From contig JAULBX010005331.1 in the NCBI GenBank assembly GCA_032358255.1, forward strand, positions 62,001-126,000: DNA of 64,000 nucleotides. Direction: 5' to 3'. Shown here piece after piece: positions 1 through 64,000 of this stretch (position 1 is the stretch's first letter; each line of letters begins with the position of its first letter). Made by a program: the position numbers and the translations under genes. This stretch comes from Heterotrichella gracilis. Its lineage: Eukaryota; Sar; Xanthophyceae; Tribonematales; Xanthonemataceae. Below the pieces are notes generated by a model. The model did not search any database. It saw only the letters and a list, made by a program, of their open reading frames with translations, and was not told the DNA's origin.

Positions 1-96
1 GCGCATTCGAATGAATCATAGGCATTTTCTGGGCATTGCATTTTCCCACAATGTAACATTTCCCCCATAATCTAACTGCAAGTCCCTCCTCTGCAG

Positions 97-3000
97 CTTC
101 GCCATGGCACCACCACCTTCACCCTGCTAGCCAACCAGACCGCCCTGCACGCCCTCCCCGCGGCGCTCAACTCCCTCACCACCGCACTGCTGCGAGCCGC
201 CACTGGTGATCCTGCAGCCGCCATCACCACCACCAGCCACCCACTGCCGCCGCTGAGCTCGGAGCAGGTGAGTCTTGAGCGCTGAGTGCTGAGTGCTGAG
301 GCAACGAGGGTCCAGTTTGGGGGGGAGGGGGGCTTGAATAGGCATTGGGGGTTAGGGTGTTGGGTCAGGTTTCTGAGGAGGTGTGGGGGAGGGGAGGAGC
401 CTGAGTCAGATCCTTAGAAATACCCAGGTAGGGTTGCTGTGGATTGGCCATCCTTAAAAATACCCTAGTAGGGTTACTGTGGATTGGCCATCCTTAAAAA
501 TACCCTAGTAGGGTTGCTGTGGATTGGCCATCCTTAAAAATATCCTAGTAGGGTTGATGTGGATTGGCCATCCTTAGCATAATTGTGCTCCAAGCACCAA
601 TTCTGAAGCTGTACAACCTACAACCCATTGTGCGCCATCAGCCCTGAGCACTGCACTGTAAACCTCGTATGCCAACCCTAAATCCTTAAATTCTCATATC
701 CTAGTCCTGAGCGCTGAACCCTGACCAACCCCCTGCCATTCTTAACAGATCGTCCAGCTGTCAGAGACTGCGTTCGACCTTATGCTAGTCCTGTGCGTGA
801 CTGTGGCGGTGGCGGTGCTGGGCGCATCCTTTGCGGTGGCCCTGGTCAAGGAGAGGGAGAGTGGTGCCAAGCACGTGCAGCTGGTGTCGGGGGCAGGCCA
901 GGTGGTCTTCTGGGGGGCCACATATGTGTGGGACCTGGCAAATTTTATGGTGCCCGCGGCAGGTGGGTGGTGGTGGCGGTGGTGGTGGGGACGGTGGTGG
1001 GGGTGGTGGCGGTAGTGGTGGTGGTGGTGGTGATTCAAAAGAGGGAGAGCGGTGCCAAGCATGTGCAGCTGGTGTCGGGGGCAGGCCAGGTGGTGTTCTG
1101 GGGGGCGACCTATGTGTGGGACCTGGCGAATTTCATGGTGCCCGCGGCAGGTGGGTGGTGGTGGTGGTGGTGGTGGTGGTGGTAATGGTGGTGGTGTTGT
1201 GGTGTGGGGGGGGAGGGGGGGGTATTTTTTTTTTTATAGGAGTGGGAGTGCGATACCAAGCACGTGCTGCTGGGTATGTGCGTATCATGGGCCCTGGATA
1301 ACCACCATCTGCCGCATTTACAGTGAACTCATCAATCCTTGAAAGGGACAAGGCGCACCCAGCAATGCTGACCTGGCTGTATGGCTGAGATGCAAGCTCC
1401 CACCCTGGCTGTCCCTGTTCCTCGTGGTTAATGGTTTGGCATGTATTCACGCATGCTGCCACACTCCCCTGCAGGTTTCCTGCTCCTGTTTTGGCTCTTC
1501 CACATGCCGCAGTTCCTGGGAGAAAGGATGGCGGCCCTGGCTGTGACGCTGGCAGCATACGGAGTGGCTTGCCTGCCCCTCACGTATGTCCTGCATTTCT
1601 ACTTCTCGGTAAGTAAACTGTAGATTTTGTAACTGTAATTAATATCGGATAGCGCCAAAAAACAATGAGCAGATGGATGCTGGGAACACCTTTGACTGAG
1701 CTGTCACTGTGATCATAAGTGGAGCTTTTGTCAGCACTCCTGCATATCTTGCATTTGTTGGGTAATTTTACGGCCGAGGGCACATTCCCCTCCATAAGAT
1801 GCGCGCCGTCAACCTGTATTCATGTTTGGTTACCTGCTAAGGGCGCATTACCTGCCCTCCTGCAGGACGAGATGCGCGCCCTGCAGGCCCTCAACACCCT
1901 GTATTTCATGACCGGCTACCTCGGCTTCCTGGCCACCTTCATTTTGGACCTGGTGTGGCAAATGCTGGGCAAGCAGGGGGCCAAAAAGGCCTCCCACATC
2001 GTTGACACACTGCTCCGCCTGGCCAGCCCGCAGTACAACCTGGCCAAGGGGTTGTATAACATTTCTCAGACGTACAAGGAAGGGGGGGAGAGCACGTCGC
2101 CCTGGGGGTGGAAGACCTCGGGCCAATATTATGCGAGCCTGGTGGGGCAGGGGGCAGGTGAGGGATTTTGCGACGTACATGCTGATTCACAATGCGGCGA
2201 TTACAAGTGCAATTTTAAGAAAAACAGTCTTAGGTTAAAGCTTGTCAACGACAATGACGCCAAATATCTAAAGGGCAGTGAGGCATGCAGGCTTGTATTG
2301 TATTATCACAGATCAGCAATTGCTTACACCGTGCGCCGTGCTACCCACTACCCTCTGCAAAGGCTTCACGGGTAGTGAATATTTTGTATCACCGTGATGT
2401 GTGGCACATGCGCTTATTGCTCCTATCCATGGTGCAAACGCCATGCACACGCACGCTCTGACGCCCAGTTTTTTTGTTTCCTCCCCAGTCTTCTTCCTCG
2501 TGACGCTCCTCTTGGAGTCTGGCACAGCCCAAACCACCTGGCTCCACCTCAGCCAATGGGTGGCCGCCAGGGTGCCACGTCAGCGCCACGTCAGCACAGG
2601 CAGCGCTGACTATGCTGCGCTGGCTGAGCAAGGGGAGGGAGAAGGGGGGGAGGAAGGGGAGGATGGTGATGTGGCAGGGGAGAGGGAGATGATCGAGAGA
2701 GGTGCGGGAAGGGGAGAGGGGGTGTCAATGGCACATTTCTTTCTTTGTGCAGAACTGTGCTACGCTAAACCAACTTGTATCTGCAAGAACAGAGATGGAG
2801 TGGGCAGTGTCAGGACATGGTTGGTTGGGGCAAGGCATGTAAGACCGACGGCTAATCTGACTGTACTGCTGGGGTGCATATGACCAAGGAAGTCTGCAAA
2901 AACAACTCTAAAGCAGGATGTTGTCATAAGCCTACGACAACTTCACATCCTAAACCATGTGGCCTGAAACCCCACCCCCATCTCATTCCCCACCCCTCAT

Positions 3001-5736
3001 CCCCCACATCCCTCCTGCCAGGTGTCCACCCTTCAGACTACCACATCCTGCTCCAAGGGGTGAAAAAGGATTATTTCCAGGGGGTGTCACGCCCCCCGGT
3101 GCATGCTGTGCAAGGCCTGTGGCTGGCTGTGGGCAAGGGGGAGTGCTTTGGGCTACTGGGGGTGAACGGGGCTGGCAAGACCACCACGTTCAGGATGTTG
3201 ACAGGTGAGCCAGGGACCCTTGCTAAGGGTTTGGGCAGTGTGGCTGGGAAACCCTTGCTAAGGTTTGGCCAGGATGGTGGTGAGAAGAGCTCGAAATCTA
3301 ATGCAAACTGCACAGTAGTACAAATTCCCTTGATTTTCTTGGCATTCTGGCCAACATGGGAGGGGCCAAGAACCAGATCGCGCAACACCAAGTGCAATGC
3401 AGTGCCAAAAAAAACAAAAATGGCAGCGCTCCTTACCTACGGACTTGCAGGACCAGAAAAGCTTTAATTAAGACCGCCCATGTGTGCCAGACGAAACCCC
3501 TTCCTGTGTGCGCCACAGGTGAAACCTTGCCCTCCTCCGGCACCGCCTACCTGTGTGGCCACGACGTGTCGCGCCAGCTGGCGGCTGCTCGGCAGCTGTT
3601 GGGGTACTGCCCCCAGGGGGTGAATGCCCTACCGGTGGGGTTAACGGGGAGGGAGGTTCTCCGCCTGTTTGCCGCCCTCAGGGGGGTGAAACGCGGGAGT
3701 GAGACGGGGATGGTGGATGACCTCATTGCTCGCCTCGGCTTGGCTGAGCATGCAGACAGGTGGGGTGCAGCAATGGGACCCACATTTACCCACAATTTGT
3801 TTTTGAGGGGCAAATGCAGATGGCGGTTTTGTCTGCATGAAAAAGAGCGATCCAGATGCCCGTTCATTTTCCCATCCACAGCATGATAATATGGTGGATG
3901 GATGTACTGTCGGAAATTATGTCATCGACTAAGTACTTGCGATGGTTATGGCTTCTGCTGGTGTTTGGTTGTAAAGCCTGTCTGCTTGTTTCGAGTCAGT
4001 GCAGTCCCAAATTATGACTTCAACGAGCCGGACGAGTTCTCTATGCATTGCTGAAGTGGAAATTCTGACATGGTAAGCCAATTGTGTGCAGAGTGTGTGA
4101 CACCTACTCTGGCGGCACTGCTCGCAAGCTGTCTGTGGCTGTGGCGCTGGTGGGGCGACCACCGCTTGTGCTGCTGGATGAGCCCTCCACAGGCATGGAC
4201 CCAGCGGCCAGGAGGTAAGGGTTTGGAATTACCCTAGGAAAGGATTTAGGGTTTAGGGCCTCTGCTGGTGCTATTAGACGAGCCCTCTACAGGCATGGAC
4301 CCAGCAGCTAGCAGGTAAGGGATAAAAAGCCCTAATGAAGGGTGTAGGGACCCTGCTGGTGCTTCTGGGCGAGCCCTCCACAGACATGGATCAGCAGCCA
4401 GGGGATATATGCTTTCAAGGTTACCCTAGGCTAGGACTTTTGCTGGACCTGATCCACTTGGTCGCCAATGAGCAGCCAGGGTTCCGCTTTGTGTGGGCGT
4501 TGAGGCCAAAAAATGTTTCAGGGCTTTACGATCCGTCTCAGAGCTTCAAATTTGGGTTTCAGAGCTTTAAATTCGGGTTGTTATATGTGGGAATATAAAA
4601 AGCACTCTATCCTTGTCACTTCATGCGCCTCTAACGTGCCCGTCCCTGTACGCAGGTTCCTGTGGGGCGTAATACAATCAGACGTGACTGGGAGGGGGCA
4701 CACAGTCCTGCTGACCAGCCACAGCATGGAGGAGTGTGAGGTGCTGTGCTCCAGGGTGGGGGTGATGGTGGGGGGGAGGCTGCGCTGCCTGGGGCCGGTG
4801 CAGCACCTCAAGAGCAAGTTTGGGGCAGGGTGAGTGTGGGGACCAGATCACGTCACCACTGCTGGGGTCATGTTGCATGATGGTGTACAAGTGTCTTGGA
4901 TCATGGGCTTGTCATCATGGGCTGCTTGTTGTTTGTTGTGCATCGTGAAAAGGCACACAGCTGGAGCGTGAAACGTTGTATACCTCAGTCTTGCGGAGTC
5001 CAATTTTCATTCCACTTGATGCACAAACGCGTTACACATGCAATCTCCAATATGAGTTTACTAAACATCAGAATTATGTTGCAGGTACCGCCTGGAGGTG
5101 CGCATTGCGCCTGATCAGGCCGCAGATGTGCGCGCATTTGTGGGGACCACATGTCCAGGGGCACATTTGGTGGAGGCGGCACCAGAGCATCTGTCATTTG
5201 CGCTGCCGCAGGAGGTACGGAACCAAATTTCCAGCCACGCATCAGAGCTCTCCACCAAGCATAGCAACAATGGCAATTATACCTCCCAAGAGTGCATACG
5301 TCCCTTGACCCCAATGACTGTCTCCTGGTTGCAAATACGTGGCATACGCCGGTGCCGCGATCACGCAAATTGAAATGTGTCCCCTCTTTTTTACACATTT
5401 CTATCATTGGGAGTCACCGCTTGTCCTTAAATATCACCCATGCAGGACCTTCACCACTCCAGTGTGCTTACCTCCACTGAGACCAAGTGCTGCAAGGAAT
5501 TCCTGTAACTATGAATTGATCGTAACAGTTATTCGGTTGGAAGTATACCTGTATTCTCACCCTGATCCCCCCTGTCCATGCAGGGCCTTGACCTCCCCAG
5601 CGTGCTCACCTCCCTTGAGGCCAAGCGCAGCACTGGGGCCCTCTCAGAGTACCATCTGTCTCAGGCAACCTTGGAGCAGGTGTTTGTGGGGCTGGCAAGG
5701 GGGGAGGGGGGCGAGGCGGGGGAGGGGGAGGAATGA
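97..5736 (+). CDS. ABC transporter subfamily A (ABCA), C-terminal part, 5' end outside window
   Basis: Eleven exons: 97-267, 749-962, 1475-1608, 1866-2157, 2489-2701, 3022-3204, 3519-3759, 4092-4214, 4656-4829, 5085-5214 and 5584-5736. They total 2028 nt, giving 675 residues and a TGA stop, and all junction phases agree. The order is an extracellular segment with the ABCA-type [10 protein letters not shown] motif, then membrane helices (residues ~62-270), then a nucleotide-binding domain. The NBD shows Walker [11 protein letters not shown]-loop YCPQ, signature [10 protein letters not shown], Walker [11 protein letters not shown] and switch His LLTSHSMEE. It ends with the ABCA-type [14 protein letters not shown] proteins move lipids or other amphiphiles across membranes; the substrate here is unknown. 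The catalytic residues of this half look intact. The start and any first half lie upstream of the window, so full-size versus half-size cannot be decided. Several introns hold copies of neighbouring exon ends. Confidence 0.93.
411..580. repeat. 40-bp tandem repeat, four copies, in an ABCA intron
   Basis: Four near-identical 40-nt units begin TCCTTAAAAATACCCTAGTA and end TGTGGATTGGCCA; a fifth breaks off after ten bases. Each carries an internal TACCCTAGTAGGGT dyad. It lies inside the intron 268-748. Confidence 0.9.
963..1030 (+). repeat. GGT-rich microsatellite after an ABCA donor site
   Basis: A GTGGTGG run directly follows the 962/963 exon end. A second GGT tract (1151-1195) follows the exon copy at 1039-1150, so the copied unit included both the donor and the tract. 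Confidence 0.8.
1039..1150 (+). pseudogene. Copy of the 3' half of ABCA exon 749-962, with donor site
   Basis: The copy repeats the exon's last ~112 nt with few changes. It encodes the same segment from [10 protein letters not shown] to MVPA in the same frame and keeps the GTGGGT donor. No acceptor is evident at its left edge. It could be a decoy donor or, less likely, a cryptic alternative exon. A decayed third copy follows at ~1241-1276. Confidence 0.85.
1241..1276 (+). pseudogene. Decayed third copy of an ABCA exon segment
   Basis: About 35 nt resembling the GAKHVQLG coding region of exon 749-962 (CCAAGCACGTGCTGCTGGG against CCAAGCACGTGCAGCTGG). It is short and diverged. Confidence 0.55.
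1300..1405. repeat. Dispersed repeat B in an ABCA intron
   Basis: Partner of 41230-41352, sharing CACCATCTGCC and the CCCAG..ATGCT.ACCTGGCT block at comparable spacing. Confidence 0.6.
4261..4313 (+). pseudogene. Copy of the Walker B exon end, with donor, in an ABCA intron
   Basis: Repeats the end of exon 4092-4214 ([16 protein letters not shown]...) including the GTAAGG donor. Its left, truncated edge is joined to GGATTTAGGGTTTAGGG, a telomere-like patch at ~4242-4258. Confidence 0.85.
4353..4402 (+). pseudogene. Second copy of the Walker B exon end in the same intron
   Basis: A further diverged copy of the same exon end (CTGCTGGTGCTTCTGGGCGA...). It is preceded by GGGTGTAGGGA and has a decayed donor. 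Confidence 0.75.
5445..5497 (+). pseudogene. Copy of the start of the last ABCA exon, with acceptor
   Basis: Repeats about 50 nt of the start of exon 5584-5736 behind its own CCATGCAG acceptor, within intron 5215-5583. It lacks the 3' part of the exon. Confidence 0.8.
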
Positions 5737-6086
5737 GAAAAGGGAAAGGGCGGGGAGGAGGAGGAAGGGGGGGGAAATAAAGCAAGGTGGGAGGGTGGGC
5801 GGCGTGTGCAGGGGAGGATAAGGCTGTGGGGCAGGATGGTTTTTGAGTGCCAATACAGAACATGGCAACTGTTATTTTCTATGTCTGCTTGATAATTTCC
5901 TCTGCAACCCCTGCAGGCAGGGAGTTTGCAACATGTCGCTTGTTTACAAAACACAACACCCTCTATCACACTCTCAACAAGTGGAATGAAACCTTTTTAT
6001 CAAAGAATTCCATTTCCTTTCTCGCACATATCCTATCATGTATGCGCTGGTTTGCTGCGCCAACACATAGCTTACAGTATCGTACA
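5737..6086. other. Spacer after ABCA
   Basis: Holds the G/A-rich 3' untranslated end of the ABCA gene (to ~5830) and AT-richer spacer. No further gene is supported. Confidence 0.5.
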
Positions 6087-6818
6087 TCAGGTATTATGGT
6101 CTGCAAACTTCCTCATGCGTTTTCCACTGGCCTGCAGTGCACACTGCACAGCATCACCAGGGCAATTAGGGTTATGTTGAACCTGCTTAGGGTTTATTGT
6201 GCGCTGCATGGCTACCTCCACGGGGAGGTCCATGTCAAAAGGGGGCATAAATTGCGGTCCATAGGGGGGTACAATGATGATTTCGAATTCACGCTCCTCT
6301 GGGGGCAGGTCATCTGGCTCCGGGGGCCAGTCTTGCAAGGTTTGGCCTCCTTCATCTTGGGCATTGAGGAGTAATTCGTTGGATTCATGGTGATCTTCCT
6401 CCGTGCACCTCGCCACTTGGTCTGCAATGCACCGGCCATCTTGACCCACACCATATGTGCAGCAAGGCCCGCTCCTTGGATCTCCAGCTGCCACCGGCAG
6501 TGGGTGGTTTTCCAGGCCTTGGCTTGGGAGCCTGTCCTGTACTGGTTGTAACTGTGGTTGAAACCTGGTGGCCATGGTGTGGCTGGGTCCTGCGCTGCTC
6601 TCCCAAGCACCACTGATACCATTGATGCCATGAATTTTTGCCTCCGGCTCGTCTGATTGCTGAGTGCCCACCATTATGGCTGGCTGTTCTGTCAAGCTTG
6701 AGGGATGAGCATCATGATCCGATCCGGCATCATGTGGCAGGTGGGATCCTTGGGCCAAGGCTAGCACCAAGAGGAAAACTACCCGTAAGAAGAGGAAAAT
6801 TTGAAAATTCAACGGCAT
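6087..6818 (-). CDS. Hypothetical secreted protein (243 residues, possibly a first exon)
   Basis: An open frame on the minus strand starts MPLNFQIFLFLRVVFLLVLA, a convincing signal peptide cut near residue 23-25. The mature part is hydrophilic and rich in Pro, Glu and Asp, with a small Cys cluster (CCTYGVGQDGRC) near residue 128 and an acidic stretch before PPYGPQFMPPFD. No family was recognised. The last ~45 residues cover a telomere-like patch (AAACCCTAAG) and may be intron read-through: a possible GTAGCC donor follows residues LPVE near 6220. It could be the 5' exon of a longer gene. The main support is the signal peptide and protein-like composition. Confidence 0.35.
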   Translation of the reverse strand: MPLNFQIFLFLRVVFLLVLALAQGSHLPHDAGSDHDAHPSSLTEQPAIMVGTQQSDEPEAKIHGINGISGAWESSAGPSHTMATRFQPQLQPVQDRLPSQGLENHPLPVAAGDPRSGPCCTYGVGQDGRCIADQVARCTEEDHHESNELLLNAQDEGGQTLQDWPPEPDDLPPEEREFEIIIVPPYGPQFMPPFDMDLPVEVAMQRTINPKQVQHNPNCPGDAVQCALQASGKRMRKFADHNT

Positions 6819-9204
6819 TTAGTTGTGCACACGCCCCTAGCGCTGCGCTGTCATTGCGTTTGGTGCAGCTGGGCCAACGTAAACCAGTGCCTCGGTTGTG
6901 GCATTGTGGCTGCAAATGGTACCAGCCTGGCCCAGATCGATAGGAAGAAAGGTCCTGGAAGGGACCGCCCACAGCTGACAGTCCACAGTGGGTGACTACA
7001 GCACACTGGGTGTTCCAGCACTCACACATATGTTAAAGACACTGTTACACTGCCACTGAGCTGCGTACTACGAGCTGCTAGTAGCGTGACTGTGGGAGTG
7101 GATTCGAGAGCACGCCAAGTGGCTGGGTGTTTGCCGCAAAGCACACACAAGTAGTGCCGTAGGCTAATAAGACCTGGTTCTCTGGCATTGCGGCACACAA
7201 CCTCTTGTCATACAGTGTTCGTCTGAGACGTCGTTACTGGCAGTTACGTCCTCTTAGAAGACTGCACGGTGCTCAAGCTTTGAGCTTCGACCGACCTTGT
7301 ACCAAGGCTGGCATGCCCGCGCGACACTCCGCGCCCTCGGCAGTGTGGGGCACGAGCGGCTGTCATGTGTCCCCGGGATTATAAATCACGAAAAATTTAG
7401 ATGAAATTACAGGCCTGATGAATACGAATTTTTTTATCCCCGAAGGGGTAATGCCGGATGCCTTTTTGGGCCCAAAAGGGACTCCTGGAGTGGACCACCG
7501 GGCCCCTGGCTCAATGAGCGTACCGGCGTTTCCTTTCTTTCTTTCTTTCTTCTACCGGCGGTGACAAGCGTGAAAGAAAGATAGAACGAGGTGGGGTGCC
7601 ATAGCAGCAGTGCGCACCAGGCTGGTGCCAATAGTGTAGTTCAACATGGCATGCACTCCTGGACCACTGGTTGGCAACCTCATAATCATTGGAAAGAGCT
7701 GCTAGCTGCATGTGCCACATTGGAATGTTGATGCTCCTGAAATGCCATAACGTGGTCTTACAATGATTGTAGGACCACGTCACGCCGTGGTGGACATGAA
7801 ACCTTGAAACCCCATTGGAACTTGGCAAGTGGGACTTGCCTTGGCTCAGCAAAGCCCTAAACCCCATTCAAATGGATGTTATGCGGTATAATAGCCTCGT
7901 GGTAACAATAACCTTTACATGGATCCATGTTCCATCATGTTGTGGCACAGCAGCTGCTGCGGGTTGCACCAACATACATCCGAAACCATAACATTAAGCC
8001 CAACATTATGAGAAATAACCGCCACCATTGATAGGCAATGGCATGGCTCAGGTAGCTTGAACAACATGCATATGGCGCAGCCCGGAGGGACATGCTTGCA
8101 AAACCAGATGCCCTTGTGGGTGCATGCACTATACCAATCTCCACCTTGGGTGGGCAACCAAACCCTAAACCCTAAACCTGAAATCTGAAAATATCAACGT
8201 GCTTGGCAGCAGCTGCTTGGGTCAATAGCCCTTGGAAATAAGAAGGCTTCTACCCTAGAAGTACCTCATGTGCTCTAGCTGGGAAAACAACATTGTGCAT
8301 TTTCTGTGAAAATAACTAGCCCTGGATCTACCCTTGAGGTGGTTTGATACTGTGGACAGCTGTCACCAACGTGGAAAATTTTGTACCGCAAATGGGTGCT
8401 CAGCAACCAATGGGAAGCCTCGCATGCAATGTAACTGTTGTAAAACAAGACACCAAGTTAGGTTTAAACTACTTCCATCAGGTGAGTGGTGCAAGAAACC
8501 TTGTAATTGACCATGCCAAACAATTGCCACATATTGCATTGCATTTTGGGATTGTCTACAGTTTTCAGAGGCTGTGAATATAAGAAACAGCGTGGGGCAT
8601 AAGCAACCACGCGTACACAAAAAAGGAACAAATTTGGCCGTTCAGTGACCATCCCTAACCACTACAACATTGCGAAAGCGTAAACCCTGAGGGCTTTCTA
8701 CACAACAAATCAATTGAGGTGGAGTCCATAAGCAACCCCTAGAGGTTCAACAGGTGTCTCATAACCCTAAACCTAAACCCTATCGTCCACAGCTGAAGAA
8801 TCTGAGCCCTAGCGCCCTGGCTCATCATATGGCATGGGATCGGAAATGCATACACACCCACAGACTCGCAATGGTCAACTTGGGAGCAAACACAACACAA
8901 CATCGAGTGCAACTGATATGCAGTCCAAAATAAGCTCTTGAGTTCAACAAACCCTACTTCTGTGGGATGAAATATGAGACCTGGCAACCGTCCAAACCCT
9001 AAACCTAAACCCTAAACCGCCCACACCCTAAAACCCACACCCTGACACCACATGAACGAGGGCGCTCATAATATAGTGCCGGTGCAAAACAGCACCAGGG
9101 TACAAGTGGAAACTAGTAACCATGTGTAACCAACCACTCCCTGAGCGCAGGAGGGCCCATGACCAACCGAGCTATAAACTCATTGCACCAGGCCAGGGCC
9201 TCAC
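6819..9204. other. Gene-poor spacer with telomere-like patches
   Basis: No exon chain is supported. It includes short CCCTAAA-type tracts at ~8162-8180 and ~8995-9018 and a run of CTTT repeats near 7530. It separates two minus-strand genes. Confidence 0.5.
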
Positions 9205-9480
9205 TCAGGGTCCGAATCTTGAGACTTCAGGTCGAATTGCACTCGCCGGGGCCTCCCTCTCCCCCACCCCCTTCATGCACAGGCCCCCGCACATGGAATT
9301 GGGATGCTCCATCTCAACCTGCACCCTTCGGGGCAATTCCCGAGACTCGCGCGCGGCCGCGCCCCCCATGCAGTCGCCCCCGCACATGGAATCAGGAGAC
9401 TTCATGTCGAGCTGCGCCTCCTTGGGTGCCTCTTTTGCGGCCGCGTTCAGCATGGCCAGGCCCCCGCATATAGACGCCGA
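9205..9480 (-). repeat. MCGG repeat motif in the kinase tail
   Basis: Within the last exon, three spaced copies of a short peptide motif occur: SASICGGLAM, SPDSMCGGDCMGG and HPNSMCGGLCMKG. At DNA level they share CCATGTGCGGGGGC. They suggest internal duplication of a ~75-nt unit. Function is unknown; paired Cys residues could bind metal or form disulfides. Confidence 0.8.
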
Positions 9481-12400
9481 CTCCTTCATTCCCCCCCTGG
9501 CAAACGGCGTCGCGTGGCGCCGAAACGGGTGTCGAAACGGCGCACCCGGCAGCGCCGCGCTCGCCGAAGCCACCCGCTGCACCCGCGCATCGCCCCCATC
9601 CCCCTCCTTCCCTTGCCCTCCCCCATGACACTCGCCCCCGGGGCACGAGCCCTGGGCCTCCAGCATGTTCATGAGCGCTGGGGCGGCTGCGGGGAGCGAA
9701 GGGATGGCGTGGCGCTTCAGCTCCTCGAATGCCTGCGCCAGCTCCAGGCTGGCGGGCTCTGGCTTGGCCCTGCGCTTGCATGTGGAGGGTACTGCGCGGA
9801 TAGCGGCCACCACCTCTGCCATGGTGGGGCGGGCGCAGGGGTCTGGGAGTAGGCAGGCTGCGATGAGGTCGGCTACCTCCTGGGGGCACTCGTCGGGCAC
9901 ACTGCGGGGTGGAAGTGTTTGTTGATACGTAAGAATTAGTCAATAACTACTCAAAACATAAAAGAATTAAATAAATGAATATATAGATTACTCACATGCA
10001 TGATTGTGCGTATGGGACACCCATAGTGCATGCAGCGGGATGGAATGGGATGCAGTTCACAAGTAAGTAGCCAGCCCACAGCACCGTCCCTGTCAAAACC
10101 TTACACTCTGGGATTATCTACGCACCACACCAGATCCCTAGCCCTACACAGTGGCCCAGCTCCCACCGAGGCACGCACCACAGAGTCCTAAACCCTAGGG
10201 TTTTTCCGCGCACCTCACTGGCCGCAGCTTGCCCCGCACAGGCCTGTCGCAGGTGGTCAGCTCCCACAGCACCACCCCGAAGCTGAACACGTCTGCCTTG
10301 GCATCCACCCGGTGCGCGTTGACCAACTCGGGTGCCATCCACGCCCACGTGCCCGACAGCGCCTTCACGCGGTGGGTGAACTCCGAGTGCATGGCGTGGG
10401 CAAGGCCCAGGTCGGCGATCTGCGGTGGAGGGATGGGTTTAGGCTAGGGTTTTGGTAGGATCTTGGGTAGGGTTTGAGGTAGGGTCGTGAGGTAAGAGTG
10501 CATAGCGTGGGCAAGGCCCAGGTCGGCGATCTGCGGTAGAGGGAAGAGGTTCAGGGTAGGGTTTTGGGTAACGTTCTAAAAGTGGAGTGCATGGCGTGTG
10601 CCAGGCTTAGGGCAAAGGGTTTGGGCAGGGTTTGCAAGTCTACATCTACTATCGCAAAACAAGGGCAACAGGAGTGGGAGCAGAGGGGGTGGGGACCTTG
10701 GTGAAGTAATTTATTTCCAAGCGCATCCCCACCTTAGCAGCTCCATCCCGAGCCAGCAGGATGTTTGCGGATTTGATGTCCAGGTGGATGATGTTACGAT
10801 CATGAAGGTAGGAGAGGCCCAGCGACACATCCAGCGCGATCTGACGGCCCCTGGCAGGAGCGCAAAAAAAGCAGGTGTTCAGTGATCAGGTGCTGGAGAC
10901 AAGCGTGATCAGCTCATTGACACTCAGGTGCGATCAGGAGGTGGATACAAGTGCTGCAACCAGGTGCACCCACAGCCTTACACATCATGATCAGGTGCTG
11001 CAATCAGGCTGCCATCAGGTGCTGCAATCAGGTGTGATCAGCTGCTGTATTTGATGCAATTACTTGTATAGCTACTGGCTACAGGTGCAATGAGGTGCAA
11101 TCAAGTGCTGCAATCAGATGCGATCAGGTGCCGCAAGCAGGTGCCATGTGGCGGCTTGGTAATGAACATCTCCAGCTCACCTGTAGTGCCACCCCATCGG
11201 CTTGTGGCCATACTTGCCGATGGCGGTGTACAGGTCACCACCAGACAGTAGCTCGGTCACTACCACAGTCTTGTCATCGGCAAAATGCGCTCCCAGGAAC
11301 TGCAAAGCAAGCAAGGCATTTGCTCAGGCCCATGTAAACAAACCTATGCTATTTGGAAAACATAAATTGAAATACACCATTGGAAACACTCAGCCCTACA
11401 AGGTGCCCATCCAGAGGCGAAACAACTGAGCTACCTCCCAAACAAGGCGCGTACTCCCACGCGCGTTCAAGTGTGGTACCTATGAGACATGTCTTTTGCA
11501 AGAGTACCCTACAAGAAGCCCTAACCCTGTCAGGAAACCCTACCTGCACGATGTGCGGGTACCTGCATGAGCTGAGCAGCTCCACCTGCAAACCCTAAAT
11601 CTATAAACCCTATCTCAAAACCCTAAATCCTGCCAGGATACCCTACCTGCACGATGTGCGGGTGCCTGCATGAGCTGAGCAGCTCCACCTCGGTGACCAC
11701 ATGTGCGCGGGTGTTGACACCAACTGCCCTGGAATCCAGCTCCTTCACAGCCACATACAGGGTGTCCTTCCACAGGCCCTTGTACACCTGGGGAGCAGCA
11801 GCGTGCTGGTCAGAAAGCGCGCTGGCTGGTGAGGGTATTGTTGTACCCATGGTATGCTCTAGTGGCTAGCCAGATTTACTACAGTAATTTCTTACTTGGA
11901 TAAGACTGATTATTATTGCAGAAGGTAAGTCCTGGGAAGTCCTCAGGAGAGGGATACCAAAACCGTTGTAAACCCTAAACCCCAGTCACCTTGGTGAAAG
12001 CCCCCTCCCCCAGCAACACGTCCTCCCCTTTGCTGTCCTTGCAGATCTCAAAACCCCTAAACCCTAAACAAAGGGTAACAAAACCCTAAACCCTAAATCC
12101 CAGTCACCTTGGCGAAAGCCCCCTCCCCCAGCAGTACGTCCTCCCCTTTGCTGTCCTTGCAGATCTTCACATAAGACAGCTCAGAGTGCCAGGGGAAGTT
12201 GTCGAAGCGGGGGGGCCTCACTTCGGGGAGCGCCCCGCCAAAGGAATCCCCGCTGGTCCGGTTTGTGGTCCCAGCCAGGCTGTAAGAGGTGGCGGAGGGG
12301 TGGCCGCTGGAGCCTCCTGATGAGCTGGCCAGGAGGGATTGCCTACAAGGTTGTGAGGAGGATGTCAGTGGTGGGTAGAGGGAGGGTAGATGGCATCATT

Positions 12401-15400
12401 ACTGGAAGACTAGAACAGGCCTATTTCAGGCCCCCTGATCATTATACAATGCTTAGTATACCTTAGGTACACCAAATTTCGTTACAAATAAACAATGCTG
12501 CTGTACCCACCAGGTCAGTGGAGGATGATCATTACGACTGCAATCGCATTATCCCATTCACAGATGAAGACATATGAAATGATGATGTTGCTGTACCCAC
12601 CTTGCCCTATGGAGGAACATGGACTCCATGCGGTGCATGACAAGGGAGCGGTGGAGCATGTAGTAGGCCGCCAAGTCAGCGATCAGCAGCGCGACAATGG
12701 CGGCGAAGACATAGGGCAGGGATGCGAGAATGGCTGGGATCTTTGACACGGCACGGGCCACTGCGGTGGCTAGGTAGAGACGCCAGTAGGCGGTTTGCTT
12801 GATGAAGGCGACTGCAGGGGGAGGAAAGGGGGGTGGGGTTAGCAGGGAGGGTGCAAAAAGGGGTGAGGCTGGCTGGTGCTTCAAGGTGGTAATCGGGATA
12901 TTAGATCGCTTATGAGGGGTGGCAGTGCCTTGTGAACCACCATCCAGGGTGTATGTAATCGAGCCAGAGCGTCACCACTACCACAATGTAACAGCCATGT
13001 CAACAGAACAGAACCACATTCACAGAAGAATAATGCGGAGTCCCGCAATTTCCATCAATTAACATGGCATTTCATTCCTGCTTGTTACCCACATTGTGTG
13101 TCCCTCCCACCCGCTTACCTGTGTTCCGCTCCCCTTGGATGACATAACGCAGGGTGGTGGCCTGACTCCACAGCGAGGAATCCACCTCCGCCCCCAGCTC
13201 CACCACGCACTCCCCCGCGCTCCCCTTGCACCCCTCCCCTGGCGTAAACCCCGCGGCGTGCAGCGGCCCGTCCAAAACCCTCCTCGAAAACCCTAGCCTC
13301 TTGATCTCGGCCCAGGGCTGCGAAAGCAGGCGCAGCTCGGATTCCCTCACCGCCGCGCCGCAGTCATCCATGCCGTCGCACCGACACCCAAGCCGCGCTG
13401 ACGCGATGCCGTTTGGCGCGATGCCGTGGCGCGCGGCGTGCGCGGGGAGGTCGACGTAGACTTCGGTGGGTGCGCTGCCTGTCTGCCACAGGGATTGGAG
13501 CGGGGGCGCGCAGGTGCGGAGGGTGGGGTCGATTGCCGAGGAGCCGCACAGCTGGAGTGTGCAGGTGATGGAGGGGTCTGCGGGGATGGGGATGATGATG
13601 ATGATCAGAGGGATGGCAATAAGAGTGACTTGGAATTGGACTTTGCTTCAGTGCATGTTGGGGGGCGGCATGTTGGGGAGCCAGGGGATTCAACGGAATA
13701 AATTTGCACAAACGATTCCATGTTACTGCCTAGGGTGGCATTCAAAATCACAGCTGTGCTGCACTTACATCCCTGCCAAGGGTTTTCAAGTTTTTAGGCC
13801 TACCTGTGTTGGCACTGCTCAGAATGAGGTCACCAAGTAAGTCCACGTATCGATTGACCCTGGGCAGGTAGGTGGGGTCTGTGGGGTCGAAATCCACGTG
13901 GGGAAGCTCCCCCATCACCGCATCGATTGCGTTGTAACCCCCTGCTGAGGCGTTCACCCTGTAGGGGGTCATGCGGGCAGCTGGGAAGAACCTGGCGGCC
14001 GACGACAGCTGCAGCTGGGAGTTGCGGCCCTACACAAGGGTTGAGGGGGATGAGTAGAAAGAAGGGCATTCGCTGATGCACATAACATAATTATTTTCTC
14101 AATTTATAATGGGTAAATCAATGCATTCCCATGGGTGAGCAGAAGAATAAGTCAATGATTTCCATTGCTTTTTTGAAGTGGGGTGAGTTAGTGTGCAAGA
14201 CTGACTGCATTTCTGGCTGCATTGCTGAAATGCATGCATTTCAGCAATGCAGCCAGAAATGCATGCAACTGACTAAACAACTAATTACATACACAAAGTG
14301 CTGTGGCGTACCCCGATGAATGGAAACAGCTGCTTCGTCATCAACTTCTCACAGGTGTCGCCATCCGATGTGCACCGCAGCCTGTGCTTGGAGCCCACAA
14401 CCTCCACCTCCGGGATGGGAGTCTCGGGCAGGTTCCAGGATCCCCAGCGGAATCTGAACACCGAGGGCCTGACGGGCAGGTAGATGGAGCCGTTGAGGTG
14501 GCCAATCGTCTCCCCTTGCACCGACATGAGGTCCGAGTCCCAGTAGGCCACGGGGTCTGCAGCCAGCACACAGTGACAACGTGATCAACTATCATAGTCG
14601 GTTACATGTTTATTAAATACAACTAAGACTGAGTACTACTTGGTTTTGGGACCCGGGTCTTCGAATTTGCTGTGGGTTTTGATGCCTGCATGGGTACCAC
14701 CCACGTGGTACCCACCCACGAGTGCAAGTTGCAATGTGTGACCAGGTTCCCAAGCCATTGCACAGGGACACAAGCCTGGGCAAACCCTAAACCCTGACCC
14801 TACCTGGGCAGTGGTCCCAGGCGGCCCCTGCGGGCGCCCTCTTCACCCCCTTGCCACCTGCGCGGCAGCTGCCGGGCTGGATGGGGCACCAGGGCTGGCT
14901 GCCTCTGTCCGCAGTGGTCATGCAGCCGTGCCCAGATAGGGAGATGGCGAGGTTGTCCCCGAGGCTGTCGGCCGCCATGTGGGACTGGCACTTGCACCCA
15001 GCCAGGGTGGTGATGGTCTGCGCCTCCTCTGTGATTGGGAAAAGCTGAGTTACATATTTGATGTTGAATTTGAATTCAAATTCGAAAATGTTGGTGATTT
15101 TTCTGGCAAATAGGATTGGATCGGGTGCAGGCGTTGTAGAGCGCAGGCGTGGTAGGGAGCTGCGGCCAAACAGCAAAACCCTGGTAGGGCTTTGTCAACA
15201 GAAGAGTCTACAAAATGTGGCGTGAAAGCGCAGTACCCAGGTCCCACAATGCTCGCTGTAACAAGCAGCGCAGAGCACTCTACAGTAAAGCGCAGGCCAC
15301 CCAAGGTGTTACCCTGTCACACAACCCTACACCCTACCTGGTTGGGGCATGCAGTAGTCGTAGTATACATCTGCCTGTGGGGCCAGCCTGGCTTCATGGT

Positions 15401-16905
15401 GTGTGCAGGTGGCAGGGTTGACCACACAAATGGGGATGGAGAACTCTGCACCGAAGATGTCAGCCGAGGGGGAAAAGCAGTGCCTGTGTATGCGCGAGAG
15501 GGGAGGTAAGTGGCCGGCCATCAGCTGGACCTTGATTGGATAAGTGAGAAGCACACAGAGACCACCATATGATACTCCTTACTTTCAACCAGACGTTATG
15601 TGGTACTAAACCCTACATGCAGGCAAATGGCCAGGGCATAGCTTCACTCCCACGCGCTTTAGGATGCAGGGTTAGGGTTTTCGTTCAAAGTGCAAGAGGG
15701 AGGAGACGTACCCGTGCGCCGACCTGAGGTGCTGCTCCGGGTTGTTGGTTTGTGTGAAGGGGCTGTTGATGCACAGGCAGCCGCCTGCGCTGCGCGCCGG
15801 TAGATGTAAATGGAGGCCTGTAAAGAGAGCAAATAAAAATAAATATAGGGTAAGTAGCTAAACAAAACAAAAGTGGTTCAGTGGCTTGCAGGCTAGGTGG
15901 GCTCATACCTGTACAACATAGGAAGATAGGTTTTACTCCTGTGATAGTTAAACCCTAGACCCTGGTGCCTTGTGTATCGCTAGGAGTGCAAAGCAGTGGT
16001 GGTGTGGTAAACCATGGCCCCTCCAAAACCCCACCAGTCTTGCAAGACTGTGCACCCTGTTTGGTTGGTGGGTGATGTTGCCAACGAGTAAGCACAGTGT
16101 TGTGCCGCCTCATGAAAAAACACCAACCCAATGCACACGTATTGCCTGCACAACAAATCGAACAGCACCGTCACAGCTTCCAGCTTTACACCACCAGCTG
16201 CCACGCCCTCCCAAACCCCTGCCTCCCCACCTTTTCCATGAGAGCTGGCTCGCAATGTGGTGCCGTTTGCGTCCTGGATGGTCGTGACGCCTGCCTGCAG
16301 ACACCCAGCAGTGGACGTGTCAGTTGACCCAAACCCCGGGATGCACCCCCATCGATGTGCATGTGCGGGTCACTGGTGAGTGCGGGACAAGGAACGCAGC
16401 GGTGCCCACGTTTGGAGCAAATAGGGCATTTGAAGCCCCGACGCTACGGGTGTAGAAGCAGTAGAAGAAGGGAAAAGAGACACCGCTCGCACGTTGAAAA
16501 ACGCCCAACAGGCGAAACCTGATCGTCCATCCGAGGTCAACCGGCAGGCAGTACCATGACTTCCTCTCCCCTCTCCAACCACCCCCAGGCCTCAAAACAC
16601 GCGAAATCAGGTCACAAAACACGCCACTATCCGGCGATTGTCAAAGGCAGTCGGGAACGCGTGCAGGTGTTGTGTGGGAGGGGCACCTTGACTTGGCTCG
16701 TGCCATGCCATTGGAGCATGGTGCTTAGCGAGCCCAGCTGAAGCTCTGGCACAACCCACCACTCTGGTGTGCTCAGAGTCAGTAACGCCGCGCAGGTGAA
16801 CAAGCAGTGCACCAGCGTGGCCACCCTCCTGGTCTTGTGCTGCTGGTTTTGGGACGAGAGGTGTTTGGTGCCCTCCATGCCAAAGGCCTGCAGCTGCCTC
16901 AACAT
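9205..16905 (-). CDS. Receptor-like protein kinase with Cys-rich ectodomain, non-RD catalytic loop
   Basis: Sixteen exons, 5' to 3': 16687-16905, 16347-16559, 16231-16294, 15712-15817, 15338-15483, 14804-15028, 14312-14556, 13804-14029, 13119-13577, 12601-12811, 12108-12342, 11647-11787, 11181-11299, 10733-10850, 10214-10419 and 9205-9901. They total 3630 nt (1209 residues) with all phases matching. A hydrophobic segment at ~28-44 may be a signal or anchor. The ectodomain (~50-634) is Cys-rich (GCKCQS, HGCMTT, PWCPIQPGSC) and matches no family I can name. One membrane helix lies at ~661-686. The kinase domain has LGEGAFAKV (~775), VAVKELD (Lys ~798), HLDIKSANILL (~892), DLG (~912) and MAPE. 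HLD in place of HRD makes it non-RD, but Asp, Lys, Asn and the DLG Asp are kept, so activity is plausible. The C-terminal tail carries three MCGG-type repeats. The first two exons rest mainly on phase agreement. Confidence 0.85.
10496..10531 (-). pseudogene. Copy of the start of kinase exon 10214-10419, with acceptor
   Basis: Repeats the first ~35 nt of the IADLGLAHAM exon plus its CCGCAG acceptor. On its truncated side lie GGGTAGGGTTTGAGGTAGGG tracts (a degenerate telomere-like patch). A further decayed copy is at ~10587-10612. Confidence 0.85.
10880..11145. repeat. Minisatellite of CAATCAGGTGCTG-type units in a kinase intron
   Basis: The intron 10851-11180 is largely irregular repeats of a 10-22 nt motif (GATCAGGTGCTGCAATCAGG and variants). 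Confidence 0.8.
11544..11587 (-). pseudogene. Copy of the end of kinase exon 11647-11787, with donor
   Basis: Repeats the last ~44 nt of the exon (VELLSSCRHPHIVQ region) and keeps the GTAGGG donor. Its truncated edge is joined to GCAAACCCTAAATC, followed by two more CCCTA motifs. Confidence 0.88.
11989..12048 (-). pseudogene. Copy of the glycine-loop exon end, with donor
   Basis: Repeats the last ~60 nt of exon 12108-12342 (the GEDVLLGEGAF coding end) and its GTGACT donor. It has one Ala-to-Thr change (GCC to ACC) and synonymous changes. The truncated edge runs into AAAACCCCTAAACCCTAAAC. Confidence 0.9.
12054..12098. repeat. Telomere-like CCCTAAA tract in a receptor-kinase intron
   Basis: ACCCCTAAACCCTAAACAAA then AACCCTAAACCCTAAATCC, bridging an exon copy and the true exon end. 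Confidence 0.9.
14206..14263. repeat. 58-bp perfect palindrome
   Basis: TGCATTTCTGGCTGCATTGC... reads identically on both strands over 58 nt, centred on ATGCATGCAT. It lies in the receptor-kinase intron 14030-14311 and overlaps a dispersed repeat also seen at ~30170, ~33550 and ~56930. Confidence 0.92.
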
Positions 16906-19592
16906 TCAGCAATGGCGAGGTGGTACGACGTCCAGCAGGGAAGTCAAACCCCTGCAGATTGTCTCACATAAGCGACACTTTTCTGCAGTCCGAGGTGGTT
17001 GCTATGCACGGCACGTGATGAGCGACATCAACATAACCCATGAACGCTTGAACAGACCGTGCCGGAACCCCCAGCCATGCTATTCCCCGGTGCCACGACA
17101 TGCCAGTGCAGGACAGATTCAGTCGACACGTCAGTCGATGACAAACAGACCTCATGGGTCCCTGAGGGGACATCGAGAACGATGAAGAGCAATGCCTTAT
17201 CACCGCAAAACGTGCAGTGTTGCTCGAGCTCACGTACCGTGGGTGAACTTTGGGAGGGACTGGGGTGGGGTAGAGGTGGGCAAGGCCAAGTAAATCGTCT
17301 GACACTATCCTGTGCTTTCGCCCGCAAGGGCTCTGCTCCTCACTGAGACACCGAGAAACGATTGTCGCTCAGATGGGTTTCTGGTGGGTACCACATCGTG
17401 TTTGATCCAGAAAGTTGGCTACATGTCGGAAGTGGTGTGCCATTGCGCCGATGCCCGCAGGCATTACTAATCAGGCAGAGTGGGTATCACTCTTCGTATC
17501 AGGCAAGCTGTGTCAAACTGAAACTGTGATTGTGCGAAAACGTATGGAACAACAAGCTGGCATAACGCGAAGCTAGTGCTGTGAAGACGTGTTTTGGAGT
17601 GGTTGCACGGGCTTTTGCAGCACTTCTTGCCCGCCGGGTACCATTGGAGGTGGAATTACCCGCACGTGGCCTCCAAACCTAGTCATACTTGCAGACCAAA
17701 CCTGAAATTTGGTCTGTAGGTGTCGCGAACAGGACTTTGATTTATAATTAGTATGTCTCCCGCTGCCACATGTGCCATGTGCGTTTGACAAAAGCACTTT
17801 ATGAACAGAGATGACATAATTTCGGAAAGTGATAGTCTGCAATTGAAGTGCCACGCCAGAGGATGGCAAGCGTGGTCCAGAAATGCCATGAGTACTTCGC
17901 TGCAGATCAGGTACCTGGGCAGACGTGTAAGCTTGAGGCTTTGCCAGGCCCCGCCAAAAATTGTTATGCGTGGATACGTTTGGCATGGTGACAAGACCTC
18001 TGCACTGAAACTTGCCCCAGTACAGCGACACACTTTCTCTATTGGGTTGCATGCCTATCTGTGATACCCCATCTGACCTAGAGTTGACTGCTGCGAGCTG
18101 CAATGCTCTCCATGGCACCGCACCACACCCATATCCACATCCACACCCACCAACGGAAGCACACACACCGTGTAAACTGAAACCCTGCCCAGGAATTGTG
18201 GCACGCTGCAGATGGCTGCTGCAAACGGCATACTTGTGATCTGAAGTTGGCTGAGCAAACGGCACTCTTTGCCAAAGCTTGATACACAATTTCTTGACAA
18301 TGCAAGTGGGAATACCTACCCCCAGCGCCGCGCCTTAGAAATGAAGCCTAGCACCGTACACCTCGTGTGAGAGATGGGTCAACTACCCCTCAGCAAGACC
18401 AGTATTCCAGCACACTGGCTAATAAGGGTTGCTGCTGATGGCGAAAGGGTTTGGGGGGTTGCACAGCAGCAACCAGTTGTCGCCACCCCGGGCAGCTGAC
18501 AAGCGAGGGGAATATGGGACACTGCACGCTACGCACATATTCTGACTGTTCTGTGACCATTGTGCTTCGTTCCTGCCAAGTGAAGTGCTGTGTACCTTGT
18601 GTTGCTCGTGTACACGGCAACCCCCATAGCCTCGCACATACCCTTTCACTCACGCCCATGACTTCTCACACACGCCCATAGCCTTGTACACACAATGACA
18701 CATATGTGGAGCAGGTGCCAGCACGTCCTGATCTCGTGCCATGCATGCATCTGCCAGTAGCACGCCACAGGATGCATGGTTGGGTGCATGCCACCTTTGC
18801 CCATCCTTTTCTTTGTCCCCGCACAGTGGGTGTTTTTCATACCAAAGCTGTGTCAACGGCAGTGTGGTTCTTTAACCGCCGTGGCGTGGTTACGGTCGAA
18901 AGGAGGTGGGCCAAAAGCCTTTGGTGCATGTGGTGGAAGGTTGATGCGCCCGCCCCAATCACTCTAGTGCTACGAAACCACCAGCGCTGAAGAGTTTCAA
19001 AGACGGGCCGTAGGTCACATACATATCTTTGAAAAAGAGCAAGAAGACGACAACACGGGCTTACCGAAGCGTTGTGCCGTGGTGGTAAAATACGTCCCAC
19101 AAAATGCCCCCGTGGCACCACCTGCATGCATGCATTGTTGAACGCAAGCTATCCTGGTTATAAAACGTTTTACAGCCCAAAGTTGCTGGCTTTCGACTGA
19201 GGTTGTGAGCTGTCACTGGCCAACGTCACCCTTAGCACTGTCGAAGTCCTGGTCGCTAAATACTTTACCAGTGTCAGGGCTCCCGGCAGTGTAATGTCTT
19301 CGGACCATAGCTCGTTATCCCATTAACGTTGGGCTTTGCGTTTACCGTTCAGGCACAACGGCAGGGCTTTGCAAGCCACGTACTTTCAAACGCACTATCT
19401 GGAACACACGTCTGCTGCAGTTTGGTGTCACACTTCCTAATACTAAGCAGTGCTCGGAGATGGTCCAAAACATATGCATGCATGTGTAAGTACACTGCTA
19501 TGATCCACCACTCTTCCACGTCGGGATTTCACACCAGCCCAGTTGGATATATCCGTAAAGAAGCCCCGACGAGACCTTGCAGCGTGAGGAGT
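16906..19592. other. Divergent intergenic region, receptor kinase / HAD-like gene
   Basis: It should hold promoters for both flanking genes, which point away from each other. No exon chain or recognisable protein family was found. The long frame at 17573-18289 on the minus strand lacks coding character. Confidence 0.45.
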
Positions 19593-22300
19593 ATGGCAAC
19601 TGCTTTATCAAGGCCGCATGTGGCCCAGCGACCCTTTGAATCCAGGTCATGCCGTAGCATTGGTGGCAACTACGGTCGGCGGCATACAAGGACGCCGATC
19701 GGCCCGTGTGGCAACGCCCAGCGGCGGTGGCACAGAAGCGGCGTGCGTTGCCAGGCGGGCGATGCCGAGGCCGGCAAAGCCATCTTCGTGTTTGGGGTGG
19801 ATGGGGCTGTGTGCGACATGTGTGAGGCAACCACACTGGTTGGTACGTGACGCAGCCCACACACCTCTCTACATTACCCACGTTCCTAAACGAGGCGTTC
19901 TTGGCTAACAAGCCCTGAGCACCCCCGTCTTAAACTGGGGTGATCTAGCCAACCACTTCATGGTGCCTCACAAAACCCTAAGAAAAACCCTTGCCCAACC
20001 AGCCGCACCAGCAAGCCTGCACACGCCGCTTGCCACCGCCCGCGCCTCTCTCCAAACCGTACCCACCCCCCACCCCCACCGCCTGATGCCCCCCGAACCA
20101 CATTCCACCCCATCCCCTGACCCCACCTTCCCCACCCCACCCCCCACCACAGCCTTCAAAGCAGCGCAGGCCCTGTGGGGAGAGGAGGCAGTCCCCGGGG
20201 CCGGTGGTCTGTACGTGCAGCGCATGCGCGACGTGTGGCCCGCTGCTGGCCAGGAGTGGGAGGCTGTGCTCATGCTTCGGCTGCTGGTGGAGGAGGGGCT
20301 AGTAGGTGGGTGGGGGGTGGGGTGGTGCTTTGGGTTCAGAGTAGCTCAGGGGTGTGCGTGCGTGGTACAGAGGGAGACGGGCCTGCAGTGATGGCTGGGG
20401 GGGCCAAATGTCCCACCCTTCAATACACTCCCTTGCAAAATATCCTAAGTTAAGCCCAAATCCTTCTTTGAGCTCACATCATTTCCAGGGGGCCGCAGCG
20501 CCAAAGGGCGGCGGGCGGGGCCCGTGGTTGGCCGCTCGCCCTTCCACAACACCACCAGGGGTCTCCTATCCACCGAAATCATCGAGCATTGGGAGGTGTT
20601 GAGGGAGACCTGCCTGCGGCGGTGGCTAGGGGGCCAAATGCCGCCGGCGGCCGCGGAGCGCGAAATCCGGGCGCAATACGACGCGGCGCTGGAGGCGTGC
20701 TTCCAAGAGGACCCCTCGATGCTGTTTGGGAGCATCAGGTAAGGGAGGGCTGTGGAGTCCTGGCGTGTGTATCAGAGCAGGGGTGAAATTTCAGGATTTT
20801 TTATTGTGTAGTCTTGTTAGTGCATGGAGTCTCAATCATTCTGCAACCACCTGCATCGTCTGATTGGCGTATGCAGCACACTCGTGCATTTCCGTATGTG
20901 TTTAGTTGCTGGGCGCCTTGACTCTCAACCCTAAACCCTAAGCCAATGCCATCACGCCACATGGGGTGGAGAGCCATCATCCCATGTCATCCGTCACACC
21001 ATGTGACTCACATGGCCCATGTGCCACCACCACCGCAGGCCCCACCCGTCGGTGGTCGCCGCCATCAACGCGGCCCCCCTCCCCGTCTACTTTTCCTCCT
21101 CCCTCCCCCCTACCATCTCCCGCGAGCTGCTGCACAACTGCGGGCTGGCACCCGAGTGCATGCGCGTGGCGGCGCCAGGTGGCGGCAGGCAGCAGGCGCT
21201 GCGGGAGGTGATGCAGGCGGCGCGGGACCAGCAGGCAGATGTGGTGCACTGGGTGGAGGTGCGCCTAGGGATTTGGGTTTAGGGTTTAGCATATAGATGT
21301 AGGCTATGAGTGGACTTTAGTACTACGAGGCTGTGGAGTTTGAGAAACTCCAGGTCAAGCTTTACTGAGGTAGGGTGATGCTTAGGGCTTTTCAAAAGCC
21401 CTAAGCATCAGTGATGCTGGCGGCGGGGGAGCAGCAGGGCGATGTGGTGCATTGGGTGGAGGTGCGCCTAGGGTTTTGGGTGGCGAGGTTTGGATTTAAG
21501 ATGTGGGGGGAAGGGCCTGGGCTACGGAGGTTTGGGATGCACAGGCATTGAGATAATGCTGTTGAGCGGTTGGGGATGCTCAGGGTTTCAGTGATCTGGT
21601 GGCGCGGGAGCAGCAGGTAGATGCGGTACACGGGGGGGAGGTAGGTGGATGCGTCGGGTTGTGCATGGCGCCTGTAGTGTGATGCTTAGGATTTATTTTT
21701 GGTGTCAATTGCACGTGGATGTGGTTCACTGGGTGGAGCGTAGGGTTTTTGGGCACCGCAGAGCCGCCACCGCCGCCACCGCCACCAACATCGCATGAAC
21801 ATTGAACCACCAAATCCCTACCTTGGTCCAGCAATACATGTTTTACTTCAATGCAAGTACCTAACTTGCTCCAGAGTTGCATGCAAGCTTGTATCATCCC
21901 ACTGCCCGTCCACACCCACACCAGATTCGCTTCAGCAACCCTCATTGCACGTGGTTACTCAAACCTTCTAGTTGCTTATTTATTGCCCATGCTCATCCCA
22001 TTTCCTACCCACCCCCCACAGGATCGCTTCAGCAGCCTCCAGGAGGTGGAGGCAGCCGCACGCGCCACCACCACTACCACCACCGCCACCGAGGTCGAGT
22101 CAGCGGTGGACACCGGCGCCCCCCTCCCCTTCCAGCCCCAGCTTTCGCTCCACCTGGCTGAGTGGGGGTTCAGCACCCCCGCCCTGCAGGCCCGGGCGGT
22201 GGCTGTGCCTGGGATCTCTCTCATGAGTGATGTGCGACTGGCGGAGATGATGGGGGTGACTGATGAGCCACTGGTCATGGATGGGATCGCCTGGAGGTGA
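19593..22300 (+). CDS. HAD-superfamily protein, probably plastid-targeted, nucleophile Asp replaced
   Basis: Five exons: 19593-19842, 20153-20305, 20489-20738, 21039-21258 and 22022-22300. They total 1152 nt (383 residues) with matching phases. Residues 1-55 are rich in Arg and Ser and end in VRCQAG, like a chloroplast transit peptide; the frame is open upstream, so another start is possible. HAD motif I reads FVFGVDGAVCD (~65-75): the first Asp of the DxD pair, the nucleophile in active HADs, is Gly68, while Asp70 is kept. Motif II may be PVYFSSS. The motif III region (GGGRQQALREV) lacks an obvious Lys. Motif IV-like VEDRFSSLQ spans the last junction. The fold resembles plant and algal HAD-like hydrolases, and LAEWGFSTP near the end fits that group. 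Loss of the nucleophile suggests a non-catalytic role. Confidence 0.75.
21376..21410. repeat. Perfect 17-bp inverted repeat with telomere-like core
   Basis: TGATGCTTAGGGCTTTT, one base, then its exact reverse complement. The arms carry CTTAGGG/CCCTAAG. It directly abuts the exon copy that starts at 21411. Confidence 0.92.
21411..21466 (+). pseudogene. Copy of the end of HAD exon 21039-21258, with donor
   Basis: Repeats ~50 nt of the exon end (QADVVHWVE coding region) and the GTGCGCCTAGGG donor context. Confidence 0.85.
21592..21641 (+). pseudogene. Second copy of the same HAD exon end
   Basis: Diverged copy: GGCGCGGGAGCAGCAGGTAG... then GGGGGGAG and a GTAGGT donor-like site. A third fragment (GTGGATGTGGTTCACTGGGT) lies at ~21713-21742. 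Confidence 0.7.
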
Positions 22301-24892
22301 TGGGTTGGGGTTTGGATTGGGCTCGGTGGTGGGGTTATAGAGAAGGGGGTCAGGTGGTGGTTGGCGCCTGTTGGATGCGGGAGTGATGGGTCATGGTCTG
22401 TCCTTCACGTACAGAAATGTACTCCAATACCCATGAGATTACGCACTGCACTTAAGTAAGGTTGTTGAGCAGACTAAAACCACCTGCCTAGACAGTCTAC
22501 ATTTGCAAGAGATTTCAAGCAGCGGCTCAATGGAACACTGTCCCTGACAGGAATTTTAGGTGGTCACTAGCAAAGCGCCACCAATTATTGTGCTATTTGG
22601 AGGGAGTGCCAGCGCTTTGTTACAAAAGCGGTGGTGTGGCGGGGTTCTCTTGTTCACTGAAATGTTCTCAACATATTGGCAGGAATCTTGTATTATTGCA
22701 GACAATCTGGTGCGCCCCGATGATGGCATCCGATGCCGATTGCAAATTGGAGTTTGATCACATTTATCGACCGCCCCGCAAGAGGTTGCGGTCAATGACC
22801 AACCAGGTTTGACATGTTCAAATCAACGCCATTAAATGGACATGTTCACGGCCTCTGTCACAGTGGCAGCTTGTCTAGCACTAGTGAAGCCGGTTGCAAG
22901 CCAATTGGCAGTCCATAATGGCACAATAATTGATATGAAACGGCATGCCCCGTGCTGAATATGCAACGACACTCAGTGCGCTGGGGTTGCAGGCTGAGCC
23001 TGACAGCTGCTGCACTGTGGCTCCCTGCTCGGTGACACGTGTACCACTGGTAGTACCACTGGTACTACCACTGAACAGTAATTTCACATTTATCGCAGTG
23101 GTTAAAGCGCAACAGGTACACGCAACACGCAGCACACCAACAATGGTGACATGATGCTCATTGGTGGAATTTCAATGCAGTGCAATCGTCCTCCAAACAA
23201 ATACTATTTGCCAACGGTTACTATTTGCTATTGAGCATGTGCCAGCTTGCGGCAATTTACCCAGTATACTATCAATCCAGTCTACTATTTATCCAGTATA
23301 CTATCAGGTATATCAAGATATTTAATCTAAACACACCAGCTGGGTCCACACCCAAGCCTACTGTTGCAAGATTCCTCAGGCTGACTCCTACGCTGCCTGG
23401 ACCGTGACTGGGTGTTCAAGTGTCCGACCTGCGCTTACTGAGTACCCATGGGTAGTGTCCAAGATGCGCTTACTGGCCAGTGGGACCTCGGGTATTCGAA
23501 TTGCAATATTCAACCAATTACCGCCCACTAATGGTCCAGCATAGCATCCCACCCTGCAACACTCAGTGCGTATACGTCCTGCGTCATGCGCAGCGGTACC
23601 AATGCAAGGCTGCTTGGAGCCCAAGAAAGGGCCCCGCTGATCAGTGATGCCCAATCTAACTGCTATAATCTACAAGCTATATGCTACAATAGACAAGCTA
23701 CAGGCGGGCGTTCACATAACCAAACTCCACCATGGTTCTATGGCCCAGGAAGGCATGTGGCCACAGTGACTCAGCCCTTTGAGGGTGGTGGCGGCGGTGG
23801 TGGAGGTGGAGGTGGTGGCGGAGGCGGCGGGTTTTTGGCGCCTGCACAGCAGGGGGGCACATGCTGTCGTCATGTTGCAGGCAGCAGGCACAGCCTGGCG
23901 TAGCAAAACACTGAGCAGTACTTACTAAGTTGCATCATCTATAGGTAGCGCGCTGCTGTGCAAAGCATGTCAACAGTCTTAATGACATCTTCTTCCCCCA
24001 CCTCAACAGTGAAAAAAATGGTGTGAAAATTCCTAATGTACAGAAATTAGTACATGAGCACCACGCGCGTCAAATGGTGCATGGTTGCTGCGTCAGGCTG
24101 AAGCGGAGAGCTGATGGACAACTGCTGCTTTGCACATGGGTTTTGCATGTTTCACTCACAGGGTCGCTGTGATTGACAAATCCATGTTTCACTCCAGTGA
24201 CCCTCTGAGACAATTATGCACAAACCATGTGCAACACAATAGATGTTCTGCAGCTCACATTCTCAGTCTGACGTAGCGACCATGCACCACTTGACGCGCG
24301 TGGTGTTCCTCTGCACCAGTGCCATTTTGTTTGTTGCAATGCTTTGCACTTGCACACCATATGGTTGGGGCACATCCAGCAGCCCAACCATAGGGCGCCG
24401 TGGCCCAATGGCAAGCGTAAGCCAACCGCACGGCAGGGGCAACTACTGCGTTTCTTGGGCTAATGACATGGATCATAAATGTGAAAAATGGGCTAGGTAC
24501 TGTGATGTACCTCGGCAGATCAGGATGCTGGTGCTGTAATCCTAACCTAGGACTACAACATGTTGCACCTCACGATGGACCAAACTCCTATGCGCATGGT
24601 TCCACCTGGGCACATACCTGGTAAATTCGCCCCTGATGACTGGATCCCTGGGAGTAAATATGTAGGGTTTAGGGTTGGAGGGCAAGGGATGCATGATCCC
24701 ACTTGGGCACCCACCGGCACTTTTAATGACTGGTTTAAGCGTCTAGGGTTTAGGGTCTAGGGTTTAGGTTGGCAAGGTGAATGCTAGGTACCCATGATTC
24801 CACCTGGGCGCCCGGTGGTGGCTGGCCATACTCACCTCTGGTGGCTGATCCATTGGTGCTACACCTCTCTTTCAGGAGGGAACCACAGGGTG
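22301..24892. other. Spacer with simple repeats, no gene supported
   Basis: Includes a GGT/GGC run at ~23785-23832, a short GTACCACTGGTAGTACCACT repeat near 23040, and TTTAGGG patches at ~24664-24674 and ~24743-24770. No splice-consistent exons were found. Confidence 0.45.
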
Positions 24893-25460
24893 CTATAATA
24901 CTGACTCACAATTTGGGCCATGCCAGAGACAAGATTGCACATAAACGAGTAAAATGCAACATAAAATAGGTTGATGCATTTGCTGCTGCTGCAAATCGGG
25001 GTTTGTCCACTTCTGGGACTCCAAGGTACGATGGCAACATTGGCACGAAATTACCCGCTCAATTGAGCTGAAGTACGCATCAGCATGTGCAGCTGAGTAG
25101 GTGCTTTGTGTTACTATATTAACATCATACCCTACATCCCCAGAAGGGAATGAACCCCGCTCAGCAGCAGCCACCACAGCATGGTTCACCAAGTACCGTA
25201 ATGGTTTGCCAGGCCCCTGAGCTACCCTCAAGGATAGTGGCAGCAGCGTCATGACGCAGTTGCCACCCTCTTTGCGAGGGAAGGCCTCAGGTCAAGGCAA
25301 ACCATATACGAAACTCAGTGCTGCACTACTTTGCCCCATACCTTGGGAACCCAGCTCCAAAGTGGAGGACATGACTACCTGTATAACCTCCACACATGGT
25401 AGCGGCACTACCACCTATGGAGGCTGTACAGGTCAGGTTATCCGCTTCGGAATGCGCTCC
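24893..25460. repeat. Diverged long inverted repeat around a GCGTCATGACGC centre
   Basis: The two sides of 25246-25257 are related in inverted orientation. The reverse complement of ~25090-25250 resembles ~25250-25400 (shared CATGACGC, TTGCCACC/CTGCCACT and GGCAAACC blocks). Both arms are open outward and would read MTLLPLSLR... and MTQLPPSLR.... It could be a foldback element or an old head-to-head duplication. Confidence 0.5.
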
Positions 25461-25735
25461 AAGGCAGGGGGCACACTAGGGTTGCTAGGGTGTAGCCTAA
25501 TCATAGTACCATCTGAGTCAGTATGCCGGTGTGCATTAGGGCTGTTCTGGGCCCAAAACAGAACCCTCAAGGGGTCTATTAGGCTATTTGCAGGTGTCAC
25601 TAAAGGGTGGTGCACTAGGGTAACAACTCCAGCGCAGGCCTCCAACCAAACCACCGGCTTTTGCCCCAAATCAAAGGTACTGTACTAACGTTACGAGGAT
25701 GTACTAGGGTTTGCCCTCCTGTCCCTAAACCCTAC

Positions 25736-27040
25736 CAGGTGCCCCTCCAGGCACAGCCTTAGGTCCAGGAGCCTCCGGCGGTGGTGGTGATGCGGCCGTG
25801 GTGGTGGTGGTGGTGCCCTCTGGGACTGTGGCCGATCCCGCCACAGGCTGTCCCTCCGCTGTCTGGCCTATGGTCCTAGTCTCACCGCCCTGGACCAACA
25901 CACAAAGTACACCAATTGAACAAGATATAGACAGGACCCGATAAGCAATTTGCACATGCCACATGAGCAAGTATGTGCATATACAGCTTTGAGCTTCGCA
26001 TGCCTGGGTATGCCTCGTCGTAGTCAAAAGACAAGTTTATCAATTTAAACGCGGTATAGACTCTGTTGTATAGGGCACATGCCAGTGCGCCAGGTCTGAT
26101 TGATCGGGTCTGAGTGATCACATATCAGGGCGCTGTGCGAAATAGTATTCTATTGATGTATATACGCATTACATATCTATGGGACAATAGGGCAGCGGCC
26201 CGTAGAGAGGCCCCCAGCCTCCCTGCCCAGATTACAGATAAAAAAATAGCTAAATAGATAAATAACAACGCTCCACGTCTCAAGACTGAGGGCGTTGTTT
26301 GAGGAAGAGACAAAGTGACAGAGGGCCAGCCTTGAAGGCTGGTCATTCCCTCATGTGTCCCTACCATCAGGAGGACTTTAATATATGTGATATATTTGAA
26401 GTCCTCCTGCTACCATGCCCTGACTACATGCAATGGCATTTTGCATGCATATTGAATTTCCAATGCTGACGCACCGCGCTCACAGTCCCACCGATGGTGT
26501 TGGTCCCCCCGCTGCTGGCCTGGGATGATATGGAGGCGGATTGCAGCAGGTGGCGCGCAACCTTGATGAGGGTGTTCTCATCCTGGGCCAGGGCTGGGAG
26601 GCTGGGTGTGGCGGAATCGTCTTCCACCAGGTAATGCCTGCGGGTACATGCATTGGGAAGGGCATGTGGGTGTTGGGTGTGGGTGTGGGTGTGGGTATGA
26701 GGCCATGCAGCGGGTGGAGGAAGAGGAAGACAGCAGCTTAAGCTCCGCGCTCTCACAAAATAATTTTAAATAAATAAATAAATAATTTATAATAATATAC
26801 AAATATAATAATTATCCGCGCCCTCACACTCCTGCAGGACCAGGTCAGCAGATGCCCCCAGCAGCACGTAGCGGACGGCTCGCCCGAGAATAAATAAATA
26901 TATAAATCGAATTCTAAACAAATAGATCCGCCCTCTCACTCCTGCAGGTTCAGGTCAGCAGATGCCTCCAGCAGCACGTAGCGGACGGCTCGCCCGGGAA
27001 TGTCACACCGCGGCGGCAGTTCACTTATCGGCAGAGTGCG
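25736..27040 (-). CDS. Unrecognised protein, three internal exons
   Basis: Exons 26940-27040, 26484-26637 and 25736-25889 join in phase (0, 2, 0, then phase 1). They read through PPRCDIPGRAVRYVLLEASA, LNLQEHYLVEDDSATPSLPA and GETRTIGQTAEGQ, ending in a Thr/Pro/Ala-rich stretch. No family is recognised. The last frame leaves a GTAGGG donor in phase 1 and the next exon was not found. A minus-strand open frame at ~25433-25560, ending PPALERIPKRIT, is a candidate but its phase does not fit. Upstream, a Gln/Pro-rich open stretch at 27025-27324 may include an earlier exon. Both ends are therefore unresolved. Confidence 0.5.
26369..26408. repeat. Small hairpin repeat (AGGAGGACTT arms)
   Basis: Arms at 26369-26378 and 26399-26408 are exact inverses around an AT-rich loop. 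A related hairpin occurs at 36367-36399. Probably a tiny MITE-like element. Confidence 0.8.
26830..26888 (-). pseudogene. Copy of the end of exon 26940-27040, with donor
   Basis: Repeats ~59 nt of the exon (RAVRYVLL...ASADL.LQE) and its GTGTGA donor, 105 nt downstream of the original. A TAAATAAATA tract follows the truncated edge. Confidence 0.85.
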
Positions 27041-28002
27041 CTAGCTTCCAGTTGGTGGGGAGTCTTCCTTGTGATGGGAGCTCTTGGGGCTTCCGTATCC
27101 ATCTCAGCTGGTGGGGTGACAACTCCAGTGCGGTCTCCATAGTAAATGTCTGCATCCAGCTGCTGGGTAGGCGGGTTAGTCACAGGGTTAATTTGGTCAT
27201 CCTGTGCACTCTGCTGCTCTGGAGACATCATCCTAGAGTACAGGGCTTGTTGCTGCACAGGGGTTTGTGTGGCATCCTGTGCGCCATGCTGAGCAAAGTA
27301 AGGTACCTCTATTGGAGCAAACACAACTGGAGGTTTATTTCTTTCAGTTCATTTTTCGGTGTGCTCGGTTCGCAAAGGTGCACCCTCGCCTGCACACGCA
27401 TACTTAAACATGCGCGCGCTTTCTTATCATATATGTAAAAAGGGCATGCCAACCCAGGACTTTGCAATCTGGAATCGGGGTGGACCAGGGAGGCACTGCC
27501 AAGGCATGAGACACTAGCTGTGACACAAAGGGATGTGTATAGGGTTTAGGGTTTAGGCGTAGGTGCCTGCTGTGGTGCCGTTCCTAGATTTAGTAGGGCA
27601 ATTAGACAAAACCGGGGGCAGAGGCCGGGGCAGGTAATGCCAGGCTATTGGCATGCAATGTAGTACCACTGATCCCAGGGTATAGGTGCAAAATATGGCC
27701 ATGCCACATTAAAGATAAGTGGGTCAGGCCCATGGCCAGGGACATGTCACCCCTAGCATGCTGTATACGCGCCACACCACACCGTGCATGCTGCGTTGCA
27801 TGCGGGAAGCTATCATGCGTGCATAGGTACATCTTGTAACCCCTAAACCCTAACCTTAGGGTGCGTGAGCGGCAGGGCTGGTGCAGTGCCCATGAGCATG
27901 GCATGGGAATCAATGGGTTGGGCCACGCCACGCCACGCCATGCCATGCCATGCCATGCCATGCCCATGGGCCATGCCACACATCTGAGTGCTCGCTCACT
28001 CT

Positions 28003-28108
28003 CCCCATGCCATGCAGCTTGCCCAACTACACACATCCCCAGCATGCTGGTGCTCCAACCACCAGTATTGCTGGGGATGTGCGAGGAAGCAAGCTGCATG
28101 GCATGGGG
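28003..28108. repeat. Long hairpin, 20-bp perfect outer arms
   Basis: Arms 28003-28022 (CCCCATGCCATGCAGCTTGC) and 28089-28108 are exact inverses. A second paired block, 28032-28043 with 28070-28081 (CACATCCCCAGC), lies inside, leaving a loop of about 26 nt. It resembles a MITE or a small-RNA precursor. Confidence 0.88.
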
Positions 28109-28470
28109 CGGGTGTGTAAGCAAACACGATGTGGTCCACTGGCGAGGAAAGATGCCATGCAGCAGCCGCGGGCATGCTGCTGCTGCTGCTGCAGCCATGA
28201 GTGAGCGCCATGCAACTAGCATAAACTGGGGATATGTTGCGCCTTGCAGTCACCAAGACCTTGTGTACATTCCAAGCACTACAACACTGGCCCTTGCCCA
28301 GAAACTTCATGCAAGTTGCCCGTGGCTCATGCATGCTGGCAATCGAGCTGGCAATCAAGCTGCACTGTACACACCAGTAAGAAAGGAAGGAAGAAACGTC
28401 CACAGGTGCTCCGTGAACTGTGACAATTTGCACCCGACAGGTGGAATACACAGTTTTAAACCTTCTTAAG

Positions 28471-28508
28471 CAGGTTACTAGCTAGCCTCATAGCTAGCTA
28501 GTAACCTG
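28471..28508. repeat. 16-bp perfect hairpin
   Basis: CAGGTTACTAGCTAGC at 28471-28486 is the exact inverse of 28493-28508, with a 6-nt loop. Two CACCAGCCTTT repeats follow. Confidence 0.9.
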
Positions 28509-29873
28509 AAAAGGTAGGCACCAGCCTTTATGGCTGACTCAGTCTGACAAAGGAGACTCTCTAGGGCACCAGCCTTTTGGGATGACCCTCCTGCTAGTTA
28601 CCTTTCCAGTGAATCACCCTCCACCGCCACCACTGTCACCCCCACTGCCAGCGCCACCAGCAGCAACGCCCTGCAAACCCTCGCCATGCTTGCAGGCAGC
28701 TGACGGGCCGTGGGTCACTGCGTGGTGAACCAGAGTCGATGAGTCAGACACTGTCCGAGGCTCAGTGGCCCACAATCTGATCAACAACTCAGGTCAAGAA
28801 CAACTGCAGCAACAGTGCCCAGCGCTCGGATTTTCCCACCTGCTCACAATGCTTCAAGCGTCACGATACTAGTAGCGCTATCCCTTTAGTCTGAGAGTTG
28901 GCAGTGGGGCCCAAGGCTCACCTTGTTAAGCTAGCTACCTCGAGCTCCTCACCTACCGGCCTTGCGGCAACAGGTGCACCGCCCGACAGTGTCGAATCGT
29001 CCCCTGTATTGCGCTATCTTGTCAGGAGGATAAGGCTTTCAACAAAAGGACGTCGAAAGCAGGTTCTTTGCTAATTTAGTAAAAAGCACCGCCATGCAGC
29101 ACGTTCGTTTGCACGAAGTGGCATGAGATGCCAGTTGCGCACCCCCTTGTTGGAAATTTTCCTGGACAGGGCCGGCATCAACTGCAAACTGGTTTCGAAC
29201 AAGGGCATGGGAGTAATTTTACCTCGGGACTGGAGAATACGTCTGGGGATTCTGCATGAGCCTGGAGCTCCCGAGATAATTTCCTCCCCGTCGCCAGGGC
29301 CAAAGTTTGCACCCTTGACAGGTGGTTTGGTAGGACTGCTGCAACACTTTCAAACAACCCACAACCCACTTGCCATTCAGCAGTTGTGACAGGATCTCTG
29401 CTGTCCCATTATGGGCATGAGCATTCCTCCATTATCTGCTTACGCTTCGCTCCTCTCAATTTCAAACTGCTCCTGAAGTGAGGCATCATTTTTAAGGCTC
29501 AGCGTGCGTTCGTGCGTTCTTGGTGCTGAAAGGTTTGCGTTGTGGTCTCTAGCATAGTGCAGAGGGGGTCGTGGAGGTGTCGTGGTCGTGGAAGTGTGGG
29601 CAATGCTGCCTGTGGTGGGTTGTGCAGCGAAATCTGTGTTGGGGGCTGTGAAGGTCGTGAGGTGGCGTTACGCAGGGAGTTATAAGCGGAGGCATAGGTG
29701 GGGGGCGGGAACTTTGGCAGGTGGGTGCAGAGGCGGAGGTGGTGGTCCACATGGTGTCTGTCGGACAAGGCCGTTCTCACAATGGGTTGTGGGTTGAATT
29801 TTGCTAATGTGTTGAATGTGGGTTGTGGCCTGGAGGTTTGAATTCAGCTTAAGCTTTCGGGTTGAACCTGTTC

Positions 29874-32800
29874 ATGCACCCTTCCCGTGTATTCACCCAT
29901 GCTTTCCATTCAGAAGAGGAAATAACCCGGCTTTCCTTGCATTCCAGAGGCTGCTTTGATGGACTCCACCTCCCCTCCAACCTTGGCTGGCCCCCTCTGA
30001 GACAACTTGCAGGAGGCTCCTTCAACACCGGCCTGCCAGGAATTGAGCCAGCTGGCAGCAGGTGCAGTGCAACAGGTGCAGATGGAATGGGTTCACAGTG
30101 CCATCAGCTTGGGCAAATGGACGTGGCAGAAGAGGTACGGTACCTTGTTGGTCATGGCTTGACACAGTTAGTTAGTGCTTAGTTACATGCAATCCAGCAA
30201 TACAGGCAGATTAGCAGGCAGTCTTGCTCGCAGTGCGGTGCCACGCAGCTCTATCCTGGCTTGTCATAAACAGCAAGCAAAATCTTTGGGAGGGCCACAA
30301 AGTGAAAATCTTTTGAGGAGTCTAGCGTACAAGGTGCCAGACTCTGTTGGGACCGCGTCTTGGTATTGGTAGCCATTGGGATGTGTACCAACAGCAGTTT
30401 GTGCAGCGCATGACAATTGCTAGTAATCTGCTGCATTCTGAGCAAGCACAAGGGAAATGTAGCCAAATCACAGTAGTCAGTTTTGCTCACCCGAAACTGC
30501 ATTCGCTATCTATTATATGTCATCATTGGTTCAGGTTGTTTTGAACGTTGCAATCATTGTGCAAAGGAAGGAGATTCTTTTGTACTCTTTTATACAATAA
30601 TTCTCCATCTTTTTCATCAACAACAAATGCACCGCGCTAAACAACCTCACCAGCTGACATGATGCCATCACTGGGCATAATGTACCTAAGCCATACCCCA
30701 TGCGCAGGATGCACCTTGCTCACTGGGGATGGAGGACCTGCTGGTAAGACATTGTACAATAGGAGTTGTGCACTCATGCCATGCACTCTAATATATTATA
30801 ACATATTTAAAATGCTGCAATGTCTGTTTTGTGGTTCACAAGCTTTTTGGCGCAGCTTTGTGCTCTGCATATCCTGCATTTGTTGGCTGTGCAGTCAACC
30901 TAGCACTCTACTAAACACGCGTTCAGCTTGCCTCTTCACGGCACCTACTTTTGCATGCATGCATCTAAAGGCAATGGCCTCTTCATGCATTATTGGACCA
31001 TTTTACGCAATGGTCCCTTGATGTAGGTGTATTTGGTGCCAAAATCAGAGCAGTCCCCTGTGGTGGCACGCATCATCAAGAGGTTGCATGCCAGCAGGGC
31101 TGATAGTTCCCCTTTCGAAGAAGGAGACGAGGTGGCCAAGGAGGTGGCACAGTGTTTGAACAGAATGGTGGGTGTTTACAGTTCACCGGCAAGCAGAGAA
31201 GCTTCAACACAGATGTTGTCTCAATACGCCAAGTGGCGGTGTGTGTATTGACTAACTAGCGGCTGGTTGTGACCGTCAAGTTACATTGGCCACTGGGGTC
31301 GTTTCTGGTATGCGCGCAAAGTTTGTGACGCTATTTGGCTCAAGATCGGCAAATATGTCAGCAGTGTGCAGTAAAGAGAGTTTTTTGACGCAGTGACTTT
31401 GCTCCAGGACCTGCAATAATCAATTGCAGCCTCATTTGCACAAGCTTACTTACTGACATCCTTGCACATACTTGCTTGCACATGACGTGTTGACTCACTG
31501 AGTGCGCAGGCCTGGCAGGAATGCCCCTCCCAGCTGAATTGAATGCTGTGAGCATTCTTTGCTCAAGCGCTTCTGCAATAAGCTTCAGTGTACATATTTT
31601 CTTGCAGGATGCCACAGCCGCTGAGCTGGCGCATGCAATCGCGTGCAAGCTGCTGGTCACGTGGAAAGACAGAAGGGTTGCTATTTACGGTCAAAGCGCG
31701 ATACTCTTTCCTCCAAACAGGACGTACATAATCGAGAAGATCATGGAGCACCTCAACGAGGGTGCATGCTGCTTTTACACTCAGGGCCCTGTGAGTGCGG
31801 TGGCAGCATACCTGCTGGCGGAGTTGGAATCAGGTGGGGTGTAACTTTCACCAAATTTGTAACTTTCACCAAATTCACCTATTAATAGGCGTGTTGGATT
31901 GGAACTTCTCGTAAAATATGTACCCATATGTTCCATGGGGGGAGGCAATGTTTTGTTGACGGCTCAGCATCCCGGCTGTGGCAGGTGAATCAGGTGGATG
32001 GGGGCAAAGGGGAGGCTCTGCACAACACTACATGGCATGCACGCATGTTGCAAATGGGCCAAGCAGTTGCAAGGGTCTAGGCACTGAAGAGAGTAGAGGC
32101 TCGAGTGCAGAATGTTGCAGAATAGATCTGGTGCATACCATCAGTGCCAGGGGGCTTGGGCAATGCAAAAGCTATGCCCGCACACCTTGCATTGACAATT
32201 ACAAAGATTTTGCCATGAGGAATATATTTGCAGGTTGAAACTACTCTGAAAATCATTTCAATTGAAAGTAAATGTCTTTAAATCCAAAACATACTGGATT
32301 TTATTTAAAATCCATTCCAACCATGACCTCTTGCTTGGTGATGTGCCAGGCGATGTGTCGGACCCTTCCATTGCAATCCAGAAGCTGCGGCTGGCTGATG
32401 TGCTGGTGCCAAGGTGCTCCCATCCCGCCATGCGTGCAATGTTTGAGGCGCTGTGGGACTCTGGCGGGCTGCGCTCACTGGGCCGGCTGCTGGTGGAGGT
32501 TGCTCAGACAGAGAACATGACGGCACCGCCTGGCAATGGTGTGCATGTGGACCCCAACGAGGAGCTCATTTCGACATTTCGGGCCCAGCTGCAGATAGTT
32601 CTCCTGGCAGCCAGCATGATGCGACGCTGCATCCAATCTGGCTGCGGTAAGTCGGTACTTTGCCTCAATGATGGGAATGTAGGTTTCTTGTTTCACACAG
32701 GCAGTGTCTAGCGCAATGCTGGGTTGAGGGCTTATGGTTTATGGCTGAAGTCAAGCATGTGTTGTAAACACATGAGCAGGCTTGTTAAACAAGAGAGAAA

Positions 32801-35800
32801 CTTTCAAAACCATCTCTCAAAGCCAGATTTCCATAGTTGGCACAGCTATCCTCGCTCTGTGATACAAATTGCACTGTTCTGAAGCATTTCATTGTGTACC
32901 TGCAGAACACCCCTGTGGCAAGGGTTGGTTTGACAAGGAATTGCTGCAGACAACCCTGTTTCCTGCTCACCACCAGGAGATTCTGGTCAATTCACAAGCA
33001 CTTTGGGAGCTCCACGATGCAGCAGCCCAATGCAATCCCAGAGCAGTCAAAGTTTGCAGGTGCGGTGCTCATACCTTCCCGTAACATGGAACTCTTCCAG
33101 GTGTGCTTTGATATCTCTCATAGTGTTTATGCCAGCATCTTTTTGCGCACTGCCTGCAGGCTTCGATCCACTTGTTGAAAGGTGGAGTCATTAGCTGTAC
33201 TACATTTGCAAATATTAAGATCTCCACATATTGATAAAAAAAATCTAGGGAACAATTCGAAATAAAAAAATCAAGGCATATTTCAATGCCAATCCATTGT
33301 ATTACTGTGATATCTTATCGAGTCTTCATCTGGCCCTGCAGGTGGTTGGCCAGGGCAGGTGTGATGGATGCTGCGGTTGAGCTCACAGTGGCACTGGCAG
33401 AGAGGGTGGCGCATGAGGATCTGGGGGTGTACCTCACCACCTGCATAAGCTGCCTCACCGATGCACTACTCCCACTGCTGATCAGCTTCATCAGCTGCTG
33501 TCCACAGGTGAGAAGGTGGTGGTGATGTCCTGTGCATAACGTAATGTAATGTTAGTTACTTAGTAAGTTAGTTACAATGTCATGCATTCCTGCAATACTG
33601 TATTGCTGAACAGCCAGGTTAGCAGTCAGTCTTGCACATGCAGCGCCACGCAGCTCTAAGAGACTTTCCTGGCATTGTTCGAAGCATGTTTGATTCCACG
33701 CGACTTGTTTGAGTAGGTCAGCCCATTGTAATGGGCCAGCCCAATCCAACATAATGTAATGTTTGTTGGATTGGGTGTTTTCATTCCATTTCATTTCACT
33801 TTGTGCGCAACTGTCAGGTCCCACTGATGACCACCGAAGCCATGCAGTTTGCTGTTGCACGGCATTTGCCCCACCCGCAAGTGACAGCGATCAACAACGT
33901 GCTCCTGGTGGGCCTGCTGGCGCGCAGCGAGGCCAGGCTGCGCATCCCTGGGACCAACCCGCAGGTGGAGCACAGGCTTGCGCTGGCGGTGGCTGTGCCG
34001 TGGCTGGTGGCGCGTGCAACACACGAAGGGGCATGGAAGATGGAGCCAGACGATGCCAAAACCCTGTTGATGGTTGAGGCACAGCGCGTGCTGCTGCAGA
34101 TGTACCTGGACGGGCAGGTGGCGGGGCGGGTGGTGGAGGTGCGGAGTGGCATCATCTTGTGTGGTGCACAAGAGTGCATCTGCATGGGTTTGAGCATTGA
34201 ATATCTGAGAGCATGTCATGATCATCGATAGAATAGGGAGGCATTCAGTTGGTGTGACCTTGATGGACTTACAATGGTGCGCAATATGACGCCTTGCTAT
34301 GCAGCTGTGAACTCCTAAATCCCCCTTTTACAATTCCCACTTGTATGCAGCTTATGGTCCTGGCACCAACCTGCAGCTGGCTTACATCAGCATTTGAGGC
34401 TTCAAATGCACACTTCATGGACCCAAGCAGCCTTCCTTCCACGTTCTGCTACTGTGCCCGCACCCTCCATGCTGCGCTGCTTGTGCGCACCTCCCCCGCA
34501 GGCGTGGCAGCGCAGTCCGCCTGCCCCACCACGCCGCTGGCCCGCCTCATGTACCGCGCAGGGTATACACGCCTCATCAGGACCATTCTGGAATGCAGGT
34601 CAGCACTGCCATCTGCGGCTAATCTGTACAAATGCTTTGCACCTCCAACTTGGTTTTTAACGACTGCATTGCACGAGAATCAATTTTCTGGTGACTGATC
34701 TGGTGATTGATTGCAGGAAAATCAATCTTCTTGAGAAGGAATTGTCCACTGAGAGTATGTACCCTGGAGTAATTGAGATATCGACGGCCACCCCCCTGCC
34801 AAAATGGTCCTCCCTTTCTCCTGCACCCCCCGCCACACTGGGCCAACTGATGGAGCAATGTCTGTGGGACATGGTGGTGGAAAGTGATGTGGTGGTGGCG
34901 CTGGGGGTGTACAATGATGCACTTGTAATGACGGAGGCGCTCAGGTGGGAGAAGATGTAGGAGGTCCACAATGAGAAACCTGGGTGGGGATAGTGGAACA
35001 TGGCTACGTGCTAGGTTGGAGGCTACATGGACATTAATCAACGCACCAAAAATTGTAAAAATGTGCATTGCAGTGGAGATTGTGCACAGTACCTCATCGT
35101 ATGCAGAGGAATTGTCACTTACCTTATTTTACACCATCTCCTAGTGACGTCACATGGAAGCTGCCTGGTGGATTACCTCTCAGCCATGTTCTCCTCCCAG
35201 GTACCTGCTGCACGAATCTGGGCGCGAGCTTCGCCCCAACCTGTGGCATATGTGGGCGGCATTGAGCCGGGTCATACAGCTGGCAAGTGGAGGAACACTG
35301 TCAGGTAAGCCATGGCATGCGCAGCCAGGGAAAGACATGAGCATTATGGCGTATCATGATACATTGACCAGGAATGGCACACACAATGCAGCATATGACA
35401 GTACACCATATGACAAAACTATACAAGCGCTTTTGGCATACGGATGCCCGTGAGTAGGGGTACTTAACGTGTTTGGTATTGCTCTTTGCTCAGCTTTGCT
35501 ACCCTCAGGTACACATACACACTCGTTGCACCCCAAGTACATGCACTCCAGAAGTGGCCAGGAGCAGGAATAGAGTATTGATAAAAAGACCCACCACTTT
35601 ACACTAGTTAACTTGTGATGTGCAGGCTGTCGCCCCTCAACTCCCTGTGCGTGGCAGCTGGTGGTGCGGGTGGATGTTAAGCTGCCACCTGGGGGTGTGG
35701 CGTGGGACCGAGCGGGTGCCATGTGGCGCATAGGCAGTGGATGGGAGGAAAAGGTGCGAGGGGTACCCGAGGTAGACGTCTTATTGCAAGGAGTGAATGT

Positions 35801-37033
35801 CAGCATGTGCATGCTATGTGCGCCATTATAGATTAACAATATAATCATTTAAAAGCTTATACTTTTGTATTTGCCATTTTAAAGTAGTTATACATGTTGT
35901 AATTAATCTGATCACTACTACTTGAAACTTGGATTAGTAATTGAGAAATATAATCACTTCATGTGCTCATTGTGACAGGCCGCCCGCATGTGCCGTGTGA
36001 TGCACCGCGTGTGCCACGAGCAATGGTCCGACCCCAGTGCCCCCACCACCCACTACCTGGAGGTGGAGCTGCCAGGTGGCGCCACCTGCAGCGCGGTGAT
36101 GCAGTGTGTGCGCTACGTGGACACCCCACCTGAGCTGCGAGGGCTGGCGACAGCATTGGTTCTCAGCAGGGAGTGGAGCAATATGATAGAGGTAGGTGGT
36201 GCTAGGCTGCACGTCACATGCGTGGTTCACCAACCTTTGATTGCCAGGTGGTACATGGTACTGTTCCCATGATGCAAATGATGCAACATATTGCATCATA
36301 AGAACATACATGTACTACATACGGTATGGAATGCATGCATGACATACTTGATAATTACATGATACAATCAGGAGGACTTCAATACATCATCCTCCTGATA
36401 CAATTGCCAATCGGATGTAATGGCACAAGGTATAAATGTCTGCTAACAGAATGCTGACTCACAAATGCACCTGCCCACAGTGCCAGCAGCGGGTTCAAGA
36501 CCATGTGCCCCAGGATCACGCGGCACTGGTGCTGCGCTGGGGCAACTGGCAGGCCGAGGGACAGGAGCCAGCGCCCAGTGCGAGTGCACTCAGCATCCAC
36601 CGCCAGGTGCTGGCATCTGTGGCGCAGCAATGCTTGGCCCCACCATCGGATGCGCCGGAGTTAATGGAGCGGGCCTGTGTCCTGTATGCTGCGCCTGATA
36701 CGGTGTACAAGGGTGGCGCGCGGCTGTATGCCTACTGCAGTGATGCGTCGCTGTGGCCGCCGCTGGAGGGCGTGCCACCGGTTGGATGGGTGGACACACA
36801 GGAGTCAGCGGGAGGTGGGGACATGCGGCTGTCCTAGCGGCGTGTGTGTATACTATAGTCTATGCGGGGCTGCAGCAGGAGATGGTGTGCACCTGCGCAA
36901 GTGCAAATGCGGCAAGGCCCGCTACTGCAGCACCAGTTGCCAGGGCCAGCACTGGACTCAGCACAAGGCAGCATGCACGGAGGTGCGCCTGGCAGCAAAG
37001 AACACAGTAGGGCCATTGATCAACGCTCGGTGA
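29874..37033 (+). CDS. MYND-type zinc-finger protein (~1020 residues)
   Basis: Exons 29874-30134, 30708-30743 (36-nt microexon), 31027-31167, 31608-31833, 32350-32646, 32906-33059, 33342-33507, 33818-34138, 34351-34598, 34717-34944, 35201-35304, 35626-35753 and 35979-36191 join in phase to give 841 codons. A last coding block runs from 36481 to the stop at 37033. The long N-terminal part is helix-rich and Cys-containing, with no named fold. The C-terminus is a MYND zinc finger, CGAAAGDG...CKCGKARYCSTSCQGQHW...HKAAC, a protein-interaction module. Large MYND proteins are common in green algae. Two points are unsure. The first exon was chosen on phase, and another frame is also open there. Within the last block the reading frame shifts between the upstream part (open from 36481 to 36837) and the MYND part (open from ~36677), and I found no convincing intron to join them. 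Confidence 0.8.
30165..30290. repeat. Dispersed repeat family A, copy in a MYND-gene intron
   Basis: Shares GTTAGT..TTAGTTACATGCA, TCCAGCAATAC, AGATTAGCAG and CACGCAGCTCTA with 33545-33670, and in the other orientation with 56925-56985. It is a short non-autonomous element. Confidence 0.7.
33545..33670. repeat. Dispersed repeat family A, second MYND-gene intron copy
   Basis: Same blocks as 30165-30290: AGTTAGTTACAATG, TGCATTCCTGCAATAC, CAGTCTTGCA and GCCACGCAGCTCTA. It lies in intron 33508-33817. Confidence 0.7.
36367..36399. repeat. Small hairpin repeat related to 26369-26408
   Basis: Arms ATCAGGAGGA (36367-36376) and TCCTCCTGAT (36390-36399). The left side shares CAGGAGGACTT with the copy at 26369. 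Confidence 0.8.
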
Positions 37034-37057
37034 GGGAACAGCCGGGGCCCGCACTAC

Positions 37058-37063
37058 AATAAA
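37058..37063 (+). terminator. Possible polyadenylation signal AATAAA
   Basis: AATAAA lies 25 nt after the MYND-protein stop codon. Many green algae use TGTAA instead, so this is tentative. Confidence 0.35.
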
Positions 37064-37934
37064 TATTGCTATTAAAGGGGCCAAAGCATATATCGCTTGC
37101 TGCTTCTATTTATTTAGACAGCAGACATCCAATGAAAATGAATGCCATTTGCTGCACTGTCTGGTCGTGCACGAACATGTTTAGAAAAATTCAGGAGCTT
37201 CGATGCTGTGACCTTTTGCAGAACTTTGGAGATTTTTGCGCTTTTACACTTAGTAGATTTATGTTCAGAAAATTCAACCTGTCAGTATGATAACACATGC
37301 TGATGTGATCAACCTGTGAGCATGATGATGGGGACCTGGTGAACAGTTCCTGATGACAGTAAGAGGCGTTGTCATATCATCCTATGGACACCAACTTCAC
37401 TTAGAAGGGGTCGTCCACATTTGCGATCAATTAGATCAATCCGCAATTGCTTATATCCATGCAGAACGTTACAGTGCTTTGCCTTCATGGTGCTGGAATG
37501 GATTTGCTGTAAGCTGCTGGTTACAACTGCTGTAATTGAGCTGAGAAAATGGCCGGATTCACCCAATAGGCTAACGGGTTGAAGGTGCAACTGCGGGACC
37601 AAAGGGCCTCTACTGGAAATTCAACCTCCAGGGTGTACACCAGAAGCAATTTTCATCTCCATTGCAGCTATAGCAAGTATCAAAGTAAGGTTCTCTCATA
37701 GCGTGGTAGTAACACATCCTACCTCGAACTGCATATGTGCAGGATGAGGTGGCATGCGACTGTATGCGGCACAGCTTTTGACCATTATTTTGATTTGATT
37801 GACTTGCATAAAATCTCCATCTAAAGTGTGTGCCCTTCAAGGGCGCAAAAGGCAACAAGCGGTATCGGTTGGGAACACCACTGAATGCTATTCACTGTGT
37901 CTGCAACTGCCTGTGGTGGCAACACTGGGCTGTC
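37064..37934. other. Convergent spacer between MYND and dynein light chain genes
   Basis: AT-richer sequence holding the 3' ends of two convergent genes. No other gene was seen. Confidence 0.5.
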
Positions 37935-38291
37935 CTAGATCGCCAGCCAATACACCACCACGTGGGACCACGTCGTGCTGTTTTCCCATTGCACGCTCAG
38001 CTTGCCATCGGTCCTGTTCTCCCACCGCGCGCTGCTCGCGCTGTGCAGCCCTGCCCCTGCCTTCTGCGAGATGGTGCAGGTGACCACAAACTTGAAGGGT
38101 TTTTGCAGCTGGGCCAGGCGTTTCAGGCAGCCCTCCACAGTGTTTGAGCACCACTGGTTGACCTTGGCCTCCTGGTACTGGTTCTCCCCAATGGCCTGGT
38201 TGATGGCCTCCCTGACCAGGGAGTCCACCTCTGCGTCGTCCACCAGCTCGTACTCCGTGAGGCCAACATCTTGGGGGCCATCTCGAGCCAT
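37935..38291 (-). CDS. DYNLT1: Tctex-type dynein light chain (DYNLT1-like)
   Basis: A single uninterrupted exon encodes 118 residues. It matches Tctex1/DYNLT1 along its length: EVDSLVREAINQAIGENQYQ, KVNQWCSNTVEGCLKRL, KPFKFVVTCTISQKAGAGLH and a C-terminal WLAI. The family forms dimers that link intermediate chains of cytoplasmic or axonemal dynein and cargo. The length is typical (~113-118). The start ATG sits in a plausible context and no upstream in-frame extension is needed. It is the only intronless confident gene here, which could reflect retrocopying or simple intron loss. No poly(A) tract is visible at its 3' side. It is convergent with the MYND gene. Confidence 0.93.
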   Translation of the reverse strand: MARDGPQDVGLTEYELVDDAEVDSLVREAINQAIGENQYQEAKVNQWCSNTVEGCLKRLAQLQKPFKFVVTCTISQKAGAGLHSASSARWENRTDGKLSVQWENSTTWSHVVVYWLAI

Positions 38292-39977
38292 TCCAGGGGG
38301 TTCCCGTGGGGTTTAGTTCAAGGGTGTGATCTCCAGAAGGGATGTGAAGAATTTACTGGCTGTGCGCTCCTGCTGGAGTCCACGCAAACCAGGTAAGAAA
38401 ATCTGCATGGTTGGAAGTAGAGTGTTGTTGTGCAACCTTTCAAAGTTGAAAAGAACACAAGTGCACCCCCATTTCTGCTCAACCATCACGCCCTATACAA
38501 TTTTGACATTGTCACTTCAAACCTTTTAGAGGAGGCTTATGCTTTCATATGCGATTTATGAACCAGTGATTTAGAGACCGTGCTATGCAAGGGACATGTC
38601 TGGGCTGCTCACGATGGTCGTGGGCGCCCACATTACCACATGCCCACCACATGTTGCACCGTGCAGTTCCAAGGAAAAGCTGTTGTTAAGGACCATGTGA
38701 CACAACCACCATGACTCGTAACAAATTGATTGCAAGAGGCCACGGCACGCAGGGTAGCGTTGTGCTTTGTAACAGTAGTGCACCCAACAACTTCGTCAAA
38801 AACGAACCTGATGGTCACTGGTTGAAGGTCAGTGAGGGTGCCCTGCTCTGCACGAGTAACTGTTCTCTACATGCCATCACTGAAGCGTTCCAATTTTTCG
38901 GTGTGCTGGACTAAATAGCCCCTTTAAAGTGAAACCCGCAGTTGGGTACCCACTTGTTGCCTGCCAATGCCAGAGGAGGTAGCACGGCCGTCAAGATGTG
39001 GTTGAGGTTGAGGCTGTGGATGCACATCAGTAGTTTAATTTATCTAGTTTCGTCTATCGTACCGATAGCAAGAGCGCGTGTGTGCTTAAAAAACTTGAAG
39101 CCCGCCAGATGCCTTTTCATGTTCAGCCTGTCCCCTCCCCGTTTTGGAATATCACGCTACCAGGCAGCGGGGCTTCTATGAGTCTCAGGCTGTTTCAAAC
39201 GTTGTTTCCTTCGGAAGAAGCTTTCGCAGCCGTCAGTGATAGAAAGCTGGAACGAACAGGCAGCAACAGTGCTTGTGGAACGAGGAACTGTTGTACCCAA
39301 CTGCTTGAAACCAGTTTTGAAGCCCACCACGCAGCCACCACCATACACCAGGCTCAGGTCAACCCATAGCGTTGCCGTCTGGGTTGCACACTCCTGCTGG
39401 CAGACAGACGCTGCGTGGAAACAAACAGGAGTTACAGGTACCGTCTTTGTCCAACATTAACCAAATTGACGGCACTAGTCTGTCGTCCAACCATTGGTTG
39501 TACGAACGTTCTAGCCGCATAGGGCAGCGCGTAGCTTTGTGCGAAGGAGCCACTGTGTACACTCAGGTTTTCGCTGTTGCACCAAAAATCGACTCCGTTT
39601 CTCAGTGCCAAGGCGCTTTCTGCGCACTTGCACACATGCATGCATATTGCGCTGCCCCCAGCGTGAACCGTTGCTGTTGGCCACGCTCCATATCGATAGC
39701 CAGTGGGTTGCCAACTTCTTTACTGCTGGGGCAATGATGTACGACCAGGGTCGAAGATGGGTATATAACGTGTGCACGGTTTACGTTGCAACTGGCAAAC
39801 GAACCACTTTGTTGGGCCCTTGGCAGTCAACCACGTAGGACAATAGGCTTCTACCACAGAACAGGCAGAACCTCAACACGTTTCCATCTCATGGCCTTCC
39901 TGCAGGCCTACTACTGCAGCAGCCCCGTAGAAGCTCGGCAGCTCTGGGCTTGACCCAGGGTGGGAATTGGGGGGCCC
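38292..39977. other. Divergent intergenic region
   Basis: Lies between the starts of the dynein light chain (-) and RING-PHD (+) genes and should hold both promoters. No coding region or clear regulatory motif was recognised. Confidence 0.45.
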
Positions 39978-42900
39978 ATGGCACAGGGCGAAGAGTTGCT
40001 GTGCGGCATATGCCACAATGACAGCTTCAAAGAAGCTGGGGAGCTGGACTGCTGCAAACACATGTGAGTGCTTTCTAGGCTCTCTTACCCACACTGCGGC
40101 ACTGCTGGGGTGCTCTTGATGTGTGCCAAGCTTGACCTACCGCCATGCCTCTACCCAACAAAGTGTTGCGCTTAGACCGATGCGTGTTAGGCGTGTGCAC
40201 CTGACCCAAACCCCCCAACACCCTCCCCCGCAGGTTCTGCTTCCCTTGCATCTCCAAGTGGTCAGAAATCGAGTCGCGCTGCCCATTCTGCAAGCAGCGC
40301 TTCACACAAATCACACAAAAGGCGCTCACCTTTGGCAAAAGCAAGAAGCGGCGGCGGGAGGAGGCCGACTCCCCCACCTCCAGCCCGCTCCCCTCACCGA
40401 AGCACGCACGCAGCAGCGCCACTGGGCATCCGCACGTGCACCGGGACAACGATGGCAGGCTGCTGGGCAGGGTGATGCAGACGCTGGTGGTGGAGGAGCG
40501 CAATCAGACGGTGACGTGGCGGGACCTAGGGTTTCCCGAAGACCCTCTGGAGCACATCCTGTGCACGGTGTGCGGGGGCGGGGACAACGAGGCGCAGCTG
40601 CTCATATGCGACTGTGCGTGCTAACCCTAAAACCCTACACCTTTGCAATGCCTACCCTCATGGCACAACGGGTCAGCGCATTTTCGCACTGCCGGCAGGC
40701 CTCAGCGTTGCAACAGCATGGCGTAGGACACGCTGTTGCACGCCTGCCATGCAGCGCACACGCAGCGCGCAGGGGCAGCCTTTCGTGCTGTCCTTGCATC
40801 CCACTTGCTTGCAACAACCCATTAGAGGCTGCCGGTCCCACGGTCCCACGGGTTCAGGGTTATGTCACACTTCCCCTCCCCTGCCACCTTTTAACCACGC
40901 CCACCTGGCTGCTGCAGGCTGTGAGGCAGCCCTCCACACCTACTGCGGCCACCTGGACGAGGTGCCCGAGGGCGACTGGTTCTGCGACAGCTGTGTGGCG
41001 CGGGGCGAGGGGCGCCAGCAGGGCGTGCCTGGGGGCGCAGCAGCTCACAGCAGCAGCCAAGATGCCAGGGGGGTGGAGGAGAGCGACAGCGAGTCTTCAG
41101 ATGAGGAGGAGGGAGTTGTGTACGTTCCCTACCCTGGACATGCGGCGGCCCTTATGTATTTGTATACTTTATTTATGTACTGTTTTTTATTTGTATTATT
41201 TGTATTAAGTTGTGTAGCCGACTGGTTGGCCACCATCTGCCACACTGGAAACAACGTCAGTTAAGCCTTGGCTACAGGACTGGGGTGAGCATACCCAGAC
41301 ATGCTAACCTGGCTTCAAAGCTGGAAAGCAAATACTTACTTACTTACTTAAGTTGTGTAACCTGCTGGCGCTGTGGGAAGGACAGGTTGGATTCTAGGGC
41401 GTGCATCATATCAATAATAATAATCAACTCGAGGGAGTGCTCGCTGCATTCAGGGTGTGGTCTGTGTGCCACTGTCATCGGCTGCAGGCTAGCTGAGCTG
41501 GGAAACCTTAAACCCTAAACCCTGGCTGCGCTGGTGCACGCCAAACTGCTTTAACCCTAAATATGTACATTTTTGCTGTGCAGACTGGCCCAGCTGCTTC
41601 ACAACATCCGTGGTGAGCGCGGCAGGCGCAAGGCCAACACAAGGGGGGCAACTCGACAGAACCTGGAGGGGATGACAGTGCTGGCGCAGATTGGGGGCAG
41701 GGGTGCGGAGGGCAGCACGCGGGACCACAGGTGCGTGCACTAAACACAAACCCCCAGACAGGCGTGCATGGATGTCTCAATCCAAGGTACAGACATGCGT
41801 GCATGCATGCACGCTACATTCATGGTGATAACCATATTTGGGTCTGGTCTATTCCCCATGGGTGCATGAGAGAACTGTTAACCATAAACCAGCTATGCGT
41901 GCGTGAACCTGCGTTGGTGTCTGTGGTTGATTTCACCCACTGTGTACACATGCCAACCGCGGAGGCGGGCACTGTACAGCAGCTTTAAACACCAAACGCG
42001 TTGTGAGGTGGTGGTGCTGGGTATGCAAGTGCCTGCTTAGGCGCCAGGGGTTGCATCACAGCAGCTGTGTTTTGCAAGCTGTCCCCTGGCCTCTCCATGA
42101 TGCATATAGCATGGGCATGGCATGATCTACGTGCTCTGAAACTCACAATGTGGGCGCTCTTCCAGGAACGTCGAGGCGCTTCGCAGCCGGTGGGAAGCCT
42201 ACCGGCAGGGGCCCTCCGCCTTCCCTGCAGCCCACCTGCAATCGGCAGAAAACCCCAGGCGCCAGTCGGGCCCGCGTGCTGGCACCTCACATGCACCGCC
42301 ACTGGCGCGGCTGGCGACCCCATCCAGGCCCACACATCCACATGCAAGGGGTGGTAGCGGGGAGGCAACGCCGCCACCGGGGGGAAGGACCCTGCAGCGG
42401 CTGGTGCGAGCCAGTGAGGCTGGGCCACGTGGCGCACATGGTGACGCCGTCGCCGCCAGCTGGCAGGCGCTGGACCAGGTCCTGGCCAGCAGCCCACCCA
42501 AGGGTACCCCCGGCAGGCCGCAAAACCCTATGGCGGGGTCTGGCAACGGCGCCGGCGCGCCGCGCGACGCGGGGCGGGACGCTCGGGAGCTTGCGGCGGC
42601 GGCGGCTGAACTGCGGCGGAGGTCATTGCCTTCCCAGACCAGCCAAGGGCAGCTGCCTAATGCCCAGAGTTTGCGGGGATTGGCGGCGCATACTCACCAC
42701 AACAGGCACCAACCGCTTCCTGCAGCGGCTGCCATGGCCAGTGGGGGTCAGCGGGGCACGGGCAGTGTGCGGGGGGACGGTGGCAGCGGTGCGCACCCTC
42801 GGGCCTCGCGCCAGCACCTGGATGAGCAGGGCAGAGTATCCAGTCCTCAGCGGGTGCCGGTGGCAGCGCCGGTGGAGCAGCGGCACCGACCCCGCGCCCA

Positions 42901-43546
42901 GCGGGACGCACATGCGCATGCGCATGCGGCGCCGCAGCCCTCCTTGCAGCATCGTGTGCCGGCGCCGGCGTTGGCGCCGGTGACGTCATCCACTGCGGCG
43001 CTGGCCAGGCACCTTGCCCGCGGCCTGTCCACAGCGCAGCCCCCACCGCCCCACCACCAAACCCCTTCCGCGCCACACCACCACCACCACCCCGCCGCAG
43101 CGGTGCACCGCCCCGGGCAATCAACATCCACCCCCAGCGGCGTGGCTCTCCGGCACCAACGCCAGCACCAGCACCTGTCCTCGCAAGATGCGGGGTGTAC
43201 ACCGCCAGCTGCATTTGGGGATGGGGATGCGCTCCTCACGGAGCAAAAGCGCGCCTTCAAGTCCGCGGCTGCGGAGCGCGTCAAGCTGGTGCTGAAGCCC
43301 ATCTACGGGCGCCAGGAGATCAGCGCGGCGCAGTACAAGCAGGTAGCGGCCACCTCGGTGCGCGCGCTGTACCACCAGTGGCTGGCGGCGGGGGGCGGGA
43401 GGGGGGGTGGGGTGTCGCAGGAGCTGGTGTGTGGGACGGTGTATGGGGTTCTGGCCACGCTGGGGCTGTCTGTGGGTGGCGGCGGGGGTGGGAGTGGCGG
43501 GGCGACACCCCAGGTGGGGGGCGTTGCGCACAAGGTGGGCTGGTGA
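39978..43546 (+). CDS. RING plus PHD finger protein (PHRF1-like)
   Basis: Exons 39978-40063, 40234-40613, 40918-41119, 41584-41730 and 42166-43546 total 2196 nt (731 residues) with matching phases. A C3HC4 RING spans residues 9-48 (C9, C12, C26, H28, C31, C34, C45, C48), followed by a basic KSKKRRR stretch. A C4HC3 PHD finger spans 139-181 (CTVCGGG...CDCCEAALHTYC...WFCDSC). Then come an acidic Ser/Glu stretch and a long low-complexity Ala/Pro/His-rich linker. A conserved-looking helix (VKLVLKPIYGRQEISAAQYK, ~645-665) resembles the C-terminal motif of PHRF1-type proteins. This architecture suggests a nuclear ubiquitin ligase or chromatin reader linked to RNA polymerase II; that role is inferred from family resemblance. 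Start is the ATG four codons before the RING. Confidence 0.9.
41230..41352. repeat. Dispersed repeat B in a RING-PHD intron
   Basis: CACCATCTGCC, CCCAGACATGCTAACCTGGCT and GCTG...GCAA blocks match ~1300-1400 in the ABCA gene (CACCATCTGCC, CCCAGCAATGCTGACCTGGCT). It ends in an ACTTACTTACTT run. SINE-like size. Confidence 0.65.
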
Positions 43547-45721
43547 TGCATGTGTCCGTGTGGGGGCCGGGTGTGTGCAATTCATGGGCCTGGTCAAGCA
43601 GTTGTTGCGTCAAACGTTTTTTATTGGCTGCTCCCAACGGGTTCACCTGTGTCACTGCGTGGGATGTGCCAGGGCGGAAAGGTGGCGTCGAGGTTACAAC
43701 CGGCAGTAGCCAGGAGGATATTCTTGTAGATTTTCTGATTATACGCGGGTCATCTTCTTAATACTCAAAGGCTTGTGACTGCCAGTTGTCGTTTTGGCTG
43801 CCCTGGGCCGGCTGCCAACAGGAGGTTACAAACTTGATGGCTGCGCAAGTGGCATTAGTGGTGCATGTCCTGTTTAAACAGCACGCAAACCTGTTGCAAG
43901 TGTGACAACTTTCACTCCTATCGGTCACGGACAGTTGCATATGGCAGACGCCACACTGCTGCATAACCTGCAAACCTGATGCACAAGTGACACCCGGTTG
44001 CAGCGCAAGCAAAATGACAACCCAAGCATGTGTTTGAGTGGGTAGACACCCTGCTTGCCCAAAAGCAGGTGACTTGGCTGTCCTGGGAAACTGCAGGTAA
44101 CACCATGCGCCATTCCGCGGGAGCTTGGTGCAAAGTGCAAAGTGGGCCAACTTGTCTGTGGCCTGCGCACCCGTGGCACCGCTCGCACCTTTGAGGCTAC
44201 ACCGCACGTTGCCACGGTATCCACGGGTGGGCCAATGGCAGCCGTTTGGGCTTTCAGGAGACGGCGGCCCGCGCAAGGGACCGGGGACGTCCGGCGCGCC
44301 GATCCAGATTTACACGGACATTTCAGGCCAATTATGTCATACAACGTCATAGTTCTCCGGCACACGATCACATGTCGCGGTCATGCCAGGCTGGCGCGGC
44401 GCTGAAGCCGGTCAGCCCGCCGATGAGGGGTTCCAAATTTACGGCTGCAGTGACTCGTGCATCAAATTTGGGACCATTTTAGACCATGGGGAGCTCATCC
44501 CCAAGTGACAATCCCTGATCGCTAATAATCCCCAAACATCACCAACTATCAGCTCAGATTCAGTCTAAAATCCCCATCGTGCTGTCTGTCATCCCAGGAT
44601 GAACGTTTAAAATTCCACTTCGAGATCCCCATTTCGAGATGCCGTATCGGACGAGTGAAAATGCAGAAATCTTCCGGCTGTTGCAGGTCCGATCCGCATG
44701 ACGTATTGCTAGTGCGGGCCCCACGGGCTGGTGTTTTCGGAGGCCTGTTTTTGGTGTTGCACAACGAGAACAAGCTCTCACTAATAGCTGCTACGTATCC
44801 CTGCCATTCGAGCGTGGGGCGTTGATTCTATCCAGCATCAGACAGCAACGTTGTCCAGCAAGCGGGTTGGTTTGCAAGGCAAGCACGGGGTGCAGCGCGG
44901 CCCTAGACGAGACCGCGGGTGAGGGCCCTGTACCGATGTGACCATTCAATTCGCCCACCATTGACAGCACACTGTTGGCTTGCAAACAGACACATAGCAG
45001 TGGTGGCTGTCGCGAGTGCCCGCGGGTGCCGCACAGCCGTGATTGCTTGCAGTGTACTGCATTGTAGGACGAGGTTTGGTAAATCTGCATCGTGCTGTTC
45101 CGTGCCATGGTGGTACCGCATGAGTTGAGCGGAATTGACGTGCAGGAGTAGACCAGCGGGGTATAGCAGCCCAAGCACTTCGACTACCCTTTGTCGCCTC
45201 CCTCTTGTCCGTGCCTAGCTAGGCACGGGTCTGAAGCCGGGGCGTGGCTCACAAGCAGCACTACGGTACGGGACTAGGGCACTTTTGCCAGAGCACAACC
45301 CCTTGCGAGCACCAACTACGCACCAGCATTGGCGCAGCACGGGCCACGAGCCACAATTGTATCCATGAGCAGCGCGATTGGCTTGTAAGATGGGGGGCAT
45401 GGAGCCGCCAACTCGGTGCCCTACCTCTGGTCCCCCTGCATGGCGTGGGTGTGTTTCTTCCAGAGTTCAATTTCGGCCCTCGCCCCTTTTCGGTCTGGCA
45501 GTTGCTCACACAAGGGTTGATCCGTATTCGCATCAACTCGCACAATTCAGGGGCTGGTTCCCGTCCCGTTTCGGACCTAAGGACGTGGGATGTGTCCTTC
45601 CTTCCATGCGCTTATTCACCCCTCGTATGTTTTTAGAACCATGGGCGTGGTATCGCCTCGCCCGCAGTCCGATTGGCCTTCCAACCAGCCCTGACCCCCA
45701 AACCACTGCGCAGGGTTGATC
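43547..45721. other. Intergenic spacer before the RWP-RK gene
   Basis: Contains the RING-PHD 3' end and the presumed promoter of the RWP-RK gene. No other gene was supported. Confidence 0.45.
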
Positions 45722-48700
45722 ATGGAGGTCGCCGTGCTTCATGGTGGGGCCTCCACCCCCATTTCACAGCCATCCAACCCGCAACCCCTCCACCATGACT
45801 CAACGGGGGGCTGGGGTTTTGAACCCTCGCCGGCCACACCCCTCCCCGACTTCCACACCATGGAAGACTACGACTACCCAGCGGTCTCTGGAGCAATCGA
45901 CATCGAGGGGCCTACCGCGCAGAACAACTGGCAGTACCGCTACAAGCCCACCACCAGCGGTTCCGCATCCGAGCAGCAGCAATCCCAGGGACCCTCCCCC
46001 CACCAGCAGCCACACCAACAAGACATGATGCCCCAGCAGCACCCCCCACAGGGCTACCCAATACCCCGCAGAAGGGTTTTCAGGCCAGCCCAGGGCCACA
46101 TGGTGCAGCAGCGCAGGGCACCCCCGCCTGGCTATGGCCCCCACGTGCGCCCCCGCCAAAGCCCCTACGCCACCCCCCCGGGCCCAGCCATGCGCCCCAT
46201 GCGCCACCCCGCCATACGCGCCCGCGCCCGCATGCCCCACCCCTACCAGCAGCCCATGGGCTATGCCCAGCAAGGGGGGGCAAGGGGGCTCCAGCGGCCA
46301 ACGGGGCCACAAGCAATGCCTTCCAGCGCGCCACCCAAGGTGGTGCACCCTAGGGTGCCCGTCCGCAGGTCCTACACCATGCCCCCACAGGGCACAGCGG
46401 CTGTGTACCCACCCAGTCCACGCTTGGGAAGGTACGCCCCCACTCCCCCTCCACCCCCCACCCTTGTCACCCCCCCGGGTGGGAATCGCCTTTGCCCCCG
46501 CCTTGTGAATCCCCCGCTTTGCCACACGTGGGGATCCCTGCTGCACTGGCTGGACCCTTGGGCAGGGTTACCTGGGCACAGGGCTAGTTCAACCCAACCA
46601 CTGCAGGGATGCGGTTTTAGGGTTAAAGGTTTTCAGAGTCTTGGCCCCTGCTTGGTTGCGCTCCCTGGCAAGTTGGGTTTGATCCAACTGTGTTCACACC
46701 ATTCTGGCAGCTGGGAAACCCCTAAACCCTAGCTTCTATGGGTGCACTACTGTGCTGACCCAACGTGCGCAAATAAGTGACCACTGGTTTTCCACGTGTG
46801 CAGGCGGATGAACAGTGACCCCACTGAGATTGCGGCAGGGGTTGCAGAGCTGGCGTATGCAGAGCAGGTGAGAGGAGATTGTTTAGAATTTATAATTTTA
46901 TTTTTAAATATACCAGAAAGTGCTTGCGCTCCGGCAGCACAGAGCTAGATCAGCAGCCACTGTCTTTGCACAGCTTGGGCCACTGGCCTTGCATAGCTTC
47001 TTTTGACAGGCATTCTACCCATGCCTGGCCATAGGAAAGCCCTTATGGTTCGTAAGGGTAGGCACACACCTTGCTTGCCTGAGCCTAAGCGCCCTCCCCC
47101 TCTACCCCTGTGTGCACCATACCCTAAACTTTGTACTCTCAACCCTAACCCCTCATCATCTCCCCAACAGGATCAGGAATATCGTACCTCGAGCCCTATA
47201 CTCTAAACCACAAACCCTGAACCCTTAACCCCAACCCTCCCTCAAACGTGTTTAGGAGTTCGGATACCTTGAGCCCTAAACCCTAGAGCACAAACCCTGA
47301 ACCCTAACCCCCCTTCCTTTCCCCGACAGGATCAAGAGTACGCCTATCTCGAGCCCGCGCCAGGCCCCGGCTCCTTCACCCACCAGTACCCACCCACCCC
47401 CAGCGGCGGCTACGCCCCCGCGCACCACGAGGTGGAGTATTACCCCGAGGAATACGAGTACGAATACGAGGAGGGGGGTTACTACGTGGACGAACACGGG
47501 GAGGCGGCGTACTACGAGGAAGAGATGTACGACGATGGCGGATACGAGGCCTACGACCAGGGCCCTCCCCAGCAGCAGCACCAGCAGCCTGCGCACCACC
47601 GCCACCACGCGATGATGCCCTCGCCCGAGGTGGGCGGCGCGCCGCGCTACGTGGGAGGGGGGTCGCACCCCGGGGACGACGGGGGCCACGCCTATCCCCG
47701 GGATGAGCCCGAGGAGGTGCGGGTACAGCTGGTGGTGGACCCTGTGGGGACCCACTTCCGGTCCTCGGTGGCGGCGGTCAACCACGGCATGGTGGCGCAC
47801 TTTGGGTACGCGGGCATGGCGCCCGGGTGCCTGCCAATGACCACTTCGGGGGACGCCAGCGCCGCGCAGCAGCAGGTGGAGAGCCACACCTCCTCGCAGG
47901 AGCCCTACGAGCAGCAGGCGATGCAGGGCGGGGTGGCGATGCAGGGGCAGGGCGGCGGCGGGTCGGGCAACCTTGCAGGCCACATGGCGCTCATGGCGGG
48001 CGACGCCCCGGGGTTGCAGATGCAACAACCGCAGCAGCAGTACGCGCTGCCCACGCCCTTTGGGGACCAGCAGCAGCCCTTCACGGCAGTCATGGGGCAG
48101 CTGCACGTGAGCACTGGAGGGCCCGAGCCCGCGCGCTCGTCGGGCGGCATCACCGACGGCAGCGGCGGGCAGGGGAACTCGCCGGGCGCTGCCGCGGGGT
48201 CGCCCTCGACGCGCAACGCGACGGCGGCCGCCGCCTCCGCCGCCGCGCAGCGCAAGATCGCCCACGGCATCACCCTAGAGTACCTAGAGGAGGGCGGCTT
48301 CTTCGACATGCCCATCGCGGTGCGTTACAGGGTCTAGGGTTTATGTTTTCTAGTGTTTTTGCGTTCCACTGCGCGGGGCCTTGCGCAGGCGTTGGCTGTG
48401 GGGCCCGGGATGGCGGGAGGCCCACCGCCTGAGAGGGTTTGGTGAGGAAGGCATCTTCCCCCGCCCACTGCCTCAATGCCTGCACCAAACCCTAAAACCC
48501 TACATTTACCTGCCCACTGCCTCCAAGCCTGCGCCACACGCACGCACCAGCCACCGCGCTCTCTTTGCCCAACACCTTCTCTCAATGGCGCCTAAACCCT
48601 GAACCCTAAATTCTTTTCTCGCCCCTCAGGAGGCCTCATCCAAGCTCAAGCTTGCTGACTCGACGCTCAAGAAGATCTGCCGCGAGTGCCATGTCAACCG

Positions 48701-49947
48701 CTGGCCCTTCAGGTAAGACGCGGAAGGGTGTGGGGTTGCCAGAAGGCAGAATGCCAGAGGCGGAACGGCCAATAGCTTAGTAAGCCATGAAAATACAAGT
48801 GCACTGCGCTCCGCATAGACCGTTTGCTGTTGATACATTTCCCTGCTAAGTGGAGTTACAATCTGCCTATTTTAAATTATGGTATTAAAAAGCAATTGGA
48901 GATTCCATTTAGTGATGGTGCTGGATGGAAATAAACGTTAGTGACGGCCAACCTGTACCTTTTTGTTCCAGGAAGCGCAAGAGCGTGCGCAATTTAGTGG
49001 TGCTGACCGGCAAGCTGCTGGAGCACGTGAGCGGGATGGACAAGCCCGAGGCAACTGCGCTGGCCACCGACTGCCAGGACGTGCTGGCGCTGCTGCACGC
49101 GCTGTATGAAGACAAGCACAGGGTGCGTGCGGGTGTGTGGGGTTGGATGGTTTTCCCTGTGGGCTGGAGGTTCTTTTTTGGGGGGTGGAAGAGCATGGGT
49201 TGGGTGTGTGTCGGCCAGGCGGCTGTGCTGTTCACTGGGCTGAGCAGTGTTCCTAAGGCAGGCTGTCGTAATGGAGGCTGTTTAGGGTTTAGGGTACACT
49301 GTTTGCAGCTTGCTTTATACCATGTATGCTGTCCATGATGGCAATTTGTGCACCGCTACATGTGTGTGTGCTGTGCTGTCGCCATGGAACCTTGCCTAAG
49401 GGTTTAGGGTACACCATGTGTCAAGTTGTCTCACACCGCATGTGTGGTGGGCAGATGTATGCCGTGGCTGGTCTGCCTCCAGAGATCAAGAAGTTCAGGC
49501 AGAAGATCTTTGCCATCAGGTGCAAGCTCAAGCGCAAGGCAGCAAGTAAGTAGGCACTACCTGGATTCACTGCGCAGTTGCTGAAATTGGGACCCCAATG
49601 ACTTGCCTGCACAACCGCCTGCTTGTGCTAGTTGCTTGTGGGTTGGTGACTGGGTCTCGTGTGGCTGATGGCTGTTCTCTTTTGGTTGGAAAAGAGTTTT
49701 AAATAATTTCTAGGATAATTTCTAGGATATTACAAATCACAAGATTTATTTGCCGATCGCATTTAGAGGGGGGGGGGAGGGGGAAACTTAAAAATAAGAT
49801 TTGTTGGCTGTTTGTCAAATATACTATTCTGACTGTGGCTGTCTGCCTGCAGATGGCACGCTGGACAAGTTTGGTGCGTCTGAGGCCACCCTGCTGGAGC
49901 TGCTGGAGATGTTCATTGAAACCGAGAAGGAGGACAAGGATGAGTAG
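45722..49947 (+). CDS. RWP-RK domain transcription factor
   Basis: Exons 45722-46431, 46804-46867, 47330-48319, 48630-48712, 48972-49122, 49455-49545 and 49853-49947 total 2184 nt (727 residues) in phase. The first ~580 residues are low complexity: Gln/Pro-rich, then acidic Tyr/Glu-rich (EEYEYEYEEGG), then Gly/Ser-rich, as in transactivation regions. The RWP-RK domain spans ~578-625 across three exons: EGGFFDMPIA, EASSKLKLADSTLKKICREC and HVNRWPFRKRKS. It keeps the RWPxRK core that binds DNA. A Lys-rich helix (EIKKFRQKIFAIRCKLKRKA) and an acidic C-terminus ending EKEDKDE follow. RWP-RK factors govern nitrogen response or gamete and egg identity in plants and algae. No GAF or PB1 domain is visible, so it is closer to the RKD-like class than to NLPs. 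The target pathway is unknown. Confidence 0.93.
47170..47200 (+). pseudogene. Copy of the start of RWP-RK exon 47330-48319, with acceptor
   Basis: CCCCAACAG acceptor then GATCAGGAATATCGTACCTC, matching the exon start. The truncated edge enters GAGCCCTATACTCTAAACC, a degenerate telomere-like run. Confidence 0.85.
47251..47276 (+). pseudogene. Second copy of the same exon start
   Basis: TTTAG acceptor then GAGTTCGGATACCTTGAGCC, joined to CTAAACCCTAGAGC. Confidence 0.8.
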
Positions 49948-51898
49948 AGGCAGCTTCTCCCCAGAGCACTGGTGCTGAGGAGACATGTTCCATCGCCCTA
50001 CTGAGGTTGCTGGGGTTCAAATTTTAACCGCCAGGGAACGGAGGGGCTGACAAGGGAATGATCCTCACATTTTGCACTCCTGGGGGCACAATCCTTTCTC
50101 CTTTTTGTTTCGGCTAGTGTTGAACTCCATTTCTGTTGAGGTCCTGTTAGATGGGTGGGCAGGCTGCGTTTGGCTTGCTGACCTCTACTGGAAGGGTCCA
50201 AGGGTGACCAATTAGTAAGTCTTCTTTTTTTGTAATTCTATGTTGCAACTGTTTTCTCAACCACTGTGTTGCTGCTATCCTAGCGCGCCACGAGTGGGGG
50301 ATTTCCACTTGGGACAGCTTTTTCTGGATAGGTGGGCTTCACCTTTTTATTAAATGCAGAGATGCCCACTGTTTTTGCGGCCACTTGCAGGAGCAAAGCT
50401 TTAAGCATGGTACAGCTGTCTCCATCCTGTAGCATGGTCATGGTCTTTTCAGCTGCTCAAGCCTTTACCTATAGACAAGTATACTGCTGATGTTGTACTG
50501 GGGCCTTTCTCCTCCGTTGGTATACTTACGTGCTAGTCACCATTTCAACCTCCTTGCAGCACTTTGGGGTGTGAAAACCCTTATGGAAACCCTCTGCCAT
50601 GACCTCAAGCAATAAAGCTGCCTTGGCAAGCAAATTCAGTGTGTCAGGATGCAGTTTTCAGCTGTGTGAGAGCAGGTATCCCCAGCAAGTTATGCCTGGG
50701 CTTGGGGCGTTTTTTTCACGTGCCACAACCCCTGCACAAGCCAATAAGCGTTGTACACATATTATTCGTGAAAGGTTTAGAGAGGGACTCATGCAGGGTA
50801 TGGATTTACCAGTCTCTTTTGAGCACACTACTATAGCTGGTGACATAGGGCAGTAGAGTGGTGGCTTTACCCTAAAGGGCCTTGGGCTGCACTTGATTAC
50901 GTAGAGATTGCAAAGCCTGTTGAGCACTGGTCATCAGTGCAGTAGAAAGAGTACTATGCAGAGCGCAGGCTTTGCTTCTTACATATGGCAGCTTGATTTA
51001 CAAACACATCCTATGATAGTGGCTGGTGTTGTCTCAACCTCTGCACTGCAATGATTGGCCCAGGCTGTGTTTGTCTGTACAAGCATAACTGGAGTCGATC
51101 CCAACACTTTTACCACTGATATCACTAGACACTGCAGTGCACTTGACCAGAGAACTTGTGGCAATGTCAGCAGCGTTCAGTGGTATTCATTTCTCCACTG
51201 TTGCTTATCCGAACGTCGCAACCGTCACAATTTTCACTTTCACTTTTTTGTGGTGTGTGGCATTCACCGGCTATTTCTATGGATGTTTTTCAATTGCTGC
51301 CAAGCGTGTAATAATAAATTTCAACAGTCACCCCTGCCATCTAGCAGCGCAAGGTGACCCCAGATAGTGGGTGAGCTGGTTGGGGATTTCCACGCCTTCC
51401 ATCGAGCCGCATGTCAAGTATGACTCATTGAACCGCCTCCCCGAGGGGACTCTGGCAGTGCCTCGTGCTCATTGACCTGGCACCAAGAGGTTACTTACTG
51501 GGCCGCATCAACACCATGGTGTGCACACTTGCAGCCCTAAGGAAGTACCACAATTGGGTTGTTTCATGTTGCATTCCCACTCAGCGGTACCTCAGCCTAC
51601 GCCCTAGGCTAGGGTAACGAGAATGTAGGGTGTAGAGTCTGCTGTGAACTGTACCCCAGCACTCCTTGCCATACGCAACTGTCACATCAGCACCACAAGT
51701 GCGCCCGCTACACTGCAAAAGTCTCGCAAAAGGCCTAGCACGGTGTTTGACAAAACAACCCTACCATGGCGTGCTGGCGTCTGACCTGGCATTTTTCGCA
51801 CATGCGTTTACGCAGTGCAGTCAGCCGTTCTCTGTAATGGTATTCACTGTCAGCGTGTCAGTCACTGTGTAGTCAGTCTGTCAGCCGGTAAAGACACA
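49948..51898. other. 3' region of the RWP-RK gene and spacer
   Basis: Holds the RWP-RK 3' untranslated region and the upstream region of the DUF3128 gene. An AATAAA at ~50612 is far from the stop. No other gene is supported. Confidence 0.45.
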
Positions 51899-52815
51899 AT
51901 GGAGGAACAAGCTGCAACAACCCCCGAGCAAGCCACATCAACAGAAGAAATTGGCAGCGAAAGGCGCGAGTCGTGTGTGCCTTACTTCGATGCTCTCTGG
52001 TTTTGCTACTGTAAGCTACAGTGACATTTTAGCAAAAGCTTGATCCACTTGTTACTGCACGCAAGTCGCTGTGTTTTGCGTTGGACAGGTGCATATGCAT
52101 GCATGCATGCATGCGATTGCAAGCACTGTCCAAGGACTGTTTGTTGTTATTGTCTGCACCAAATATTTTGAATCACCGTTATTAGCAACCGCTTCCGCTT
52201 CTTGAAAATCTGTCAGACCCTTTTCCTGGCCGCTCTTGCTCCAGACAGTATTTCAACTGGGCGCCCAACAATGCGTTCAGCAACCCTACCTTCTGTGCAG
52301 CGCCCGTGCACCAGATGAAGGAGTACTACCGCTACGCCAACGTGGACGACTGCACGGGGTACTGGGGCCAGTTCTACGAGTGTCTCAAGTTGCGCACCAA
52401 GTTTGCTCCTAAGGTGTGGCATGGGGCTCGGGGGGTAGCCCCTGTAACGTCAATGCAGTTCTATGGCAGTTGCTGTCGTTAAAGCGCTTGTGGAAAGCCT
52501 CTCTGACTTTTGAGATCCACGACATGGTATCACAGACTGTCCCGTCGCACCAATAGCCCAGAATTGGAGTCCGGGACCCCTCATTGCTTATCTTTGTTCT
52601 TATCCTTTCTGATGTGGTGGCTGTGCCTGCAGGACCTCCCTGCCCTCAAGGAACACCCGCTGTGGAAGATGCGCACCAAGGCGGAGGCGGAGCAGTTTTG
52701 GACGACGCATTTTGGCCACACATGGCAAGAGGGGCAGCCAGAAGGGGCGCCACCACCTGGCAATGCCCAGGGCGTAACAGAGGAGCAGATGGTCTTTGAC
52801 AAACAACAAGTATAG
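51899..52815 (+). CDS. DUF3128 family protein
   Basis: Three exons: 51899-52010, 52217-52413 and 52633-52815. They total 492 nt (163 residues) in phase. The order CVPYFDALWFCY, then PVHQMKEYYRYANVDDCTGY, then CLKLRTK, then HPLWKMRTKAEAEQFW matches the DUF3128 family (yeast Emi1-related). The family has conserved paired Cys residues and unclear function. Compared with the usual form, about 28 residues (RQYFNWAPNNAFSNPTFCAA and flanks) separate FCY from PVHQM. They come from the 5' end of exon 2, so a different acceptor could remove part of them, but the phase only fits the acceptor at 52216. Confidence 0.85.
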
Positions 52816-52857
52816 CGCGAACCTGCGCCACAGCGACTGGGTAGTCACATGCCAGGG

Positions 52858-52975
52858 GATGCGCACCGCGTAAGGCTGAGGGGGGGCAATTTTGGACCAT
52901 CCATTTGGCCACACATGGCAGGCGGGGCAGCAAAAAGGGGCGCCACCACCATGGCTATGGCAAGGGGCGACTGAG
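52858..52975 (+). pseudogene. Diverged tail-exon copy downstream of the DUF3128 gene
   Basis: Repeats the last-exon segment from GATGCGCACC through CAATTTTGGACC..CATTTGGCCACACATGG to GGGGCGCCACCACC, with several indels relative to 52672-52760. It is a partial 3' tandem duplicate with no intact frame. Confidence 0.85.
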
Positions 52976-54876
52976 GCTGCCAGTTTGGCAAAGCTATCCT
53001 ATTGTATTAGCGTGATTATTACCCAGGCCCTGGGTTGCAAATGGCACACTATCAATCAACCCTGTAGTTTATGATCATCACCGGGTGTTTGTCGCTTGGC
53101 GAGTCTTGCAAGCCTCCTCCAGCCACTCGAGGCTCGCAAATCAAGTGGCTGCCCAGCGAAATCGCAACGTTGTTGCACACTAGACTTTCCCTCGTAGATG
53201 GTAGAATAGGCAATGGCATAATATGCACTGACAACGTCCCTTATTGGGTACTGATGGTCAGGGTGATCGCCATTCAGCTAAGCCCGCTGCGGCAGCAGCT
53301 GTTGAGAAGAAGTATTTCCTTTATTAAGAATACTAAAATGGCTTTCGAAATTGCCCAGGGCGACCACACTTGCGTGCACATGTGCAAGGGTCCACCCTGG
53401 CAATTAGGCTCCTTTTACATATAGCTGCTCTGAGACTCATGCTGCGCGCGCATCCGAACTGCGCAGCAGCTGCCATGCGTATCTGAACTGGAGCTTGTTG
53501 AACTCCAGCGGCTGCCGAGCCCAGGCAATTGCAGAGTTCACTAGCATTATGGCGAAGTTTCAGACTCCTTGCTTTTGTGAACTCCAACTTTACATCCATG
53601 CCTGGTCCCTAATAACCTAACCACCGGAGCCAAAAGATTTCTTTCTATGTAACACTGGGCTGCACCGGTGCCTGAAGTAAGAAACAGTGTCCAGCGCTGA
53701 CTACATGCAAGTGTAAATAGGTGATAAAAATCACCATGCAAAATACTCCGTGCCTGGCCAAATCGTTTGCTTGCACTGCCCCTTCAAAACGCAACGTCCT
53801 GCGGGAAAGCGGTTGCAAAACCTCTGTTGGGTGGCCAACCCACAGGGCCTATACTACGCTGTGCACACTGGTAGCGTGCTCTGGGTTTAGGGTTTTCACG
53901 ACATACCAAAACCCTAAACCCTACGCTGCGCTTGGCGGGGTGGTGCCTGACGAGCTTCAAAACTCGTTCAAGTGACAGCTGGCACACGCCTGACCCACCC
54001 CTATGAAAGTAAAAAGTAAACTACATTGTATTTCTAGAGCAGAATACGCTACATCCCCTGCCCGCTCGGCCGGGAAACCTACATCCAAAGCGATTGCTAC
54101 ATAATGGGCGCCAAGCAGCGAAAAACTGGCGCCAGGTGTTGGGAAACATGCACCACAATGCAGCCTACAACAAGCAAGCTGCACCCAGTGCGGTGTGTTC
54201 TCCAGCCCCCCCCCAAAGAGTACAAGACTGCATGAGGTGTGAACCTGCGCCAAACAAATATTGCTACCGCCCTACAAGGGCGCTGCCGCCCTGCCCCGCA
54301 AACCCCTGGAAATTTTGGCAAATTTGCACTTTGCTGGAAAATGGGATTGGTGCTGTGCTCATGCTGCGCTGCAAGCTAGGCGAAACAGAGTGGAAAGGGC
54401 GCTGACAAGGCTGCTGACTGTGCACTCCAGCTGCTGACAAGGCTTGCCAGAGCCAGGCCGAACAGCCAATTCTTGCCTCTTCACTCCAGTGCTGCCTGAC
54501 CCAACCGTGCTCAACAATTATTTCCCCCCCCCACCCCTCCCCCACCCACCCAGCTGGCATCCTGGCACGCCGAGGCTGCACTGGAACCCTAAAACCCTAA
54601 ACCCTAAACCCCACCACCTGCCGGGGTGGGCGCCAAGGCTGCACCGCTGCTCTGCTCCTCCCAACAGCTGGAAAGAGAACAAGCTGGCGCGGGCCCAACC
54701 GCTGCCCCTGCAACGGCTGTACCCAGCGCTGGTTCGAAGCTCCATGGCACGGGGCTGCACGCTAGGGTCATTGCAGCGCCCGCTGTCGGCATGTACCTAG
54801 CTGTGGTCCTCGGCAGCAAAGGATTGCAGCAGCGCCCGCGCTGGCTGCCCCTGTGCCGGTGGGTGCTGGTGGCAGC
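52976..54876. other. Convergent spacer with telomere-like tracts
   Basis: Lies between the 3' ends of the DUF3128 and MUT9-like kinase genes. Contains the inverted telomere-like pair at 53883-53921 and a CCCTAAA run at ~54589-54612. No gene was seen. Confidence 0.5.
53883..53921. repeat. Head-to-head telomere-like inverted repeat
   Basis: GGGTTTAGGGTTTT (53883-53896) and its exact inverse AAAACCCTAAACCC (53908-53921) flank 11 bases. Confidence 0.93.
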
Positions 54877-57800
54877 CTAGCTGACTGTCCTCCCGTAGCA
54901 CACCCCCGCGATGTACAGGTCCTTGGCCCACTTGTCCTGCACACATGAATAAACATAAATACATGGAATGATATGGTATAGACAAATAAAAATAAGTATT
55001 TGAACAACTAGACGGCCTGCCTCTCGACCCTCCTGTCTATGCAGAGGTAGAGCGGGCAGAACATATACCATACAGGGAATCCACAGTACACCAGCGCATC
55101 TCACAAGTTCGCTTGCGCGTGCACTACCCCTGCTACATGATACGCTGTTGCAGGCAATGGAAGCCGCAAAACTCCCACATCTCTGCGAGCGCCATGCACC
55201 GCAACCCACTCGTACCTTGACGTGCGTTGATGGGAACAGCGTGGTGCGCAGCGTCTCCTGTGTCTCGTCCACGGGGGCGCGCCGGGGAATGCTGAGCACA
55301 AAGGCCGCCTGGTCGTTGGTGGCCCCGCAGGCGGTGATGCGGTACCCTGGGGCAGGGTACGGGGCACTGGTTAGGGTCTGGATTGACGGTTCAGGTTGCA
55401 TTCAATGGTGGTGGCCCCTGTAGGTGCTAAGTGCTACCTACCGCCACCACTTCAACCCCACCCACCCATCTGCATCCTAAAGCCATGCAAGGGTGAAAGT
55501 TCCTTTACATGGTGGTGGCTGCACAGACAGTAGGTTCCTGCGCTCAATACGGGGCACTGGTGCCTACACTGGGTCTTCACCCAATACCCACCTGCTTGAC
55601 CCTTCACCCTACACACCCACCACCACCACCCGCCGCGCATGCACCCACCTGCATCCCACCGCCTATGTATCCCCTCGCTTGAGTACTGGAAGTCCAGCTC
55701 CACGCACTGGTCAAGGAAGCCAGCAGACCTGCAAACGGGGATTAAAGAAACGTTGTATGGGGATCCAAAACCCGACATACGGGGATTTGGAGTAGCTGCA
55801 CCTCATCGATGTGCACATACACAAGGACCCAGCAAGTTCCAGCGATTGCAACACGTCTTGCAATACGCCACCCCGCATGGTATTGACTCACATTGGCCCC
55901 CACGTTTACATTATGATTGGGCGCTGGTTCTTGCTGGTTGCCATAGCGGTCGCATGGACCCCTTGCACAGCTTACAAAGCCTAACCCATACATGGTATCC
56001 TGGATTGCCAACCGGAACCCCTACCTCGACATGATGATTGCCCACTGGTTCTTGCTGGTCGCCATGGCAGTCACGTGGAACCCCTCGCGCCACTTCTTCT
56101 TGATCCACTCGAATGGGAAGGAGTCGGACACCTTGTAGGATTGCTGCGTGTACTTGGTGCCCTTGGACATAACCACCAGCGAGCAGGCCTTGCTGTTGCC
56201 TGCGGGGGAGGGTTTAGGGTCAAGGGCTGCTGCGTGTACTTGGTGCCCTTGGACATCACAACCAGCGAGCAGGCCTTGCTGTTGCCTGAGAGGAAGGGAG
56301 GAGGGTTTAGGGTTTTGCGTTTAGGGTTAAGGGCTGCTGCGTATACTTGGTGCCCTTGGACATCACAACCAGCGAGCAGGCCTTGCTGTTGCCTGCAGAA
56401 GGTTAGGGTTTGGATCATTGTTTGGTTTGTTGGGTTGCATTCTCCCTTCATTTCTGCGCAGGGAAGGTTGAAAGGAGGTGCGATGCAGTACCCTCTCCCA
56501 TCCCCTCCACTTCCCAGCAGCTGCATCCCCGCCATCCCCATCCCCACCCGCCATCGCGATGAAGCAGCAACCCCCCCTCCCTCCCCCTACAACCTGCCAC
56601 AGGCGGATACATGACACCCACCCACATTCTCTGCTGCTGCATCCCCGCCTCTCCCATCCCCACCCGCCACCGCGATGATGTCGCACCCTCCCCCCTCCCC
56701 TCCCCCAGCTGCCACCCCCACCGCGGATACACAGCACGCACCCCCTCCCCGCCCCACCCCTCTCCCCCCACCCCCACCTGCTACCGCTGTGATGTAGTAC
56801 CCCTCGTCCCACTTCTCCATGATCCACTCCTTAGGAAGGAACTCAACGCTCAGCTTGTACACCTGACACAGAAAACACACACTCAATTAGTCACATGCAT
56901 GCCATCGCTTGGCGCAGCATTACGCAAAGCTGCTAATCTGGCTGCATTGCTGGAATGCCTGTAACTGACCAACTAACTATGCCATCGATGCCACCACAAA
57001 GCAGCCAGACATGCACATGCGGCACAGCGCACGCCCTTGGCCCTTGCACAGCTCATACCCTTGTGGAACCCTTGCAGAGGGTGTGGGGGTCCATGCAGTG
57101 CAACCCGCGCTGCACAAAAAGCAGCAAGAAAATACCTGGGATTGGTCCATCCCGCGCAGATGACGGCGCATTCAAAGTAGGGGCCGCGTGTACCCCTTGC
57201 GCACGTGTTGTGGGGCCCATTTGCCCCAAGCTACCTCGAGGAAATGGGGGGCTTCAATGCAAGGTATACAAACCCACCTGCGCCTTGAAGCCAGTGCCAG
57301 CGTCCATGATGACCGCCCACAGCTCGGCGCAGCATCCCACGCAGCTCACGTACAGCCCGTCCTGGAACCCCTTCTTGATGTGGATCTCCAGCCGCGTGTT
57401 GCTCACGTTGTAGTGGTACCTGGGCGAGGGGTGTGTGTGCGGATGAGCGGTGCATACCCAATAGAGTTTAGGGTTTAGGGTGTTGATGTGGATCTCCAGC
57501 CGTTTGTTGCTCACAATGACGTGGTACCTGGATGGTGGGTGAGGGGGCCACGGATGAGCAGTGCATACAAGTGTAGGGGTTTAGGTTTCAGGGTGCTGAT
57601 GTGGCGCAGCAGTCCCCTGGCATTGTGGTGCACCATGGTGTTGGTACAGAGGTTTGATGGGCAGTTGACCGCGTACTCAGGTTGACTTAGGGTTTAGGGT
57701 TTAGGATTTAGGTTTGATGGGCAGTTGACCGCGTACTCAGGTTGACTTACGTCATCTGTTTTGTAATGGGCACGCGCTGCACCTTCTCCTCAATGCGGAT

Positions 57801-60800
57801 TATGGTGAACAGAAAGGATATCCTCGCTGCATGCTGAAGGCCCACCAGGGTAGTGCAACAAACGCACGAGGTTCCCCCAAAAACCAAACCTACTGTTCTG
57901 GCCGAACCCGGCTTCCCCCATCCCTACACCCACCCCTGCTCCATGGGCGGGTGCAGCACAGGGTTTCGCACCAAAACTAGTTATCAGCCCAACCTCAGCC
58001 GCCCAGCCCCTCGCCGCCCCCATCCCCGCACCCACCTCTGCTTCATGGGCGCGTGCTTGTTGTACACCGTGATCCACTGGCTGGCGGGCCACCCCAGGCG
58101 CACTTTCTTCTTGGGCGCAGCCTCCTCCTCCGCCTCAATGTCCTGCAGCTCCTGCCTGCCACGCTTCTGCCCCACCTTGAGCGCGTTCTCTATGCAGATG
58201 GGCTGCACAACCGGGCCTGGGGAGCAGGAGGTTGGTTAAGGGTGAATGTGGGGGAGTGGGCGGTGTTTTGCTGGTGTAGGGTTTTGGGTGTAGGGTTTGA
58301 GGCTCTTTGCCTGCAGGTCCTCTAAAATATAACATCATTCGTGACATAGAGCCACAAAACCTAGGCAGCTGCTTCATGGAGCCCCATGCAGGTTTGTACA
58401 TTTCGGTTTTTTAAGGTTTCATGCTTTAAGGGTTTCGGGGCACGCATCTGTGACCAGTGGCTTGAGCGCGATGTAAGCAGCATACTTGAACCCCTCGTCA
58501 AACCCTACAACCCTACATCGGTAACCCTACCTGTGACCAGCGGCTCGAAGAGCGCGATGTAGGCGGCGTACTTGGGCTCCTCATCAAATTTGAGGTTGAT
58601 TGCGCTCTCCGCAAACCTCCTGAAGCAGTCCGGCAGGTACTTGCACAGCACCTCGGCGGAGGTGCCCATCTTCTTGCGGCACACCATGAACCCCTTGTTG
58701 TCGCCCTGGGGAAGGAAGGGAAGGAGGGTGTGACACGGGGACAGCAACCTTGGAAGTTTAGGCAGCAGGCTGCGCGTCGGCAGCGCAGAAGCAATCCCCG
58801 GGCCTCTCCCCCCCCTCCGAATGCAGGTGGAGCGGGACAGTTGTCGAAAAAGTACACAAAGCCTGCACATGCAAGGGCCTGCATTCCCTGCAGCCCTACA
58901 CCTTCGGCCTCCACACCTCAAAACCCTAACATTCCTGAACCCCTGCACCCTACACCCTTAGACCTGGATTCGTTGCTACGCCAGGCGCCCCTTGAGCAGG
59001 AAAACCCTACACTCTTGCACCTAAGAACCCTAATACATTCCTAAACCCTACACCCGCGCACCTGGAACCCTTGCCAGGGCAGGCGCCCCTTGAGCAGGAA
59101 CAGCAGGGTGTACGCCAGGGACTCCAGGTCGTCGCGCCGGCTGGCGGTGCGCCCCAGGTGCGCATTCACGCTTGCGTAGCGGATGGTGCCCCTGCGGTGG
59201 GCGTGGGTGGAGTGGGTGGGTGGGGGTGGGGTGTCAACCTGGTGGGTGGGGGTGGGGTGTCGTCCTACGTGCCCTCAACCCTGACCAGGGTGTGCCCCTT
59301 GCAGCAAGCACACAGGGCAACTGAGGCAATGAGCCACAAGCCGTAAACCCTGAAAACAACTGTTGACGACCCGGCCCGGGTACAGGTGGGCGCGCGTCGG
59401 TGGATCCACCCTGCAAGGCTGCAAACGCACTCTGCATGGCCCATACACCCTTCCCTGTGCGGAGCATGGCGCTATAGCCGACAAGCACCCGTCCACGCCC
59501 ACTGATGCAACCGTGCTTGCTCCCAGCACACTTGCCTGAAGTCATCCGGCCGCTGGTCGTACTTGATGTGCTGGTTCTTGGCTGTGTCCCTCCACCGGGT
59601 AGCTGCAGCACACACCACGTTTGGGGTTTAGGGCTTAGGGTTTGAGGTTTCCTTTTTAGGGCTTAGGGTTCTTGGCTGTGTCCCTCCACCGGGTTGCTAC
59701 AACACACAGCGGGAACCCGTAAGAAGTCGCTCAGGACAAGGCAGTGTCGCGTTATGCGGCGCTTGCTTGCTACAAGGGCAGAAGTGGAAAAGCACAGCGG
59801 GGAGCAAATCAAGAACATGCGCACAGCCCCAGAAATGCGAAGAGTACAGCGGGTGCACAGCAGCAGGATGATGTGATGCGCACCCAGCCCCAGGATGGGG
59901 GCGAGGCCGCGGAGCACAGCAGCAGGAGGATGACATGACACGCACCCAGTCCCAGGTCCACCAGGAATAGGCGCTCAGGCTTGGTGCCGGTGGACTCAGC
60001 CCCAGCGCCCAGCAGGAAGTTCTCGGGCTTCACGTCACCGTGCACGTAGCTGCAGGCAAAAAGCGGGGTTTGGTGCTCAGTTTGCAGGCAGCTGGGGGAA
60101 ACTGGGTAGTGCTTAGGAGCTTCTGACAGTGCTTGATGGGGCTATCCTTCTGGTATGCCTTGTGAACCAGGCTATTTTTGTGCCTTGCCGGTTGGAGCAC
60201 ACAGGGTCCCCACTGGGCTATCTTTTCACTCTTCAAAGGTGCTCAGTTGCAGCCTGGTTTGAAAAGCAACCACGTGCACTGGAAGGCAACGAAGGCTGCC
60301 TTACCCTTTTTGGTGTAGTTGCTCCAGTATGGTCAGGGCCTCCACCGCGATGCAGGCGACGTAGTGCTCGTCCATCTTCTTTGGGTTGAGGTTCCAGATG
60401 TCCCACAAGCTGGGCCCCAGGAGGTCCATGACCTGGAAGCAGAAAAGCAATCAGAGCGTGTGAAACGTATAGTGGGGCCAAGGCTATACCAACCCGTCAG
60501 ACGGTGTATGATGCGTATTGGGGCAAGGCTATACCAACCCAATCAGACAGTGTATGACATATAGTAGGCCAAGGCAAAACCAACCCAATCAGACAGTGTA
60601 TGGCGCATAATGGGGCCAAGGCAATACCAATCCAATCAGAAAGTGTCCCATGCATATTAGACGCATATTGGGCCAAGGCAATACCAACCCAATCAAATGC
60701 ATCAGCACAGCGTGCTTTTTGTGCCAGGGGCCTTACCATGATAAAGAACTCGCCCTGTTGCCCTTTGAAGTACATCTTGGGGATCCCATAGCACTCTCCC

Positions 60801-61539
60801 AGCGACCTGCAATAGAGGCAAGGTGGTTCATGTCACTTGCACAGGTGCAGATCACAGGCTTGTAAACACCAAGTTTGCCTCCAACTTACGTGTACACAGT
60901 CCACTCATATGGTGATCCCCCGTTGGAGCAGCCTTTGCTGCTCTTGTGTTCAAACTTCAACGCAACCTGCACACCAATCAGCAGGGTCAGCACCGCGTAT
61001 TCAGCCCAGTTTTGAGGTAAAGCAACATATACACCACAAGGGAATTGGGGCTCACCTGCTGCGGCCTGACATCTTTGGAGTTTCTGCGCGTGGTGAGCCG
61101 CTTCCCCAGAAACACTTGGCCGAAACCCCCCTTGCCAAGCTTCCTGTCTACAACATACACTGGAGACTGTCCAACAGTCACCTGCGCACGACGATTTGAG
61201 GGGTTGGAAAAGTGCACTGGTTGGCAGTAGGTAGAGTCTACAGCCAATGATGACCACAAATAGGTTGGGTATGGCGTATTCCTATACAGAGACCTACAAC
61301 AATCCACAGCCTTGCAGTGTGTGGTTGGTTTAAGACTGCACTGTCTCAGCCCCAAAACACCATCCATGCAGCACTCGTTTGCAGCACAAGGCTATGTAAA
61401 GGGGCAACCACAGTGCAAGGCGCCACTGCAAGGATTCATGCGTGGGGGTGCAGCGCACCCTGTTTGGGACTTGTGGGGTGTCATCGTCCTCCTCAGCTTT
61501 GGGCGGAGGCTCCGCCTTATTGGGCTGTGCGGCAGGCAT
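54877..61539 (-). CDS. MUT9-like / casein-kinase-I-type Ser/Thr kinase
   Basis: Sixteen exons, 5' to 3': 61459-61539, 61056-61181, 60890-60966, 60737-60806, 60305-60432, 59946-60049, 59536-59602, 59062-59191, 58531-58705, 58036-58216, 57278-57419, 56778-56862, 56025-56199, 55649-55728, 55216-55346 and 54877-54936. They total 1812 nt (603 residues), all in phase. The kinase domain has [12 protein letters not shown] (~42-53), VALK (Lys73), [14 protein letters not shown] (Asp166) and DLGLA, then [16 protein letters not shown]. The C-terminal domain follows plant MUT9-like kinases closely: [66 protein letters not shown] and [13 protein letters not shown]. Chlamydomonas MUT9 acts in transgene silencing, and plant relatives phosphorylate histones and light-signalling proteins. 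The 59602-59536 exon uses a GC donor (GCAAGT). Introns hold many exon-edge copies. Confidence 0.96.
56226..56285 (-). pseudogene. Copy of the start of kinase exon 56025-56199, with acceptor
   Basis: Repeats ~60 nt ([19 protein letters not shown] coding start) behind an AG acceptor. The truncated edge is joined to GGGTTTAGGGTCAAGGG. Confidence 0.92.
56331..56392 (-). pseudogene. Second copy of the same exon start, with CTGCAG acceptor
   Basis: Nearly identical to 56226-56285. The truncated edge runs into GGGTTTAGGGTTTTGCGTTT and AGGGTTAAGGG. With the true exon this makes three competing acceptors. Confidence 0.92.
56925..56985. repeat. Dispersed repeat family A, inverted copy in a MUT9-like kinase intron
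   Basis: Its reverse complement reads GTTAGTTGGTCAGTTACAGG, ATTCCAGCAATGCAGCCAG and ATTAGCAG, matching 30165-30290. Confidence 0.7.
57482..57527 (-). pseudogene. Copy of the start of kinase exon 57278-57419, with acceptor
   Basis: Repeats ~45 nt ([14 protein letters not shown] start) with several changes and keeps the CCAG acceptor. The truncated edge directly abuts TTTAGGGTTTAGGGTG. Confidence 0.9.
58448..58500 (-). pseudogene. Copy of the end of kinase exon 58531-58705
   Basis: Repeats the last ~50 nt ([15 protein letters not shown] region, diverged), then runs on its truncated side into CAAACCCTACAACCCTACA. Its donor is decayed. Confidence 0.85.
58966..59001 (-). pseudogene. Copy of the end of kinase exon 59062-59191
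   Basis: GCCAGGCGCCCCTTGAGCAG matches the exon end ([10 protein letters not shown]). It is joined on its truncated side to GAAAACCCTACAC, with further AACCCTAA tracts at 59027-59050. Confidence 0.8.
59535..59536 (-). other. GC-AG intron donor
   Basis: The exon ends ...GACTTCAG and the intron begins GCAAGT, the canonical GC-donor context. Phase to the next exon (FRGTIRYAS) is exact, so GC use is well supported. Confidence 0.85.
59669..59698 (-). pseudogene. Copy of the start of kinase exon 59536-59602, with acceptor
   Basis: Repeats the first ~27 nt (TRWRDTAKN start). The truncated edge abuts TTTAGGGCTTAGGG. Confidence 0.88.
59865..59945 (-). repeat. Repeated donor-region unit after kinase exon 59946-60049
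   Basis: The exon end CCTGGGACTGGGTGCGTGTC and the following CATCATCCTGCTGCTGTG recur at ~59888-59925 and more weakly at ~59830-59850, so a donor-bearing unit was duplicated in tandem. Confidence 0.75.
60465..60698. repeat. ~50-bp minisatellite in a MUT9-like kinase intron
   Basis: About five units of GGGCCAAGGC.ATACCAACCC AATCAGACAGTGTATG-type sequence fill the 60433-60736 intron. Confidence 0.9.
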
Positions 61540-63116
61540 CCCTTTGTCCTTCTGCCCAACCCCTTATCTGCTTCTCCGCTTTATCTGCTTATCTGGGCAT
61601 GATCTATTGGCCCCTGCTGCCACCCTCTGGGCCCACAAAAAGCTGCCTATACTCTGGCACTCAACCAGCACACAAGGCGCCCACAGAAGGGAAGGGAAGG
61701 TGTAAGGTCTGAGTGTATGGATCAAGCGGCCCTTGAAAGCTGCAAGGCGAAGCAACACAGAAACGGACTATAGATAACACTGCCACAGGTGAAGCCACGA
61801 AAGGAATCAAGCTCAATACTCGAGGCGATCAGGCCATCGACGGGCAGGCTGCAGTTCCTGAGAGTTGCACGTACGGAGGACCTTTTGGACACCGCTGCAG
61901 CAGGCGCAACCGATTTCAGCACAAGAGTACTGCTGCTATGCTATGTCTACAATGCCAAGGCAGCGCCCCCACGGCAGAGCCGGTTGGCAGGGCGATAGCA
62001 CCTGGCTGTGATGGCACCAATCTGGCAGGCAATCAAGCTTACTGCTGAGCACCGTACACGACCAATCTATGTGATGCACGATCCTATATGCACACACCTT
62101 CGGGTGGCGAAGTGGCGCTGCCAGTTTTTTGGGCAAGGCTTTCAAACAAGCCATTTATTTTCGATCCCGCCAGATTTTTATCTGCATCCCACAGGGATGC
62201 CATGCTTCGAATTCAAACCATTTCAAAATTTGTGTTAGATGTTTCACCAGGTTTTGGGCAAAGGGAATGGCACCAGATTCTGTGGTGGAAACTTCTACCC
62301 TTGAGACAACTCAGCATCAGTTAACTTTGAAGGTTTTACAGGACATCAGCTGCGGCACCCGAAAACTGCGCCGCGCTATGACCCTTGTGGCAATAGAAAA
62401 GTTGTTCAATTGAAAACCAACTTGGAGAGCAAGCAGCGTAATTGTATTGATACACTGTGCCGAGCGGTGCGGGAAGTTTGTGTACTTCAGATTTGTAAAT
62501 GTAGACTCGATGGGTCCTGCGCTAAATGTAGCCTGATTGCCACGAGTCCATAACGTTGTATGAAGCTGATAAACATATGTCTTAGATGTATGTACCTGGC
62601 TAAAATACTATCAGAGTAAATGCTGAACACCGTTTGTAAACAATGCGCACACTTCTGAGTTCATGTGAAAAACGGAGTCTCAAGGGTAAGTGTGTTGCAC
62701 TGGATGATGCGCAAACGAGGTACAGTTGTACACGCGCAGTAAGCGGTGCCGGGGGATTAAAATACAACAAAAAGTAGTTGTTTGAATGGCCACATCGTGA
62801 ACCCAAACTGGTGGTCGCGACAGCAATAAATGAAAGTGGAGACGCTGGAAGACATATCAAGGGACTAATGGGTGAGTAGGGGCAAGGACAGAGCAAAAAC
62901 AGTGTAGTCTTGAAGCAAAATCAACATAAAAGAAGTAGCCACTGGTAGGTGGACCAGCAGTGCCGCTGATGAAAAATCATGGACACCCAACATGCACAGT
63001 GCGTGTTGTACAGGTAAGCATTAGTAAGGCTTAGGAAGAAATAGCCTATCTAACAAAATGGAAGCTATTTGCAGCATAAAGAAGGCATTTGTATCCCCCC
63101 CTCCTCAAAGTACCAA
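61540..63116. other. Upstream region of the MUT9-like kinase and spacer
   Basis: Includes the kinase promoter side and the 3' end of the next minus-strand gene. No coding exons are supported. Confidence 0.45.
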
Positions 63117-64000
63117 CTACCATGCTGCCATCACACCGCCCGTGCCAATTGCTTGCATTTCCAGGGCTCCGCCTGCCAGTGCAGGCTCCAGGACCACTTC
63201 ATTAATCTCCCCCATGAAGCGCCTTGCCACTGGCTTCTTGGGACTGGGCTGAGGACTGAACAGGTTAAACTCAAAGTCTGAGCCAAACAGCCCATCCTTG
63301 ACGATGTAATCAGCGGTGGTGCCTGCCCACGACGCCAACCCATTCACCATCTGCATGGGAAGCAAAGCAGGCGAGTCAGCTTCACTGGAATGGCTTTCAC
63401 GGCAGTTTTTGCAATGGGGCTGTGCAGTTCCTGTTTGCAGCAGCGCCTGGCCTGTGACAGTGCATCAACTCGACAAACTACGTTTGTGACAGACCAGGGA
63501 AGTGGGTGCAATATACTGTAGGGTTTAGGGTTCACGATGTAGTCAGAGGTGGTGCCTGGCCATGATGCCAACCTAGGTATAACAGACAGTGATTGCACCG
63601 TTACAAGATCACAGCACAAATTTGACTGTGTGATCAGGGGTGTGATGTCATGACCCAACATCATTGCAAAAATGCTGCCCAATAATAGGGTAGTAAACAA
63701 AGTACTGGTGCGCTAGTGCAGCAGTGGCCATACATGCACTGTGGACCATTCATTATTTATAGAGGTTTTACTGTGGACCATGCACTACCACACCACCCCA
63801 TCCCCGACGTACCGGCAGCGACACCGCATGCCCGCCCCTCCACGTCTGCCCCAGCACGCCGTGCATGTCCACCACCAATTTCGACACCACGTCCACCGAG
63901 AAATCCAGCCAGGCTTCCTCTGGCTGGCTCAGGATGTGGAAGCGCAGGAAGGGGGTGGAGATGATGAGCTCCATGCCGTGGCCGCTGGTCTCCCTGTCCT
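63117..64000 (-). CDS. Protein with HGVLGQT motif, 3' part (continues beyond window)
   Basis: Two exons are visible: 63813-64000 (cut by the window end) and 63117-63350, which ends in TAG. They join in phase 0. The first reads GHGMELIISTPFLRFHILSQ then DFSVDVVSKL and DMHGVLGQTWRGGHAV. The second reads NGLASWAGTTADYIVKDGLF then FEFNLFSPQ and a hydrophobic Ala/Gly-rich C-terminus. The HGVLGQT motif with the DYIV..LF..DF context recalls a domain in secreted algal proteins and plant root-cap/LEA-like proteins, but I cannot name the family firmly. The 5' end lies beyond the window. Confidence 0.6.
63532..63577 (-). pseudogene. Copy of an exon segment in the intron of the HGVLGQT gene
   Basis: Encodes LASWPGTTSDYIV, a near copy of LASWAGTTADYIV from exon 63117-63350. 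Its truncated edge is joined exactly to AACCCTAAACCCTACAG (plus-strand TAGGGTTTAGGGTT). Confidence 0.9.

Follow-up and report, generated by a model that had tools for sequence, protein, structure and literature searches.

The window, by which we mean the whole 64-kb stretch of DNA presented here, was predicted to contain 8 genes, including an ABC-transporter gene and a MUT9-type kinase gene whose product shares 58-68% identity with its plant and algal homologues among the 120 matches listed. Rfam and tRNA scans of the 64-kb window gave no matches, and the RuBisCO large-subunit family had no match in the assembly. The window was analysed together with 200 kb of a second contig of the same genome (C2), giving a sample of 264 kb; protein homology places the organism among the green algae. 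Exon-intron borders are the predictions of a gene finder trained on the window and C2, whose intron model may pull telomere-rich DNA into introns.

Copied exon edges in the window

The original prediction was that introns carry short copies of the nearest exon's edge, each keeping one splice site and truncated inside the exon, where it joins a telomere-like patch. Copies and telomere-like patches were found at all 11 of the predicted positions; the features are listed below, several with the predicted position in brackets.

4092..4214, + strand: native exon of the ABC-transporter gene (gene finder; Pfam ABC_tran), donor edge copied
4245..4258, + strand: TTTAGGGTTTAGGG patch
4264..4311, + strand: donor-edge copy (predicted at 4261), with 7 synonymous and 1 non-synonymous codon differences
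4341-4401, + strand: third donor-edge copy, after 4264..4311
10385..10567, - strand: acceptor-edge duplication, native 10385-10455 and copy 10496-10567, 92% identity; telomere-like linker 10456-10495 (p=0.060); a locus absent from the original prediction
11516..11587, - strand: donor-edge copy (predicted at 11544), 92% identical to native 11618-11690
11588..11617, - strand: telomere-like linker, score p=0.020
11952..12048, - strand: donor-edge copy (predicted at 11989), 90% identical to native 12073-12166
12055..12097, - strand: telomere patch between the copies, extending into the aligned native copy; linker p=0.010
21208..21481, + strand: direct repeat pair 21208-21278 and 21411-21481, 90% identity, with a patch at 21275-21289
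21588-21642, + strand: further copy of the 21208..21481 repeat
47135..47311, + strand: two acceptor-edge copies with CCCTAAA-type sequence (predicted at 47170 and 47251), overlap score p=0.005; the native acceptor precedes exon 47330
56142..56396, - strand: three acceptor-edge units in the MUT9-type kinase gene, native 56142-56203 and copies 56228-56288 and 56335-56396
56209..56220, - strand: telomere patch
56302..56328, - strand: telomere patch
57466..57481, - strand: telomere patch where copy 57483-57604 is truncated
57483..57604, - strand: acceptor-edge copy (predicted at 57482) of exon 57278-57419, 78% identity
57650..57749, - strand: the cleanest unit, wholly intronic, with 40-bp direct repeats 57650-57689 and 57710-57749 (100% identical) on either side of a 20-nt telomere patch, 57690-57709
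58448..58502, - strand: donor-side copy with AT in place of GT; its native counterpart is 58531-58588, and the linker, 58503-58530, is telomere-like but degenerate (score p=0.030)
59573..59708, - strand: native acceptor edge 59573-59614 and copy 59667-59708 (predicted at 59669), 93% identity; telomere-like linker 59615-59666, p=0.005
63519..63573, - strand: patch at 63519-63532; copy at 63531-63573, matching exon sequence 63298-63340 and lacking the acceptor

Alignment and inspection by eye showed one splice site retained, as predicted, in 9 of the 11 copies. The two exceptions were 58448, which stops exactly at the donor but reads CACAG/AT instead of GT, and 63532, which matches the exon but consists of exon sequence only and ends about 10 nt before the acceptor. 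The number of genes affected had been put too high, at eight or more, since exon-sequence copies were found in 5 of the 8 predicted genes of the window. The extra segments of the MUT9-type kinase were missing from all 5 homologues examined, and the gene finder predicted several repeat copies as exons.

Local direct repeats and neutral decay

The 264 kb yielded 71 repeat pairs, or 66 after 5 purely exonic pairs were left out, which is about 1 per 4 kb. Local repeats were almost always direct (90 vs 2 inverted). Among the 66 pairs, 47 spanned an exon-intron border, 11 were intronic and none was intergenic; the border share of 47/58 compares with 30% expected in the 264 kb, and among pairs at least 90% identical it was 10/14 (p=0.002). 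The copied stretch ran from about 45 nt at the 10th percentile to about 190 nt at the 90th. A looser border class of 55 pairs adds to the strict 47 one pair at a gene end and 7 with a purely exonic native copy, 6 of which were copied into an intron and 1 beyond the gene end. The linker between the copies had a median of 40 nt and was at least 25 nt long in 35 of the 55 pairs.

Tandem duplication or introner-like insertion in an exon could itself have made introns, the repeats being the two halves. Introners use target-site duplications, and the duplications here do meet splice borders, both copies touching a predicted border in 15 of 66 pairs. However, a diagonal test, in which the intron end was compared with the upstream exon end, or the intron start with the downstream exon start (60% over 30 nt), was negative in all introns (0/314), so that intron ends are not halves of a duplicated exon segment and an introner or duplication-made intron was rejected. 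Of the 47 border pairs, 32 also had a wholly intronic second copy, and an incidental, unsystematic look noticed no shared element besides the telomere motif. Intron gain is thus an exceedingly improbable source of the repeats.

Of the 55 pairs, 12 had no simple donor or acceptor layout and were left out. The splice dinucleotide was retained in 38/43 of the rest, and the median donor strength of the copies equalled that of the native sites. These values, and the predominance of synonymous differences in copy 4264-4311, would suit the suggestion that the copies are functional decoys or spare exons regulating splicing. However, drift at the measured mismatch rate would leave the dinucleotide in roughly 79%, and 38/43 is close to, and not clearly above, that expectation. 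Mismatches with the native sequence occurred at a rate of 0.115 at the first codon position, 0.112 at the second and 0.211 at the third, with 141 non-synonymous vs 95 synonymous codon differences, and frame-breaking gaps occurred in 18/40 copies. The copies as a set evolve like neutral DNA. Functional decoys were rejected for the set as a whole on this ground, which indicates that the copies are scars rather than regulatory decoys. Judged on sequence, a splicing role, as originally proposed, is very unlikely.

Telomere-like patches beside the copies

CCCTAAA is taken as the alga's telomere type because two other contigs, C70 and C140, start with arrays of it. The list of over-represented intron 7-mers (words counted at least 25 times) was headed by the telomere 7-mer in all its 14 rotations, and of 59 perfect telomere runs of at least 12 nt, 58 were intronic, 1 was intergenic and none was exonic. 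The masked fraction was 0.0244 (window) and 0.0131 (C2) in introns, compared with 0.0009 and 0.0021 between genes. This distribution shows none of the plant telo box's preference for promoters and 5′ flanking DNA. The assembly held 834 exact telomere 21-mer matches, with overlaps and terminal arrays counted, and those among the matches listed were mostly internal.

The telomere 8-mer was present in 17 of 47 intronic linkers, whereas position-matched placement gave 4.1 ± 1.9 (maximum 11 in 2000 draws). In a set of 54 linkers, which includes 4 from exonic pairs and 3 not placed in an intron that the 47 omit, it was present in 17, compared with 5 of 51 outer flanks (Fisher p=0.006; 4.1 expected); linkers shorter than 7 nt were left out of these counts. 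The link recurred when loci were picked by pattern instead: direct repeats flanked 13/29 pure patches vs 144/3000 controls (4.8%) at a score limit of 36, chosen after a score of 38 had been observed, and 10/29 at a stricter score of 45. The 29 omit L036 and L037 (contig-end telomere), where the flanks compared were one stretch aligned to itself, and L039 (same site as L038). A single process connecting copy and patch is therefore supported.

The predicted enrichment at the truncated edge was also borne out. The telomere 7-mer lay within 20 nt of that edge in 12/47 pairs and of the splice-side edge in 3/47 (discordant 11 vs 2, p=0.011), against a random intron rate of 4.5%. With the 8 looser pairs added the counts were 15/55 and 4/55 (p=0.004), and in C2 alone 5/34 and 2/34. 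This polarity needs no special mechanism: whenever a duplication includes a splice junction, its truncated exon side looks onto the space separating the copies.

Patch and copy might instead be independent, with splicing signalled by a G-run, TTTAGGG, close to donors and by the pyrimidine or branch-site-like CCCTAA close to acceptors. Patches at donor copies in the 264 kb were mostly G-rich (13 vs 3 C-rich) and those at acceptor copies C-rich (3 vs 0 G-rich), and genome-wide (CCCTAAA)2 exceeds (TTTAGGG)2 before TGCAGG, 310 vs 144. This acceptor bias, we infer, would follow if TTTAG acts as a competing AG. At donors the two orientations were near equal genome-wide (52 vs 43), and a strict strand rule for an RNA-level signal was rejected because both are present there. 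Moreover, every rotation is enriched, with no single core word, and the position-matched controls fail to account for the link between patch and copy. We consider intron composition an improbable explanation.

The linker signal was confined to a part of the pairs: a quarter of the 66 had a telomere-like linker, and in 49/66 (about three quarters) the signal was not significant. It fell weakly with pair age, from 8/19 younger to 9/47 older pairs (p=0.055), a trend carried by the window (5/7 vs 3/15; C2 3/12 vs 6/32). Patches were often degenerate, several of them between copies 92-96% identical; pure ones include L038, L003 and L046, loci picked for purity. At L038 a perfect 19-bp duplication is in contact with a perfect 40-nt patch, with no gap. 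Among 21 patch junctions, inspected by eye only, 57650-57749 has TTA ahead of GGGTTTAGGG and L038 has no microhomology.

A different order of events is that the patches came first, intronic telomere-like microsatellites being fragile and stalled forks or nicks producing small local duplications alongside. Degenerate patches despite young copies point this way, as do the 16/29 pure patches without a flanking repeat and the motif's enrichment around splice sites, which extends to introns where no repeat was detected. However, L038 and 57650-57749 look like one-step insertions, and the rarity of the motif between genes is left unexplained. We regard this order as unlikely, although less so than a compositional signal.

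Break repair as the proposed origin

The original suggestion, that breaks were mended with a telomere-like filler while a local stretch was re-copied, best fits the observed association of patch and duplication, the direct orientation, the border bias, the polarity and the neutral decay. The intronic copies and patches are thus probably neutral scars, left where DNA breaks within gene bodies were repaired. Such a break would arise near an exon-intron border and be mended with a short telomere-like filler, while the stretch beside it would be copied again in direct orientation, by staggered-end fill-in or by slipped re-annealing upstream. Where the copied stretch spanned the splice junction, the outer splice site would still function and leave filler and spare copy on the intron side; the insertion would then be spliced out, persist as neutral DNA and decay. 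Insertions remaining exonic would bring stops or frameshifts and be lost. Simple fill-in would not readily account for every pair, because many linkers are long and the alignments end with the copy. Breaks may favour exons or transcribed DNA, and pairs now without a patch may stem from the same process. The pure patches that lack a flanking repeat, the pairs whose linker signal is not significant and the weak trend with age speak against the break-repair reading. Telomerase could have made the filler by extending a free 3′ end, although degenerate patches between 92-96% identical copies speak against a faithful telomerase product.

Duplications from adjacent nicks in plants are not known to have telomere filler or a link to splice borders. 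These tandem duplications, reportedly described by Schiml in 2016, are said to be direct, local, tens of bases long and products of break repair. The alga's repeats are likewise direct and local, but their copies often lie at least 25 nt apart.

Insertion of telomere repeats at breaks is an established process in mammals and a proposed one in plants. The accessible part of Nergadze 2007 (PMC2246262) describes how interstitial telomeric sequences of rodents and primates went in at double-strand breaks, older inserts being more mutated, with flanks unmodified, deleted, extended or duplicated; deletion was commonest, and duplication accompanied 6/130 rodent and 4/25 primate inserts. As far as that text goes, the alga's patches resemble them as short inserts of the organism's own telomere repeat at single internal sites, with the flank duplication typical of end joining, and differ in that direct repeats flank as many as 13/29 pure patches, the duplications lie mostly at exon-intron borders and the patches are often degenerate. 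For plant telo boxes, the part of Gaspin 2010 (PMC3022908) available to us gives a transcription-associated telomerase model, in which free 3′ ends in transcribed DNA undergo non-processive telomerase extension and then error-prone repair. In that part telo boxes favour 5′ regions and no flanking duplications are mentioned, whereas the alga's motif is intronic and rare between genes. Direct repeats near splice sites are taken as break-repair traces in the accessible text of Rogers and Bendich 2025 (PMC11782384), and repeats of 4-30 bp at both intron ends as intron insertion; in the alga a single border is copied into the intron, not both ends. Literature searches found, among the matches listed, no border-spanning version that carries a splice site, which agrees with the original remark that the combined structure had no known description; each ingredient has been described.

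A bolder and rather doubtful extension is that telomerase routinely joins the repair of transcription-linked exon breaks in this algal lineage, the observed events being survivors whose re-copied stretch held a splice site and thereby brought the telomeric insert within an intron. Thousands of introns would have grown in this way, and telomerase-assisted repair with splice-out rescue would be a main force of intron expansion.

Gene predictors are at risk here, since repeat copies can be called as exons. If the break-repair reading is true, the alga's introns would preserve, densely and in datable form, a natural record of the mending of intragenic breaks, and telomere-repeat addition would be tied to intron growth. 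The suggested rule is that insertions are removed by splicing, and tolerated, when they duplicate a splice junction.

Telomere-like words in the introns

The 68.5-Mb assembly consists of 903 contigs, two of which (C70 and C140) open with CCCTAAA arrays, and the telomere is therefore of the TTTAGGG type. A purpose-written gene finder, self-trained on the window and 200 kb of a second contig of the same genome (C2), gave 33 genes with about 400 introns (403 in training, 406 listed; median intron 280 nt) and a splice consensus of CAG/GT[AG][AG]G for donors and TGCAG/G for acceptors. Training and prediction used the same DNA, and the intron model may therefore draw telomere-rich stretches into introns; all exon and intron labels are subject to that. 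Eight proteins were predicted in the window, and Pfam matches backed 4 of the 5 submitted. The MUT9-type kinase among them was 58-68% identical to homologues among the 120 matches listed, the named ones being from plants and green algae; this homology places the source among the green algae, and none of those matches is a close relative. The RuBisCO large-subunit family had no match anywhere in the assembly, which may thus be missing the plastid genome.

All 14 rotations of the telomere 7-mer were the top over-represented 7-mers of introns, at 5 to 12 times expectation (words counted at least 25 times). On the sense strand, TTTAGGG and CCCTAAA each occurred 4.7 times per 10 kb of intron, 0.8 times between genes, and about 0.1 times or less in exons; control 7-mers in introns ranged from 0.4 to 1.2 per 10 kb. 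Perfect telomere runs of at least 12 nt were almost exclusively intronic (58 of 59). The exact telomere 21-mer had 834 matches in the genome, a count that takes in overlaps and terminal arrays, compared to 0 for the reversed control. A TTTTAGG-type variant repeat was observed near the telomere array of locus L036, close to the end of contig C46.

Duplications at exon-intron borders and their telomere-like linkers

Within the 264 kb studied, repeat pairs less than 1.5 kb apart were direct in 90 cases and inverted in 2. The window held 23 non-overlapping direct pairs and C2 another 48, 71 in total, of which 5 purely exonic ones were left out. The 66 analysed comprised 47 whose native copy spans an exon-intron border, 11 intronic pairs, 7 copies of exon sequence (6 placed in an intron, 1 past the gene end), and 1 pair at a gene end. 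None of the 66 was intergenic in the window and 200 kb of C2. Random placement of the same lengths gave an expected border : intron : intergenic distribution of 24.5 : 38.8 : 17.2, and border-spanning pairs made up 47 of 58, compared to 30% expected. Faster divergence and poorer visibility of neutral intronic pairs could produce such a bias; among pairs of at least 90% identity, 10 of 14 spanned a border (p=0.002), and we judge that this effect probably does not explain the bias in the youngest class. About half of the window's 23 pairs lay in the MUT9-type kinase gene (55897-63573, minus strand).

The DNA between two copies, here called the linker, was enriched in telomere motif. A telomere 8-mer was present in 17 of 54 linkers; random intron segments gave 4.1 +- 1.9, and of the outer flanks 5 of 51 had one. 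For intronic linkers the figure was 17 of 47, against 4.1 +- 1.9 in windows at equal distance from the splice site, drawn from introns without repeats. In the reverse direction, direct repeats flanked 30 of 175 intronic patches and 4.2% of 1750 pseudo-patches. By telomere alignment score, 17 of 66 linkers were significant at p<0.05 (8 of 22 in the window, 9 of 44 in C2), leaving 49 with no significant telomere signal today. Positive linkers were found in 8 of 19 pairs of at least 88% identity versus 9 of 47 older pairs, a weak trend (p=0.055) driven by the window.

The original prediction placed the patch at the truncated edge of the copy, cut inside exon sequence, rather than at the splice-side edge. 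This polarity was borne out: of 47 border-spanning pairs, 12 had the motif no more than 20 nt from the truncated edge and 3 had it that close to the splice-side edge (p=0.011); the numbers were 15 and 4 of 55 in a looser set, and 5 and 2 of 34 in C2 alone. The accompanying claim that each copy keeps a splice site was correct for 9 of its 11 examples and wrong for the remaining 2.

Pure telomere patches across the genome

A pattern search alone supplied a second sample, telomere patches that were pure over at least 21 nt. Of 32 loci, 29 were usable, one of which (L001) lies in the part of C2 analysed above. With a score limit of 36, direct repeats flanked 13 of these 29 patches, taken wherever located, and 144 of the 3000 controls, which were intronic (p=2e-10); with a limit of 45 they flanked 10 of 29. 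Ten of the 13 have one copy that starts at most 16 nt from the right side of the patch. Locus L038 has a perfect 40-nt telomere array with perfect 19-bp repeats on both sides and no gap, and the window holds a compact unit:

57650-57749: 20-nt patch between 40-bp repeats, 100% identical

Each of the two resembles an insertion made in a single step, with duplication of the target. At locus L031 a unit of roughly 30 nt occurs several times, with telomere-like linkers in between, and the process is thus able to repeat at one site.

Sense-strand patches in the 264 kb were G-rich at 13 donor copies versus C-rich at 3, and at acceptor copies 0 versus 3. Genome-wide pattern counts, with overlapping matches counted, were 52 (G-rich) and 43 (C-rich) downstream of donors; upstream of acceptors, C-rich patterns outnumbered G-rich ones by 310 to 144. 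The C-rich bias at acceptors may come from selection against TTTAG immediately upstream of the true AG, and the near-equal orientations at donors suggest to us that the patches originated in DNA rather than as an RNA signal.

Fate and possible origin of the copies

In 40 pairs with one coding and one non-coding copy, mismatch rates at codon positions 1, 2, and 3 were 0.115, 0.112, and 0.211, as expected if the copy drifts and the exon changes at synonymous sites. Changed codons were non-synonymous in 141 cases and synonymous in 95, and 18 of the 40 copies had a frame-breaking gap. The splice dinucleotide was retained by 38 of 43 decoys, 26 of the 29 at donors and 12 of the 14 at acceptors, and the median score of decoy donors was like that of native donors. 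Since retention under neutral drift at 0.11 per site is expected to be about 79%, near the observed value, there is no clear selection in either direction. Kinase-gene copies near 56142-56802, called exons by the gene finder, were absent from all 5 homologues examined. Unlike the set overall, an intronic donor-edge copy at 4264-4311 differed from its exon by 7 synonymous codons and 1 non-synonymous codon, and could be an exception to neutral drift. Separately, a tandem pair in an ABC-transporter gene (852-1219), both copies mostly called exon, had 7 codon differences, all of them synonymous, and may thus be a duplicate exon that is, or was until recently, in use.

Telomerase-linked insertion at breaks is described in mammals, where a duplication accompanied 6 of 130 rodent inserts and 4 of 25 primate ones (PMC2246262). 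For plant telo boxes, a model of transcription-associated telomerase action was put forward (PMC3022908), and direct repeats close to splice sites were interpreted as insertion traces (PMC11782384). Telomere-patched, border-spanning intron duplications did not appear among the matches listed, which were represented mostly by title and abstract start and included few subscription papers.

Judging from the motif, telomerase is a plausible source of the filler, with putative priming; the filler is often degenerate even between young copies. Re-copying may involve staggered ends in compact cases and slipped re-annealing in long-spacer cases, and pairs without a telomere linker, the majority today, are assumed to share the same process. 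A duplication spanning a splice border would keep the exon whole, with the filler and the spare copy ending up in the intron. The same insert in an exon would usually be lost, because both telomere strands carry stop triplets (TAG, TAA). Given these two outcomes, the polarity and the single retained splice site would need no special machinery. Breaks may favour exons or transcribed DNA, to judge from the surplus of duplications at borders relative to intron interiors and intergenic DNA.
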